This document shows, in pieces, positions 1 to 64,000 of a DNA stretch of 64,000 nucleotides. Under the pieces are notes generated by a model, which saw nothing but the letters and a program-made list of their open reading frames with translations, ran no database searches and was not told the DNA's origin. Position 1 is the stretch's first letter, and the number at the start of each line of letters is the position of its first letter. The stretch is taken from assembly GCA_951230915.1 (NCBI GenBank), contig OX579641.1, positions 11,842,001 to 11,906,000 on the forward strand, in the 5' to 3' direction. Source of the stretch: Antitrichia curtipendula (lineage: Eukaryota; Streptophyta; Bryopsida; Hypnales; Leucodontaceae). Made by a program: the position numbers and the translations under genes.

Positions 1-424
1 ATATATAGTAATAATTCAAACTATACTAATTCAAAATAGTGCAAGTTTGATAAATTAGTGTCCTAATGTCCCACACACTATTATTAGGACAAATCAATAT
101 ACTTTTCAAAGAAAGTATCTTTGTTTTACATAAATACTCTTCTATGAACATTGGAGCATACTTATGAACAACCACATGGATGATCATTATGTTAGTTCTT
201 AATACTTTAAGAAGAAGGTATGTTCGCACTTGGTGTTAAAGATGATGCTTGCAATTTCAATTCGGTCTAGACGTAGGTCTACATTCATTCGTAAGACCCT
301 CAGTAACAACACTTATTAACACCAAGTGCAAACATACCTTTAGTCCTTGCCAACAATGAAGGCAAATTGTTACCAGCAGAGACAAATTGAAGTAATCTCA
401 CAACTGTCACCTCAAGAGCAAGTG
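1..424 (+). mobile_element. Right-end fragment of a DNA transposon (family X), body outside the window
   Basis: This stretch is a close direct repeat of 58298-58723 (about 95% by eye, constant offset 58297). Both copies end in the same terminus, which on the minus strand reads CACTTGC(A/T)CTTGAGGTGACA. Immediately after the terminus the sequence changes to a copy of the chloroplast-envelope gene, in the middle of its first intron, so 424/425 is an insertion junction. The rest of this element lies left of the window. No coding capacity is visible; the 67-codon frame on the minus strand is shared with the other copy but resembles nothing I know. Confidence 0.6.
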
Positions 425-2221
425 TCGAGCGCTTGATGGGTCTTACACTGGCAATGAAAACGAGGTTAATGCAAAGATTCTTTTTTTTTCCTTCTTCTTG
501 GTTTCTTCGCTCGGATTAGCATAGTTTTTGAGTCTCCTCGATGCAATAGGGTTGCGCTTCATACTCTTCAGCGTCTTTGCATTAGTATTTAGTTTTCTTG
601 CCAGTTACATTCAAGCAATTTGAATTTGTGAAGTAGTGGGTTCCCTGCATTGTTGTTACCGTCTCTGTGATCCTATTATTCCATTGCAACCGCCGGATTC
701 AATGCCCATATAGTCTCTTTCTTGAAGCATAATAGCCTTTGGAATTGTTGTGTCATGTGAGAGCCTTTGATCGGTATCATTTCATTGAGTTTTTTCTGGC
801 ACCTTGGATTTGTGGTGCTCACCCAAGAGTTTTGACCTTGTGGATGCTTGGGTTTTGTCCTAGAAGAGGAATACTGGCTGGTGTTTATGTTGTTATGTAT
901 CAGATTGATGTGCAATCGAATGATTCACGCCATAATCTTGTAAGCTTTGTATCTGTCAATCCGATCTAGTTGAGCTTTGAGGACTTGTAGGGTTTGTTAA
1001 TTTGTTTTTGTGGTTCTGAATTGTGCGTGTTGGGGTAGAGAGAGTTTGAGAGGGAAGACGCATATTAGAAAAGAATATTTTTGAGAAGGTAGGAGCGTAA
1101 TCTTGCAGTACACTGCCTAGAAAATCTAGGTATATGCTGGAGCTTCATTGCTCCTTGCAGAGATATGAACATTTGCAGATTTTTGTGAGGGAAGTTCAGG
1201 TGTAAAGATGTGATGTAATTCAATTGTTGTGAGCAGGTGCTTCCTCCTTGAATTCTCAAAAGTCATCCTTGCAGTTTACACCGCAGCAAACTTGGCCATC
1301 ACAAATCTTTGGTCGCTGTGCTTCTGTCTTTGTTGAGTACAGGTTCTTGCTCACTGTAATTTCCTCCTTTGTAGAGAGTATTGAAATCTCTCTTGCTATC
1401 AATTCAAACTTAAGCCAAATTGTTCACTGTGCAAGTATGTCTTGGTCTCAACATCTTTGTTCAATTTCGGTGGAAAGGGAAATTGGATCTGAATGTAACG
1501 CAGTTGGAATGAAAGAAATTGGAGACCAAATGAGTATATTGTGGGTTTCTAAAGCCGGAATGCGTAGGTGCTCTAAAGTCATCCGACTCTAAAATGTATA
1601 ACACTGGTACATTGAATTACAACATTCCAAAAAATCCTCCTGTGTTTGGATAACCTAGGGGACACTTTTCTGGCATCCTGTCTGAATGTTTTTCTAGAAT
1701 CTAATTTGCCTGCACCGATTTATCATTCTAATATGTAAAGAGCATCATTGCTCAGTGTGTTTTCCAATAGTCTGTAACTCAAATTCATTTGAGTAACTAT
1801 TGATCATTCTCGTTCGCCTGCACAGACGAGGAGGTGGCGGTGACTTTGTGGTTGGTTTTGTTCTTGGTGGGGTGGTCTTCGGTGCCTTAGGCTACGTGCT
1901 TGCACCCCAGGTAAATTTCTCCGTGTTTGTATACTATTGTGAATGACATAAGAGTGGAATTTAGAGTTCAATAACAATTTTTTTGGTTCTTTTGATTCAT
2001 TACTCTATGTTGAGCTCATGGAAAAGTGGGTATAACAGTAAGTCTATTTGCTGAGTTGATAATTCATTGGTTTCACTGTCTAGTAAATTGTTTGTGAGAG
2101 CCTTGTTTTCGTCTGGTCTGCTTTGCTTCCAGTTCCGTTGTTAATGGGTGTCACAAAGGGATATAGGGATTAACTGGTTCTTGAACAAAGATTCCTTTGT
2201 GAACTTAGAGAACTTGCCGTA
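425..2221 (+). pseudogene. Truncated inverted copy of the chloroplast inner-envelope protein gene
   Basis: The sequence is homologous, in reverse orientation, to about 59750-61545 of the intact gene at 58900-61646; over 676-1592 paired positions sum to 61970 without net indels. It keeps part of intron 1, exon 2 (about 1237-1342), exon 3 (1826-1910, encoding the Gly-rich membrane segment RGGGGDFVVGFVLGG) and part of intron 3. The first exon with its ATG and the last two exons are missing, so it cannot make the protein. Exon 2 differs at several residues from the intact copy. Both edges are transposon junctions: family X ends at 424, and a family X left terminus starts at 2222. The fragment was therefore left behind by insertion or carried by rearrangement. 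Confidence 0.85.
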
Positions 2222-4680
2222 CACTTGCACTTGAGGTGACAATTATGAGATTTTTTGAGGAGTTTTTCTTTGTGGGAAATCATGGAACTTCTTCTCTACA
2301 ATAAGCCTTGAAGTTCTTTATCTTACTCAATCTTTGATATTTTGGGTTAAAAAAACACACTTAGGGTGTACTTTTCTTACTACAACATTATAACCACTGA
2401 AATTGATATTTTTCAGTGCCTAAACTAAATTTTTAACAATTTTATATTTTGAATCTTTTTGTACTTTTTCCTACTTACTATTTTTTCCCTATATGTTATA
2501 CAATTCCAAATGATGTGATATTTTCTATGCATATAGGCAATTTGTCTAGGAAAAAGAATCAGAAGAAGCGCTACCATTTTGTACATTTTTTCATAGGAAA
2601 GTAAGCTTGTAAAGTGCAGCTGCCCTGGTTCTCGCTAGGAAAAAGAACTGAGTCAAGTGAAATTGAATGCATATAATTTGCAATCCACGCAATGGAAATT
2701 TCTGAAATTTTGACCACATGTTGTTAAGACAACAAACTACAAGATCGTATAGTTATATGTGCCAAAACAATTTTTCCTTCGAAAACTTGGTACTTATACT
2801 AGAAATGGCAATTTGGAAGTTTTTTGGTTGAAAGCATAGTGAATGACTTTATGAGGTTCATGAACCCATGTGGGATATTCTCGGGGGGTGCACTGTACAT
2901 AGTGTCTTTTGGTAACGTGCGTTCAAGGCCCTATAAGAGGGTGGCTATGTAGGTAAATTTTTGTAATATCTATAGGGCTATATTTACCTAAATTTCTAAA
3001 TTGTGAAGATTAAATGTACCCTAAGCTTCATTTAAAAAAAGATCTTGTGATATTTTTGTGGACTTTATGTTCATTATAAATACATGAAGTCACAAAAATG
3101 AGTTCATATACCAAACGGTCCTAATAAAATTATGTTTCAAAAACTTACATACAAAACTTCATTTACAAACAAAGAGTGATTTGGGGGTTTCCTATGCACG
3201 ATGTGGTCAAGGGCAAAAGGGATAGTCAAGGAACATGTGGTTCCAAAGTGAAGCTACTCTATAATAGATATTATAAGATATACGATACATACATTTGAAA
3301 CAAAAAATATGGATAATCTCAAGAACAACGCAACAACAACATGCAATCAAACAAAAAACAAGTAGGAAAAATAACATGGTTGGTATCAAAGTGGAATTTG
3401 GCGGTAGTATGGCCTTGGCAGTACTGAAACAAAAACCAGTATAAGTTTAAACTCCTTTAATTCCTAATGCAGTTTGGAGATCAATGACGGGTAACATACG
3501 GTCAGGGTAGAGGAGCCGTTGGGGTGTACTTTGCAAATTTGGGGTCTGTTAGGAGTGGAGTAGTAATTCAACATTTTTTTGAAAAATCAGAGCTGTTGAA
3601 GATGATAAAACCACAAAAATCCCACAAGTAAGGGAGGTGCGTAAATAATTTCTGGAAATTATAGTATACCTAAGTATTCTCAGCACTCAAACTGTATCCG
3701 CAAGTCTGCCGGGATCGACATGCAAGGTAAAGGACTAGTGCCTGTCCGTGTTCTGGCGTTCTTTGTCATCTTTTGCAAGTCTTTCGTGCCACAAACTGCC
3801 AGTGGAGAGGTCAATAAATGAAGGCTATAGCGGTTGTCTAATCCAAGTACTGATATGACAACTTCTACAATAAATACGTGGACCAATGCAGGACGCCAAA
3901 ATTTTGGGAGGATTCTAAGGCCGTTGTTTGCTGAAGTCCACCTACTGGAAAGTGATTTACAGTTGCCGCATGTTGAGCTCCTTCTCCTGGTTCCTTCATA
4001 GAATGCCTTCACTAATTTTGTGCTACCACCTCCACAGACTACACACCTCTTATAACTCCAATAAAAATCGAACTCAAGTTCAATGTCTAGTTGAGGCATA
4101 GATCAATGACTGAAATCACAAGAAATCATGCTACTAATTTCAAGATCCATGCGATTTGTAACCTCATGGCCGAGGTGACCACAACCTATCAACTTTGACA
4201 TTTGCAACAAACTACATGAAAGAACTCAGATACGTGTCTCGTTGGAGTTTGATATCCACATGGTTGTTACACAATGAACCTCCCTTATTTCCTAATAAAA
4301 TCTACAAAATTACCAAACATCTTCTCAATGGTTCAGAGGTCATCTCACTAAACTTCAGTTGACATTGAAGTCATTCATGATGACTACAAGATTGCTGGAG
4401 ATTTTATATGTCCTCACTTCTAATCCTTGGATTTGGGAGATTTATGCCTTCAATTTCCACGTGGAACTAAGCTAGGTCATCTTCCCAATACAATAAGATT
4501 GTCAAACATAAAGCTTGCAAAAGCCACATACCAGTAGTCTTTGCTCCCTCCCCCGGCCTCCTCCTTTTCTTGTCTTCCACTACTGCATTGCATAGCATCC
4601 TCACTCCACACAGACAGACACATCTCTCACGTACCTGCTAATTTTTGGAACACCTCGGTCCACTGTTTCGAACACCTCGG

Positions 4681-4905
4681 TTTGCAAGTGCTGCACTTGA
4701 GGTTCCAATTGAGACACTGGGGATCCCAGATGTAGCAATTGGAGTCCCAGTTGAGATACTCAGGGCCCTTAAATGTAGCACTTGGAGCCCTAGTTGAGAC
4801 ACTTGGGGTCCCAATTGAGATACTCGAGGCCCTTAGGTGTAGCACTTGAGGCGCTAGTTGAGACACTCGGGACCCTAGGTGTAGCACATGGGACACCTAG
4901 ATGTA
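4681..4905. repeat. Minisatellite with a period of about 22 bp
   Basis: About ten degenerate units alternate between two versions: 'gttgagacactcggggtccca' and 'gtgtagcacttggagcccta'. The true higher-order unit may therefore be about 44 bp. The array lies inside the 4.7-kb element; reading frames crossing it (for example 4627-4896 minus) are low-complexity by-products. Confidence 0.75.
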
Positions 4906-6455
4906 GATATATAGAGGTATTTTTTGTATATAATAAGGCCATATTCATTATATTGAAATAGAATGTAGGTTATTGAGAAATTCATTAGAAAAAATGGTGT
5001 ACAAAATAAAATAAAAATAATGCTCAAGTAGACATTCTGCAATGAGATTCCAAAAAATGGGATCATTAACCATTTATAACGAAATAGTGTTGAAGAAACA
5101 TAGTGATTCATCACGGATCCGATCGATTCAAAGAAGACTAAACAAAATGCCCCACTTTCTCCACTCAAACAGTGGAAGAGCACTTGGTTGCAGAATCCAA
5201 GAAAACCTCCACTTTATGCTTACGGAAGGTGACGTAATCTCAACTACCACATACCGGCTGAGCCCGCTCCACATGCCTTTAGAACAATACGGTGTTTAGG
5301 ACTTAGTCAATGCCATAGAATTCGAAGGACAATCCCTTGTATGTAGTGAAAGATGGAGACAAACTATTTTTAGTTGCGAATGCGACGATTGGTTGATTTT
5401 TCAAATTTTTTTAGGTTTTTCCATAATTAGCTTCATCGCTATGCCTCCAATTAAATAGTTCGGAGTATATCCAGCAAAACACTAGAAACAGGTCTAAAAA
5501 ATTAGCGACCTTGAAGTGTAGGCCAATTTGGACTGATAAATGCAAAAGGGGTTAAATCCTATCAAAATACCAACTGGTCTGCATCAAACCTTAAAGCATT
5601 TCTACAACATACTTATAGCAGTAGCATGTACAAATAACTGAAATTTTAGGTTTTAGAGTTCATGAGAATGTAGCTAAAACTGCCTTTGCAAAAACTGTTG
5701 GTGTTCCAAAACACAGTAGAGATCATTTAGAGGATTGACGATAATTGCAAATAGTACAAGTTGGAGCACAAAACCTTGACCAAAAGTTCAGAAACTAGAC
5801 CAATGCATAACTCTAAATGGAAAGGCCAGAACTAGTTTGAAAACTGAGTCAAAGAAGGGATTACAAAAACCAGGGTTGAGCAGTTCACTAAGTTTACGGC
5901 ACCAAAATTCCCTGTCATCGTGGCAACGTCCACATCTGTAGATAGAAAACTGAATGAGCTTCAGGGAAGTACAAAACGCATTGACATTTAAGATGAATGT
6001 GGGGAGTTTTTAAAGAATAGGGTTGAGCATCATACCTCATCTACATGTCGGGGTTACCCACACATTAAAGGCATTGGCTTGCCCGTCTCCTCTAAGTACG
6101 TTTATTTTACGTTGCCATCTTCCTTGAAGAATTCGGCAAAGTTCATGTAGTTTTGGTGCCTGCAATTTGTCAAGAGCGGTGGTGTACAAGTTGTTGGGAA
6201 TGTCAACCTCAACTGCCCAAGAGTATAGCTACTCAACATAGACACACAATATGAAAGCTTGGAGAGTAAAGACCACAGAAATCATGAAAATCGACAAGGG
6301 AATTGGTAACCAATTGATTTGTGCAAAATGAAGAGAGCCAAAAGTTTGCGTACCTTCTAGAGAACGCGACATCGAATGTAGGTGGATCGTGCCTTCACAA
6401 AGGTTCAAGCTGTGTAGTTTCCAACTGAACAATGCTGCAGTGCAGAAGCAACAAA

Positions 6456-6655
6456 CACTAGAAGAAACTTGTGTTTTTTTTGACGCATTATTTTGGACGT
6501 CCACTTTTTTATGTTAAAATTCATGTTAAAACCAACATTTGAGTGCTTTTTTGATGTCAAAACTAACATCTTAATGTTATGTTTGATGTTATTGTTAACA
6601 AAAAAAAAGGACGTCTAAAAAAATGTATCAAGAAAAACACAAGTTTCTTCTAGTG
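6456..6655. mobile_element. CACTA-type MITE, 200 bp, with AAA target duplication
   Basis: The element begins CACTAGAAGAAACTTGTG and its right end is the reverse complement of the same sequence. Both sides carry AAA (6453-6455, 6656-6658), the 3-bp duplication expected of CACTA elements. The interior is AT-rich and self-complementary. The target is itself locally duplicated: the 45 bp before the element (about 6411-6455) recurs with changes just after it (about 6664-6709). Confidence 0.85.
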
Positions 6656-7587
6656 AAAAGTGGGTGTAGTTTTCGATTGAACAATGCTATAACACAGAAG
6701 CAACAAAAGCGGGTCTACAAACAAGAGAAATAAAAATGAACCACATCACCTCGAGTGTAGAGGCGCCCCCTGTCCACCTTCCCAAAATACTCCGATTGTG
6801 AATCATCTGCTTCCAATGTCCACAACGTCACCTTCTCAGGGAAGATAGAAGCCATTCCCATAACTCAATTCTTGAAACCCTGAACCACCGTTATTCTCAC
6901 CAGCATTGCTCAGGTCATTCAAGCCATGAAGTCCCACTTTGATCAATGCAGATTCTAAATCCTAATGCAAATTACTAAAAGCAAGTAGATGCAAGAAACT
7001 CTAAACCCACATAGTAACAAACATGTACAGTAATTTGCATGTGAACGTTGGTACAAAAACTTCAAATTCCACTCCCAATCTGAAACCTCTCACACGAAAG
7101 GTGTAATTTCATCACCCATCTAAACCATCGCTACTTTCATCCACCATTGTCAGTCCATGCTAACCTATTTCATCCACCTCCTTTAACAATATGTATAAAC
7201 CCACCTTTCCTGCTCTGAACCAGCTTGTTATGAATGCCCATTGGGGCCTGAATAGGATACTTTGATAACATTTATCACTGAAACATGCCTCCAACACTAA
7301 TCCTACAAATTTTTCATAATTTTTTTAATATTGGCGAGCAGTAACCCTATAAACTTTTCAAATTTAAAAAAAAAATATTGACAAGCCTATTGTAGATTAA
7401 AAAAATACCTAAATCTCAATAATATACCCTACCCTTCATTATTTATAAAGAATCCAAATCCATTACAATGATGCTAATTTATTTCTAAGTCATGTCAAAA
7501 ATTTAGGACCAAGGCAATTATAATAATCCTTCGTTCGATTGCACGTGAACAAAAAAAAATAAGGAGTGTACCCCCCGAGGGGATATT

Positions 7588-8410
7588 AGAATGAAGATTA
7601 GTAGAAGCTAAACAATTCATACCTAGAGAAGTCAAACGCAAAAATTGTATTCAATGTAGAACTTTAGACTTCATGTAGGCATAGTAAAATAATGTAAGTT
7701 TATCAAAAAACTTTTAAGTAGGAAAAGTTATGGGATGCAGATGACATATATTTCCCGTCCACACCTTGTAGGTGTGTGAGGCAAAAAACATAGGAATTAG
7801 TAGCCGCACATGTTTGCTCGCCATTGATACCATCCACTTCCTAAATTCAATAACTTTGTCTATTTTGGGTTAAATTTAGTTAGTTTGTTTCATGTGTTGA
7901 GATCTAAGGAAGTAATAGACATCCAACCATGCTTTCATTGTTGTTGAAGAGCTCTTCGCAAGAATGGATGTAGGAACTTTGTTTCAAGGACTTGGATTCT
8001 ACTGTATGAAAGTTGTTGAATTTGAGGAATAGAATGAATTCTAATAATGAAGTAAATTGTTCTTCGAAATGAATAAACTAAAACTACTATGTTTCATGTT
8101 CAAACGCAATGAAACGAAGTCCTCAGCCTACTGCATGCACTAAAATTTCACTTCATGTCAATTTTGTGACCTAAAGATATATGATGTAGAAGCTAGAATT
8201 TCTTTAAATTGAAAAGGTGGATACAATTATCTAGTCTCAGCATTCACTGGACACATAGTTGAACTTCTAAAAATAAATTGTATTTTTTATGTATTTTTAT
8301 TTTTATTTTTTGAAAATGGTATCAAATATAAAAGATACCTTCGGATGTATAAGTGGATTGAGCATATAACAAATTTCATTTTGTTATATATATTATTGTG
8401 AACTTGTGAA
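7588..8410. other. AT-rich stretch without recognisable genes
   Basis: Only AT-rich non-coding sequence is seen here. It lies between the 4.7-kb element and the start of the Plavaka-like transposase relic, and may be that gene's 5' region. Confidence 0.5.
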
Positions 8411-11400
8411 ATGGAAGATTTTACTTGTGAGTTTTGTGGTGCACGTCCATTTAGACATAAGAGAGCCTTGTCTACCCATTAGAGAACATGTGTAGGAAAC
8501 AAAAGGCCACCTGTGGATCAAAATTTTGTTTTTGGATCTACATCAAGATCAACAGATATTCCTGAAGCAAGTGAGCCTCATGAAGATATTGAAAGTCTTA
8601 GACCTGAAGAGCCTCAAGAAGGTCCTCCACAAATAGAGCCTTCCCTTTTAGACTTAGACGAGTCAATGGATGATGTCGTGGATGCTAAATTATAGGAGTT
8701 TGCTCGAAATGAATCATCCAGATATTTACATGATTCAACTTTTAGCCTTGTTAATTGGATAAGAACAGTAAAACGAGGTGAAGGTATAAGCAATAGCGCT
8801 ATAAATAGGTTGTTCACAAAGGTCTTACTTCATCCTAGTTTCAAACTAGAAGACATTTCCATGAAATCAGCATACGACATAGAGAAGTATGAAAGATCAC
8901 TTTACAATGAAGTGGATGGCTGGAAGACTAAGAACATTAGTAGAAATATTTTGCAGTACCGTGATTCGTTGATTGCGTTGGAGTCCATTTTTGAAGGTCT
9001 TCATGCAGAATCAAGAGAATATTCAACACCTGGAACAACAAATTGGTGGCAGTCAATGCATGTGAGTCATCTTGCGAGTTGCCACTGCATTTGGAGAATT
9101 TGAAGTTGATGTTATTCATCAAATTAAAGGAAATTTAGAAGTTTATAAGCAATCCATACTGCAAAGTATGGATTCTGTTGTTTTTTATTACACTTTGTAC
9201 AACACAAATGGAAATTCTATATAATTGTATCTATAAATTTGATTAGGAACATGTGAACCAAGAACACGAAAATGGCATTGTTGCACCACTTATATTTCAC
9301 AGTGATAAAACATCATTATCAAGCGATAGGAAAATAAGTAGTCATCTGATTTATTTGTCCATAGCAAATGTATCATGCGAAGATAGATACTTTCCTGAAG
9401 GACATCGTTTATTAGCAATGTTGCCTACTTTCAACATTCAAGAACAAAATTCTTTGGAGCGCTTGCAAGCTTTCCAAGATTGCCTTACACATGTTTTACA
9501 ACCATTGAAAGATGTAAGTTACAGGTTTGTTCACTTAGTCTTTGTACAATTAGATCACTTAAATTTTGGAGCATGCATTCCAGAGTTGAAGTACATGAAA
9601 TACTATGTGCCAATGTTGAAATACAGTAAATTGTTGCTTGTACATTACAATTTGAACTACTAAGCAATGTGTTTTTTTGGTTTCAATGGAGTAACATTTG
9701 TTGATCTTTTTGGAAATGAGCAATGTATTTTTCCAAGATTGTATGCTTATGTGTGTGACCATGAGGAATCCTGTAAGGTAGGAAATCTTAAACAATTTCA
9801 ATGTACTTGTCTGCTTAAGAAGGATGTTGACATTTGTATCATTTCATGGAGGTGAAGTACATTACAATAATAATAATTTATTGAACTTCAAATTGTGGAT
9901 GCATGAATAGGTGACTTGTATGTACAACACAAACAAATGTAAGCATCCATGTAGCATGTGCATGTGTCCAACAAATGCATTAGTAAATGTTAGAGAACCA
10001 AATATTATTTAACGCACCAAATTTTCAATGAAAGATATTTAAGAAAGAATGATGAGAAGAAGTGCAAGAGTAAGGTTAACAATTTCTAAAGAGCACTCTC
10101 TTCATCCGGTGTGGGTGAGTCTATGAAGTACAACCCTTTGTTGACATACCACGTATTAGTTCTTCAAGAAAATTGTGTTCATTTTTCTCACTAAGAAGGG
10201 ACAAATGGCATTCTCATTCACAAAATGAACGCATTTATTAGAAGTTGTAGGAAATCTCCCTTCATTTCTTTTTAGTGTTTTTCTACAATTCCCTTACAAA
10301 TGCATACATCCACTAGTTTCATTTACATTTTCCTTGCGTTTGTTTAACATATGTATCATATGCTACAAAATAATCCGTATGTATTTAACTACAATGTATA
10401 TAAACTTTTGTGTGGAGGCAAACGGGATACATGATTTTTAAAAGAAATAATAATATAATTTGATATTTGTTTTGCCACAATGTGCACTATGGGATTTTGC
10501 GGGAGGAGATATAGAATTTGGCAATCCTTATCTTACAATCAATGTTGATATGTTACACCAAACAGACTTGGGTGTTTTTAAGACACTTATGAACATTGTG
10601 CAAGATGTGTCGAAGGAATTGACCCAAATCCCATTCCAGAATTGGACAGGAGGCTTGCGGTAATAAAGGAATCGGCTCGTTTTTTTGAATTTTGAGTACC
10701 TGGAAGCGATAAGGGTGGATATTGCACGTTAAATGCAAACTTTGCCGCATTTGAGCACCGTTCAATTATGTAGGTGAGAGAAAAATGATCTTTTATGTTC
10801 TTTGAATTTTGAATTTTTGAATTTGTTGATTTCATAAATTGAAAAGTTGATTGACATTTCATTGCATATTTTATGGCATAGTAACGTAAACATGGTTAGT
10901 TATTGAATATATTCATGAAATAGTCTTTATGTATTTCAAAATATACAGGAATGTTGAAAGTTTAAGAACTTATAAATAAATATTATTTTTTCAGGTAATT
11001 GTATTCTGTATGTTAGAATTGTTGCCCAACTTTCTCATCGAAGCTGTTGTAAATTTTTTACATTGGTATGAAATAGCTTGCCGTACAAGAGAGTATCCTG
11101 AGCAAAAGATGTTAACAATGGACAAGTACATGCATAGGTGTGTGTGTTTGCATTTTCGTTTGAAATATTTTTTCCTATCAAATAAATAACATATACCAAG
11201 AAATTGAAATCCCTTTTATGTTGTGAATGACTTTTGTATATGTTGCAAGACTATAAATTTGTATAGAATCCACTTAACAAGGTGGCAGAAATCAAGTTTT
11301 AATTTGATAAAAGTTCACAATATAAAGCACTATGCACATTCAATACGTCGATCAGGAGCTCCAATTGAGTACAATTCAAATATGTACGAGCACTTGCATA

Positions 11401-12622
11401 TATTGATGATAAAGACAGGATACCAAATTAGTAACAAAAAGAACTTTTTGGATCATATTGTGAAACAGAACCGCAGACTCAAAGCATTGCGAGAGAAAGC
11501 ATCAGAGACAAATGGATATTCTCATTCTATTGGAAGAAATGCAACATTAGAGAAGGTAAGAAACTTCCATTCATTCCGAAAATCAAACAATGTTTTTTAA
11601 TTCATATTTCCTCAACGACCATGTGGTACAAGTTATGTAATTCTATACTTGGTGTCATAATTGTTTGAACATTAATGCTTTTTTTTCTACAATGGCAGAC
11701 ACTAGAGATAGGAAATCATATTTTGGTTGGCTTTCAAGTAAACTTGGATATGAGGAACCTGCATGTTTATATTGAAGAAATGCATTTGACATCAAGTTCT
11801 AATGTTAAAGCTGCTCCATCAAAGAAACAAAAATTAATTAGCACAATTCTGCAATCAGATGTTGTCGCAAATTTGAGGACATGCTTGAATGCATACGTGA
11901 CTGATCACCACTTGGCAGGTGGAGTGGTATGTATTTTTGTGAACTTTAAAGCATGGCAGCATTGAAAACCATTTTAGTTGTGCTCGTATTATCTTTGTTT
12001 GTAAGTATGAACTTAATAAAAATTGAATATTAAAATTTTCTTTTAATGCATGCAGATTCTATAAGTCTGTAGATTAGTGGCATTGTGTCCTAGCACTATA
12101 AGAAACCGACATTTTTGTCATGTTTTTGTCATGTTTTTAGTTTAATTTTAGGTGACGTCAGTAAAAACAACTTGTATTTTAGGTGACGTCAAAAACAACA
12201 ACTTGTGTTTTAGGTGACATCACCTAAAACACAAGTTGTTGTTTTTGACGTCACCTAAAATCAATCTAAAAACATGACAAAACATTGTCTAAAACACCGG
12301 TTTCTTATAGTATAGTCAGGACTTGAGGAGTGAGAAGGCTCCAATGTTTGCTCATTCTACATCAAATTTTCATGGGAAAGAATGGTTTAGCAACATTTCA
12401 ATTAAGATGGAGGGCGACAATGAACCAGAGAGAACATCTTATGGACAACTCCGACTACTATTCAAATCCAATATGGAAGAAGATGGGGTCAATAATGTCT
12501 CTAAAGAGTTGTGTCTAGTACAAATGTATGAAGAAGTCAAATTTGATAGCAGAGTTCAATGTCTTGCCCTGAAGTGGTGTGAAGCAAACCAGCATTCGTA
12601 TAAAGTCAGAGATGTTTCCTAA
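8411..12622 (+). pseudogene. Plavaka/CMC-like DNA transposase, decayed, multi-exon
   Basis: Translated segments in order match the Plavaka-type transposase plan. They are: an N-terminal C2H2/C2HC finger (CEFCGARPF...H, 8426-8480); an acidic linker; the segment ending NWWQSM (to about 9060); the block VAPLIFHSDKTSLS (9250-9510); a segment reading GNEQCIFPRLYAYVCDHEE (about 9690-9780); the block DMLHQTDLGVFKTL (about 10545-10590); the C-terminal block KVHNIKHYAHSIRRSGAP (about 11305-11360); and a tail at 12330-12622. Donor and acceptor sites separate the segments. In-frame TAG codons occur at 8480 (directly after the finger histidine) and 8693. A CACTA-type MITE (12094-12312) interrupts the last part. 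It is non-functional as it stands. It is the best candidate for the transposase of the family X element whose termini are at 2222 and 58723. Confidence 0.75.
12094..12312. mobile_element. CACTA-type MITE with internal hairpin, TAG target duplication
   Basis: The terminus is CACTATAAGAAACCG on the left and TACTATAAGAAACCG on the right (minus strand), flanked by TAG on both sides (12091-12093, 12313-12315). Inside, the sequence around 12170-12262 is a near-perfect palindrome with repeated TTAGGTGACGTCA blocks, so the transcript would fold into a long hairpin. It sits in the 3' part of the Plavaka-like relic. Confidence 0.85.
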
Positions 12623-13784
12623 AATTTTGTAGGCAATTCATGTTGTTCCAAATTTTGAGAGCAACAGCCATTTTTTTTAATTTGTATAAACTTTAGAATA
12701 ATTATACTCTAGTAGAAACTGTAGAAGTGCATTTTGTTGTTTCTAAAAAATGTAGCAATGGTTAACAATTGTGTAGCACTTGTGTATTCAAAATTTGAAA
12801 TGTATTTATTCCTATTGGAAAATTTAAAAAAAAAAATTACTAATCACTCTAGTATTGTCATGTAAGACATGCATTGAAACTAGAATCTCACGAATTGAAA
12901 AAACCCATGATGGAGTCATTCCATAGGTGACCACTACAGATCTTTTCACATTAATGGGTTTTTTTACCTTAGAGTTTGCCAAAGACGCATGTCAAATTCT
13001 AGTTTGTGAGGACCTTTAGGAATGACACCATTACTTTTGCAGTACTCTTGTAATACTATTTTAATACTTATGCAATATTATTTCAATTCAAATTTAGTAC
13101 TGTTTGTTGCTGTTTTGCAATATACATTCAAGACTTTTGTCAGATACTGTTGCAATATTGTTACAATATAGCAAATTGAATCAGTATTGCAACAGACTCA
13201 ATTTCTGTAGTATGGTAAGAAGACCTCCCCTCAACAATACAAAAAAGATTCATTTTCAATACTGCAGCAATGCTGCTAGTCATAAAGACTGCATCAATAC
13301 TGACACAAAACTGTTCCTCGGGGGGGGTACTTTCCTAATGAGAAGAATTATTACATGCTAGCAATCATGATAATAGCATTTGTCTTTAATGTTATTAGCA
13401 GCTTTGTGTGAGGTGGGGGTAAAATATGAAATATTTATTTGATAAATTTTCACATCAATTTCCATTGCTCCTTATACCTCTTGAAGAAATTCACAAAAAT
13501 TAAATCATATTGCTATATTTACTATTTTTGTTTTGTTTTTTGCTACAATATTAAATCAAGGACAATTTTCACAAAATGAATTGAATTTGATTTCCAGTAT
13601 TGGACAATACATTATATCACAAACAATAAATACAATATTAATTGATATTTTTAACACAATTTCAAAGGCTAAATTTAGCTTGAATATAATGTTTGACAAT
13701 TTTGCAATGGATAATGGTTCATTAGAGTTGAAATTCACTTGTCATACATTCTTTTGACTAATGGTCCCTAACATGACATTGTTA
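12623..13784. other. AT-rich non-coding stretch with simple repeats
   Basis: No gene is supported. It contains T/A tracts and loose repeats of 'tactgttgcaatattg' near 13020-13200. A C/G-rich patch at 13317-13330 (CTCGGGGGGGGGTAC) resembles the terminus of the 4.7-kb element at 2880 but has no partner. Confidence 0.5.
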
Positions 13785-14085
13785 CATTAGGAAAAATCTG
13801 GACTCTCCAGAAGGCTGTTTGACTTTTTGGAACTGTGCAAATCCAGGGGAATAAAAAGTGTTTTTTTATTTTTTATTTTTTATTTTTTTATTTTTTTTAA
13901 TTAATTTTTTTTTAAATTTTCTTAAAAAGTCTCTAGTCTTGCGTGGCACACAAGGTGAAACTATGAAATAAATAAATAAATATTTTATTTCATTTTTTTA
14001 TTTCAATTTTTTAATATTTTTTTTTTGTAATTGCACAATTCCAAAAAGTCAAACAGCCTTCTGGAGAGTCCAGATTTTTCCTAAT
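13785..14085. mobile_element. MITE with TIRs of about 54 bp
   Basis: The first 54 bp (starting CATTAGGAAAAATCTGGAC) return as the reverse complement at the end (to 14085) with only one or two differences. The core is almost pure A/T. The flanks give no clear target duplication, so I cannot assign a superfamily. Confidence 0.75.
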
Positions 14086-14219
14086 GCTTTTAACCCATCT
14101 TCATATGGTTTTCTAAAGTTTGAATCTTATAGCCAATGCATATTAATCTCTCCTTGTAGGTAGAGACACTGACAAATAAAGTTTAAGCATTAATTTTGAA
14201 CAATTTGCAATTTTGCATA

Positions 14220-15090
14220 TTAAAGCCTAAACTCCCAAGGCCTTTTTGTCATCAAGAACCACTCTAAACAATTTCCATTTCTATTGTAAAGTACAAAAAA
14301 CTTTATAAATTTTTTTTTTCCATATCTAAGCATAGAACCTAACGCTAGACTAGTATATGAATATACAGAAGAAATTCTAGCTAGAAACTTCACCTACAAA
14401 CTTACAAAGATTGCATGATATGTGTGTTTAAAGTGAAATAAACAAGTTTTCTTGCACCTTTTGTGACTACATTTGAAGACTTTGAATCTTTTAAGCTTGA
14501 AAATTCCTTATTCTTGAATCTTGATGTTGAAAAATTGAGTTGAGAGTCTAGCAAAAAGAATTCAAGAAAAATAAACACTTGATTTTCATTCTTTAAAGAA
14601 TTGATAAGTAGAAGAAGACACAAGATCCAAGGAAAAACGAAATGATTAATAGCTCTAAGATGGAAATGAAAATCACCAATTTCAATGGCGAGATTGTTCT
14701 TGCAAGCTAACTAAACCATCAATTTTGAATTTTTTTTGAAAACTTGTGAAAATTGCCGATAACAAACTTTCTCATCACTAATTCAAATAATCCAAATAGA
14801 ATGAATCAGTTCTTTCCATGTAGACTAAAATACTTTCTATTAGAAAATTTATTTTTTCATTTCGTGATTTTCTTTGGATTGCCCAATGAGTCCGTTTTGG
14901 GGTAAGGGTAGCATAACTTCTGCTCTCCGGCACCATTTGAAATAAAAATGATATAGTTCCCAGAAAGCAAATACGTTTTCCAATCTCTAAAAAAAAGTTT
15001 CAAAAAATCACATCACAAATTGAGACCGTAGGACCCTACCCTAAATCCATTTTGTCAATCCCCGAGGGGACAGTGGGAGTTTAGAGATTA
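14220..15090 (-). mobile_element. Old TTAA-flanked element (family of 52463-53383), reverse orientation
   Basis: This is homologous along most of its length to the reverse complement of the intact element at 52463-53383, including the block near the end (GACCGTAGGACC then CCCCGAGGGGACA). The left edge is TTAA followed by AGCCTAAACTCCC, a decayed form of the family terminus. The right edge has drifted to ATTAG. It is non-coding. Confidence 0.65.
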
Positions 15091-15735
15091 GCTAATCTCT
15101 GCATGCGGAGACAAGGATGAACGGTACGTGCGCAAGGTCAACCAATCTTGCCTGAAGTGCGTCGAAGCTGCCCAACTCCTGCCTGGACGTACGCAAGAAT
15201 TGGAGGTTTGACATGTCGCTTGAGCTCAACACGTACCAGGAAGGAACGTGAATCGCATCAGATGGAACTCCTCACTTGCATCTGCGACAGACGCAGGTCT
15301 TCACACCTTTGCCAGGATCCCTTTGAGCGGGCGGGAACATTCACACCCTTACAAGAATCGATCCTCGGGGCGGGCGGGAACAAATCAGGACGGAGAGAAA
15401 TAATCCACGTTCCATTCAAAATGTCACTGAAACCGCGAAACTTACCTTTCAATCTGCTTACGAATGGCCTTGGTTGCATTGCATATATGTAGCTGCAAGT
15501 GGACTTACTTAATTGCGAATTCGACAGTCCGCACGAGCTTCAATTCCGTGAAGGAATCAAAATCCAATTCAAACACTGCATGTTGTCGAACATGCGAGGA
15601 ATCTCTGAAAATTGCGTGATCGGTCAGATTGCCAACTGAATAAAGAGCTCACCAATGGAGTATTCTTACATCGACTTCAGCTCATATCTTCGATCATAGG
15701 CACCGGACGTGGGTTTCAAGTTTGTGTTTTTAGAC
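15091..15735. other. Unassigned stretch of higher GC
   Basis: A higher-GC stretch with open frames on both strands (15148-15492 plus, 15258-15479 minus). They overlap in antisense and resemble nothing known to me. I do not call a gene here. Confidence 0.4.
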
Positions 15736-15897
15736 CACAGGGAGAACGGGGAGGCGTTACCCCCCCGGTGTAAACTTGGGGGGTGTAGCTTTTCCCCCCC
15801 CCAAATTTTCTTAAAACAGAAAGTTTGGGGGGGGGGGGTAAAGCTACACCCCCCAAGTTTACTCCAGGGGGGGTGACGCCTCCCCGATCTCCCTGTG
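15736..15897. mobile_element. Foldback element with long C/G tracts, GAC target duplication
   Basis: The two halves are inverted repeats: CACAGGGAGAACGGGGAGGC at the left and its complement with two changes at the right, separated by a short A/T loop. GAC flanks both sides (15733-15735, 15898-15900). Each arm contains several runs of six or more C or G, which could form G-quadruplexes or a very stable hairpin. It is non-coding. Confidence 0.8.
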
Positions 15898-16047
15898 GAC
15901 AAGCTATCTGGGATTGTGAATAGAAGAAACCACAATCAGTTCAATCGATCTGGTGCTGAGAAGTTCAAGAGGTCCATTTGTTTTAATACAACTTACCAGC
16001 CTCTTCGATTCCAGCTCGGTCGATCGATCGACACCGTACCAATTGCA

Positions 16048-16158
16048 ATGGCTGGTGCAGGCGATGGAGGGGATTCCAAGTGGAAGCCTCCGAAGCGCTT
16101 CGAGGATGTCCATGACGAAATCTTGAAGAGCGGCGAACTCTGTCAGATTTCGATCTAA
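16048..16158 (+). CDS. Small hypothetical open frame
   Basis: A 36-codon ATG frame beginning MAGAGDGGDSKWKPPKRFEDV and ending at TAA. Its composition is protein-like (Gly-rich start, charged middle), unlike the surroundings, and it could be a first exon or a captured exon fragment. No family is recognised and no downstream exon was found before the hAT insertion at 16617. Confidence 0.2.
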   Translation: MAGAGDGGDSKWKPPKRFEDVHDEILKSGELCQISI

Positions 16159-16616
16159 AGGAGCCGCGGACTCTGCTGAATTAATACCGCTATGATCGAT
16201 TGATTGATTTTCAGTGCATACCTGATCTAGCTGATGAGACGTCCATGGAATTGACTGATTTCCGTGCGTACTTGAGGGGGAAGCATTGATTACTGAATAT
16301 ATAGTCATGAAAGTTATTGAACTGTTATTTTTTCCTATTTCTGAAACCCAATCCATTGCGAAAACGTTAGTCATTTCCCTTTGAATGGATTGGACCCTGG
16401 TGGGAGAATACTCAAATTATTATTTTGTATCCCGAAGAATAAGCTAGTGAAGCAGCTACGGTTGTAACTATTGGAGCTTGCTGCAAAGGTACAGTTGTAC
16501 AGTACATGCTTCCACGTACATCTCTTCAATACAATAGTGGACACATTGTCCAATTCATTTATTAACTGCTGATTGGCATCACTGTGTCAGGCTCATTGGT
16601 GTTCATCTCCTGGAAT

Positions 16617-19600
16617 CAGTGTATTTTAATTAGGTGATTTACAGACTAAAAGCACCAAAAAAATTTGAGCAGCACCAGGGTCTATTAAAAAACAAGATCA
16701 CAAAACTGCTGAAAATGCCACCTGAGCATTTCCTTTCAGAGAGTGACAGCCACGAGGTTGACAATGACTGCCCGGGTTTACCAAGCTGTCGCCACCTCAA
16801 GTTGCCCACTTTTCATCCGTTGTCGCCGAAAGTTCACCAAAATACCCACACTGCGTACATGGGACGCCACATTTGCAACGAAGCTTTCATCCTGGCGCCA
16901 GTCTAGGGTTTAGGGTCCGCTTCAAAATGCACTCGTACTTCACCACTCGTCGCCCCACTTGTTGTGTTCATAGTTGATGAATCGCCCCACTCGCTGTGTT
17001 CAGAGTTGATTAATCGCCCCACTCGCTGCATCCTCATTGTTGTAGCGCCAGAAACAAATTCAGCAAGTACACAATCTTGCCGGATTCATTGAGTGTCTTC
17101 ATCTTGTGCAATTTTTTGTAGTTAAAATAATGGCCACTTTCAATGTCTGTGCGGATTTGGTGTTCATTGCTCGATTGAGGAGGTCCGGAAGCTTGAATTT
17201 GCACCCCCATGCATTCCAACTTAGGAGGTATAAGTTTTGTGATATCAGATCTCGCTTTGCTGGTGTATTCAGTGAAGTTTTGCATGGAATGTTTACGTGC
17301 TGGATTGCTGATGTAGACGGCTAGAGTGCTACACCGCTGCAAGTCTTCATGAATTGCTATCGAATGTTCACTTGCGCAAAGTTTGAATTTCAGCGTTTAG
17401 TCGTTGAATTTGAAGCTTCGGCTTTTGGTGATTCACCGTTTCAGTCTTGTGTTATTGCTTGCTAAAACTCTACTCACAATGGTGTTGGCTGATGCATCTG
17501 GGGCCGAAGACGCAAGCGGTGCATCTGAATCAAACTTGGGACGGAAGGTTGCTGCGGAGTCTCAATTGAGGAAGCAGAGGAAAGACCTTTGCAATCAGCA
17601 AATCGTGGATGCTGCGGAGAGAAAGCGGAAGCAGCAGCGCCGAGTCTCGGAGGAGCAAGGGAAGAAGAGAGCTAGAGACCAGGTCACCCTTCGGAGCTTT
17701 TACACAACTTCACGCAATTCTGAGAACCGTGGTCCCCTGGATCTCCACGATCCATTGAAGAAAACGCTATCTTCTTCAAGTAGAAGAAAGAGTGTATCCT
17801 CACAACCTCGCCGAGTCCTTTCCCCACCACCTGTATCTTTGGATGCAAATGATGCTGTTACATCTCCTGTAGAGCCAGGGAGTTGTGTAATTTTGAGTTC
17901 AAAGCCGCCAATTCCAGTAGTATCGTTATCTACTGACTCTCCAAGCTACCTGTGCAGTGAGGACGATGCAGACTTCCTTGCGGTGCATGGTCCTATGGAG
18001 AACAGTTACCTGTCTGGTGACGATATGGACGAGGAGGAGGAGCTGCAGCCACTTATTCGGTTGGGAAAACCTAATTATGATTTAACTCGCAAATTCCAAA
18101 TGGAGTGGAGTGCAAAGTGTCCCTGGGCCGAAATGGTTCTCACTACAGATGGCTGGCTGCATATGGTTAAATGTCGAGTGTGCTCGGACGTTGGAAAGAA
18201 GCCTCGACTGATGGCACCAAAGTGGGACACCATCAGTAAGCATGCTCACCGTAAGGTACACAAAGTGAACATGTTATTGTATGTTGCCAAACGTCCATCT
18301 TCTGTTCTCCAACAAATCAACAACTGTACTTCTACAGAAGCACGAAGGAAGCGGGTGCAGTTTGCAACTTTGTTTCAGCTGTTATGTGCTGGTCGACCTA
18401 TGGCTGAGTTCGAGGCAAAATTCAGTCTCTACCGTTTGTTGGAAACTCCAAACTGCCCGTCGATGCATTGGAGTGTTGGTGCTGGCTGGTTAATGGCTGA
18501 GCATATGTATTCCTTTGTGCAAGAGAGGATGAAAGCCATGATTAAATCTGCTAAGTATATTGCCCTAACGTGTGATGAAACGTCTGGCGTAGATAATTGT
18601 TCTTACATCGCTGTTCATATTTACATCATGCTAGACTGGGTTCGTGTGCCACTCCTCATTACCTTGCAGAAACTGGAGTCTGACGGTGCAACAGCTGATA
18701 ATTTGACAGCCCTTTTAATGGGCGTTGTTGGAGTTCGTGGTGACTTGGATGAGGTCGCAATAGCGACAAAGTTGGTTTGCTTCGGAGCTGATGGCGTCTC
18801 TACCTTTCAAGGTTGCAGAACAGGAGTTACTGTCCAGTTGAAGGCGAAGTATGCGCCACATGTCACTGGTGTTCACTGCATGGGACACCGAGTTAACTTG
18901 GCAGTTAAAACACTGAGTAGGCTCGACTTGTTCCACGCAGTCGAAGATTTGTGTAAGCTTTGCCATGCATACTTTGCTCACTCTCCGAAATGCCAAGCAG
19001 AGTTCCGCGCGTTGGCACAATTGGTGGATACTAAAGGCCTGAAGCTCTTGAAAAATGTCACAACGCGATGGATCTCTCTCATTTCTCCACTGCGGCGCCT
19101 TCTCAGCGAGTATCGCTCAGTGATGTCCAAGCTGCGTTTGGATTCGATCAACAAGGCTGAAACGGTATGATTATGTTTTGCACATGTTTACACATTGTGG
19201 GGATCAGAGTGAGTTTGCATTCATTGTTGGGAGCTATGATAGGATTGCATACTAGAAGTGATGTGAGCAAGCAGGAGAGAGAGGTGGAGAGGATTTGTAG
19301 TCCATCCTTGTAGTTCTTTTTGGTCTTATTTCTGTTGTCATTGCAATTCATTTAAGCAGGGGAGAAGGCTTGTGAATTTTGGAAGAGTGAGCCTTGGAGG
19401 ATTGTGGTGCATGGTTACCTGTTTGTCTGCTGGCTTTGTGGTCGAAATTTGCTTCCACACTGCTCTGTCTTGCATTCAAGGTGTTTGTGGCTGGCTGGTT
19501 CATAGCCTCACTGACTTGTGTTTTCATTTTTTGCAGCGGAGTCTTCGTGCAAAGGCTAAGGACTTGCTGGAGAAGATGCTGGATCCGTATCATGTGGTTG

Positions 19601-22600
19601 GTATGATATGTCTTCTCCCGCTTCTGGAAGTCGTGGATGTCCTAATCCAATTTGCACAACAGCGGGATGTTTATATTTGTGACTTCGTGGGGGCACTCCA
19701 GAAATGTTTAGGGAAGCTCTTTGAGATGTACAAGGGTCATGGCTTAGCTTTCTGTGGTCCCGAATTTGTGCACTTGACAAACTTGCTTGAGCTCCGTCAT
19801 GACCAAATCTTTCTGTCATGGAGCTCTATGGACCTAAACGATGTCCAGCATTTGCAATTTGTTGTCAATGGAGAGGAGCTGACTGCACGGCATGAGGGTG
19901 CTATAATCACTAGAGAAACTTGGAATTCTCTCATTGAAGATATGAAGAGTGAATGCACGGGTAAGTGTGTTTTAATTGTTTTGATTAATTGCAAATTCAG
20001 TATTGGCAGTCTGAGGTGGTCTAGGCTCTGACCTCTACCTTCTTTGGATGCAGGTGCCGCCCAACAATTGATCGATGAGCTAGCTAGTCGTTTTCCTGCC
20101 CATGGTTTACTGGATGCTCTGGGTATAGTTTACCCTCAATATTGGAGGCAAAAAGATGCTGAAAAGAGCTTTCGAAAGCATCTCGACATGATAAAGAAAT
20201 TTTATGGTGAGCCGAAGTGGATTGGCGAAGACGAGAACAAGCGTCTAGTTCCAGCCCTCCTTGATTGCTTCTAGCTTGAATTGCAGCAGCACTTGTTCAA
20301 ATTGTCCATGCTATCAAACAGCATGGCTGCCTTGGAGGACCCTCAGTTGACTGTGAATCCTTTAACTCGCCTATGGCGGATTATCGATGCCAACACGTCC
20401 TTGGCAAAAGAGATTCTTGAATATGTGAAATTGGCTGAAATTGCCATGATCCATGTTCTTGGATCCGTTGAAGACGAACGCTGCTTCTCCTCACTTGCGT
20501 TCTTGAAGGACAAGCTCCGCAATTGGTTGCAAGGTGATCATCTAAGCCTAGTCGTTGGCATGCATGGGCAAAAGGTGTACACCTTGGAAGATTTTCCTTA
20601 TGAGAAGTGTTTCCTCCAGTGGGTCAATCAAGCTGATAACTATCGGTATGGATTAATGGCTTAGCATTCCCATAGGTCTTGTGTTTTTCAGGTTTAGGTT
20701 CTATGTCTCTAGGGAAGGTTTGATGCCTACAGGGTTTTAGATATGTGGTAGTTGTAGTTTCTTTGCTTTAGATTCTATCTATCTTTCTGTAGCAATAGAA
20801 ATGTATGAGGTTGCATTTTTGTGGCATACCACATTCCAAAGTTTAGAGTAGCATCATATTTCTGTTCATGCTACCTTGTCTTAAAGAAGAAACGGTTTTG
20901 CTTATGGGTTGTAGTCTTCTCACTTGTATGCAAGAACTTGTCTATTTTCTTGTTTCATTTTGCTTTGTGATGCCCTTTTAGTGAGCTCTAACTTTGAACT
21001 TGAAGTGTACAGTGTTTCTAAAGGAACGACAATGCTCTCCTATTGGGCATCGGAGTGTTCTTGTGTTTGTAGGTCTTCTTCTGTGCCAGGTTCAGTGCTC
21101 CTTTCTTATGTGAAAACTGAAATTCCTTCATTTTCTGACTTGAGCGTCGGAGTCTTTGTGTGTGTGTGCAGGTCTCCTTTTGTGCAACGTTGAATTGGAT
21201 TGTACTAAGGCGCTTGGCCTTGATAAGAAGGTTAGTGGATGGAATATTCAGGTCTTTGAATATGACTTATGGGGAAATTGTGATGGAGTGGAGTTTGCTA
21301 ATCTGCAATGATCAAATTGGTCTATGTCCATTGTTCTAATTTGCATTTGCTTGGGATTGGTAATGTTCTTCATCACTGCACAATCTAATGATCTAGCTGA
21401 TTTGTTTGCAGAGTGCCAAAGGAGAGGCACAGCTTGTGAGTATTTAGAATACTACAATGAAGCTAACGATGGTAAGAAATAGCTTCTGTTCTTCTTGTCG
21501 TCTTGGTCAAATCCATTTGTTTGAGCTTAAACTTGGAACTTAGTAACCCCTACCTTCACAAACTAAAATTAGAAAGCCATTTTGGAAACTCAAAGTCTAA
21601 TATATTAGAGAGACACACAGATGTCTGGTGTTCAAAAATGTAGCATTCATCTTAACTTTTTTCCAATCTCCGTTATTCCGTCTATGCAATACAGTAAAGC
21701 TCTCATCGAAATCTATTGTAGATCAACGGTGATTAATCTGGATTGAGTTCCTCTTTTACAGACTACAGACTACTCAGATCTAGATGAAACATCTTGATTG
21801 AAGGAGTCGTCATTTGGGGACTTACCTGAATGACACCAACAGGTCTGTGTTGATTTCTTTCTGAACTTTGAGTCAGCAAGTTTATATAGACTTAAACTCA
21901 GTACTTTTGTAGAAAAATTAGAAGGACTGGTCAATTGGCTCAAGATTCCATGCCACACAATCTCCTCCTGATAGCACTCCCACCGAATTCCAAAGATTTT
22001 TTATTCAAATGAACTATCTGTAGGATTTGTTTCTGAAATCTCTCTGAGCGTTTGAAGTCTTTGGGGATAATGCAAACAGTGAGATAATTGGATCGCAATG
22101 CCCACATTAACTACAGCTTAAGTGCTACTTGCTTTGTCAAAGTTGTATTTGCATTATTTCCTAACTTCGGTGTTGGAGTGCTTGTGTGTGTGTGTGCAGG
22201 TCCTTTTTTGTGCAGATTCAATGCTACTTGTTCTTTGAAAGTTAAGTTAATTATATTTTGACTTGCGCGTCGGAGTATTTGTGTGTGTGTGCAGGTCTTA
22301 TGCGTCGGAGTCTTTGTAGGATACAAGTGTAGTTTAGCTCAGTGTGGTTGGCTAATGTTTGTAGAAATGTGAGATTCATTTACACATCAAAGTATTTTGA
22401 AAAGTTATCGAAGTTATTTTGAAAAGTGGATTGAATTAAAGCCTAAATTGGACTTTCTGAAATTATGGTGTTGCCCACTTTGCTCTATTCTTTCAAAAAT
22501 TGTTGCCCAATCTTGCACCAACCCAAATTCTCAGTTGCCAAATTGCGCACCAATCTAAAAATTCAAATGGCCAAATGTGTTTTTTTGGCTTCTTCTCCTG

Positions 22601-22740
22601 ATGCCATACCTCTCCCACTTCTTTTGTATGTGGAGCCAGATTTTGCACCACAGAAAATTGTGAGTGTGCCTAACCTTCATCACTTCCTTTTAAATTGGAG
22701 CCCACATCCAGATTCCTTGAATTAGAAAAAAAAAACACTG
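16617..22740 (+). mobile_element. 6.1-kb hAT transposon, left arm of the palindrome
   Basis: The element starts CAGTGTATTTT and ends with the complement of CAGTGTTTTTTTTTT, giving short TIRs. It is near-identical to the reverse complement of 26887-33010: paired positions sum to 49627 along the whole arm without indels. The only differences I found are two at the terminus, 16619 (G against A) and about 16635 (T against C). The present 8-bp flanks are CCTGGAAT (left) and CTTGACAT (right), which do not match each other; they match the opposite flanks of the other copy. Besides the transposase gene it holds a 36-bp tandem repeat (CGCCCCACTCGCTGTGTTCA units, about 16941-17035). It also holds four or five scattered copies of a GTCGGAGT...TGTGTGTGCAGGTC block (about 21040-22320). 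Confidence 0.9.
17479..20664 (+). pseudogene. hAT transposase of the left arm, one premature stop
   Basis: Three exons are inferred with consensus splice sites: 17479-19164, 19537-19960 and 20054-20664; phases join correctly. The first ATG was chosen at 17479. The N-terminal about 200 residues are Ser/Arg-rich with basic stretches, followed by a zinc-binding BED-like region (about 18120-18270, CRVCSDVG...H...H). The catalytic core shows TCDETSG (first Asp), GADGVSTFQG (second Asp) and GVHCMGHRVNLAVK. The C-terminus has the hAT dimerisation signature SVEDERCFSSLAFLKDKLRNWL. A single in-frame TAG at 20272-20274 interrupts exon 3 about 130 codons before the end. The same stop is in the other arm, so it predates their separation. 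The architecture resembles animal and plant ZNF862-like hAT transposases. Confidence 0.8.
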
Positions 22741-23491
22741 CTTGACATACATGCATCCGAAAACGATGGAAAGTTATTCGCTTTGGTGGAATGGCGGGTC
22801 TTTAATTAATTTCCTAAGCAAATACGATTCTAAAGTTCCCGAATCAATGGAAGTGGATGACATTGTGAAGATGACGGATACCCAATTGACAATTGACGAG
22901 TTGCAGTAGGTTGCCACATTTCGCAAAAATCGAGTGAACCTGGCACTGTCATTGCTGGTTATTGTGGGCAAATGCCACGAGGCGGACTACATACACAATG
23001 ACATATCTACATCCAATATTTTGCTCCATTTTGATCCATGGAAAAAAGAGAAAATATATTTGGGGATTTGTGATTGGGGACTTTCCAGTCGAGTCCTAGA
23101 GAACGCGCCATCAAGATACGGTTACCGAAAGCAGGAGGCACTTGATAAGGAGAAAGCAGCTCGAAGGTTTGCTGCTCCGGAATTGTTCTATTTGTACGGA
23201 GAGCAAGGCTCAACTAACTCACTGGAGGTCATGGAAAAAAAACATTTATACTCTAAAGCTGCTGATGCATATGCCACAGGATGGATAGCAGCTCAAATCT
23301 GGAAACAAGAGTGGGATCCAGTTTATTTTCGCAAGAACCAAGTGTGGAAATATACAAACCTACTAGTGAAATTGAAAAGCCTTCAAAACGAAGAACCGCA
23401 AGGAAGGGCGTCCATCCCGGATGTTCTTGATAAATTGAGGATGGCACCGTACTGCTGGATTATGCCTGAGTGTTGTTATCGAAGACCGTAA
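22741..23491 (+). pseudogene. C-terminal half of a split protein kinase gene
   Basis: From the hAT end at 22741 the frame reads a kinase hinge (WWNGGSLINFL), then after an in-frame TAG at 22907 the catalytic loop YIHNDISTSNILL (HxDxxxxN), ICDWGLS (DWG in place of DFG), AAPE, and the helical C-lobe to the stop at 23489-23491. The N-lobe is absent here; it lies at 33011-33242 on the opposite strand beyond the other hAT copy. Joining N-lobe to C-lobe across one 8-bp target site keeps the frame (RLT|YMHPKTMESYSL). The catalytic loop with Ser instead of Lys after Asp-Ile recalls FunK1-like rather than typical receptor kinases. The gene belongs to the giant hAT element. Confidence 0.8.
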
Positions 23492-23863
23492 TTTTTTTTT
23501 TCACTCTAGAAAGTTCGGCAGATGAAAGTTAGGTTGAAGGAAAAGGTTAACGTTGTTAATCTATTATCCTCAGAGAGGATTATGTACATTTTGCCTCATT
23601 GGCTCAGCCAAACACTGTTCCATATATAAAACTATGGATATATTCAAAAGACTATTTTTTCCAATTACTAATTTTTTTTTTTGGCATGAAGTAAAAATTG
23701 ATGACCTATGTATGTCCAAACTCTTGAACGACGCAATTATAACCCTAAATCAAACATTTGGCGCAGATAGAAGATACAAAATAATAAACAAATGCCTGTA
23801 TAAATGTATAAATGTGTATGTAACTACCAAGTTTTAATCCAAAAATGTTTGGCTTCAAAAAGG
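23492..23863 (+). other. 3' flank of the kinase fragment
   Basis: AT-rich, no gene. The 989-bp block repeated after the gap starts at 23621. Confidence 0.5.
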
Positions 23864-24435
23864 CAGGGATGTAACAATGTAGCACTTCCCAAGAGGAAAA
23901 TGAGCAGCAGCGTCCACGCCCCAACCAAATACCGTTGGCGCCTATATTAAAGTCCGCGCCCAATTGAACTTCAGTCCGCACCCTGACATGAATCCACGCC
24001 CCTGCTGTATTCTGTTTGCGCCCTGACACGAGTTCGCGCTCTGCCCAACTTAAGTCCGCGCCCGTCCTTTTTAAGTCCGCGCCCTGACTTAAGTCCGCAC
24101 TCTGCCCGAATTAAGTCTGCGCCCACACATGAGTCCACGCCCCGTCCTGTTTAGGGTCCGCGCCTGGACTTAAGTCCGCGCCCCGTCCTGTTTAAGTCCA
24201 CGCCCGCCCTTAAGTCCGCACCCCGTCCTATTTAAGTCCGTGCCCGGACTTAAATCCGCGCCTTATTCGACTGAAGTCCGCGCCCGGAGTCTGAGTTGGC
24301 AGCCAAGTAATTCCACGTCAATCTTTTTTTTAATTCACATAAAGTCAACAACATGTTGACTACATCGAACGGGTGAAGCCTCAATCGGACGGGCGAATTG
24401 GGCGGGCGGGCAACTTGCCCAGTGTGACAACCCTG
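23864..24435 (-). mobile_element. Subterminal array and terminus of the giant hAT element
   Basis: The segment ends with CAGTGTGACAACCCTG; on the minus strand this is the hAT terminus CAGGGTTGTCACA, identical over 13 bp to the terminus at 50171. Next to it 24436-24443, read on the minus strand, is ACAAGCAC, matching ACAAGCGC after 50171. From about 23910 to 24290 a motif close to AGTCCGCGCCC recurs about 15 times with 7-12-bp spacers. A second terminus-like sequence (CAGGGATGTAACA, 23864) marks the inner edge, so this piece might also have existed as a 572-bp non-autonomous element. However, its own 8-bp flanks do not match each other. Confidence 0.75.
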
Positions 24436-24609
24436 GTGCTTGTCCTTTTTGAAAGTAATTGGATATCTTATGTGAGTATCTATTTGACCAATTTGTTTGA
24501 CTCAGTCATGTAGGTGGTAATGATTGTAGCTATTTTTTTTTCTATTCAATCTATGATCTATGTTTATTTCCCTAGCTTGAGCATTCAATGGTTTGAGGGC
24601 TTGGACTTT

Positions 24610-24809
24610 NNNNNNNNNNNNNNNNNNNNNNNNNNNNNNNNNNNNNNNNNNNNNNNNNNNNNNNNNNNNNNNNNNNNNNNNNNNNNNNNNNNNNNNNNNN
24701 NNNNNNNNNNNNNNNNNNNNNNNNNNNNNNNNNNNNNNNNNNNNNNNNNNNNNNNNNNNNNNNNNNNNNNNNNNNNNNNNNNNNNNNNNNNNNNNNNNNN
24801 NNNNNNNNN
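24610..24809. other. Assembly gap (200 N)
   Basis: Exactly 200 unknown bases, a typical fixed-size placeholder. The 989 bp immediately before and after it are the same sequence, so the true gap is probably negative (overlapping contig ends). Confidence 0.95.
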
Positions 24810-25798
24810 CATATATAAAACTATGGATATATTCAAAAGACTATTTTTTCCAATTACTAATTTTTTTTTTTGGCATGAAGTAAAAATTGATGACCTATGT
24901 ATGTCCAAACTCTTGAACGACGCAATTATAACCCTAAATCAAACATTTGGCGCAGATAGAAGATACAAAATAATAAACAAATGCCTGTATAAATGTATAA
25001 ATGTGTATGTAACTACCAAGTTTTAATCCAAAAATGTTTGGCTTCAAAAAGGCAGGGATGTAACAATGTAGCACTTCCCAAGAGGAAAATGAGCAGCAGC
25101 GTCCACGCCCCAACCAAATACCGTTGGCGCCTATATTAAAGTCCGCGCCCAATTGAACTTCAGTCCGCACCCTGACATGAATCCACGCCCCTGCTGTATT
25201 CTGTTTGCGCCCTGACACGAGTTCGCGCTCTGCCCAACTTAAGTCCGCGCCCGTCCTTTTTAAGTCCGCGCCCTGACTTAAGTCCGCACTCTGCCCGAAT
25301 TAAGTCTGCGCCCACACATGAGTCCACGCCCCGTCCTGTTTAGGGTCCGCGCCTGGACTTAAGTCCGCGCCCCGTCCTGTTTAAGTCCACGCCCGCCCTT
25401 AAGTCCGCACCCCGTCCTATTTAAGTCCGTGCCCGGACTTAAATCCGCGCCTTATTCGACTGAAGTCCGCGCCCGGAGTCTGAGTTGGCAGCCAAGTAAT
25501 TCCACGTCAATCTTTTTTTTAATTCACATAAAGTCAACAACATGTTGACTACATCGAACGGGTGAAGCCTCAATCGGACGGGCGAATTGGGCGGGCGGGC
25601 AACTTGCCCAGTGTGACAACCCTGGTGCTTGTCCTTTTTGAAAGTAATTGGATATCTTATGTGAGTATCTATTTGACCAATTTGTTTGACTCAGTCATGT
25701 AGGTGGTAATGATTGTAGCTATTTTTTTTTCTATTCAATCTATGATCTATGTTTATTTCCCTAGCTTGAGCATTCAATGGTTTGAGGGCTTGGACTTT
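24810..25798. repeat. Duplicate of 23621-24609 created by unmerged contig ends
   Basis: The copy matches at a constant offset of 1189 and its boundaries coincide exactly with the gap edges. It therefore repeats the array and giant hAT terminus (terminus at 25624, flank 25625-25632). It should be treated as one locus, not as a second element. Confidence 0.9.
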
Positions 25799-26886
25799 TC
25801 TTTAAAGTGAAAGATGGATCTTACATCTATAGTGTTCCGGGCCAAATCTACATCCCTGAGATTGATGAGTTGAATGTTGGTTGATTTTGAATGTGATTGA
25901 AATGAAGTAATTGTGTCCTTGGTGACAGTTTAAAAACTAGGTAATATGGACAAAAAAATGACCTACTTTTACTTGTCTTCATTACATAAAGTCATGTGGG
26001 TCTTTGCAAATGAGTCGTGTTTTAATTATATAAAAGAGATGACCATATCCCATTTGACTGTAGTGTTTTGGGGGATATAAGAACCGCAGGGTTCCAAAAA
26101 AATTGAATGTGTTGATGTTGCGAGAGTTACTAAAATGTAAAGCAGAATTAGCAAATGAATATATTTTGTTAGTCGGACCCTCAAATTATTTAGAAAGTTT
26201 TCCTTTAGTATTACTTTCTGTATACGACAGTAAACGGTACATTCCGCACACTTAGTGAACCATTAATGTAGCCCACTTGCCATGCTGCCAACATTCAACC
26301 TTTGCCATCTTTATCAATAAACTGAAATTTGATTGTAGTTGACTGAACCTGCAATTCAATGTAGTGCATTTGTAAGCGATGCACCCATACACAAACCTAA
26401 GATGATTGGCAATTGGTAACTGTGTAATTTCTTGAGGTTCTCCATCACGGCCATCTGATTAAGGTATGAATTGTCAATGAAAAGATTGAAGTCCGATCAA
26501 TCACGCACCATAGAAGTCCAGAATGCCCAAAGACCCAATTCCTTAGTGTTCCTGTGGAATTTCACAGATCGATCGACGTCTATGGAATTCCCGGCTCTTG
26601 ATATTCCAATCTGGAGCTGTAAAATTTGCACGCACTAATATGGAAAATGGAATATCTAATTGTGTTCATGGACTTCTGTATTTCATTGGTGAATACAGGT
26701 AGTGATCCACTACGTCCGATCCAAGGTCAATGTTAATCACAACAAAATCATACAATATATCGTGCCTAATCTGGGCCGGCATTGTGGGTGTAAGTTCGAG
26801 AATTCATCAGTGTCATTTAAAAATCATAATGACTCAATCCAACTCCCAAATACTGAAGACTTAAACTCCCGGCAACTCATTCCAAG
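25799..26886. other. Unassigned remainder of the palindrome spacer
   Basis: No gene is supported. The last 8 bp (26879-26886, CTTGGAAT on the minus strand) match the left flank of the other hAT copy (16609-16616, CCTGGAAT) at 7 of 8 bases. This sequence was therefore originally adjacent to 16616. Confidence 0.6.
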
Positions 26887-29800
26887 CAGTGTTTTTTTTT
26901 TCTAATTCAAGGAATCTGGATGTGGGCTCCAATTTAAAAGGAAGTGATGAAGGTTAGGCACACTCACAATTTTCTGTGGTGCAAAATCTGGCTCCACATA
27001 CAAAAGAAGTGGGAGAGGTATGGCATCAGGAGAAGAAGCCAAAAAAACACATTTGGCCATTTGAATTTTTAGATTGGTGCGCAATTTGGCAACTGAGAAT
27101 TTGGGTTGGTGCAAGATTGGGCAACAATTTTTGAAAGAATAGAGCAAAGTGGGCAACACCATAATTTCAGAAAGTCCAATTTAGGCTTTAATTCAATCCA
27201 CTTTTCAAAATAACTTCGATAACTTTTCAAAATACTTTGATGTGTAAATGAATCTCACATTTCTACAAACATTAGCCAACCACACTGAGCTAAACTACAC
27301 TTGTATCCTACAAAGACTCCGACGCATAAGACCTGCACACACACACAAATACTCCGACGCGCAAGTCAAAATATAATTAACTTAACTTTCAAAGAACAAG
27401 TAGCATTGAATCTGCACAAAAAAGGACCTGCACACACACACACAAGCACTCCAACACCGAAGTTAGGAAATAATGCAAATACAACTTTGACAAAGCAAGT
27501 AGCACTTAAGCTGTAGTTAATGTGGGCATTGCGATCCAATTATCTCACTGTTTGCATTATCCCCAAAGACTTCAAACGCTCAGAGAGATTTCAGAAACAA
27601 ATCCTACAGATAGTTCATTTGAATAAAAAATCTTTGGAATTCGGTGGGAGTGCTATCAGGAGGAGATTGTGTGGCATGGAATCTTGAGCCAATTGACCAG
27701 TCCTTCTAATTTTTCTACAAAAGTACTGAGTTTAAGTCTATATAAACTTGCTGACTCAAAGTTCAGAAAGAAATCAACACAGACCTGTTGGTGTCATTCA
27801 GGTAAGTCCCCAAATGACGACTCCTTCAATCAAGATGTTTCATCTAGATCTGAGTAGTCTGTAGTCTGTAAAAGAGGAACTCAATCCAGATTAATCACCG
27901 TTGATCTACAATAGATTTCGATGAGAGCTTTACTGTATTGCATAGACGGAATAACGGAGATTGGAAAAAAGTTAAGATGAATGCTACATTTTTGAACACC
28001 AGACATCTGTGTGTCTCTCTAATATATTAGACTTTGAGTTTCCAAAATGGCTTTCTAATTTTAGTTTGTGAAGGTAGGGGTTACTAAGTTCCAAGTTTAA
28101 GCTCAAACAAATGGATTTGACCAAGACGACAAGAAGAACAGAAGCTATTTCTTACCATCGTTAGCTTCATTGTAGTATTCTAAATACTCACAAGCTGTGC
28201 CTCTCCTTTGGCACTCTGCAAACAAATCAGCCAGATCATTAGATTGTGCAGTGATGAAGAACATTACCAATCCCAAGCAAATGCAAATTAGAACAATGGA
28301 CATAGACCAATTTGATCATTGCAGATTAGCAAACTCCACTCCATCACAATTTCCCCATAAGTCATATTCAAAGACCTGAATATTCCATCCACTAACCTTC
28401 TTATCAAGGCCAAGCGCCTTAGTACAATCCAATTCAACGTTGCACAAAAGGAGACCTGCACACACACACAAAGACTCCGACGCTCAAGTCAGAAAATGAA
28501 GGAATTTCAGTTTTCACATAAGAAAGGAGCACTGAACCTGGCACAGAAGAAGACCTACAAACACAAGAACACTCCGATGCCCAATAGGAGAGCATTGTCG
28601 TTCCTTTAGAAACACTGTACACTTCAAGTTCAAAGTTAGAGCTCACTAAAAGGGCATCACAAAGCAAAATGAAACAAGAAAATAGACAAGTTCTTGCATA
28701 CAAGTGAGAAGACTACAACCCATAAGCAAAACCGTTTCTTCTTTAAGACAAGGTAGCATGAACAGAAATATGATGCTACTCTAAACTTTGGAATGTGGTA
28801 TGCCACAAAAATGCAACCTCATACATTTCTATTGCTACAGAAAGATAGATAGAATCTAAAGCAAAGAAACTACAACTACCACATATCTAAAACCCTGTAG
28901 GCATCAAACCTTCCCTAGAGACATAGAACCTAAACCTGAAAAACACAAGACCTATGGGAATGCTAAGCCATTAATCCATACCGATAGTTATCAGCTTGAT
29001 TGACCCACTGGAGGAAACACTTCTCATAAGGAAAATCTTCCAAGGTGTACACCTTTTGCCCATGCATGCCAACGACTAGGCTTAGATGATCACCTTGCAA
29101 CCAATTGCGGAGCTTGTCCTTCAAGAACGCAAGTGAGGAGAAGCAGCGTTCGTCTTCAACGGATCCAAGAACATGGATCATGGCAATTTCAGCCAATTTC
29201 ACATATTCAAGAATCTCTTTTGCCAAGGACGTGTTGGCATCGATAATCCGCCATAGGCGAGTTAAAGGATTCACAGTCAACTGAGGGTCCTCCAAGGCAG
29301 CCATGCTGTTTGATAGCATGGACAATTTGAACAAGTGCTGCTGCAATTCAAGCTAGAAGCAATCAAGGAGGGCTGGAACTAGACGCTTGTTCTCGTCTTC
29401 GCCAATCCACTTCGGCTCACCATAAAATTTCTTTATCATGTCGAGATGCTTTCGAAAGCTCTTTTCAGCATCTTTTTGCCTCCAATATTGAGGGTAAACT
29501 ATACCCAGAGCATCCAGTAAACCATGGGCAGGAAAACGACTAGCTAGCTCATCGATCAATTGTTGGGCGGCACCTGCATCCAAAGAAGGTAGAGGTCAGA
29601 GCCTAGACCACCTCAGACTGCCAATACTGAATTTGCAATTAATCAAAACAATTAAAACACACTTACCCGTGCATTCACTCTTCATATCTTCAATGAGAGA
29701 ATTCCAAGTTTCTCTAGTGATTATAGCACCCTCATGCCGTGCAGTCAGCTCCTCTCCATTGACAACAAATTGCAAATGCTGGACATCGTTTAGGTCCATA

Positions 29801-32800
29801 GAGCTCCATGACAGAAAGATTTGGTCATGACGGAGCTCAAGCAAGTTTGTCAAGTGCACAAATTCGGGACCACAGAAAGCTAAGCCATGACCCTTGTACA
29901 TCTCAAAGAGCTTCCCTAAACATTTCTGGAGTGCCCCCACGAAGTCACAAATATAAACATCCCGCTGTTGTGCAAATTGGATTAGGACATCCACGACTTC
30001 CAGAAGCGGGAGAAGACATATCATACCAACCACATGATACGGATCCAGCATCTTCTCCAGCAAGTCCTTAGCCTTTGCACGAAGACTCCGCTGCAAAAAA
30101 TGAAAACACAAGTCAGTGAGGCTATGAACCAGCCAGCCACAAACACCTTGAATGCAAGACAGAGCAGTGTGGAAGCAAATTTCGACCACAAAGCCAGCAG
30201 ACAAACAGGTAACCATGCACCACAATCCTCCAAGGCTCACTCTTCCAAAATTCACAAGCCTTCTCCCCTGCTTAAATGAATTGCAATGACAACAGAAATA
30301 AGACCAAAAAGAACTACAAGGATGGACTACAAATCCTCTCCACCTCTCTCTCCTGCTTGCTCACATCACTTCTAGTATGCAATCCTATCATAGCTCCCAA
30401 CAATGAATGCAAACTCACTCTGATCCCCACAATGTGTAAACATGTGCAAAACATAATCATACCGTTTCAGCCTTGTTGATCGAATCCAAACGCAGCTTGG
30501 ACATCACTGAGCGATACTCGCTGAGAAGGCGCCGCAGTGGAGAAATGAGAGAGATCCATCGCGTTGTGACATTTTTCAAGAGCTTCAGGCCTTTAGTATC
30601 CACCAATTGTGCCAACGCGCGGAACTCTGCTTGGCATTTCGGAGAGTGAGCAAAGTATGCATGGCAAAGCTTACACAAATCTTCGACTGCGTGGAACAAG
30701 TCGAGCCTACTCAGTGTTTTAACTGCCAAGTTAACTCGGTGTCCCATGCAGTGAACACCAGTGACATGTGGCGCATACTTCGCCTTCAACTGGACAGTAA
30801 CTCCTGTTCTGCAACCTTGAAAGGTAGAGACGCCATCAGCTCCGAAGCAAACCAACTTTGTCGCTATTGCGACCTCATCCAAGTCACCACGAACTCCAAC
30901 AACGCCCATTAAAAGGGCTGTCAAATTATCAGCTGTTGCACCGTCAGACTCCAGTTTCTGCAAGGTAATGAGGAGTGGCACACGAACCCAGTCTAGCATG
31001 ATGTAAATATGAACAGCGATGTAAGAACAATTATCTACGCCAGACGTTTCATCACACGTTAGGGCAATATACTTAGCAGATTTAATCATGGCTTTCATCC
31101 TCTCTTGCACAAAGGAATACATATGCTCAGCCATTAACCAGCCAGCACCAACACTCCAATGCATCGACGGGCAGTTTGGAGTTTCCAACAAACGGTAGAG
31201 ACTGAATTTTGCCTCGAACTCAGCCATAGGTCGACCAGCACATAACAGCTGAAACAAAGTTGCAAACTGCACCCGCTTCCTTCGTGCTTCTGTAGAAGTA
31301 CAGTTGTTGATTTGTTGGAGAACAGAAGATGGACGTTTGGCAACATACAATAACATGTTCACTTTGTGTACCTTACGGTGAGCATGCTTACTGATGGTGT
31401 CCCACTTTGGTGCCATCAGTCGAGGCTTCTTTCCAACGTCCGAGCACACTCGACATTTAACCATATGCAGCCAGCCATCTGTAGTGAGAACCATTTCGGC
31501 CCAGGGACACTTTGCACTCCACTCCATTTGGAATTTGCGAGTTAAATCATAATTAGGTTTTCCCAACCGAATAAGTGGCTGCAGCTCCTCCTCCTCGTCC
31601 ATATCGTCACCAGACAGGTAACTGTTCTCCATAGGACCATGCACCGCAAGGAAGTCTGCATCGTCCTCACTGCACAGGTAGCTTGGAGAGTCAGTAGATA
31701 ACGATACTACTGGAATTGGCGGCTTTGAACTCAAAATTACACAACTCCCTGGCTCTACAGGAGATGTAACAGCATCATTTGCATCCAAAGATACAGGTGG
31801 TGGGGAAAGGACTCGGCGAGGTTGTGAGGATACACTCTTTCTTCTACTTGAAGAAGATAGCGTTTTCTTCAATGGATCGTGGAGATCCAGGGGACCACGG
31901 TTCTCAGAATTGCGTGAAGTTGTGTAAAAGCTCCGAAGGGTGACCTGGTCTCTAGCTCTCTTCTTCCCTTGCTCCTCCGAGACTCGGCGCTGCTGCTTCC
32001 GCTTTCTCTCCGCAGCATCCACGATTTGCTGATTGCAAAGGTCTTTCCTCTGCTTCCTCAATTGAGACTCCGCAGCAACCTTCCGTCCCAAGTTTGATTC
32101 AGATGCACCGCTTGCGTCTTCGGCCCCAGATGCATCAGCCAACACCATTGTGAGTAGAGTTTTAGCAAGCAATAACACAAGACTGAAACGGTGAATCACC
32201 AAAAGCCGAAGCTTCAAATTCAACGACTAAACGCTGAAATTCAAACTTTGCGCAAGTGAACATTCGATAGCAATTCATGAAGACTTGCAGCGGTGTAGCA
32301 CTCTAGCCGTCTACATCAGCAATCCAGCACGTAAACATTCCATGCAAAACTTCACTGAATACACCAGCAAAGCGAGATCTGATATCACAAAACTTATACC
32401 TCCTAAGTTGGAATGCATGGGGGTGCAAATTCAAGCTTCCGGACCTCCTCAATCGAGCAATGAACACCAAATCCGCACAGACATTGAAAGTGGCCATTAT
32501 TTTAACTACAAAAAATTGCACAAGATGAAGACACTCAATGAATCCGGCAAGATTGTGTACTTGCTGAATTTGTTTCTGGCGCTACAACAATGAGGATGCA
32601 GCGAGTGGGGCGATTAATCAACTCTGAACACAGCGAGTGGGGCGATTCATCAACTATGAACACAACAAGTGGGGCGACGAGTGGTGAAGTACGAGTGCAT
32701 TTTGAAGCGGACCCTAAACCCTAGACTGGCGCCAGGATGAAAGCTTCGTTGCAAATGTGGCGTCCCATGTACGCAGTGTGGGTATTTTGGTGAACTTTCG

Positions 32801-33010
32801 GCGACAACGGATGAAAAGTGGGCAACTTGAGGTGGCGACAGCTTGGTAAACCCGGGCAGTCATTGTCAACCTCGTGGCTGTCACTCTCTGAAAGGAAATG
32901 CTCAGGTGGCATTTTCAGCAGTTTTGTGATCTTGTTTTTTAATAGACCCTGGTGCTGCTCAAATTTTTTTGGTGCTTTTAGTCTGTAAATCGCCTAATTA
33001 AAATACATTG
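26887..33010 (-). mobile_element. 6.1-kb hAT transposon, right arm of the palindrome
   Basis: This is the inverted, nearly identical copy of 16617-22740. Its outer terminus reads CAATGTATTTT (minus strand), one base different from the left copy. The outer flank 33011-33018 is GTTGACAT on the minus strand, matching CTTGACAT next to the left copy (22741-22748). The inner flank is CTTGGAAT. The outer boundary interrupts the kinase N-lobe, so this element inserted into the kinase gene of the giant hAT. Confidence 0.9.
28963..32148 (-). pseudogene. hAT transposase of the right arm, one premature stop
   Basis: This is the same gene as at 17479-20664 on the opposite strand, with the same three-exon structure (exon 1 30463-32148, exon 2 29667-30090, exon 3 28963-29573) and the same in-frame TAG (29353-29355). 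All open frames of the two arms translate identically. The two copies therefore separated very recently or have been homogenised by gene conversion. Confidence 0.8.
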
Positions 33011-33950
33011 ATGTCAACCTGATGATGCCAGGATGCTTCACCGGACATCCTGTAGCTTCAACCAACATCTCGCAACGTTTTGCCTTTTGATCTGTGGTCT
33101 TCAAGTGCTTTCCCGCAAACTCGAGCCAGGTGGGGATGTTCGCAAGTTTCGTAAGCCGCACCTTCCTCATGTCCCCGTAGGTACCTTCAGCCTCTCGTCC
33201 TGGCATTGTTACCACTTTTACTAACGGTGATAGCCAATACATTTATCTGCTCACACATTCATCCAGAATTTTTTCTTCCTGTGTTTCTTTCCACAGTTGT
33301 TTTGTTTTATGGCGACTTACGCTAAAGTTACGACACCAAGTCTCAACTATGCGTAATTTTGAAACAAATTCTAGGTTTGCTTCATCCCAATTGCTCTTGT
33401 CCTCTTTCTTTTTCATACAATAACGCCAATTGTCCACAACATTAGTAGTCAGTTGAACCAACGTGTTATCCAAGAAGTCTGAGTATAACCAATAATCTGT
33501 GCAATTGTTGAACTGCTGAGATGCGGCGAACTTCTCGTCAAGCTCTCTCCGTAAATGCTCTACTAACGCATCGTAATCGTCGACATTCTTGTTCACATAG
33601 TTTCTCTCCAACGATGCAATGCTTCGCACTCTGTAGAACTCCACCAATATTAGCCTAGCTTCATTTAAATATTGTAGTGGAGGCCAATTCGGATTCGACA
33701 GCTTCTTTGCCCTCTTCTTCCCTGATGACGATGAAGGCTATGATGAACCTGACGCCAATGACATGTGTGTTGGTGGAAGACTTTCTTCATCAATCTGCTC
33801 CATGTCCACGAGCAGCAGACGCTTCCCAGACGAACCACTTCCTTCTGCTTGCATATTGAAATCGTATTCTTCGTATATGATTGGTAAGTAATCTGAAGTG
33901 ATATTCACTGGAAAAAACAAAAAAAAACCCGAATATGCTCTTAGGGCCAA
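33011..33950 (-). pseudogene. N-terminal half of the split protein kinase gene
   Basis: Reading leftward, one frame runs through a Ser-rich start (KRLLLVDMEQIDEE), a helical pre-kinase region of about 150 residues (33243-33700), and then the N-lobe. The N-lobe has a glycine-loop-like EGTYGDMRKVRL, a Lys in EFAGKHLK, a helix-C Glu in KRCEMLVEA, and HPGIIRLT at the hAT junction. In-frame stops are TAG near 33738 and TAA at 33243-33245; with the TAG in the C-half at 22907 the gene has three nonsense changes. Its promoter side carries a TATA box and the GTCCCCGCCC array (34051-34335). It is divergent from the RING gene at 36196. Confidence 0.75.
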
Positions 33951-34050
33951 GCCCCAAACTCCATCAATCTCCCTTATTAGACCCCTGAGTGAGCTAACGT
34001 GGGAGGCATCCAGAGAGGGCTTGGCAAGGGATAACTGGAGTGTGCAGGGA

Positions 34051-34057
34051 TTATATA
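34051..34057 (-). promoter_or_regulatory. TATA box of the kinase gene
   Basis: CTATATAAT on the minus strand, directly next to the last motif of the GTCCCCGCCC array. It lies about 100 bp upstream of the first coding-like sequence. Confidence 0.5.
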
Positions 34058-34059
34058 GT

Positions 34060-34335
34060 CCCCGCCCCTTGAATGCGCTTGCGCTCGACTACGTTCTTGC
34101 CCTGTCTCCAACGTTCCCGCCTGACGTCTGCGCGCGCACAGTTTGAGTTCCCGCTTGCTCCAACAGCGTCCCCGCACTGCAACTGTGTCCACGCCATAGT
34201 CTATAACGTCCCCGCCCATGTAGTTTTAAGTCCCCGCCCGTCCTTTTTGAGTCCCCGCCCGTCGGATTATATCCGGGATCGATGGCGCCCCCGCCCTGTC
34301 CATAAAGTCCTCGCCCGGCCAATGAAGTCGCCATT
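34060..34335 (+). promoter_or_regulatory. GTCCCCGCCC motif array upstream of the kinase
   Basis: About ten copies of GTCC(C/A/T)CGCCC separated by short unrelated spacers (for example TAGTCCCCGCCCCTTGAATG, AAGTCCCCGCCCGTCC). All are on the plus strand. The array abuts the kinase TATA box. The same motif array precedes two other genes of the element. Confidence 0.7.
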
Positions 34336-34369
34336 TTTATTTTTATTTTTCTATTTTCTTGAATTTAAG

Positions 34370-35840
34370 GCCTTTTGGGGGGAAAAAATTTAATTCTCTT
34401 GTTGACGCCCTATTTCCAAGGGTAATTCTAGATAAAATTTTAATGTCCCTTTCTTTACCCTATATTTTTGGATACGATTGTTTGATTCAGGTCAATTTTT
34501 TATTTCTTTTACATACCCTATTTTCTTGGGTATATATCTTTGATTTATGTGTGTTTTTTATTTCATTTTTTATACCTTTTGGGGGGGATTAAGACATTAA
34601 GACATGTTGGTTAGTATAAAAAATTCATTTTGTTTCACTTTCATACACAATTTGTTTCTTTAAGTAGGTCTCTTTGGTTTAGGTGACATTTTTCTTTTTT
34701 TTAAATCCTATTTTGTTTAGTTTAGGTACTCTGGTGGAAAATTAAAAAGAAAATCTTATTGTTTACGCCCTATTTTTGGATGTGGTTCATGTTTGTTTAG
34801 TTCAATTCTGCATTTATCTTTTTGCAACCTATTTATTTTTATAGATTTTTCTTATTTAGGGGAGATTTTTATTACTTTTTTCACACCCTATTTTAATGGA
34901 CAAGAAACTTTGGTTGATATAAATAATTCTTCTTTTTTCCATACCCTATTTTCCAAGCTACATCTCTTTGGTTCAAGTCACATTTTCATTTCTTTTTACA
35001 CACCCTGTTTTCTTGCGTATGTCCCTTTGGTTTAGATGTGATTTTTATTTCATTTTTTACACTTTATTTTTTAGATTAAGCCAATAAAACACGTTGGATA
35101 ATATAAAAGATCCATTCTTCTTCACACACTTTTTTTTTTAAGTTTCAAGGACTCTAATGGAAAAAAAATTATTCTTATTGTTCACACCCTAATTTTGGGG
35201 GTAGTTCTCTTTGGCTTAGGTGAAATTTTTATTTCTTTTTCCACACCTTATTTTTTGGAATACGGCTCTTCGGTTTAGGTGACATTTTTATTTCTTTTTT
35301 CACACCCTATTTTATTGACAAGACACTTTGGTCAATATTAAACCTTTTTAAGACATCAAACCCTATTTTTTTTGCTAGATCTCCTTGGTGCAGGTGAATT
35401 CTTTATTTCTTCTTCCACACCTTATTCTTTTGGATAGGTCTCTTTGGTTTCGGTGAGATTTTTATTTCCTTTTCTTATTTTTTTTTTGGGGGGGGGGTGA
35501 ACAAATGATAGACCCATTGCATTAAAAAAAAAAAATACAGAAATAGCCAAGCTCCAAAGGCTGATCAAATGAAAAAAATTGAGCAAAACAATTTAGTTCT
35601 TTTTTCACACCCTCTTTTCCTGTAAAGGCATCTAAACAATTTTGTTCTTATTGTTCACACCGTATTTCGTGGAGTACGTCTCCTTGGTTTAGGTGAAATT
35701 TTGTTTCTTTTTTGGCACATCTTATACTTTGGCACATCCTATAGGTCTCTTACTTTCTTTGATGTACTTAAAAATTTTATTTCTTTTTCCAGACCCTATT
35801 TTTGGTATTAGACCCCAACTTTCTTTTTTTTAAATTTTCT
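34370..35840. repeat. T-rich minisatellite, unit about 60 bp
   Basis: Roughly twenty degenerate units around 'TTATTTCTTTTTCCACACC', 'CTATTTTTTGGGTA' and 'CTCTTTGGTTTAGGTGA'. The block separates the kinase promoter array from the RING-gene promoter array. It has no credible coding capacity. Confidence 0.75.
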
Positions 35841-35859
35841 TACTTTCTTCACCTTACGT

Positions 35860-36056
35860 CCCCGCCCTACGAAGAACTGTCCACGCCCAGACAGTTTTGC
35901 GTCCCCGTCCTGACGCAACTACGTCCCCGCCCAGACGCGATTACGTCCACGCACTGTCCTTGCGTCCGCGCCCTAACGCGATTCCGTCCTCGCTCATGCC
36001 GTTCTGTCCCCGCCTAGCGAGACTGCGTCCCCGCCCAGTGCTTGCGCCCCCCAGCG
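35860..36056 (+). promoter_or_regulatory. GTCCCCGCCC motif array upstream of the RING gene
   Basis: About nine motif copies (GTCCCCGCCC, GTCCACGCCC, GTCCGCGCCC) with about 20-bp periodicity, all plus strand, ending just before a TATAAG box (36059-36064). The RING gene ATG is at 36196. Confidence 0.7.
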
Positions 36057-36195
36057 ACTATAAGTCCCTGCCCATTCACGCACTTCTTGCCTCACAACTT
36101 CATGGGTCCTCCAATTCTTCATTGAGCTGGTTGCTTGGGCGGCTTTGTGGGGTCTTATTTATTACACACCCGTGCTTTTCCAAAGTCCACGAGCG

Positions 36196-38562
36196 ATGGA
36201 GACACCACCGAGGAAGACAAAAGCAGAACGAGACAAGACAAGAGAACGTGCCGGACAAAAGCATCCCAAATGGCTGCACGTACTTCAAAATCCAGCGAAA
36301 CTTGCATTCAAGGGATGGGAGGAGGTATTAGAACCGTGGAGTGCCAAAAATTGCGCTCAATACATAGAGTGGTGCCACATTGACAAGGCGTTCCCAGAAG
36401 AACGACACAATTTTCATCGACGATTTCACAAGGCGAACTTGAAGTATTGCACCGACGAAGAATTCAAAAATCGTTGCATTGAGGTGTACTAAGTTCTGTA
36501 CAACCAGCCCACTGTGAAAAGAAACGAAGTCAATCTTTTCATTGCACGTGGGGTCCAAGCAGAAATAAAGCTTCACAAGCGAGTGGATTGGTCAACTTTA
36601 AAAGACGTGGGTTCCAACGTCACTATTCCGACGCCGGCCAACGGATTTATTCCAAGGGGGGTAAAAAAATATCCAGAGGGTGGTTTGGGCAGCATCAGGA
36701 CGCAAATTACGAGCGTTGACAACTACGAGACCGAAGATTCTGAAACAGATAGAGACTTGGATGGAACTCGTACTCCACCATGTCCACCTGGTCCTAGGGC
36801 AACGCAACGTACTAAAAGAAGGAGGGCCGTGCAATTATCAATGGATGCCGCACTTGCAAATGCAGCGGTGGGCGAAGCTGACACGGATGTGGTCAACGCC
36901 TTGAAGATTCAATTGGCCGAAAAAGATCTCTTCATTCAAGGATTGAATGTCAATTTGGCTGAATGTGAGGCCAAACTGAAGGACAAGAGCAACTTACTAT
37001 CGCAGCGGGAACGTGACATAGAAGAACTTCGACAAGCTCTTGAAGCCGCTATGATGAGATATGAAGGGCACGATCCAAGAGGGCATGCTCAAGGGATGCC
37101 TTCACAAGTAGATGGCGCAGAAATATCTTTGGCTGAAGAAAATACAACGATTGCAGTGCTACAAGGCGTGAGGGGTCCCACCACAGGCCTCAGTGAATTG
37201 GTTCTTGCACCGCTGCCAGCCATAAATGCTAGTGCATCCATGTCAGCAACACATGATTCATTATCGTTTGACGGATTAGATGCATTTGCGAACATACCAG
37301 TCGTAGGGTTGGTGGGCGCCCAAACGGTCGAAAATAGTGAAGAACTCACTGTTTTACGTGCCAACAATGTCGAGTTGCGAGGTCAGTTGGCTGCGTTGGT
37401 AGCACAATATTATCAGTGGAAGTTAACATGCATCTTCACCGTCGATACGAACCGACAAATGGCCACGGAGTTCAAAAAGGTGGCCAACAATTACTTTGAG
37501 CACAATCAGGAGAGGGCCTTCGGTTTAACATCATGGGCCCTTATAGACGATCTTTTTGATCGAGAAGACTGGGTAATGAAATCCATTGGTGGCAACATGA
37601 AGATCATTGACTGGTCCGCACACAATTGGGATTTCGCAAACGCCATTTCTTCACATCTTACAGACGAGCCAAAGTTGTTGTGGCCACAGCCTTCTAGCTT
37701 CGTTTTAGACGGGACCACGTGCATCATTTGTTTAAATCCATTTGACCCCGAAGGTGGAATGCACTTAGGCACATGCGAGCACCTCTACCGTCCGTTTTGT
37801 TTGATCAGTTTGATGATAACGCGTAGGCGATGCGCTGTATGCAAGGCTCCCTTCCACGAGCGCTTGTACGAGTTGTTCGGCCTGGTCCCATACATGCCAC
37901 CGGATTGGGAATTTAATGTAATAAATTCCCCCCATAACTTTGATATATGGGGACAAGACCTTATTTGGAGTTGGCGTTTCAAGCATCACTTTGGAGAGAA
38001 ATCGATGCTCGCTAGAGAATGGGGTTGGGAAAACGATCCAACTGAGGTCGTACAAGTGTGTGAGAACTTGATTCCCATCAAAGACAAGTTCAGTCTCAGA
38101 CAGCAAAATTTCTTTTACCAGTGCTTCAACGGACATTGGGACGAAGCCACCAAACAATTCCGATTTGGACTTCATCCGAAATCATGGCGATGGGGACGTG
38201 ATGGAGTGCGTATCACTGATGATGACGGGGTTCAAGTCGTGGATGAGTCCGGATATGAAGTACCGGGAACTCAGGAGATGCTTATGATGTCAGAGTCGGA
38301 ATGGAGAGAAATTTTTAAGAACGATGTAATGGATTATTTGCTCGACATGCATAGTCCTGGGACGAAGCGTGCTCTTAAACAAATGCGTGGCTCGCAGTTT
38401 CTGAAGGCCATACTCGAGGAAGATGGACCAGTGAAATGAACCCGGTCTAGAGCTCGACGACTTCAACTTGGCTCAGATGAGGACTGCATTGTAGAAGCCG
38501 GGGCAAACGACAACAAAGCAGGTCCTAGTGGTACGGCACAGAGCCCCATGAATATCGATTAA
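36196..38562 (+). pseudogene. Coiled-coil/RING-finger gene of the giant hAT (unknown family)
   Basis: One frame of 788 codons runs from ATG 36196 to TAA 38560, broken by TAA at 36490 (codon 99) and TGA at 38437 (codon 748). The N-terminal 200 residues form a conserved block shared with 43351-44427 (KLAFKGWE, QYIEWCHIDKAFP, RVDWSTLKD). Next come a basic patch, a coiled coil (about residues 240-285) and a RING-type finger (residues 509-555, CIICLNPF...TCEHLYRPFC...CAVC). At the fifth zinc position Arg replaces the expected Cys/His (HLYRPFC), one base change from His. The 230-residue C-terminal region is Trp-rich and unknown. A ubiquitin-ligase-like role is possible only if the finger is intact in sister copies. 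Confidence 0.65.
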
Positions 38563-38800
38563 GTGCACTTTATGGTGTTGTAGATAACATCAAGGCACAT
38601 CGCACAAAAGTACATAGCTACAGGCTTTAGACAGACTCGTAGAGTCCTTTTTTTCTACCGTAATTCATTACATATATTGATGTGCAGATAATAGTACAGT
38701 GACGAAATCATACATTTTTTCCATTTTGTATTGTTGATGCGTATGAAATGTATATACACTTTCTCTTTTCAGTATGTGCAAGTGGGATTTCCGAATTAAT
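38563..38800. other. 3' flank of the RING gene
   Basis: AT-rich, no further gene seen. Confidence 0.4.
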
Positions 38801-38946
38801 TCGTTGCATAGCAGTTGAATTCCTAACGAACTAGTTTAGTAAAATATGCAAAAAATACATTAAATTTTTTTTTGGCTCTTTGCTATAGAAATGGTAGTTT
38901 TGAGTAGTTTTTGCCAGAAAATTGGCCTTGGGCCTTTAGGGGTTAA
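38801..38946 (+). mobile_element. Truncated right end of a TTAA-flanked element
   Basis: Homologous to the right end of 52463-53383 (TTTGCTATAGAAATGGTAGTTTTGAG... against TTTGCAATAGAAGTGGCAG). It ends CCTTTAGGGG followed by TTAA (38943-38946). The left part is missing. Confidence 0.55.
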
Positions 38947-39454
38947 ATAAGCACCACCATTGTGGACATGTTTTCATCCAAAAATTCGGAAGTCGAAGTA
39001 GGTCTAAGATAGTAAGATTTGAATGAAACAAAAAAATGTGTTAACAAAAATTGAATACATACAATTGAGACACCATAATCCCAATGGTAAGACTGTCCCT
39101 CCAAGTTCCAAATGAACCTTACCTTAAAAAATAAAAATTTAATTCAGAAATTTGTGAGTTGTTTTTTAAAGAACATGCAGACATTACCCGGTAAACAAGA
39201 GTTTCCATACCGTCTAAAATGAAATGGATAAATTGATATGGGAAAAAACAAAACTTACCACAAACCATAAATAAAAGACGATATTTTCTCTGGGACCATT
39301 ACTTCAATTGCAATGTGTACATGACATCCAAAATTGTATGATTGCATATCTAATATTAGGATTTTGCCATCTTGGAATATAGCAGTACAAGAAGAAGTAT
39401 AAGAAATGTCAAAACTTGTGAGCACGGCCATTGAAAAATCCATTATGAGTGGTT

Positions 39455-39680
39455 CATAATTTTAATTCAACAATTCCATTAGCAAGTGCTTGTAGAAAAA
39501 CAACACATGTATTGTTGGCCATGAAAATATAATCTCCCCTTCAACTCCTTTGGAAAGTGGAGTAGGTGAACTTCTCCATTTGGGTATTTAATCATACAAA
39601 CTAGGAAGCATAAATGAGAGGCAAAGTACAAAAAACTGCAATTGACTAGAGAGGAAGAATCCCATGCCGAAGTCCATTGT
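39455..39680 (+). repeat. Direct repeat, copy 1 (copy 2 at 41241-41480)
   Basis: About 220 bp beginning TTCATAATTTTAATTCAACA and ending AGGAAGAATCCCATG recurs at 41241-41480 with modest divergence. Each copy is followed directly by a GTCCGCGCCC array (39694 and 41500). Repeat and array were therefore duplicated together, indicating internal duplication within the giant element. Confidence 0.75.
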
Positions 39681-39693
39681 GCTGTTTCCCTAA

Positions 39694-39870
39694 GTCCCCG
39701 CCCTTCAATCCCCGCCCGGACGTAAGTCCGAGCCCATGAGTCCTCGCCCTTCCTCCGTCCGCGCCTAGGAGTCCACGCCCGCGCGCAACAGACGCAACAG
39801 GGAATTACGTCCCCGCCCCAGGGTTCACGCCCGGCATTGAGTCCCTGCCATGCGTCCGTGCCCAAACACT
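39694..39870 (+). promoter_or_regulatory. GTCC(C/G)CGCCC motif array, internal
   Basis: About eight to nine copies, plus-strand polarity, with 8-14-bp spacers. No intact gene starts directly after it; degenerate CCCTAAA-like sequence follows (39900-39960). Confidence 0.55.
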
Positions 39871-40245
39871 TTCAGAAACCATACCCTAGACGTTTGGCTG
39901 AAACCCATTTTCAAACCCTAAACCAATAAACCTAATACCCTAAAACCCTGAAAACCATAAATCCTAACGTCCTTGATTACTTAAATTACTGAAGTAACTA
40001 CCTCTATATGTCTTTTCCTATTCCGCTTCTAAAAATATATATCCATATCGTTCAATGATGTTTTAATGATATGTTATCCATGTTTGCATATTTAGAGAAT
40101 TAAACTTTGAAGCCTTGTTACAACACTACGCCGAAAGGAAAAAAATTAATAAAGGTGGAAATGCTTCTCCACCCAATCCTTCTTGAGTTCTTGCCAACTC
40201 TTACAATAGCATTTCCAAGGCCTCACGGTGAAACCACATTGACAA

Positions 40246-40860
40246 TGGCTACCCTTAAAGATAAAAAAAAATGGAGAGGGAGTGATTAAGATTTTCATCA
40301 TTTGAAGTGGCTACCCTTAAAGATAAAAAAAAATGGGGAAGGAGTGATTAAGATTTTCATCATTTGAAGTGGCTACCCTTAAAGATAAAAAAAAAAATGG
40401 GGAGGGAGTGATTAAGATTTTCATCATTTGAAGTGGCTATCCTTAAAGATTAAAAAAATGGGGAGGGAGTGATTAAGATTTTCATCATTTGAAGTGGCTA
40501 CCCTTAAAGATTAAAAAATGGGGAGGGAGTGATTAAGATTTTCATCATTTGAAGTGGCTACCCTTACAGATAAAAAAAAATGGGGAAGGAGTGATTAAAA
40601 TTTTCATCATTTGAAGTGGCTACCCTTAAAGATTAAAAAAATAGGGAGAGAGTGGAACCGGGAGGGACTAATTAAGATTTTCATCATTTGAAGTGGCTAC
40701 CCTTACAGATAAAAAAAAATGGGGAAGGAGTGATTAAAATTTTCATCATTTGAAGTGGCTACCCTTAAAGATTAAAAAAATAGGGAGAGAGTGGAACCGG
40801 GAGGGACTAATTAAGATTTTCATCATTGGGAGTGGCTACTATTGAAGATTAAAAAAATTG
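40246..40860. repeat. 62-bp minisatellite
   Basis: About ten units beginning GTGGCTACCCTTAAAGATAA, including an A-tract of variable length and TCATCATTTGAA. Some units carry an extra AGAGAGTGGAACCGGGAGGG block. A two-unit higher-order repeat occurs twice (about 40560-40690 and 40694-40830). Confidence 0.9.
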
Positions 40861-41499
40861 GTAGAAGTGCTTGTCTACCAAACCTCTCTTGCAATTTCCG
40901 ACAATGAAATTTTCAAAGCCTTGTGGGAACACACACTTGTGCCACGCCGAAAGAGATAAATAAATTAATAAAGATAGAAGTGCTTCGCCACCAAACCCTT
41001 CTCGCTAATTCCAGCAATTACAAAATTATTTGCGATAACCGAACTCCAACAATGAAATGGATAAAAGTTCATTAAGGAATAAAATCCTTTGCTCCAAACA
41101 ATGTTAATAGAGCCATTGTTTTAGTTCTCTCTTTCCAAATTCGACAATTAAATGAATAACTATTTGAAAAGGAATAGAGTACTATTTCCTAAAAATTGAA
41201 CAATATGAAGGCAATGGCTAAAAATCGGAAATCCGTGTGTTTCATAATTTTAATTCAACAATTCCATTAGCAAGTGCTTATGAAAAAACAACACATGTAT
41301 TGTTGGCCATTATAGTATAATTTCCCCTTGAATTCCTTTGGAAAGTGGAGTAGGTGTACTTTATTCATTTGCGTATTTAATCATACAAACAAGGGAGCAG
41401 AAATGAGAGGCAAAGGGCAACAAATAAATGCAATCCACATTGAATGGAGAGGAAGAATCCCATGTGAAAGTCAAAGTCACAGCGAAGGTGCTGTTCACC

Positions 41500-42318
41500 T
41501 GAGTCCACGCCCTTGAGTCCCCGCTAGTCCGTAAGTCCGCGCCCAGGGGTCCAAGCCCGTGGTGAAGTCCGCGCCCAAGAGTTCACGCCCCAGAACTAAG
41601 TCCGCGCCTCAAAATCCTTGCGTCCACGCCTGGACACTCCCGACAGCCAAATGGTTTTTCTGAAATCCTTGAGTCCGCGCCCGGACACTCCCGAAAGCCA
41701 AATGGCTTCCGGGAGTGATTTTGAATTCCTTGAGTCCGCACCCCATGCGTCCGCGCCTGGACACTCCCGAAATCCAAATGGGTTTGTGGGAGTGATTCTG
41801 AAATCCTTGAGTCCGTGCCCCATGAGTCCGCGCCCGAACACTCCCGAAACCCAAATGGTTTTCGGGAGTGATTCTCAAATCCTTGAGTCCATGCCCCATG
41901 AGTCCGCGCCCGGACACTCCCGAAACCAAAATGGCTTTCAAGAGTGATTCTCAAATCCTTGAGTCCGCATCCCATGCGTCCGCGCCCGGACACTCCCGAA
42001 ACCCAAATGGCTTTCAAGAGTGATTCTCAAATCCTTGAGTCCGCGTCCCATGCGTCCGCGCCCGGACACTCCCGAAAGTCATTTGGATTATCGGGAGTGA
42101 TTCTGAAATCCTTGAGTCCGCGCCCCATGCGTTTGCGCCCGGACACTCCTGAAAGCCATTTGGGTTATCGGGAGTGATTCTGAAATCCTTGAGTCCGCGC
42201 CCCATGCATCTGCGCCCGGACACTCTTGAAAGCCATTTGGATTATCGGGAGTGATTCTGAAATCCTTGAGTCCGCGCCCCATGCGTCCGCGCTCGGACAC
42301 TCCCAAAAGCCATTTGGC
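41500..42318 (+). repeat. GTCCGCGCCC array expanded into a 76-bp hairpin minisatellite
   Basis: The array starts with simple motif spacing (41500-41620) and then becomes nine to ten tandem units of about 76 bp. Each unit contains two GTCCGCGCCC motifs and an inverted repeat CACTCCCGA...TCGGGAGTG able to form a hairpin (9-bp stem, loop of about 17-20 nt). Later units are more alike than earlier ones, suggesting recent local amplification. Long open frames on both strands here are by-products of the repeat. Confidence 0.85.
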
Positions 42319-43005
42319 TTTGAATCCTTTTAGTTGAAATTATTTGCACTATTGATTTTGATTTTCTACTTATTTATGTTAAGTAGTTGAGTTGAGAATG
42401 TACCAAGAAAAATTAGCAAGAAAAGCACTTAGTTTTCAGTTTTCACTCATTAAAAACTAATTGTTAAGCAGAGCTAGGTTCAAGAATCAAGATTGAAGAA
42501 AATACTAAATTATTAATTGCTTTTAGATGAAATGGAATCACAATTATTCCAACAAAGAAATTGTTCTAGCAAGAAAATCTAGCCCTATTTAACAATTATT
42601 TTTTTTAAATTCTAAAAATTGCATTCAAAAATGAATTCTACAAGTTATTTTTTCGAGAAGATGCTTACATTGCTCGGAAAAACTAAGATTGTCCATAACT
42701 TTCTCATTATTAGTCACATGTAGACAAAAATATAATCTTTGAATCAAAAAATTTGAATAAATTTGTTAGACTTTTTGTGATTTTTTTTGGCCTGCCTGCC
42801 AAATTTCATTTTTGCTTATTTTGCCATAACTTTGGCTCCTAGGCATGAATGAAAATAAAAATTATATTTTCACAAAGCTCTTGCAAAAATACACAACCTC
42901 CAAAAATCCCAAAAAATATTACTAAAAATTGAGACAGTAGGAATCTGCACGGACCCAATTACCGAAATTGTACCCCGAGGGGACAACCGGTCCTTTAGGG
43001 GTTAA
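42319..43005 (-). mobile_element. TTAA-flanked element, reverse orientation, one end lost
   Basis: Homologous to the reverse complement of 52463 to about 53140, including CCCCGAGGGGACA and the terminus CCTTTAGGGG-TTAA (43002-43005). The other end, about 240 bp, is missing at the junction with the hairpin minisatellite. Confidence 0.65.
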
Positions 43006-43350
43006 AACAATCAAATTTTTGGTTACTTTTCAAAACCTATGTATCTTGTGCTTTGTGGTTGTATACAATTGAGAAAAGTGCATTTGTAGACCATCAAACT
43101 CAACATAAGCAACGTGAGGTTGTAGGTGCAATTATGATCTTAGACTTGCAGAAGAGGGCTTGTCATTGAAGCTTCAAATTACAACCAAAGAGCTTACAAA
43201 GTTACAATGTTTCCACATCAATACATGAACAATCTTGGGATCATGAACAGTCCTAGGTTTTATCATATAAACAAATATACAATGCCCCTATGCCCCTAAT
43301 GTATCTTACTAACGCCTGAATTGCATTGTTCACTGGTCAATTCAAAGAGG

Positions 43351-44427
43351 TCAAGCTTCATCAATATGGCGGCGGGCATGCTCAAAGTCTTCAATCCTCT
43401 TTTTGTATCTTTCCTCTTTAATATTGAACTCTTTTTGTATGATCTTCTTCTCCCGACGAAGTTGTGAAACTTCGCCCTTTAGGCCTTCAATAATCTTCAA
43501 TAAAGAAGCATTGTCTAGGTTGGACATCCCTGTTTCCCCGTCCACCATATGTAATAACCCTTCTGTCATCATGGAAGGCTCCAACTTAGTCCCATCTCCT
43601 GAACATCCTCGCTCAAGTTGGTTCCACCTATCAATAACCGCGAGTTGTTCCCCCAAATTCTCAAGTGGTTCAAATGATAATCCAGCAACGTTGTTGTGAA
43701 TTTCTGTTTCTTTTTGTCCGATATGAACACCTTCAGTGCTCTCCGATGAAACCAAAGACTCATTATAAGACTGAAGTTGAGTGTCTCTTAGATTAAGCAA
43801 TATTTCATCCCTCTTCTCCTTTGTGCATCCAGATTTGAGGTCAACATCTGAATCTTCGGACCATTGTACCAACTCATCTACAGTGTATTCTATAGCATAT
43901 TTTGCCTTAGACATGCCCCCATAGCTATACTTCCGTTCATGTGGGATCTCAATGCTCTCTGAAGCTTTCACAATTTGTGTTGAAGCAGTCTTTATCGTAG
44001 ACCAATCTACACGACGAAGTAGTTTCTGCTCTGCATACACCATACGCAAGATGGCAAGGCTACATTCGTTCCTAATTACATACATGGTGCGATATAGGTG
44101 CTGATGTCCTTGGATGCATCTTTCAAGGAACTTCGGGTCCTTGCAATAGTGCAGGTTGGCTACACTACGCTTGCAGTGTTTTTTGTGCTCACTGTGTGGA
44201 AATACTTTATCTATTTGACACCAATCAATGTATTTGTCACAAGTTTTTTTAGTCCAAGGTTGTGGTTTGGTTTCCCAACCAGCAAAGGCTAGCTTATTTG
44301 AATCAAATAGAATATGCAAGCGCTTTTTGGATGCTTTGCAATTGCGAGCCCTCCCCTTATCACGAGGCCTCATAGTACAAAGAACATCAACCGTTTCATT
44401 TACCGTGCCCTGACTAGATTGGGACAT
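43351..44427 (-). CDS. Coiled-coil protein, paralogue of the RING gene N-terminus
   Basis: An intact 358-codon frame from ATG (44427) to the stop at 43351. Residues about 20-210 match the N-terminal block of the gene at 36196: KLAFAGWE, CDKYIDWCQIDKVFP, NLHYCKD, RRVDWSTIK. The C-terminal 60 residues are a strong coiled coil (LKGEVSQLRREKKIIQKEF), and the protein ends there, with no RING finger. It is either a naturally short form or lost its 3' part. It is divergent from the transposase gene, with a GTCCCCGCCC array between them. Its function is unknown; a partner of the transposase (compare the accessory proteins of En/Spm or MuDR) is an inference from context. It is the only giant-element gene here without a disabling mutation. 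Confidence 0.6.
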   Translation of the reverse strand: MSQSSQGTVNETVDVLCTMRPRDKGRARNCKASKKRLHILFDSNKLAFAGWETKPQPWTKKTCDKYIDWCQIDKVFPHSEHKKHCKRSVANLHYCKDPKFLERCIQGHQHLYRTMYVIRNECSLAILRMVYAEQKLLRRVDWSTIKTASTQIVKASESIEIPHERKYSYGGMSKAKYAIEYTVDELVQWSEDSDVDLKSGCTKEKRDEILLNLRDTQLQSYNESLVSSESTEGVHIGQKETEIHNNVAGLSFEPLENLGEQLAVIDRWNQLERGCSGDGTKLEPSMMTEGLLHMVDGETGMSNLDNASLLKIIEGLKGEVSQLRREKKIIQKEFNIKEERYKKRIEDFEHARRHIDEA

Positions 44428-44639
44428 ACTGCATCAAGATTTTAGCGCATGCTAAGGACAAATCTCAACTACGGAATAGTGCAATTGTTTTTAATCGGAA
44501 GGAAGGAAGTAGTGAAATGGACGTGACGAGTTCTGGCTGCAATACCGAGGTCCAAAGCCCCAACATGGAGCTTTAGAGCGAATTCCAAGATTTCAGGGCT
44601 GACCGGTTGGCATTGGGGAACGCACCCGGATTGGGCGGG

Positions 44640-44885
44640 TACTTATGGGCCCTGGCGCGCACACAAAGAGCGCACTCCGTTCCCGCCCAGTGAAACTGTC
44701 CGGGCGCGGACGTCCCCGCCCGGCAATGTGTCCGGTCGCGGACTTCCCCGACAACGTCCCCGCCCATGCCCTGCGTCCCCGCCTGACCTTCTCGCGTCCA
44801 CGTCCTCACTGTTTGCGTACGCGCCCAAGCCCAACAACGTTCGGGCCCATGCGACAAGTCCCTGCCTGTACTCACTAGGTCCCCG
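44640..44885 (+). promoter_or_regulatory. GTCCCCGCCC array in the divergent promoter of paralogue and transposase
   Basis: About nine motif copies (CGTCCCCGCCCGGC, CGTCCCCGCCCATG, CGTCCACGTCC, GTCCCTGCCTG), all plus strand. It ends about 18 bp before the transposase TATA box. Confidence 0.7.
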
Positions 44886-44902
44886 CTACTACAACGATCT
44901 TG

Positions 44903-44910
44903 TATAAAAG
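44903..44910 (+). promoter_or_regulatory. TATA box of the giant hAT transposase
   Basis: TATAAAAG immediately downstream of the motif array and about 245 bp upstream of the chosen ATG (45155). Confidence 0.6.
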
Positions 44911-45154
44911 CAGAGGGGCAGCAAGAGGCCCTTTGTCTTCCGCCCGTGCCTCTTTCCAGGTGTTCATTTTGAGTTCCTGGGTTGATTGAGATAGTGGGTG
45001 GAGGACTGCGCTGGTTTTCTACTGAGGTGATGTCAAAATCATTTCAAGTGGACGATTGGCACTAACAGTTGTTACTGGCACATATTCCTTGAAGACATTG
45101 AAGAATCCTGAACCCTTGCTGAAACATCCTATTTTGCACTTACCCGGGGCTGTA

Positions 45155-48100
45155 ATGGGTACCTTACGAAAACAAACGAGGGAGTGGGAACCGTGGTACG
45201 ATTTCTCAAATGATGGAAGTAAAGTGACTTGCCTCTTCTGCAACAACACATTTAGCTACAAACGTGAGCGGGCTTTTGCGCATTTTGGGTTCAAAAACAA
45301 GTCGGATAAATCTTTGTGTCCCCAAATGCCTCGGGCTGTGCGGCATCGATTTGCCAACTGTGCAAACTTTGTTCCTCAACGAATGATGGTTGAAAACGTG
45401 GAAGACATGCAGTCAGATCCGATCGCTCCAAGCACAGTTGGTCCCATAGCGAGTTCAAGCCAGTCCACTCAAAATGAAGTAATGGGGGGAGGGCAGACAA
45501 ATGGTAGTCATCCATCCGAATCATTTGAGCCTCCGCAACGATCTATGAGCCGTGCTGCCTCAAATTCAACAAGATCTGGACCAGTACGTCAACAACGCAT
45601 GGAGGATGCTATGAATATGGCAAAGAGGAAGGAGTTGGATGAAAAGTGGGCAAGTTTTTTCTATGAAGCGAATGTGCCATTCAATGTGGCGAGGAATCCA
45701 GCATTCATCGCGGCGGTGAGGGCAACCTCTGTAGCGCGCTTTGAATACAGTCCACCTTCGTACCATCAGTTCAGGACCCATTTGATTGAACCCAAGAGAT
45801 TGCAAATCAAAAACGAGATCAAAGCAAAAATGGCCTTTGCTGTGGAGAATTATGGGGTCACGCTGTGCACCGATGGTTGGAACAACGTCAATCGTCGGCC
45901 CCTAATGAACGTCATGATGTCTTGTCCCACTGGTGATGTGTTTTGGGGATCCATAAACACTTCTGGGCAACTGAAGACCATGACGTACATAGCAAACCAA
46001 GTAAAAGCCTTCATCGACAAGGTGGGTCCCAAATATGTAACCCAAATTTGTACAAACAACGCCAAAAACATGCTTGGAGCAATGAAAAATGTCATCTTCA
46101 CGTACCCACATATCTTCAAGCAGGATTGTATGGCGCATACACTAGATTTGTTGTTGGAAGATTGGGCCAAACTCCCCGGTTTCAAGAACTTAATTGCCCG
46201 GGCAAAACACCTGTGCCAGTACATTAGGGCCCATCATGCAACAATGTCCACTTTTCGTGAGTTGAGTCCAAACAAGCAGCTCTTAGTGCCTGCCGAAACC
46301 CGCTTTGCTTGTAACTTCCTGATGATGCAACGGTTGGTTCTATTGAGGACTGCACTGGAGGCCTTGATACTACACCCACGTGTTCAGAATTACATGGCGG
46401 GGTTACGGGATGTACCAAATGGTCCGCAATCGGCTACCATCGCAGGCTCTGTGGTCCACACTATTAGAGAGCTGGATTTTTGGCAACGATGCAGAGATTA
46501 TGTGTTCATAGTGGAAGACGTGCTGAAGGCCTTGCGTGTGTTTGATGGCCGAGAACCAGCCATGGGCAAGGCGTGGCTTACAATGCACAATTTGAGGGCA
46601 CACGTGTTTTCATTGAGAGAGCCACCCTTCAACCTACCCGACGTCTTAGCTGACGAGTTGGAGATAACCTTCGAAAAAAGATGGAAATTCGGATTTTCTG
46701 ATCTTCACTATGCAGGTGCGTTGTTGAATCCATACATCAGGGACCATCCGCAGCTTAAAGAAGACGGAATTGCGCTGCATGCATTGTATTGGGTTGTCCA
46801 CAAATTAAAAGATGTGGTGGGTGTGCGTTTTGATGTCGTCATGGAAGAACTAACTGAATACGAAGAGGGTACTGGACCATACAGTCCTGACGAAACACCC
46901 AACATTTGTGAGAGCAGTTTGCTTCCCACCAATGGTGGCACCAAATCGCAGATCGGGCCTTGTCCAAAATAGCAGAGCGTGTTCTATCCCTTACATGTTC
47001 GGCATCGTCTTGTGAAAGGAATTGGAGTATGTATTCCTTTGTCCACAACAGGAGCAGAAATCGCTTGACAGTGGATAAGGCCGAAGCTTTGGTATACATC
47101 TATACCAATAGCCATGTCCTTCGTCAGAGACCAGGGGCCGATCCAGTTTGTTGGTATGATGTAAATGTGCTCTCGGAGGATTCCAATCCAGATGCTCTTG
47201 GCCCCGTCCCGGTGAACGAACCTTATCGTGCATTTGCTGCAATGCAAGCAGAAGATGCGGAAGACGAAGAGATGGAAATGCCTAGGGCCCCTGTGCCATT
47301 CCGGGCAAATGTAGATTTGTGGGGAGAAGGGGCCGATCACCTTGAGGAAGCGAGGAATTACTACGGGGTTGGACCAAATCTCGATGACAATATTCCTGAA
47401 AATCATTGGGGGGCCCGGTCCTCGCCGCAACCTTTTACCTCCTCCTGTTCCAAACGAAGGCGTTGGTGGAGCGTATGCTGCTCAACGAATCTCTTCTTCT
47501 TCCGAGGGCGAAGAAGCCAGTGCAGCAATTCCTGGCAATGATGATTCCCCCTCTGACGATGACAACAACAACGATCACCCCCGTCCAGGAAACAATGGAG
47601 GGAATAGAGACGATTCCAATGATGGGAATGGAGGGAATTTGGAGAATCGTACAACTCAAAGTAATGATGGATCTGCCCATAATGGCAACGATAGTAGGAG
47701 ACTTGGCAGGGTGGGAGGCCAAGTCGGTGACAATATATCCGAAACAAGGCACCATGTTACAAACATCGGAGGTACGAGAATGGCTCGTATAGATGCAACA
47801 AATGAACGGCACATTGGTTTTGGGAGGCGTTTTGACCCTGAGCATGTGGAAAATGATGACATTCTTCAAACACAATTTAGTGCTGCGCTCCCGCCTTCTT
47901 TTGCGGCTCCTATAATTGGTCATGGACGAGGCCGAGAGGTGCAACGGTCTATTCCATCTGCTACTAGAACTCCAAATCCTACCTCCATACATTTTGGAGA
48001 AGGATTAGACTCTATAGGGAATGCTGAAGTGACGGTGGAGAACATTTCGAATACTACTAGAGGTGGAAGACCCCCTCAAATCCCTTGTGACCCCGCCATG

Positions 48101-48649
48101 GGTGAATATGTGTCGCGTTCTTGTGGTTCTCGCGGAAGAAAGAACACTAGCAGAGCATCATCGTCAACCCCCCCTACAAACCCTATTCGGGGAATAGGAG
48201 TGAGATGCCATGGAGTGCTGATAGAACCGTTCACCCGAACGGACACTCCGGACCCCACTTTGACGACCATACCATCTGTGATTTCCGGAGGTCGAAGAGG
48301 ACCGGCTGTAGAGGCTGATGGCACAGACCCTGCTGCAAAACGACACAAGAGGTTTGTGCCCAGATATCGTGGACGTGGAAGAATAGTCACTGAGCTTCAA
48401 AATGAAAATTCCGAGGTCGAGGGCTATCAGACCTCAGATGCTGTCGAGGATCCATTCTATTTTGATGGTGTAGACGACAAAGATGACAACAACGCGAATC
48501 GCGACTGTGATGAGGCACCAGAAGATGCTGATGTGCATATTCCAACTGCTCATCGAGCGGGGCCTTCTGGCCAGGAAGTCCGTAGATCAAGTCGTTTGAA
48601 TAATGCAATGCAACCAACACCAGATCTTGAAGACAATTCAAGCACTTGA
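45155..48649 (+). pseudogene. BED/DUF659 hAT transposase with long disordered tail
   Basis: The frame runs from ATG 45155. A BED-type finger (TCLFC...AHFGF...C, about 45225-45320) and a Ser/Gln-rich linker are followed by the DUF659 core (PPSYHQFRTHL, LCTDGWNN with the first Asp, QDCMAHTLDLLLEDW). The usual TDN of the second catalytic Asp reads CTNNAKNM (Asn codon 46055-46057), a loss of a catalytic residue. Two frameshifts follow: about 46909-46914 in a GAGAG run, after which the dimerisation block WWHQIADRALSKIAERVLSL...CERNW continues in another frame, and at the six-G run 47408-47413. The last about 400 residues are acidic, Asn/Gly/Ser-rich, with RYRGRGR and RRSSRL stretches, unusual for a hAT transposase. 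This copy is inactive. Confidence 0.8.
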
Positions 48650-49515
48650 AAGAAAGATGTAGGATGAAGAGAAAGGGTTGGAATGTTCTTTTGATAACCA
48701 ACACAAAAGTCCACTTGTCAAGGAAGTATATGGCTAGATATTTAGTATACATTTATATCTTTAGCCATGTAGTCAGCGTGTCATGGTTGTATTGTTATTT
48801 TATTTTGCAATGCATGAAATCTATAAGTATTTCTGGTTATCACAATGATGAGAGCATGCATCTTATTTTTTTAATGTGTCATGCATGTTAAATGCGCTTG
48901 CAAACCACATGGAATACTACATGCTTTGTGTTTTGCAAATTGCAATCTTTATTTGACATATTGCAAATAACTTATTATTAAATTTTACGTTTGAAAGTTG
49001 AAACTTCTAATTTTTTTATCATAAAGACCCATGAATTGGTTAAGCCCTAAGTAAATGTCCAAGGCAACTAATTATTATGCCGATAATACTGTGGAGGTAA
49101 ATGAGCCCTAACTAAGTTCCTGATTTCAGTAGTTTATATTTTTGGAAAACTAAATTTGCGGCCTATTTTTAACATCAAAAATCTAATTTGGAAATGATTG
49201 GTTAAGATTCTTCTTTTCAAAATTTCCGAAAAATCTCGGTCATTTTCAATCAATCATTTCCAAACCTTAGACATCCTCATGCCGGAAGTCCGGAACATGA
49301 AAATGTTGGAGTCTGTAAGTTATCTTCTTGGGTTATTTTTTGTACATGATCTAATTTGAAATTGTATGCTTACCGTTCTGCAAAAAATAGAAACAACTTA
49401 CCAAAATCTCATTTAGAACAATTTGTTAGAAGTTAGAACCCCCCAAAAGAAGGTAACCACTCCAAACAAGACAGGACTTCAACCTGCGGGACACAACGTC
49501 CACACCCCTATAAAA
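48650..49515. other. 3' region of the transposase gene, no gene
   Basis: AT-rich; only a short low-value frame at 48646-48891 is present. Confidence 0.45.
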
Positions 49516-49519
49516 ATAG

Positions 49520-50171
49520 GTTGCCAATCAACTACGTCCGCGCCTTGACAAGCTCCGTTTGCAATAGACTGTGTCCACGCCCAGAATATCAAGGTATCCA
49601 GCCGCACACACGCATCTGCGCCCAGAAAATAAACGCCCGCGCCCAACCGAGTCCGCGCCCACTTTCTGCAAGTCCCCGCCCCAACAGAGTTCGCGCCCTG
49701 AAATTATAAATTACTGCCCTTCAACGTTTGTACCCGAACGATAACGTCTCTGCCCGGACCCATACGTCCGCGCACAACAACTTTAAGTTACCACCCAACT
49801 GAGTCCGCGCCCGGGGTATTACGTCCCCGCTCCCTCTTAGCAGTTCGCGCCCTGACAGTATAAGTCCCGCCCGACTACGTCCGCGCCCAGGAGAAAACGT
49901 CCCCGCCCTAACCGATACGACCCCACCCGACGCTGGAAAGTTTCCACCCATCTCAGTCCGCGCCTAAGCAACGACGTTACCGCCCGCACCATACGTCACC
50001 GCCCTCAGCGTCCGCGCCCAAGTTCCAACGTGGATTGACACGTCACGAAGTGAAGATAAATCATTTTAATTTTTTTTAATTGGAAAAAATTCGACGCCCG
50101 AAGTGTCCGGACCGTCCGTCCATCCGTCCGGGACGTCCGATGACCTTGGGACGCCCGATGTGACAACCCTG
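49520..50171 (+). mobile_element. Right subterminal motif array and terminus of the giant hAT
   Basis: About 24 copies or near-copies of GTCC(C/G)CGCCC fill 49520-50040 on the plus strand at about 20-25-bp spacing. A GTCC/GGAC-rich stretch and the terminus GATGTGACAACCCTG (ending 50171) follow. At the other end (23910-24290), once the spacer is re-inverted, the motifs have the opposite polarity. The two subterminal regions are therefore inverted with respect to each other, as expected of transposase-binding regions. Confidence 0.75.
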
Positions 50172-50879
50172 ACAAGCGCTAGACAATCAGCTTGGTATAT
50201 ACATATAGTTTAACATTTCTTCAAAATAATCTCTTGAAGATCCATCAATGGCATATATATGTATTCTTTGAAATAAATTTGTACATCCAAACCATAGTAC
50301 CATACATACAAGGAAGAATGTGCTCTATTACACACTAAACAATTCCAAAGCACGTACAATATATTGCACAAATATTTATTAAATGTCTATTTCAATTCAA
50401 ATACAGACATGATTTGATCTTAATTAAGTTGATTTGGTAGCATAATTGATGGAAAAGGAGGAATCCATGTTGATGCTGCACTTTCCACAAGGGTCACTAG
50501 ATCCCATTATGTTTGTCATGGAGACCTCCCAATATAAACTACTAAACAAAAAGCTTGTGAGTAAAGATCATCTCTTTCTACGCATTCTTTGTGTTTGTGG
50601 GTGCCTTGTGTAATCATCTCTTACGTTCAATAGTACGAAGAGACATTGTAGCCATATAAGGCAACCTACATTTCCTTGAACATTGTGTCATTTGCTACTC
50701 AAGGATGAATACTTTAGCATGTCGCACTATCTCAAGAAAAGCGTAAAATTATCAATAATTGGACACCAGGATGGGGTTGCAAAATAAGGTGCAACAACTC
50801 CCATTCTTAAATGGACTTTGAAGCTAGCTTCTCATGAGATTGAGTTGTAATTTCAATATACCCAATAAATGGTACAAGG
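50172..50879. other. Target-side flank of the giant hAT
   Basis: Begins with the target duplication ACAAGCGC (50172-50179). No gene seen. Confidence 0.5.
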
Positions 50880-51113
50880 ATTCCTGTACAATCTCATAAG
50901 AGCTTTCTGTCCCCAAAGTCCAAGTCCAATAAAAAAATTAGAGCAATGTTAAGAGTGCCATAGCTAGCAACATGTACTGATCAAGCTAACTTAAAATATA
51001 TGCCTATCTATGCAATGATAATCCAATTACACCTTCTTTGTTTTGAAGATTGAAGGAAGACAAGAATTTGTCGAAGTCCGTCATAGCCAATAGCATGCAT
51101 TGATCAAATCTAC

Positions 51114-51663
51114 TTTACCTCTAAAGCTCTTTACAACTCTCCAGATTTGCAGAATTGCAAAGATACATTATAAATTTTGATGTGTGTATAAAAGTTGCGG
51201 ATTATGCATTTTGGATTTTATCCATACAGTTAGATTATTGATTGCTATGACCATTGTTTTTGTATAATATTTGAAAGTTAAAATTCAAATTTTTTTTGAA
51301 CTTGATTATGAATAAAATATTGACAATCTATGAATGGAAATTGTTGTGATGGATTGAAATGTAATATTTTACAAGTAGTGATTTTTGGAGATTTTTTGGT
51401 TGTTTAATTTTATGAGTTGACTTTTTTAAGATCACTTTTGAATTAATATCTTAGAAATGTGTTGCAAATTAGTGCAACATAAAATGAGGCATACAATTTT
51501 CACAAATCATCCCCTTTCTAATTGGTTCACACATGCATAAAATCAACTTTCTATTAAATCTATACTAAAAAGTCCACATTGCAAAAGTACATAATGGATG
51601 AGAAAATAAAGTTTGATTCTATACATCATTTAGAATATGGATGGTTGGTCTTTTAGGGGTTAA
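51114..51663. mobile_element. TTAA MITE 1 (about 0.55 kb) at site 2
   Basis: The left edge is TTTA-CCTCTAAAGC (the TTAA has changed by one base) and the right edge is GGTCTTTTAGGGG-TTAA. The flanks join to match the empty sites at 50991 and 53631. No coding capacity. Confidence 0.65.
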
Positions 51664-51861
51664 AACATTTGTCAGTCTCTTGGATGATAATTTAATTGTT
51701 TGCTTGTTCAAACTGGTTGACAAGAATTTTTCAAAATCCATTGTAGTCTTTATTATGTCAAAATGATTACATTGAAATGACAAACCCAATGTGATGAGAG
51801 CTTTTTTCCGTTTGGGTCCCCAAAGTCCATGTCCATTTAAGAACTGGAGCCAACTTATCGG

Positions 51862-52418
51862 TTAACCCTTAAGTGTGAAAGGAGCCCTGTGGAGTCACAT
51901 TGGGTTGTTTTTCAATCAAATGCTATTTTTTATTTAGTTCCTAATTCCAAATGAAGTTGGTCCCAACTAAGAAAGTAGGGGGGCTATCTTCTTTCAATTC
52001 CAATTTACCATTCTTCAAAAATTGTTAAAATTGCCATTTTTACAACACTTTAAAGCTCAAACCCCCTAAACTTCCAATATACACTACAGAAAAGAAAAAA
52101 CTATTGAATTTCTATTTATATAAGCTCAAGAAGCATGCCACCTATATCTTACTGTTCATCACTATTATTTGCATTTTCCTTCAAAATTTCATATCATTTA
52201 AAGCAATTTTGTAGTTACTATGATTTATACAAGAAAAATGATTTGAAAAACCTTATAAATTCCAATTTTATTTACATAATTATGAAAATACTAGAGTAGC
52301 TCGGTCTAACAATAATTTATATGAGAAGAAAAAAAAAAAAAAAATATAATATATTTTAAAATGTTAGAAATTGATGAGGTTTGACTGGGTAACTGTAGTG
52401 TGCACGTTTAAGAGTTAA
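51862..52418. mobile_element. TTAA MITE 2 (about 0.55 kb) at site 1
   Basis: TTAA-CCCTTAAGTGTG at the left; TTAA-CTCTTAAACGTG on the minus strand at the right. The right flank GAGATGCCATA matches the empty site TTAAGAGTGCCATAG at 50949. Confidence 0.7.
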
Positions 52419-52462
52419 GAGATGCCATACGTAAGCCAGCAGCACGCACTGCTTGAACGAGC

Positions 52463-53383
52463 TTAACCCCTAAAACCCCATTTGTCCCCTCGGGGGACAA
52501 TTTGGGTCCGGGTAGGTTCCTGTGACCTCAATTTGTAGAGAATTTTTTTGGGATTTTTTGAGGTTGTGGGGTTTTGCGAGAGCTTTGTGGATATATAATT
52601 TTTGTTTCAAATGATGCCCGAGAGAAAAAATTATGCCAAAAATAGAGTTTGGCGGGCAGCACAAAAAAATCACAGAAAGTCAAAATAAATTTCTTAAATA
52701 TTTTTTTCAAAATCTATGTCTTTTTGTCTACATTTGAAGCTTTGATTCATTCAATTTGGACTAATAATGAAAGAGTTATGGACAATTTTAGTTTTTCAAG
52801 CAATCTAAGCATCTTCTTGAAAAAATAACTTTTAGGATTCATTTTTGAATGCAATTTTTACAATTTCCAGAATATTTTTATAGACAAGGGTGAATTTGCT
52901 TTCTAGAATAATCTCACCGTTGGGATTATGGTATTTCAATTTTGTCTTAGAGCTATTAACGATTTAGTTATTCCTTCAATCTTGAACCTACTTCTACTTA
53001 ACAATTTTTTAATGAGTGAAAATTTAGTGTTTTTTTCTTGAATTTTTTTTCCTAGATTCTCAACTGAAGTATTCAACATATAAACTTAGAAAATCAAAAT
53101 CAACAATACAAAAAATTTAAGTTAAATAGGTTCAAAGCCCAAAAATCTAGTCAAGCAAGGTGCAAAAAAACTTGTTTTCTTCACTTTGAATGCAAATATC
53201 TTGCAATCTATTTGTTCAAAGTTTCTGAAATTTTTTGCACACATTCTCATACTAGTCTAGTATAAGATCCTACGGTTAGATATGCAAAAAAAAAAAAATT
53301 TATAGTTTTTTGCTCTTTGCAATAGAAGTGGCAGTTTTGAGTGTGTTTTGATGGGGAAAAGGCCTCGGGGTTTTACGGGTTAA
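52463..53383 (+). mobile_element. TTAA element 3 (0.92 kb), intact, at site 2
   Basis: TTAA-CCCCTAAAACCCC at the left and TTAA-CCCGTAAAACCCC on the minus strand at the right (one mismatch). TTAA target duplications on both sides and the empty site at 53631 fit a piggyBac-like MITE. Related copies: 14220-15090, 38801-38946, 42319-43005. Confidence 0.75.
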
Positions 53384-54055
53384 AACATCTGCCTGTTGGT
53401 GCGATGATTATATAATTGTGTCTTTAGTTTGTTCTGAAGGGTGAAGACATCCAACAAATCTGATTGGCAAGAATTTCCCGAAGTTCGTCATGATCTTTAA
53501 CTAATATATTGAAATTACAAATCCAATCTCATGAGAGCTTTTTGGTCCCCGAATTCCCAAGTCCAACTCAAGAGCTGGAGCATTAATATTCAGGGCGCCA
53601 TAGCCAGCAGCACGCACTGATCAAACGAACTTAAAACATCGGCCTGTCTGTGCGATGGTTATATGACTGAATTGTGTCTTCCACAACTGAAATGCAGCAG
53701 CGGAGGACAAATTCGTAGCACTATTTCAGCCGATATTTATGTGTGCAGAACATTCCTACAGTATGGAATTTGCCTAGCGGCCCAATCATACCAGTAATTG
53801 TGCAAAAAATCATAAGATAGAAAAATTCATGCATGGAAGCTGTGAAAACGCAAGAGAGCAACAAGTGGATTACGGAAGTAGTGCCCACGTTGTTTGTTTA
53901 TTTTGGGGGATGGAATTCGTTCTGAACAGCGAACACATCGACCTGGACAGCAAAACTGATTGCTGGGTGGCGATCACTGGGTGGCGATCCGGGAGTTGGC
54001 GTCGGGCGGGTTTGACACGCAGCAATTGAGTCAGATCTCGCCATCACGTTTACCC

Positions 54056-55130
54056 AGACTCACTCTCACCCACACGAGAACCTTGCTCAACACCCCCTAG
54101 GCATGCATGTTTAGGCCAAGGTGGGAATGCAGACAATACGTTGCATGGACTTCACTCCGTGGTACACCACCCATGACCCGTTTGCACAATGCACAGGAAG
54201 CGTTTTCTGAATTCCCTGCAGGCATTCTACTCGAGATTCTACTGCAAATCCTCTCCAAGGAAACATAGAATTGTTACAAATTGTTGTTCACAGGGAATGT
54301 GACTCTCACAGGGAAATGTGAGAAAGGGAACTTGAAGGGAATTTGAAGGAGGAAATCTGTGCATTTCTGAGTGTTATAAGAAGATGTTCCCACCTCAAAA
54401 TCAACTCAAATTTTAAATTCACGGTACGCTTGACAATTGATATGGGACACTTTGCATCTCCTTAAGTCTACCAAATATTAGGTGGAAACAACGTAAAAAT
54501 GTAAGAATGATGCTTCAATGTGTTGCAAAATCTACTAATTTAGGTTGCACACCAGGGATTTGGGGGAAATTTATGAAAATCCTTGCAAAGAAAATCCACA
54601 ATTTCCTTTTGCATAGAAATTCTTTGGAAGATCCCTCCATGATGACATTAGAACAAAGGGAAGCATAGAAACTAGAAAAAACTTGCAGTAAAAAACTACA
54701 ATATCCCCAAAACAGTCGCAGGGAATTCCAAAAGAGTCCGCTGTGATGAGTCCATTCATGTATATGTATCCCCAGCCCCCCTTCTCATTCATTAACTGTC
54801 AGCCCAGTTTGATACTTCCACATGTCAACTTTCACAGCAGCAGGTGTTGGTGCCACTGACCATAGTTGGATGCTTTGAGACACGAGAACCTTGCTCCGAA
54901 ACCAACGTGGTCATGTTGAGGCCAAGGTGGCAGTGCATGTGGCCAACGTGGTAGTGCATGCGGCCAAGGTGGCAGTTCATTCAAGCGGTAGATTAAGAAT
55001 ACGTACCTTACTCAGTCACCGTCACTCTCACCCAAGCAGTGTCACCCAGTTGGCCAGTCATCCATAATGTGAGGCGTTTTGATACACGAGAACCTTGCTC
55101 CACACCCCTAGTCATGCATGTTTGGGGCTG
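54056..55130. promoter_or_regulatory. Repeated upstream block with RY motifs
   Basis: A block CACGAGAACCTTGCTC followed by a C-rich stretch and CATGCATGTTT occurs at about 54071, 54880 and 55084. Perfect CATGCATG (RY element, target of B3 factors in seed plants) is at 54102-54109 and 55113-55120; the middle copy has lost it. The closest block ends about 215 bp upstream of the ATG of the next gene. Confidence 0.45.
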
Positions 55131-55238
55131 ACGGGCATCATAAGATTTTAAGCGATCGAGTAAGAATAGTGTTACCCACCCACTCACACGGCAACAGTCA
55201 AAATTTTCCTCAACTAACTACCGGTAGTTCCGTGAGGC

Positions 55239-55248
55239 TATATAATAG
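55239..55248 (+). promoter_or_regulatory. TATA box of the pore-former-like gene
   Basis: CTATATAATA, about 105 bp upstream of the ATG, giving a likely transcription start near 55270. Confidence 0.65.
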
Positions 55249-55345
55249 ATCTGCTTCTGTTCAGCGTCTCAACTCTCAAGTCACATCAAGCGCTGAAAGA
55301 TCGATCTAGTCTGTTCGAGATCAAGCAGCTTGTGATTTCCCCAAG

Positions 55346-56314
55346 ATGGCCCATCTTTGCACGGGTGTGAGCAAGGCCACTGGCTCCGGTGCTTTCTACT
55401 ACGACCACAACAGTGTGAACACGATCGACGTGCCGCTGGGGCCATGCGAGGGGACCTATATCCTCCAACCAGCGGAGCTGAGCAAGTACTTCGGCGTGGA
55501 GCCCGACCGCATGGGGAGGCTCCCGGAGTACCTCATTGCGACGCATCTCAACAGCACGTGGAACTATGGCAGGTCCAGCTCCACAGGACGCTCGTGGTGG
55601 GACATCACGGGGGAGGTGGTGGCGTACAGGCCCATCGAGTGGGTGCCGATCGTGAATGAGCTCAATACCATCCCCGTCAGCGTCTTCAAGACCGAATACA
55701 CCAAGACCACCACAGACCTGACGGTCTCGTCGGTCTTCGGCTCTGTTGAAGCTTCGTTTACCTTGTCTGGAGGGGGCGGCTGGGCGGGCATGAAGATGGA
55801 AGTCTCCACCACCACCAAGGTGGAGGCGAGCTACAAAAAGAGCAAGGAGGTGAAGGAGGAGATCGTGGAGAAGGCCGAGTTCGGGAATGCAGTGATCAAG
55901 GAGCTCGTGATGGGCATGTGCCTCAAGGTGGAGCGTGTCTACGAACGCACGGTGCAGCTCTATCTGAACGATGAGAAGAAGTCTGATTCTCTCACTTGGG
56001 ATGGATCTGAGTCATGGAACGATCTCCATGTTCCTGCAAGTGCCATCCGAGACGTGGGTAACCTGCAGTTCCACCCCATCCGTATGACGGGATCTGGGCA
56101 TAGTGATAGTTTGTGGATCCAGGCCCTGCCAGTGTTCGACACGACCACGAAGGAGCTGACGGACATGCACCTGGTCCTCAGCAACGCCGGTTGGACCGAT
56201 TGGTATGTGTACCCTGGGAAGGGGAGTCCTGTAAGCGGCAGGGTGGAGACCTTTCCCATCCCTGACGGGGCCAGGGCCCCTATAGCCACATTCATCGCCG
56301 TCGGGTCCAAATGA
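55346..56314 (+). CDS. Intronless gene, possible beta-pore-forming or lectin-like protein
   Basis: An intact frame of 322 codons, GC-rich (clearly above the AT-rich surroundings), without introns and without an obvious signal peptide. The ATG context (CCCAAGATGGCC) and the TATA box support this start. Residues about 120-200 form a long stretch of alternating Ser/Thr/Val with a Gly-rich turn and Lys/Glu segments. This pattern resembles the membrane hairpin and stem of aerolysin/ETX-MTX2-type proteins; the remainder looks beta-rich. I recognise no exact family; fern proteins of insecticidal type and bacterial relatives would be the first comparison. Composition and lack of introns allow horizontal origin. 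The reading frame has no breaks. Confidence 0.6.
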   Translation: MAHLCTGVSKATGSGAFYYDHNSVNTIDVPLGPCEGTYILQPAELSKYFGVEPDRMGRLPEYLIATHLNSTWNYGRSSSTGRSWWDITGEVVAYRPIEWVPIVNELNTIPVSVFKTEYTKTTTDLTVSSVFGSVEASFTLSGGGGWAGMKMEVSTTTKVEASYKKSKEVKEEIVEKAEFGNAVIKELVMGMCLKVERVYERTVQLYLNDEKKSDSLTWDGSESWNDLHVPASAIRDVGNLQFHPIRMTGSGHSDSLWIQALPVFDTTTKELTDMHLVLSNAGWTDWYVYPGKGSPVSGRVETFPIPDGARAPIATFIAVGSK

Positions 56315-58297
56315 TCATCTGGAGTAAACAGAAACATGCAAGGGTCCGTTCAGCGAAATAGGAACCATTTCCATCATATGTAGTGGTTTTTAAGACTCTT
56401 TAAACGTCAATTTCGTTAAAATGGCATATGAAATCCGCCACTTTGTCTGAACATCTAGGACAGGTATAGATATAAAACCGCCAAAGTTCTGGAATGCCGC
56501 CATTTTAATGAAATTCACGTTCTTTGTTGTTTCTGTACCGTAATTGAATGATGTGATTAGCGTCGCTGTTTTTCCTCATTTGTTCTTTTAATCTGTAAGT
56601 TACTGAATGCTCTCATTACTTGCATGTGCAACTTTCATGCAATCCACTCGGTTTTTTCAACTTCACAGGCACGATTGAAACCCCAGCCTTCCATTCGGTT
56701 CTCTGTTTTCACAGGGCTGGCTCATTTCGACTGCACTAACGAATTCTCTCCGGATCCCAGTCAGTCACTATATGTGCAGCTAGCTAGCGGCCTATCCTTT
56801 GAACGTTAACGTATCGATCGAGGTAGCTATCAATCTTGTACGTACTGCCAGCGATTCACTTCTAGCTCGATTTTGAAACTACCGATCGAGTAGACACTTG
56901 TAGCTTCTGATGAAACCACTAATTAAAACACTTCTTGACAATGTTGAAAGTACCACTGTGATTCGGGTGACAAGATCTGCGCCGATTCTTAATGTTTTAA
57001 TTCGAATCAAGCGTTTGTAGTTCAGATACGGTACAGATACTGTTATAATACAGATATAAGTATATGTACTATAAAGATACAAATATGGTACGGTACGGGA
57101 TACGGTTTAGGGTACAAGATACGGATACGGGTGGGATATATTAGCCACCCGCACCCCCACCTGAAAATTACAAGAGGTGGGATGTCAAAAATAAAAATTA
57201 ATTAAAAAATTTTGAGGTCACGAGGGGTTAAAAAAAATCCAATTTGTTTTCTTTTTTGAGCTTGTTGTGACAATTTGTCACAATGACAATGACACAATGA
57301 GCAATGAGCTCAAAAGTGGCAGTAGATGCTATTCCCAATAACTTGTATATTAATACACCTTGCATAATTTTAAAATTTAGAGCTAGTTAGTATAATCATT
57401 CTTGTAGGATAAGTTGTCTTATTAAATTAGTTTGAGTAGTAGAATTGTTATCAAATTATTATAGGAATTCAATGAGTTACAAATGCCTAATGAAAATTTA
57501 TGAAATCTACACCTTAAATTAGGTTGTTTTGTTTTGTTTGATATGTGGAGACATGGCATGTTCAAAGGCTACAAAACAAAGCCCTTGCATTCCTTCGTGC
57601 ATAAGCTTTATATTTGTAACAAAAATGCAACCTCTCACATATTAGTGTAAAAGTTCATGAATATCAATTTTTTTCTTAAACCACTTTTATTTTACTATAA
57701 TGTAGCAACAACACAAGGTACATTAGTATGCATATTCTATACCTATCCGTAAACTAGAATTTGTCTTAACTTTCATCTCATTAATCAAAATGGAATGATT
57801 CAAAGCTTTAGACACATATATAAATCTAGAAAATCAATTTTAAATTTTTGTTTTTTACAAATGTGATGTTTTTAGTTGTTCAAGCTACTTAGGTTTAGAA
57901 AGAAACTGCACATCATACAATAACTTTTAACCATCATGTAGTCAAAAGTTACAAAAATTGTTGTACCTTAAAGCTAATCCTTAACCACCACATGTTGTGT
58001 GAAAATATCAAAGGAAAAAAATGGAAATTTTGTTTTTGTTTTTGAAGAGTTGCTGAAAATTCCTATGTTGCCAAAAAATATTGTTTGATCTTTTAGGAAT
58101 AAAATTTCAATTGTCTTTGTATACAACTCAAAATTAGTGTTGCTTTTGAGAATTTATAAAAAACTATAGTATCAAAAAGCTATTACATATTCAAGTCACT
58201 ACATTGATTTGTCCTAATAGTGAAGGGAGAATTACTATACAATCACCTAGAAAATTAGAATCACTATAAAATTTTAATTTGTAGATTTTGGTATGAG
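56315..58297. other. Non-coding stretch, AT-rich on the right
   Basis: Contains the presumed 3' end of the preceding gene and a GATAC/GGTAC-rich simple-sequence patch (about 57010-57130), then AT-rich sequence that probably belongs to the family X element. No gene is supported. Confidence 0.5.
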
Positions 58298-58723
58298 ATA
58301 TACAAATATAATTCAAACTATACTAATTCAAAATAGTGCAAGTTTGATAAATTAGTGTCCTAATGTCCCACGCACTATTATTACGACAAATCAATATACT
58401 TTTAAAAGAAAGTATCTTTGTTTTACATAAATACTCTTCTATAAACATTGGAGCATACTTATGAACCATCACATGGATGATCATTATATTAGTTCTTAAC
58501 ACTTTAAGAAGAAGGTATGTTTGCACTTGGTGTTAAGGATGATGTTTGCAATTTCAATTCGGTCCACACGTAGGTCTACATTCATTTGTAAGACCCTCAG
58601 TAACAAACACTTATTAACACCAAGTGTGAACATACCTTAGTCCTTGCCAACAATGAAGGCAAAATTGTTACCAGCAGAGGCAAAATTGAAGTAATCTCAT
58701 AACTGTCACCTCAAGTGCAAGTG
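58298..58723 (+). mobile_element. Right terminus of family X
   Basis: Direct-repeat partner of 1-424. It ends CAAGTG at 58723, 177 bp from the stop codon of the envelope gene, in that gene's 3' region. The minus-strand terminus matches 2222 over about 31 bp with one mismatch. Confidence 0.65.
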
Positions 58724-58899
58724 TACAAATTTTTTTTCTCTAATCAGAGTAGTAGTGAAATTAAAGCAAAATGTTCACAAATAAACCTACGGGCCTTTCG
58801 TGGAGCTACCACTCCAAGCTCAGAGGTGAAATCTGAATCTAATTATAATCCTCAAATTAACACTGCATATGACAATGATAGGTGTAAATTTTTGAGGAA

Positions 58900-61646
58900 T
58901 TACGCAGACTCAAGCTCAACCGAGTTGCTGATGTTGGCGAAGCCATCGTTCTTCACCTGTGCAGAGACGTCATCGATTTGTGCACTCAACTGTGCGATTC
59001 GCTCATTGAGGTTTCTTCGTGTTGTCTGCGTCGAAAGGGCCTCATCAGTAGATTATAGAAACGAGTGTAACAATCACAGATAGTGGAATTGGTCCTGACC
59101 ATATTCATAAACGTGAGGCTTGCCACTAAAAGGCACAGACAGTCGTACTTTAGGTGATTTAGCAACAAGCTTATAATTTGAAGCAACATCATGTGCAACT
59201 ATGGGTGAGATAACAAGTTTTAAGTTGATCCATTGAATTGCATTTATGACACCTCATGAAACATTTGAGGTAACAAGAGTCCAATCCACCTCAAAGACGT
59301 AGCTTGAAACTTTGTTACCTAAAAGTTTTTATAAATGCCACATAGGAAACATGCTTCAAGCTCATTCTTGTTACTTGGACTACAGTAGTGCAAAGTTAAC
59401 ATGGAAAACACAAGGTACAAGGAATAAGAAGAATTGAAATTTGCACCAATTTCTTGTTATCTCAAGGCATGTTGCTTTGACCTGTACAATCTAAAGTGGT
59501 TCTTAGTAAGGAACAAAAGGCAGAAAACCCACTTGCATATCTTACACCTCACAGTCAACGAAAACTAGTGGCAAAGGAGTCTCTCACCTCAAGGCTATCA
59601 TCATCTTCCATTTTTGATGATAATTCATCTTCCTTCTCAGTTTGTGCCCGTTCCAGCGATTTGGTGATCTGACATTCAAATCACCGTGAAAAATATGTCA
59701 CGTAATGTGCCCCTCCAAACGACCTTTTAAGATACTAGTTATTGACGAGGTGGCAAGTTCTCTAAGTTCACAAAGGAATCTTTGTTCAAGAACCAGTTAA
59801 TCCCAATATCCCTTTGTGACATCCATTAACAGCGGAATTGGAAGCAAAGCAGACCAGACGAAAACAAGGCTCCCACAATCAATTTACTAGACAGTGAATC
59901 CAATGAATTACCAACTCAGCAAATAGACTTACTGTTATACCCACTTCTCCATGAGCTCAACATAGAGTAATGAATCAAAAGAACCAAAAAAATTGTTATT
60001 GAACTCTAAATTCCACTCTTACGTCATCCACAAAAGTATACAAACACAGAGAAATTTACCTGGGGTGCAAGCACGTAGCCTAAGGCACCGAAGACCACCC
60101 CACCAAGAACAAAACCAACCACAAAGTCACCGCCACCTCCTCGTCTGTGCAGGCGAACGAGAATGATCAATAGTTACTCAAATGAATTTGAGTTACAGAC
60201 TATTGGAAAACACACTGAGCAGTGATGCTCTTTACATATTAGAATGATAAATCGGTGCAGGCAAATTAGATTCTAGAAAAACATTCAGACAGGATGCCAG
60301 AAAAGTGTCCCCTCGGTTATCCAAACACAGGAGGGTTTTTTGGAATGTTGTAATTCAGTGTACCAGTGTTATACATTTTAGAGTCGGATGACTTTAGAGC
60401 ACCTACGCAATCCGGCTTTAGAAACCCACAATATACTCATTTGGTCTCCAATTTCTTTCATTCCAACTGCGTTACATTCAGATCCAATTTTCATTTCCAC
60501 CGAAATTGAACAAAGATGTTGAGACCAAGACATACTTGCACAGTGAACAATTTGGCTTAAGTTTAAATTGATAGCAAGAGAGATTTCAATACTCTCTACC
60601 AAGGAGGAAATTACAGTGAGCAAGAACCTGTACTCAGCAGAGACAGAAGCACGGCGACCAGAGATTTGTGATGGCCAAGTCCGCTGCGGTGTAAACCGCA
60701 AGGATGACTTTTGAGAATTCGAGGAGGAAGCACCTGCTCACAACAATTGAATTACATCACATCTTTACACCTGAACTTCCCTCACAAAAATCTGCAAATG
60801 TTCATATCTCTGCAAAGAGCAATGAAGCTCCAGCATATACCTAGATTTTCTAGGCAGTGTACTGCAAGATTACGCTCCTACCTTCTCAAAAATATTCTTT
60901 TCTAATATGCGTCTTCCCTCTCAAACTCTCTCTACCCCAACACGCACAATTCAGAACCACAAAAACAAATTAACAAACCCTACAAGTCCTCAAAGCTCAA
61001 CTAGATCGGATTGACAGATACAAAGCTTATAAGATTATGGCGTGAATCATTCGATTGCACATCAATCTGATACATAACAACATGAACACCAGCCAGTATT
61101 CCTCTTCTAGGACAAAACCCAAGCATCCACAAGGTCAAAACTCTTGGGTGAGCACCACAAATCCAAGGTGCCAGAAAAAACTCAATGAAATGATACCGAT
61201 CAAAGGCTCTCACATGACACAACAATTCCAAAGGCTATTATGCTTCAAGAAAGAGACTATATGGGCATTGAATCCGGCGGTTGCAACGGGATAATAGGAT
61301 CACAGAGACGGTAACAACAATGCAGGGAACCCACTACTTCACAAATCCAAATTGCTTGAATGTAACTGGCAAGAAAACTAAATACTAATGCAAAGACGCT
61401 GAAGAGTATGAAGCGCAACCCTATTGCATCGAGGAGACTCGAAAACTATGCTAATCCGAGCGGAGAAACCAAGAAGAAGGAAAAAAAAAAGAATCTTTGC
61501 ATTGACCTCGTTTTCATCGCCAGTGCAAGACCCATCAAGCGCTCGAAGTACTGAACAAGAGAAAGAGAGATTGCGGTGGCACCTGGAAGGAGAGGCAATG
61601 CGGAAGCCCACAATGCAGAAGCGGGTGGAGCTGTGCAGGAAGCCAT
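58900..61646 (-). CDS. Chloroplast inner-envelope-type small membrane protein, five exons
   Basis: Exons (minus strand): 61583-61646, 60628-60733, 60060-60144, 59588-59668, 58900-59025; all junctions are GT-AG and in phase, giving 153 residues. The N-terminus (MASCTAPPASALWASALP... with Ser/Arg-rich continuation) looks like a plastid transit peptide of about 55 residues. It is followed by one Gly-rich membrane segment (GGGGDFVVGFVLGGVVFGAL), an acidic linker, and an amphipathic coiled segment (RRNLNERIAQLSAQIDDVSAQ). This plan matches a conserved plant family, typified by Arabidopsis At1g42960, described as localised to the chloroplast inner membrane; the biochemical role is unknown. It is divergent from DGAT2, the two starts lying 560 bp apart. 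A truncated copy is at 425-2221. Confidence 0.85.
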
Positions 61647-62206
61647 CTTGGTGGGAAGAAACAAAAGCCACAAGAACTAATTAAGTTAAGCCCAGAAGTT
61701 GCAGCGACTGCGGCCAAGAGGAGGTTGTGACTTTCTGGAATAAACACTTTGATGGCAGAGATGATGACGATGAGACCGAGGCAACACCCCAAGCAAAAAG
61801 TGAGACACGTCCTCGTCATCATCACAACAAAAGGACAAACTGACAATCACAGTAAAACTTTTTTCCAAAAATCAGAAAATTACCGAATATTTTAAGAACC
61901 CTAATTTATCACAGCCAAACCAACTCTGTCTCACTTCACTTCAGTCATTTCTTCTCCAATTGGATCCCTTCAGCATTTTCGATCCCTTCCCAGTACTGAT
62001 GTCACAGATAAACCTGCGAAATTGGAGTAACCAGAAGTACATTTAATTGCAAGGGGAAGCTGCTTGAAGTGCAATTTGGGTTCTGAGGACTTGGGTGTCG
62101 GAGGTTGCTGTTTTTTTGGATATGACTGAGTCCAGGGGTTGATTTGAAGGAAATTAGATCGCTGGGTGGAGGAAACAGAAGCACCGTGGTCGAGGAGCTG
62201 GGAGCT

Positions 62207-64000
62207 ATGACGCAAGGCGATCTGAAGAAGGGCGTGAAGACTGATGTGTTGACGTTTCTGGCACTAGTGTTGTGGCTGGGAGGCATTCATCTCAACCTGC
62301 TCGTTGTCGGGTTTTGCTTTTGGAATCTGCACAGTCCGTGGGCGATCACGTAAGCTCACTGTGTTATGTTTTTCTTTACTTCGAAAACTAGGGCGTGAGA
62401 TTTTTGTGTTTGGTTACAGGATTCGCTAATCCGCATTCTACTAGCACTCACTGACAATAGTTTGCTGAGTACCAATTCTGTCATTCTTGAACTGAAGATG
62501 TTACAGGGTCTGTGCCAAGAAAGAAGATGACATAGAAACAGGACATTTTGGATACCCTAATTCTTCCTTGAATTAGCATTTGGGCCCACGGTGTTCGCAG
62601 CTCCTTTCAAGAATGTTACGGTTGTTCGTTTTCGTGGACACTGAATTTCAATTACAGGAGAACTATAAGAATCCCCAAACCCTTATAATCTGAGGCATTT
62701 TGTCATATCTTCTACGTGACAAGCCGGTTTTAGCATTGTGCATTACCGACTTTGTGTTGAAGTTGTGCAGAATACTGACTTTCTGGGTGACGCTCATTTT
62801 CATCCCCGTTCGATATGATGGTGCGCTTGGGGGGGCAGTCGCGAGATTCATATGCAAATATGCAGTGGCGTATTTCCCTATCAAAGTGGTCTTCGAGGAT
62901 GAGAATGCCTTTGATTTGAAGAAATCTTATGGTGAGTGGTACTTGCACTGGTGCACCTCGCTGTTACAAATACTGGGTTCAAAATCAGTGAGCATTTCAA
63001 GTACGAACCTCTTAGCTTGTTTTGAAGGCGGGGCTCATGGAGGTCGGCAATTGCATACATCTTTCGTTTCGTAGATTGTGATATTGCTGATTTATGTTGC
63101 TAAAGGAGTTATAGGTCCAAGTTCTGAACCCCTAATAGATTATCGATTCATGGTGTTACGATGACCAATTGACTGGTTATATTGTGAAAACATATGATTC
63201 AGATGAGGCCTAGCTTTTTCAAAATGAGTATAATATTCTTGAAGGTAGCTGCTAAAATCTTAGGCCCATCTGCTAATTCCAGGAAGAATCAGGGTATCTG
63301 TGATGCCCTAATTCTCTGACGGCTTTTCGTGGTAAAGATCTTACATCTTAAATTCAAGAATAAAAGAGTTGACACCTAGACAACTATGGTAGACAGGTGT
63401 GGCCACTGCCTACCATAATGTAGTTAATTTACGTGCAGTGAAAGGGTTGGGCGATTAACGCTGGTCGAATGTTATGAGCGAAGAACATCGCATGTGTTGA
63501 TTGCAAAATAAATAAAATTGGACAAAAGAAGTTCCCATTCGACCTAATTTATACACATGAGATGCAATTTGGGCTTCTTGGTCGTTTAGGATTTAAGGTT
63601 GTTATTAGGATTTATGTGGCAATGCCCTAATCTCGTTGATCTCTAATCGAGCATATGCTTGGAGTGGGTAGTGTTTGCAGCGGAGCCGCATTCTTTGCTT
63701 CCAATTGCCATCGTTGTTTTGACTCCACAAAGCGGGGTCATTCCAGTCACCAATTTACGTGGTCTTGCGACTTCAGCAGTGAGTTTCTCTTCAAATAATC
63801 GCAGTCTCATTTCCTTTGTGATGACAGCTGAATATAGAGTACGTAAGTAGTGATTGAGGGGAGTAATGGCAGATATTCTGGACACCAGTTTTGCGGCATG
63901 TTTGGTCATGGATGGGGGCGGTGCCCGTCACAAGGAAACGTTTTACAGAATTTCTTCAAGGAGGAACAAGTGTTTTAATTATACCAGGAGGTGTTCAAGA
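62207..64000 (+). CDS. DGAT2: Diacylglycerol O-acyltransferase 2, partial (5' part)
   Basis: Exons: 62207-62349, 62771-62931, 63681-63778, and 63873 to beyond the window; phases join without gaps. The product catalyses the last step of triacylglycerol synthesis (diacylglycerol plus acyl-CoA) at the ER membrane. Visible family features: an N-terminal hydrophobic region (FLALVLWLGGIHLNLLVVGF), then RFICKYAVAYFPIKVVFED, the plant form EPHS of the His-Pro-His-Gly active-site motif (exon 3, EPHSLLPIAI), and LRHVWSWMGAVPVTRKRF with IIPGGVQE at the window edge. The ATG at 62207 is the first in frame; upstream in-frame sequence lacks an ATG. The second membrane segment is short (ILTFWVTLIFIPV). Confidence 0.88.

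Follow-up and report, generated by a model that had tools for sequence, protein, structure and literature searches.

We conclude, with a probability of roughly 0.86, that the window (the whole stretch of 64,000 nucleotides analyzed here) holds one old, decayed copy of a hAT transposon from a giant, multi-gene lineage whose accessory genes probably serve the element. The features found are a hAT-type transposase, a single pair of 13-bp termini, 8-bp target duplications, and subterminal arrays. In the window copy, each of the three (kinase gene, RING gene, transposase) is broken or substituted. A giant hAT element carrying a kinase had been proposed in a sequence-only reading of this DNA; it is borne out and extends more widely, with four other full-length copies (E1 to E4) and recurring gene sets elsewhere in the genome.

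Element ends and the inverted spacer

The terminus CAGGGTTGTCACA occurs exactly at 24423-24435, 25612-25624, and 50159-50171, all on the minus strand; allowing up to two mismatches there are six matches against 1.83 expected, a number reached in 1 of 100 shuffles. Because the three exact sites share one direction in the window as it lies, pairing them rests on re-inverting a spacer (22745-26882) that is inverted between two nested copies, A and A', and contains the kinase end and the left terminus. The latter (24423-24435) was placed by the terminus search and by alignment to E1 to E4, and the right one (50159-50171) by the terminus search. Once the spacer is re-inverted, both ends carry CAGGGTTGTCACA as short terminal inverted repeats of the CAGNG type, and the element measures 18,850 bp without A'. 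Its target duplication reads ACAAGCAC on the left (24436-24443, re-inverted) and ACAAGCGC on the right (50172-50179); the two agree at seven of eight bases. The element had been drawn from 22741 to 50171. Its right end stands at 50171, but 22741 is the edge of nested A and the true left end is 24435.

A (16617-22740, plus strand) lies outside the giant element, and A' (26887-33010, minus strand) is inserted in the kinase gene. They form 6.1-kb inverted repeats flanking the spacer, 99.95% identical, with 3 differences across the 6,130-bp repeat. Both are hAT-like, judged by their termini and by duplications matching at seven of eight bases after re-inversion (CCTGGAAT/CTTGGAAT for A, ATGTCAAG/ATGTCAAC for A'); the two of their three larger open reading frames that were searched have no Pfam match at 0.01. 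The uninterrupted site is seen in E1 to E4, to which two window stretches, 24435-22745 in reverse and 33013-50171, align as adjoining pieces, with the first ending and the second starting at 1694/1693 in E1, 1591/1590 in E2, 1653/1652 in E3, and 1635/1634 in E4. The re-inversion is therefore borne out, and with it the proposed pairing of the termini at 24435 and 50171.

A' entered the kinase gene of the window copy, and the spacer became inverted between A and A', via recombination or mis-assembly. We give the two about even odds. Within the spacer, a gap of 200 N (24610-24809) has 989-bp flanks (23621-24609 and 24810-25798) identical at 100%, probably an unmerged contig overlap, and the terminus at 25612-25624 (minus strand) lies within this repeated sequence and is probably an image of the left terminus, duplicated in assembly. 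This overlap and the near-identical 6.1-kb inverted repeats favor an assembly error, whereas recombination between inverted repeats yields the same product. The reading of the element stands either way.

The motif GTCC[GC]CGCC occurs 42 times in the element and 0 times in the 29 kb outside it, clustering near each end, near gene starts, and at two further sites inside the element. The left subterminal array (24000-24300) is reversed in the element once re-inverted; six reversed motifs fall within the left 500 bp and one falls elsewhere. Plus-strand clusters lie beside the kinase and RING starts (34050-36080), in the right subterminal array (49480-50030), and, away from gene starts, at about 39.7 and 41.5-42.3 kb (39690-42320); another cluster separates the paralogue and transposase starts (44690-44890).

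Genes of the element

The kinase gene is in two parts, the N-terminal part (33243-33647, minus strand, same frame as the kinase of copy K1) being severed by A' and the inversion from the C-terminal part of the kinase domain (22934-23491, plus strand), which holds HND and DWG motifs. The domain scores above the Pfam cut-off for PF00069, the kinase motifs (catalytic Lys, Glu, Asp, Asn, and Asp) are either invariant or conserved to 90% or more across 34 aligned rows, and a structure model of one relative (P0016) matches kinase structures. By motifs and modeled fold, the product is a predicted protein kinase; a sequence search of the PDB with another relative (P0014) gave no match at 0.001. Core residues are intact in seven of nine copies, and each of five window-family copies (the window and E1 to E4) has one to four stops in the kinase reading. 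Searches for relatives returned five weak matches in prokaryote genomes (29-40% over short stretches) and none in viral contigs (0 of 43 stretches). In a further family, Y (C7 and C5 pieces), Y1 holds a diverged piece resembling the kinase N-terminal part, and Y2 has no kinase-like piece within 8 kb.

The open part of the RING gene (36514-38439, plus strand) encodes the remaining N-terminal domain, a coiled coil, the RING, and a C-terminal domain; in the window copy a stop lies upstream of it and one RING ligand is substituted. All eight ligands of a RING-H2 finger (C3H2C3) are present in five of nine copies (E1, E2, E3, K3, and X1), and one is altered in the window, E4, K1, and K2. The finger is assigned by this ligand pattern, with RING scores under the Pfam cut-offs. 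A structure model of the protein is poor (pLDDT 57), and a fold search with it returned nothing at an E value of 0.001 or lower. Next to the transposase in the window family lies a paralogue of 358 amino acids (43351-44427, minus strand), which aligns to the RING protein over its N-terminal part and coiled coil. No RING domain was found in it, so the "two RING paralogues" of the sequence-only reading are reduced to one.

The transposase of the window lies in three plus-strand frames: the largest piece, with DUF659 matched by Pfam (45056-46972), the hAT C-terminal piece (46960-47541), and a long C-terminal tail (47342-48649). In E1 and E2 it occupies open frames of 1,207 and 1,210 amino acids, respectively, and in X1 both DUF659 and Dimer_Tnp_hAT score above the cut-off. 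The DDE residues and C-terminal dimerization domain of hAT transposases are both found; the positions that we presume to be the catalytic D, D, and E are kept in E1 to E4, and one is substituted in the window copy. The best PDB matches of a transposase relative by sequence are Hermes chains (E 0.07), below significance.

Copies, classes, and selection

Searching the same genome with the terminus and the proteins, as the earlier reading had suggested, led to E1 to E4, the facing terminus pairs of 17-23 kb whose sequence was examined. They measure 17.0-22.8 kb, and each is flanked by a duplication perfect at eight of eight bases (GAACATCC, GCGGTGGC, CACCATGG, and TTCCCAAG); K3, like the window copy, matches at seven of eight. 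The earlier reading had asked whether full copies keep the four genes in order. Kinase, RING, and transposase do so in all four, but the full-length paralogue (amino acids 7-358) is kept in three, in E1 in two frames, and is reduced to amino acids 7-45 in E3. Nine small facing terminus pairs (S1 to S9) were also examined, with matching 8-bp duplications in S1, S3, S4, S5, S8, and S9, an imperfect one in S2, and none in S6. S7 was rejected as an element, being a palindrome, centered on an N gap, with a presumably CK2-alpha-like gene. None of the nine matched the element proteins by tblastn; open reading frames of at least 110 amino acids were listed for S1, S4, S5, S6, and S7.

Genome-wide, all four genes lie near one another in one order at 13 of 17 window-family RING loci, and among the 14 such loci with a kinase near, the window is the sole deviant in kinase strand. 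At RING loci of other classes a kinase lies within 10 kb in 48 of 52 cases, on the same strand in 48 of 48. Scored from the transposase, a kinase occurs within 30 kb at 50 of 69 loci, with strand and distance specific to the bin; decay, incomplete scoring, or separate families may account for the 19 without one. On the five chromosomes of available length, linkage was found at 33 of 44 loci, against a random mean of 1.06 and a maximum of 5 in 500 draws.

Linkage of kinase and RING with the transposase is seen in three classes, namely window, X, and K, whose transposases are 66-78% identical between classes; all three genes are together in K3 and X1 as well as in the window family. X1 has few GTCC[GC]CGCC motifs, and its left terminus was searched for and not found. 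A separate paralogue is absent from K3 and X1, so it may be a gain of the window family. K and X are the closest pair for kinase, RING, and transposase, by a narrow margin in the RING N-terminal part. Where computable, between-class omega is 0.10-0.24, indicating similar purifying selection on the three genes: between K and X it is 0.12 for the kinase, 0.12-0.18 for RING, and 0.16 for the transposase, and between the window family and K or X it is 0.21-0.24 for the kinase and 0.15-0.18 for the transposase. Within the window family, omega is 0.45 for the kinase, 0.49 for RING, 0.71 for the paralogue, 0.52 for the transposase, and 1.14 for its tail. The K2 transposase row in the within-family analysis comes from a neighboring element and was excluded between classes. 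Since the within-family values are not clearly below those of noncoding stretches treated in the same way (0.55-0.63), recent window-family copies look near neutral, and after this control within-family dN/dS was dropped as proof of selection.

Role of the accessory genes and known systems

The recurrence of a similar gene set at many genome sites suggests that the extra genes work for the transposon. We infer that the accessory proteins act on the element's behalf, with kinase and RING most likely controlling the transposase or relieving silencing at the arrays. The mechanism that we favor, though at less than even odds, places control of the element at the GTCC[GC]CGCC arrays. Through their N-terminal domain, the coiled-coil proteins would bind the arrays located at the ends and at gene starts; at these sites the RING protein would ubiquitinate the transposase, a repressor, or a silencing factor of the host, and the kinase would activate or inactivate one of these proteins. 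Slightly more doubtful is that the lineage has its own phosphorylation-ubiquitination circuit, in which kinase and RING ligase, co-inherited with the transposase through several classes, would target either the transposase or silencing factors of the host at CpG-rich arrays specific to the element.

Captured gene fragments occur in plant DNA transposons, which favors reading the kinase and RING as passenger host genes, caught by chance (Pack-type) and useless to the element; so does selection in the window family that is indistinguishable from neutrality. Yet the pair is kept in three classes under the between-class constraint given above, and the kinase stands beside nearly all other-class RING genes, which makes mere passengers improbable. 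Less probable still is a composite of separate kinase/RING and paralogue/transposase elements, nested or side by side. The possible gain of the paralogue, the arrays inside the element, and the 2 of 13 four-gene loci where paralogue and transposase lie 35-40 kb from the RING gene would fit it. However, separate termini between the two gene halves were looked for, and each of E1 to E4 is bounded by a single terminus pair with a single perfect duplication and contains no further exact terminus (none in 4 of 4); on these four full copies we rejected the composite. The accessory genes might instead act on the host, stabilizing or protecting the element or making it beneficial. Constraint between classes also fits this, but no sign of benefit was seen, and stops interrupt a 185-residue stretch in 11 of 17 window-family kinase matches; we consider it unlikely, though the least so of the three.

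A typical hAT element has one gene and spans a few kilobases. In other superfamilies of plant DNA transposons, En/Spm (TnpA) and MuDR (MURB) similarly encode a second protein beside the transposase; we know of no kinase or RING in these systems. VANDAL elements are Mutator-like, also a superfamily other than hAT. Anti-silencing factors of the VANC type bind noncoding repeats of the element that encodes them and strip methylation. The accessory protein VANC of Arabidopsis VANDAL elements is encoded by the element and its targets are often tandem repeats (PMC5735166); the likeness to our element is in repeat anatomy, array binding being hypothetical here. Plant hATs, as surveyed in PMC6027215, share the 8-bp duplications and the DUF659 and Dimer_Tnp_hAT domains with our elements, whose termini (CAGGGTTG) agree with the pattern [T/C]AGNGNNG given for plants. 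The longest consensus given there is 7,144 bp (Gulliver of Chlamydomonas), and the survey detected no hAT in Physcomitrella, whereas the elements here span 17-23 kb with three or four genes (PMC6027215). Among fungal transposons with a TET/JBP dioxygenase, TET+ hAT7 families are hATs that have an accessory gene and 7-bp duplications, and TET+ IS3EU families carry an alpha-kinase gene (PMC12730594). Both are, like our element, DNA transposons with conserved accessory genes; both are fungal, and the IS3EU kinase carriers differ in superfamily and in kinase type. Starships are also giant cargo-carrying transposons, but they are fungal and reportedly use a tyrosine recombinase and have large, variable cargo.

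The element is a hAT with conserved accessory genes, a kind already known, and belongs to a lineage grown to 17-23 kb whose kinase and RING genes were under constraint as its classes separated. Should the accessory proteins prove to regulate transposition or silencing, the lineage would offer a sequence-defined test system for the manipulation of host post-translational control by a transposon.

Pairing of the termini in the window

The terminus CAGGGTTGTCACA has three exact matches in the window, all on the minus strand (24423–24435, 25612–25624, and 50159–50171). The copy at 25612 is an image rather than a separate end, because the stretches 23621–24609 and 24810–25798, on either side of a 200-N gap, are 100% identical. 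The sequence-only reading joined the ends at 24435 and 50171 by re-inverting the spacer, and this pairing is upheld. The spacer lies between two near-identical nested elements, A and A'. Each nested element lies in one arm of a 6,130-bp inverted repeat (16615–22744 and 26883–33012; three differences); CAGTG-type ends and duplications of 8 bp mark it as hAT-like, and two open reading frames of the nested element gave no Pfam match. In the alignment to four other genome copies, window 33013–50171 and the reversed 24435–22745 are adjacent pieces. Re-inversion gives back seven of eight target-duplication bases for the giant element and both nested elements, and arrays of the motif GTCC[GC]CGCC then run in reverse on the left and forward on the right, the arrangement of the other full copies, E1–E4. 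A genuine rearrangement and a mis-assembly are about equally likely as the source of the inversion.

Additional repeats surround the element, one inverted (425–2218 and 59752–61546; 97.7% over 1.8 kb) and one direct (11–425 and 58308–58724; 94.5% over 0.4 kb). An open frame of 322 aa at 55346–56314 has no Pfam match at 0.01.

Full and small copies in the genome

The 400-Mb genome contains 83 exact matches to the terminus in forward and 85 in reverse orientation, against 7 for a reversed control pattern. Among the first 100 matches listed, we examined 13 facing pairs, four of 17.0–22.8 kb and nine of 6.4–9.0 kb. All four large pairs (E1–E4) have perfect 8-bp duplications and carry the transposase, RING, and kinase genes in one order, features that the sequence-only reading had asked to be checked in full copies. 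Its four-gene set held in part: the paralogue, a RING-less protein aligning with the N-terminal part of the RING protein, covers aa 7–358 in three of the four (split across two frames in E1), and E3 retains aa 7–45 only. The structure of the element and its gene set are established.

The small pairs (S1–S9) have perfect duplications in six of nine cases, and the element proteins match none of the nine. S1–S5, S8, and S9 share with the window element 280–406 bp at the left end (76–82%) and about 216–230 bp at the right (87–92%). All but S7 (L020–L025, L027, and L028; 6.4–9.0 kb) combine the identical exact terminus and the array motif with no element-protein match; L025 lacks a matching duplication. 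S7 (L026), perhaps an artifact of assembly, is a long palindrome that has an N gap and contains a CK2-alpha-like gene.

Copies vary in tandem repeats of ~62 and ~76 bp within the element, recognized as many offset self-matches at window 40246–40869 and 41616–42324. E1–E4 also carry ~2.4 kb absent from the window copy at about 38832–38839 (E1 7047–9466, element coordinates), parts of which match window 42315–43005 in both orientations; either the window copy lost this sequence or it was inserted into E1–E4.

In one survey, the longest plant hAT consensus is 7,144 bp (PMC6027215). Accessory genes of fungal DNA transposons include TET/JBP in hAT7 and an alpha-kinase in IS3EU (PMC12730594). In the open-licence literature searched, no title or abstract opening reported a hAT that combines genes for a protein kinase and a RING protein.

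Gene linkage and related classes

Protein searches scored only part of the candidates, so all genome counts are lower bounds: at least 69 transposase loci (69 scored of 1,648 candidates), 150 kinase loci (150 of 1,175), 69 RING loci (69 of 1,566), and 114 paralogue loci (114 of 1,703), the N-terminal domain of the last having many relatives in the genome. The 69 scored transposases fall into identity bins, which are not strict clades, of 93–100% (15 loci), 67–69% (25), and 65–66% (29). Of these, 11, 15, and 24, respectively, have a kinase within 30 kb. The kinase is on the strand opposite the transposase in 10 of 11 cases in the first bin, the sole exception being the window itself, and in 14 of 15 in the second; in the last, both share a strand in 24 of 24. 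Among 17 window-family RING loci, 13 have a kinase (within 30 kb), a paralogue, and a transposase (each within 50 kb) nearby, the latter two at 35–40 kb in 2 of the 13; of the remaining four, three have no match to either kinase or transposase, and the fourth, E3, lacks the paralogue. Other RING loci have a kinase within 10 kb in 48 of 52 cases, on the same strand in all 48.

K3, a K-class element of 17.9 kb, is bounded by CATGGTTGTCATACTG and TTATGACAACCCTG, with a duplication matching at 7 of 8 bases; its kinase, RING, and transposase genes all lie on a single strand. In X1, of the X class, the kinase and RING genes are divergent and the transposase lies downstream of them; a search for the termini found the right one and not the left. 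A two-gene relative, F (L036/L037 joined, 5778–12763), encodes a transposase with 39% identity and a coiled-coil protein of 530 aa that belongs to the same N-terminal family but lacks a RING; its 17 kb contain no kinase match, and the exact array motif is absent. This one locus suggests that the transposase and the N-terminal-domain protein are the older pair, to which kinase and RING were later added. Relatives found number 13 for RING, 34 for kinase, and 45 for transposase, mostly on short contigs.

State of the proteins, constraint, and possible roles

The kinase is 526 aa long and stop-free in K1 and K2 (both K class), scores above the Pfam cutoff, and has motifs conserved in relatives; the predicted model of one relative (P0016) has a pLDDT of 84.5, and its nearest structures are ordinary protein kinases. 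Core kinase residues are kept in seven of nine copies compared (E2 is altered in the catalytic loop, E4 in the APE motif), and RING ligands are complete in five of nine. The window copy is broken: its kinase gene has the A' insertion and three stops over 525 aligned codons, its RING gene one stop and one substituted ligand, and its transposase shifted frames and a substitution at one presumed catalytic residue. The E1–E4 kinases have 1–4 stops too; window-family loci with kinase frames of ~606 aa, stop-free in the matched stretch, do occur.

Kinase, RING, and transposase are constrained between classes. By Nei-Gojobori, omega for the kinase is 0.12 between K and X and 0.21–0.24 between the window family and either; for the transposase it is 0.15–0.18, and for K-X RING 0.12–0.18, with dS of 0.9–1.7 throughout. 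RING pairs between the window family and the other classes, where dS is computable, give 0.10–0.15, a rough estimate because dS is 2.3 or more, or saturated. Inside the window family (5 copies, 10 nonindependent pairs), we found no evidence of recent selection, since coding omega is 0.45–0.71 (transposase tail, 1.14) and noncoding stretches treated identically give 0.55–0.63.

The CpG-rich GTCC[GC]CGCC motif clusters at both ends, beside the kinase/RING and paralogue/transposase starts, and in two other internal places; it also occurs in K3 and, apart from S7, in the small relatives, whereas X1 has few copies. This distribution fits recognition of the arrays by an element protein. A published parallel is VANC and its targets in Arabidopsis (PMC5735166); here, we infer recognition from motif distribution. 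In the proposed mechanism, an element protein would bind the arrays, and the accessory proteins may act on their targets by ubiquitination and phosphorylation.
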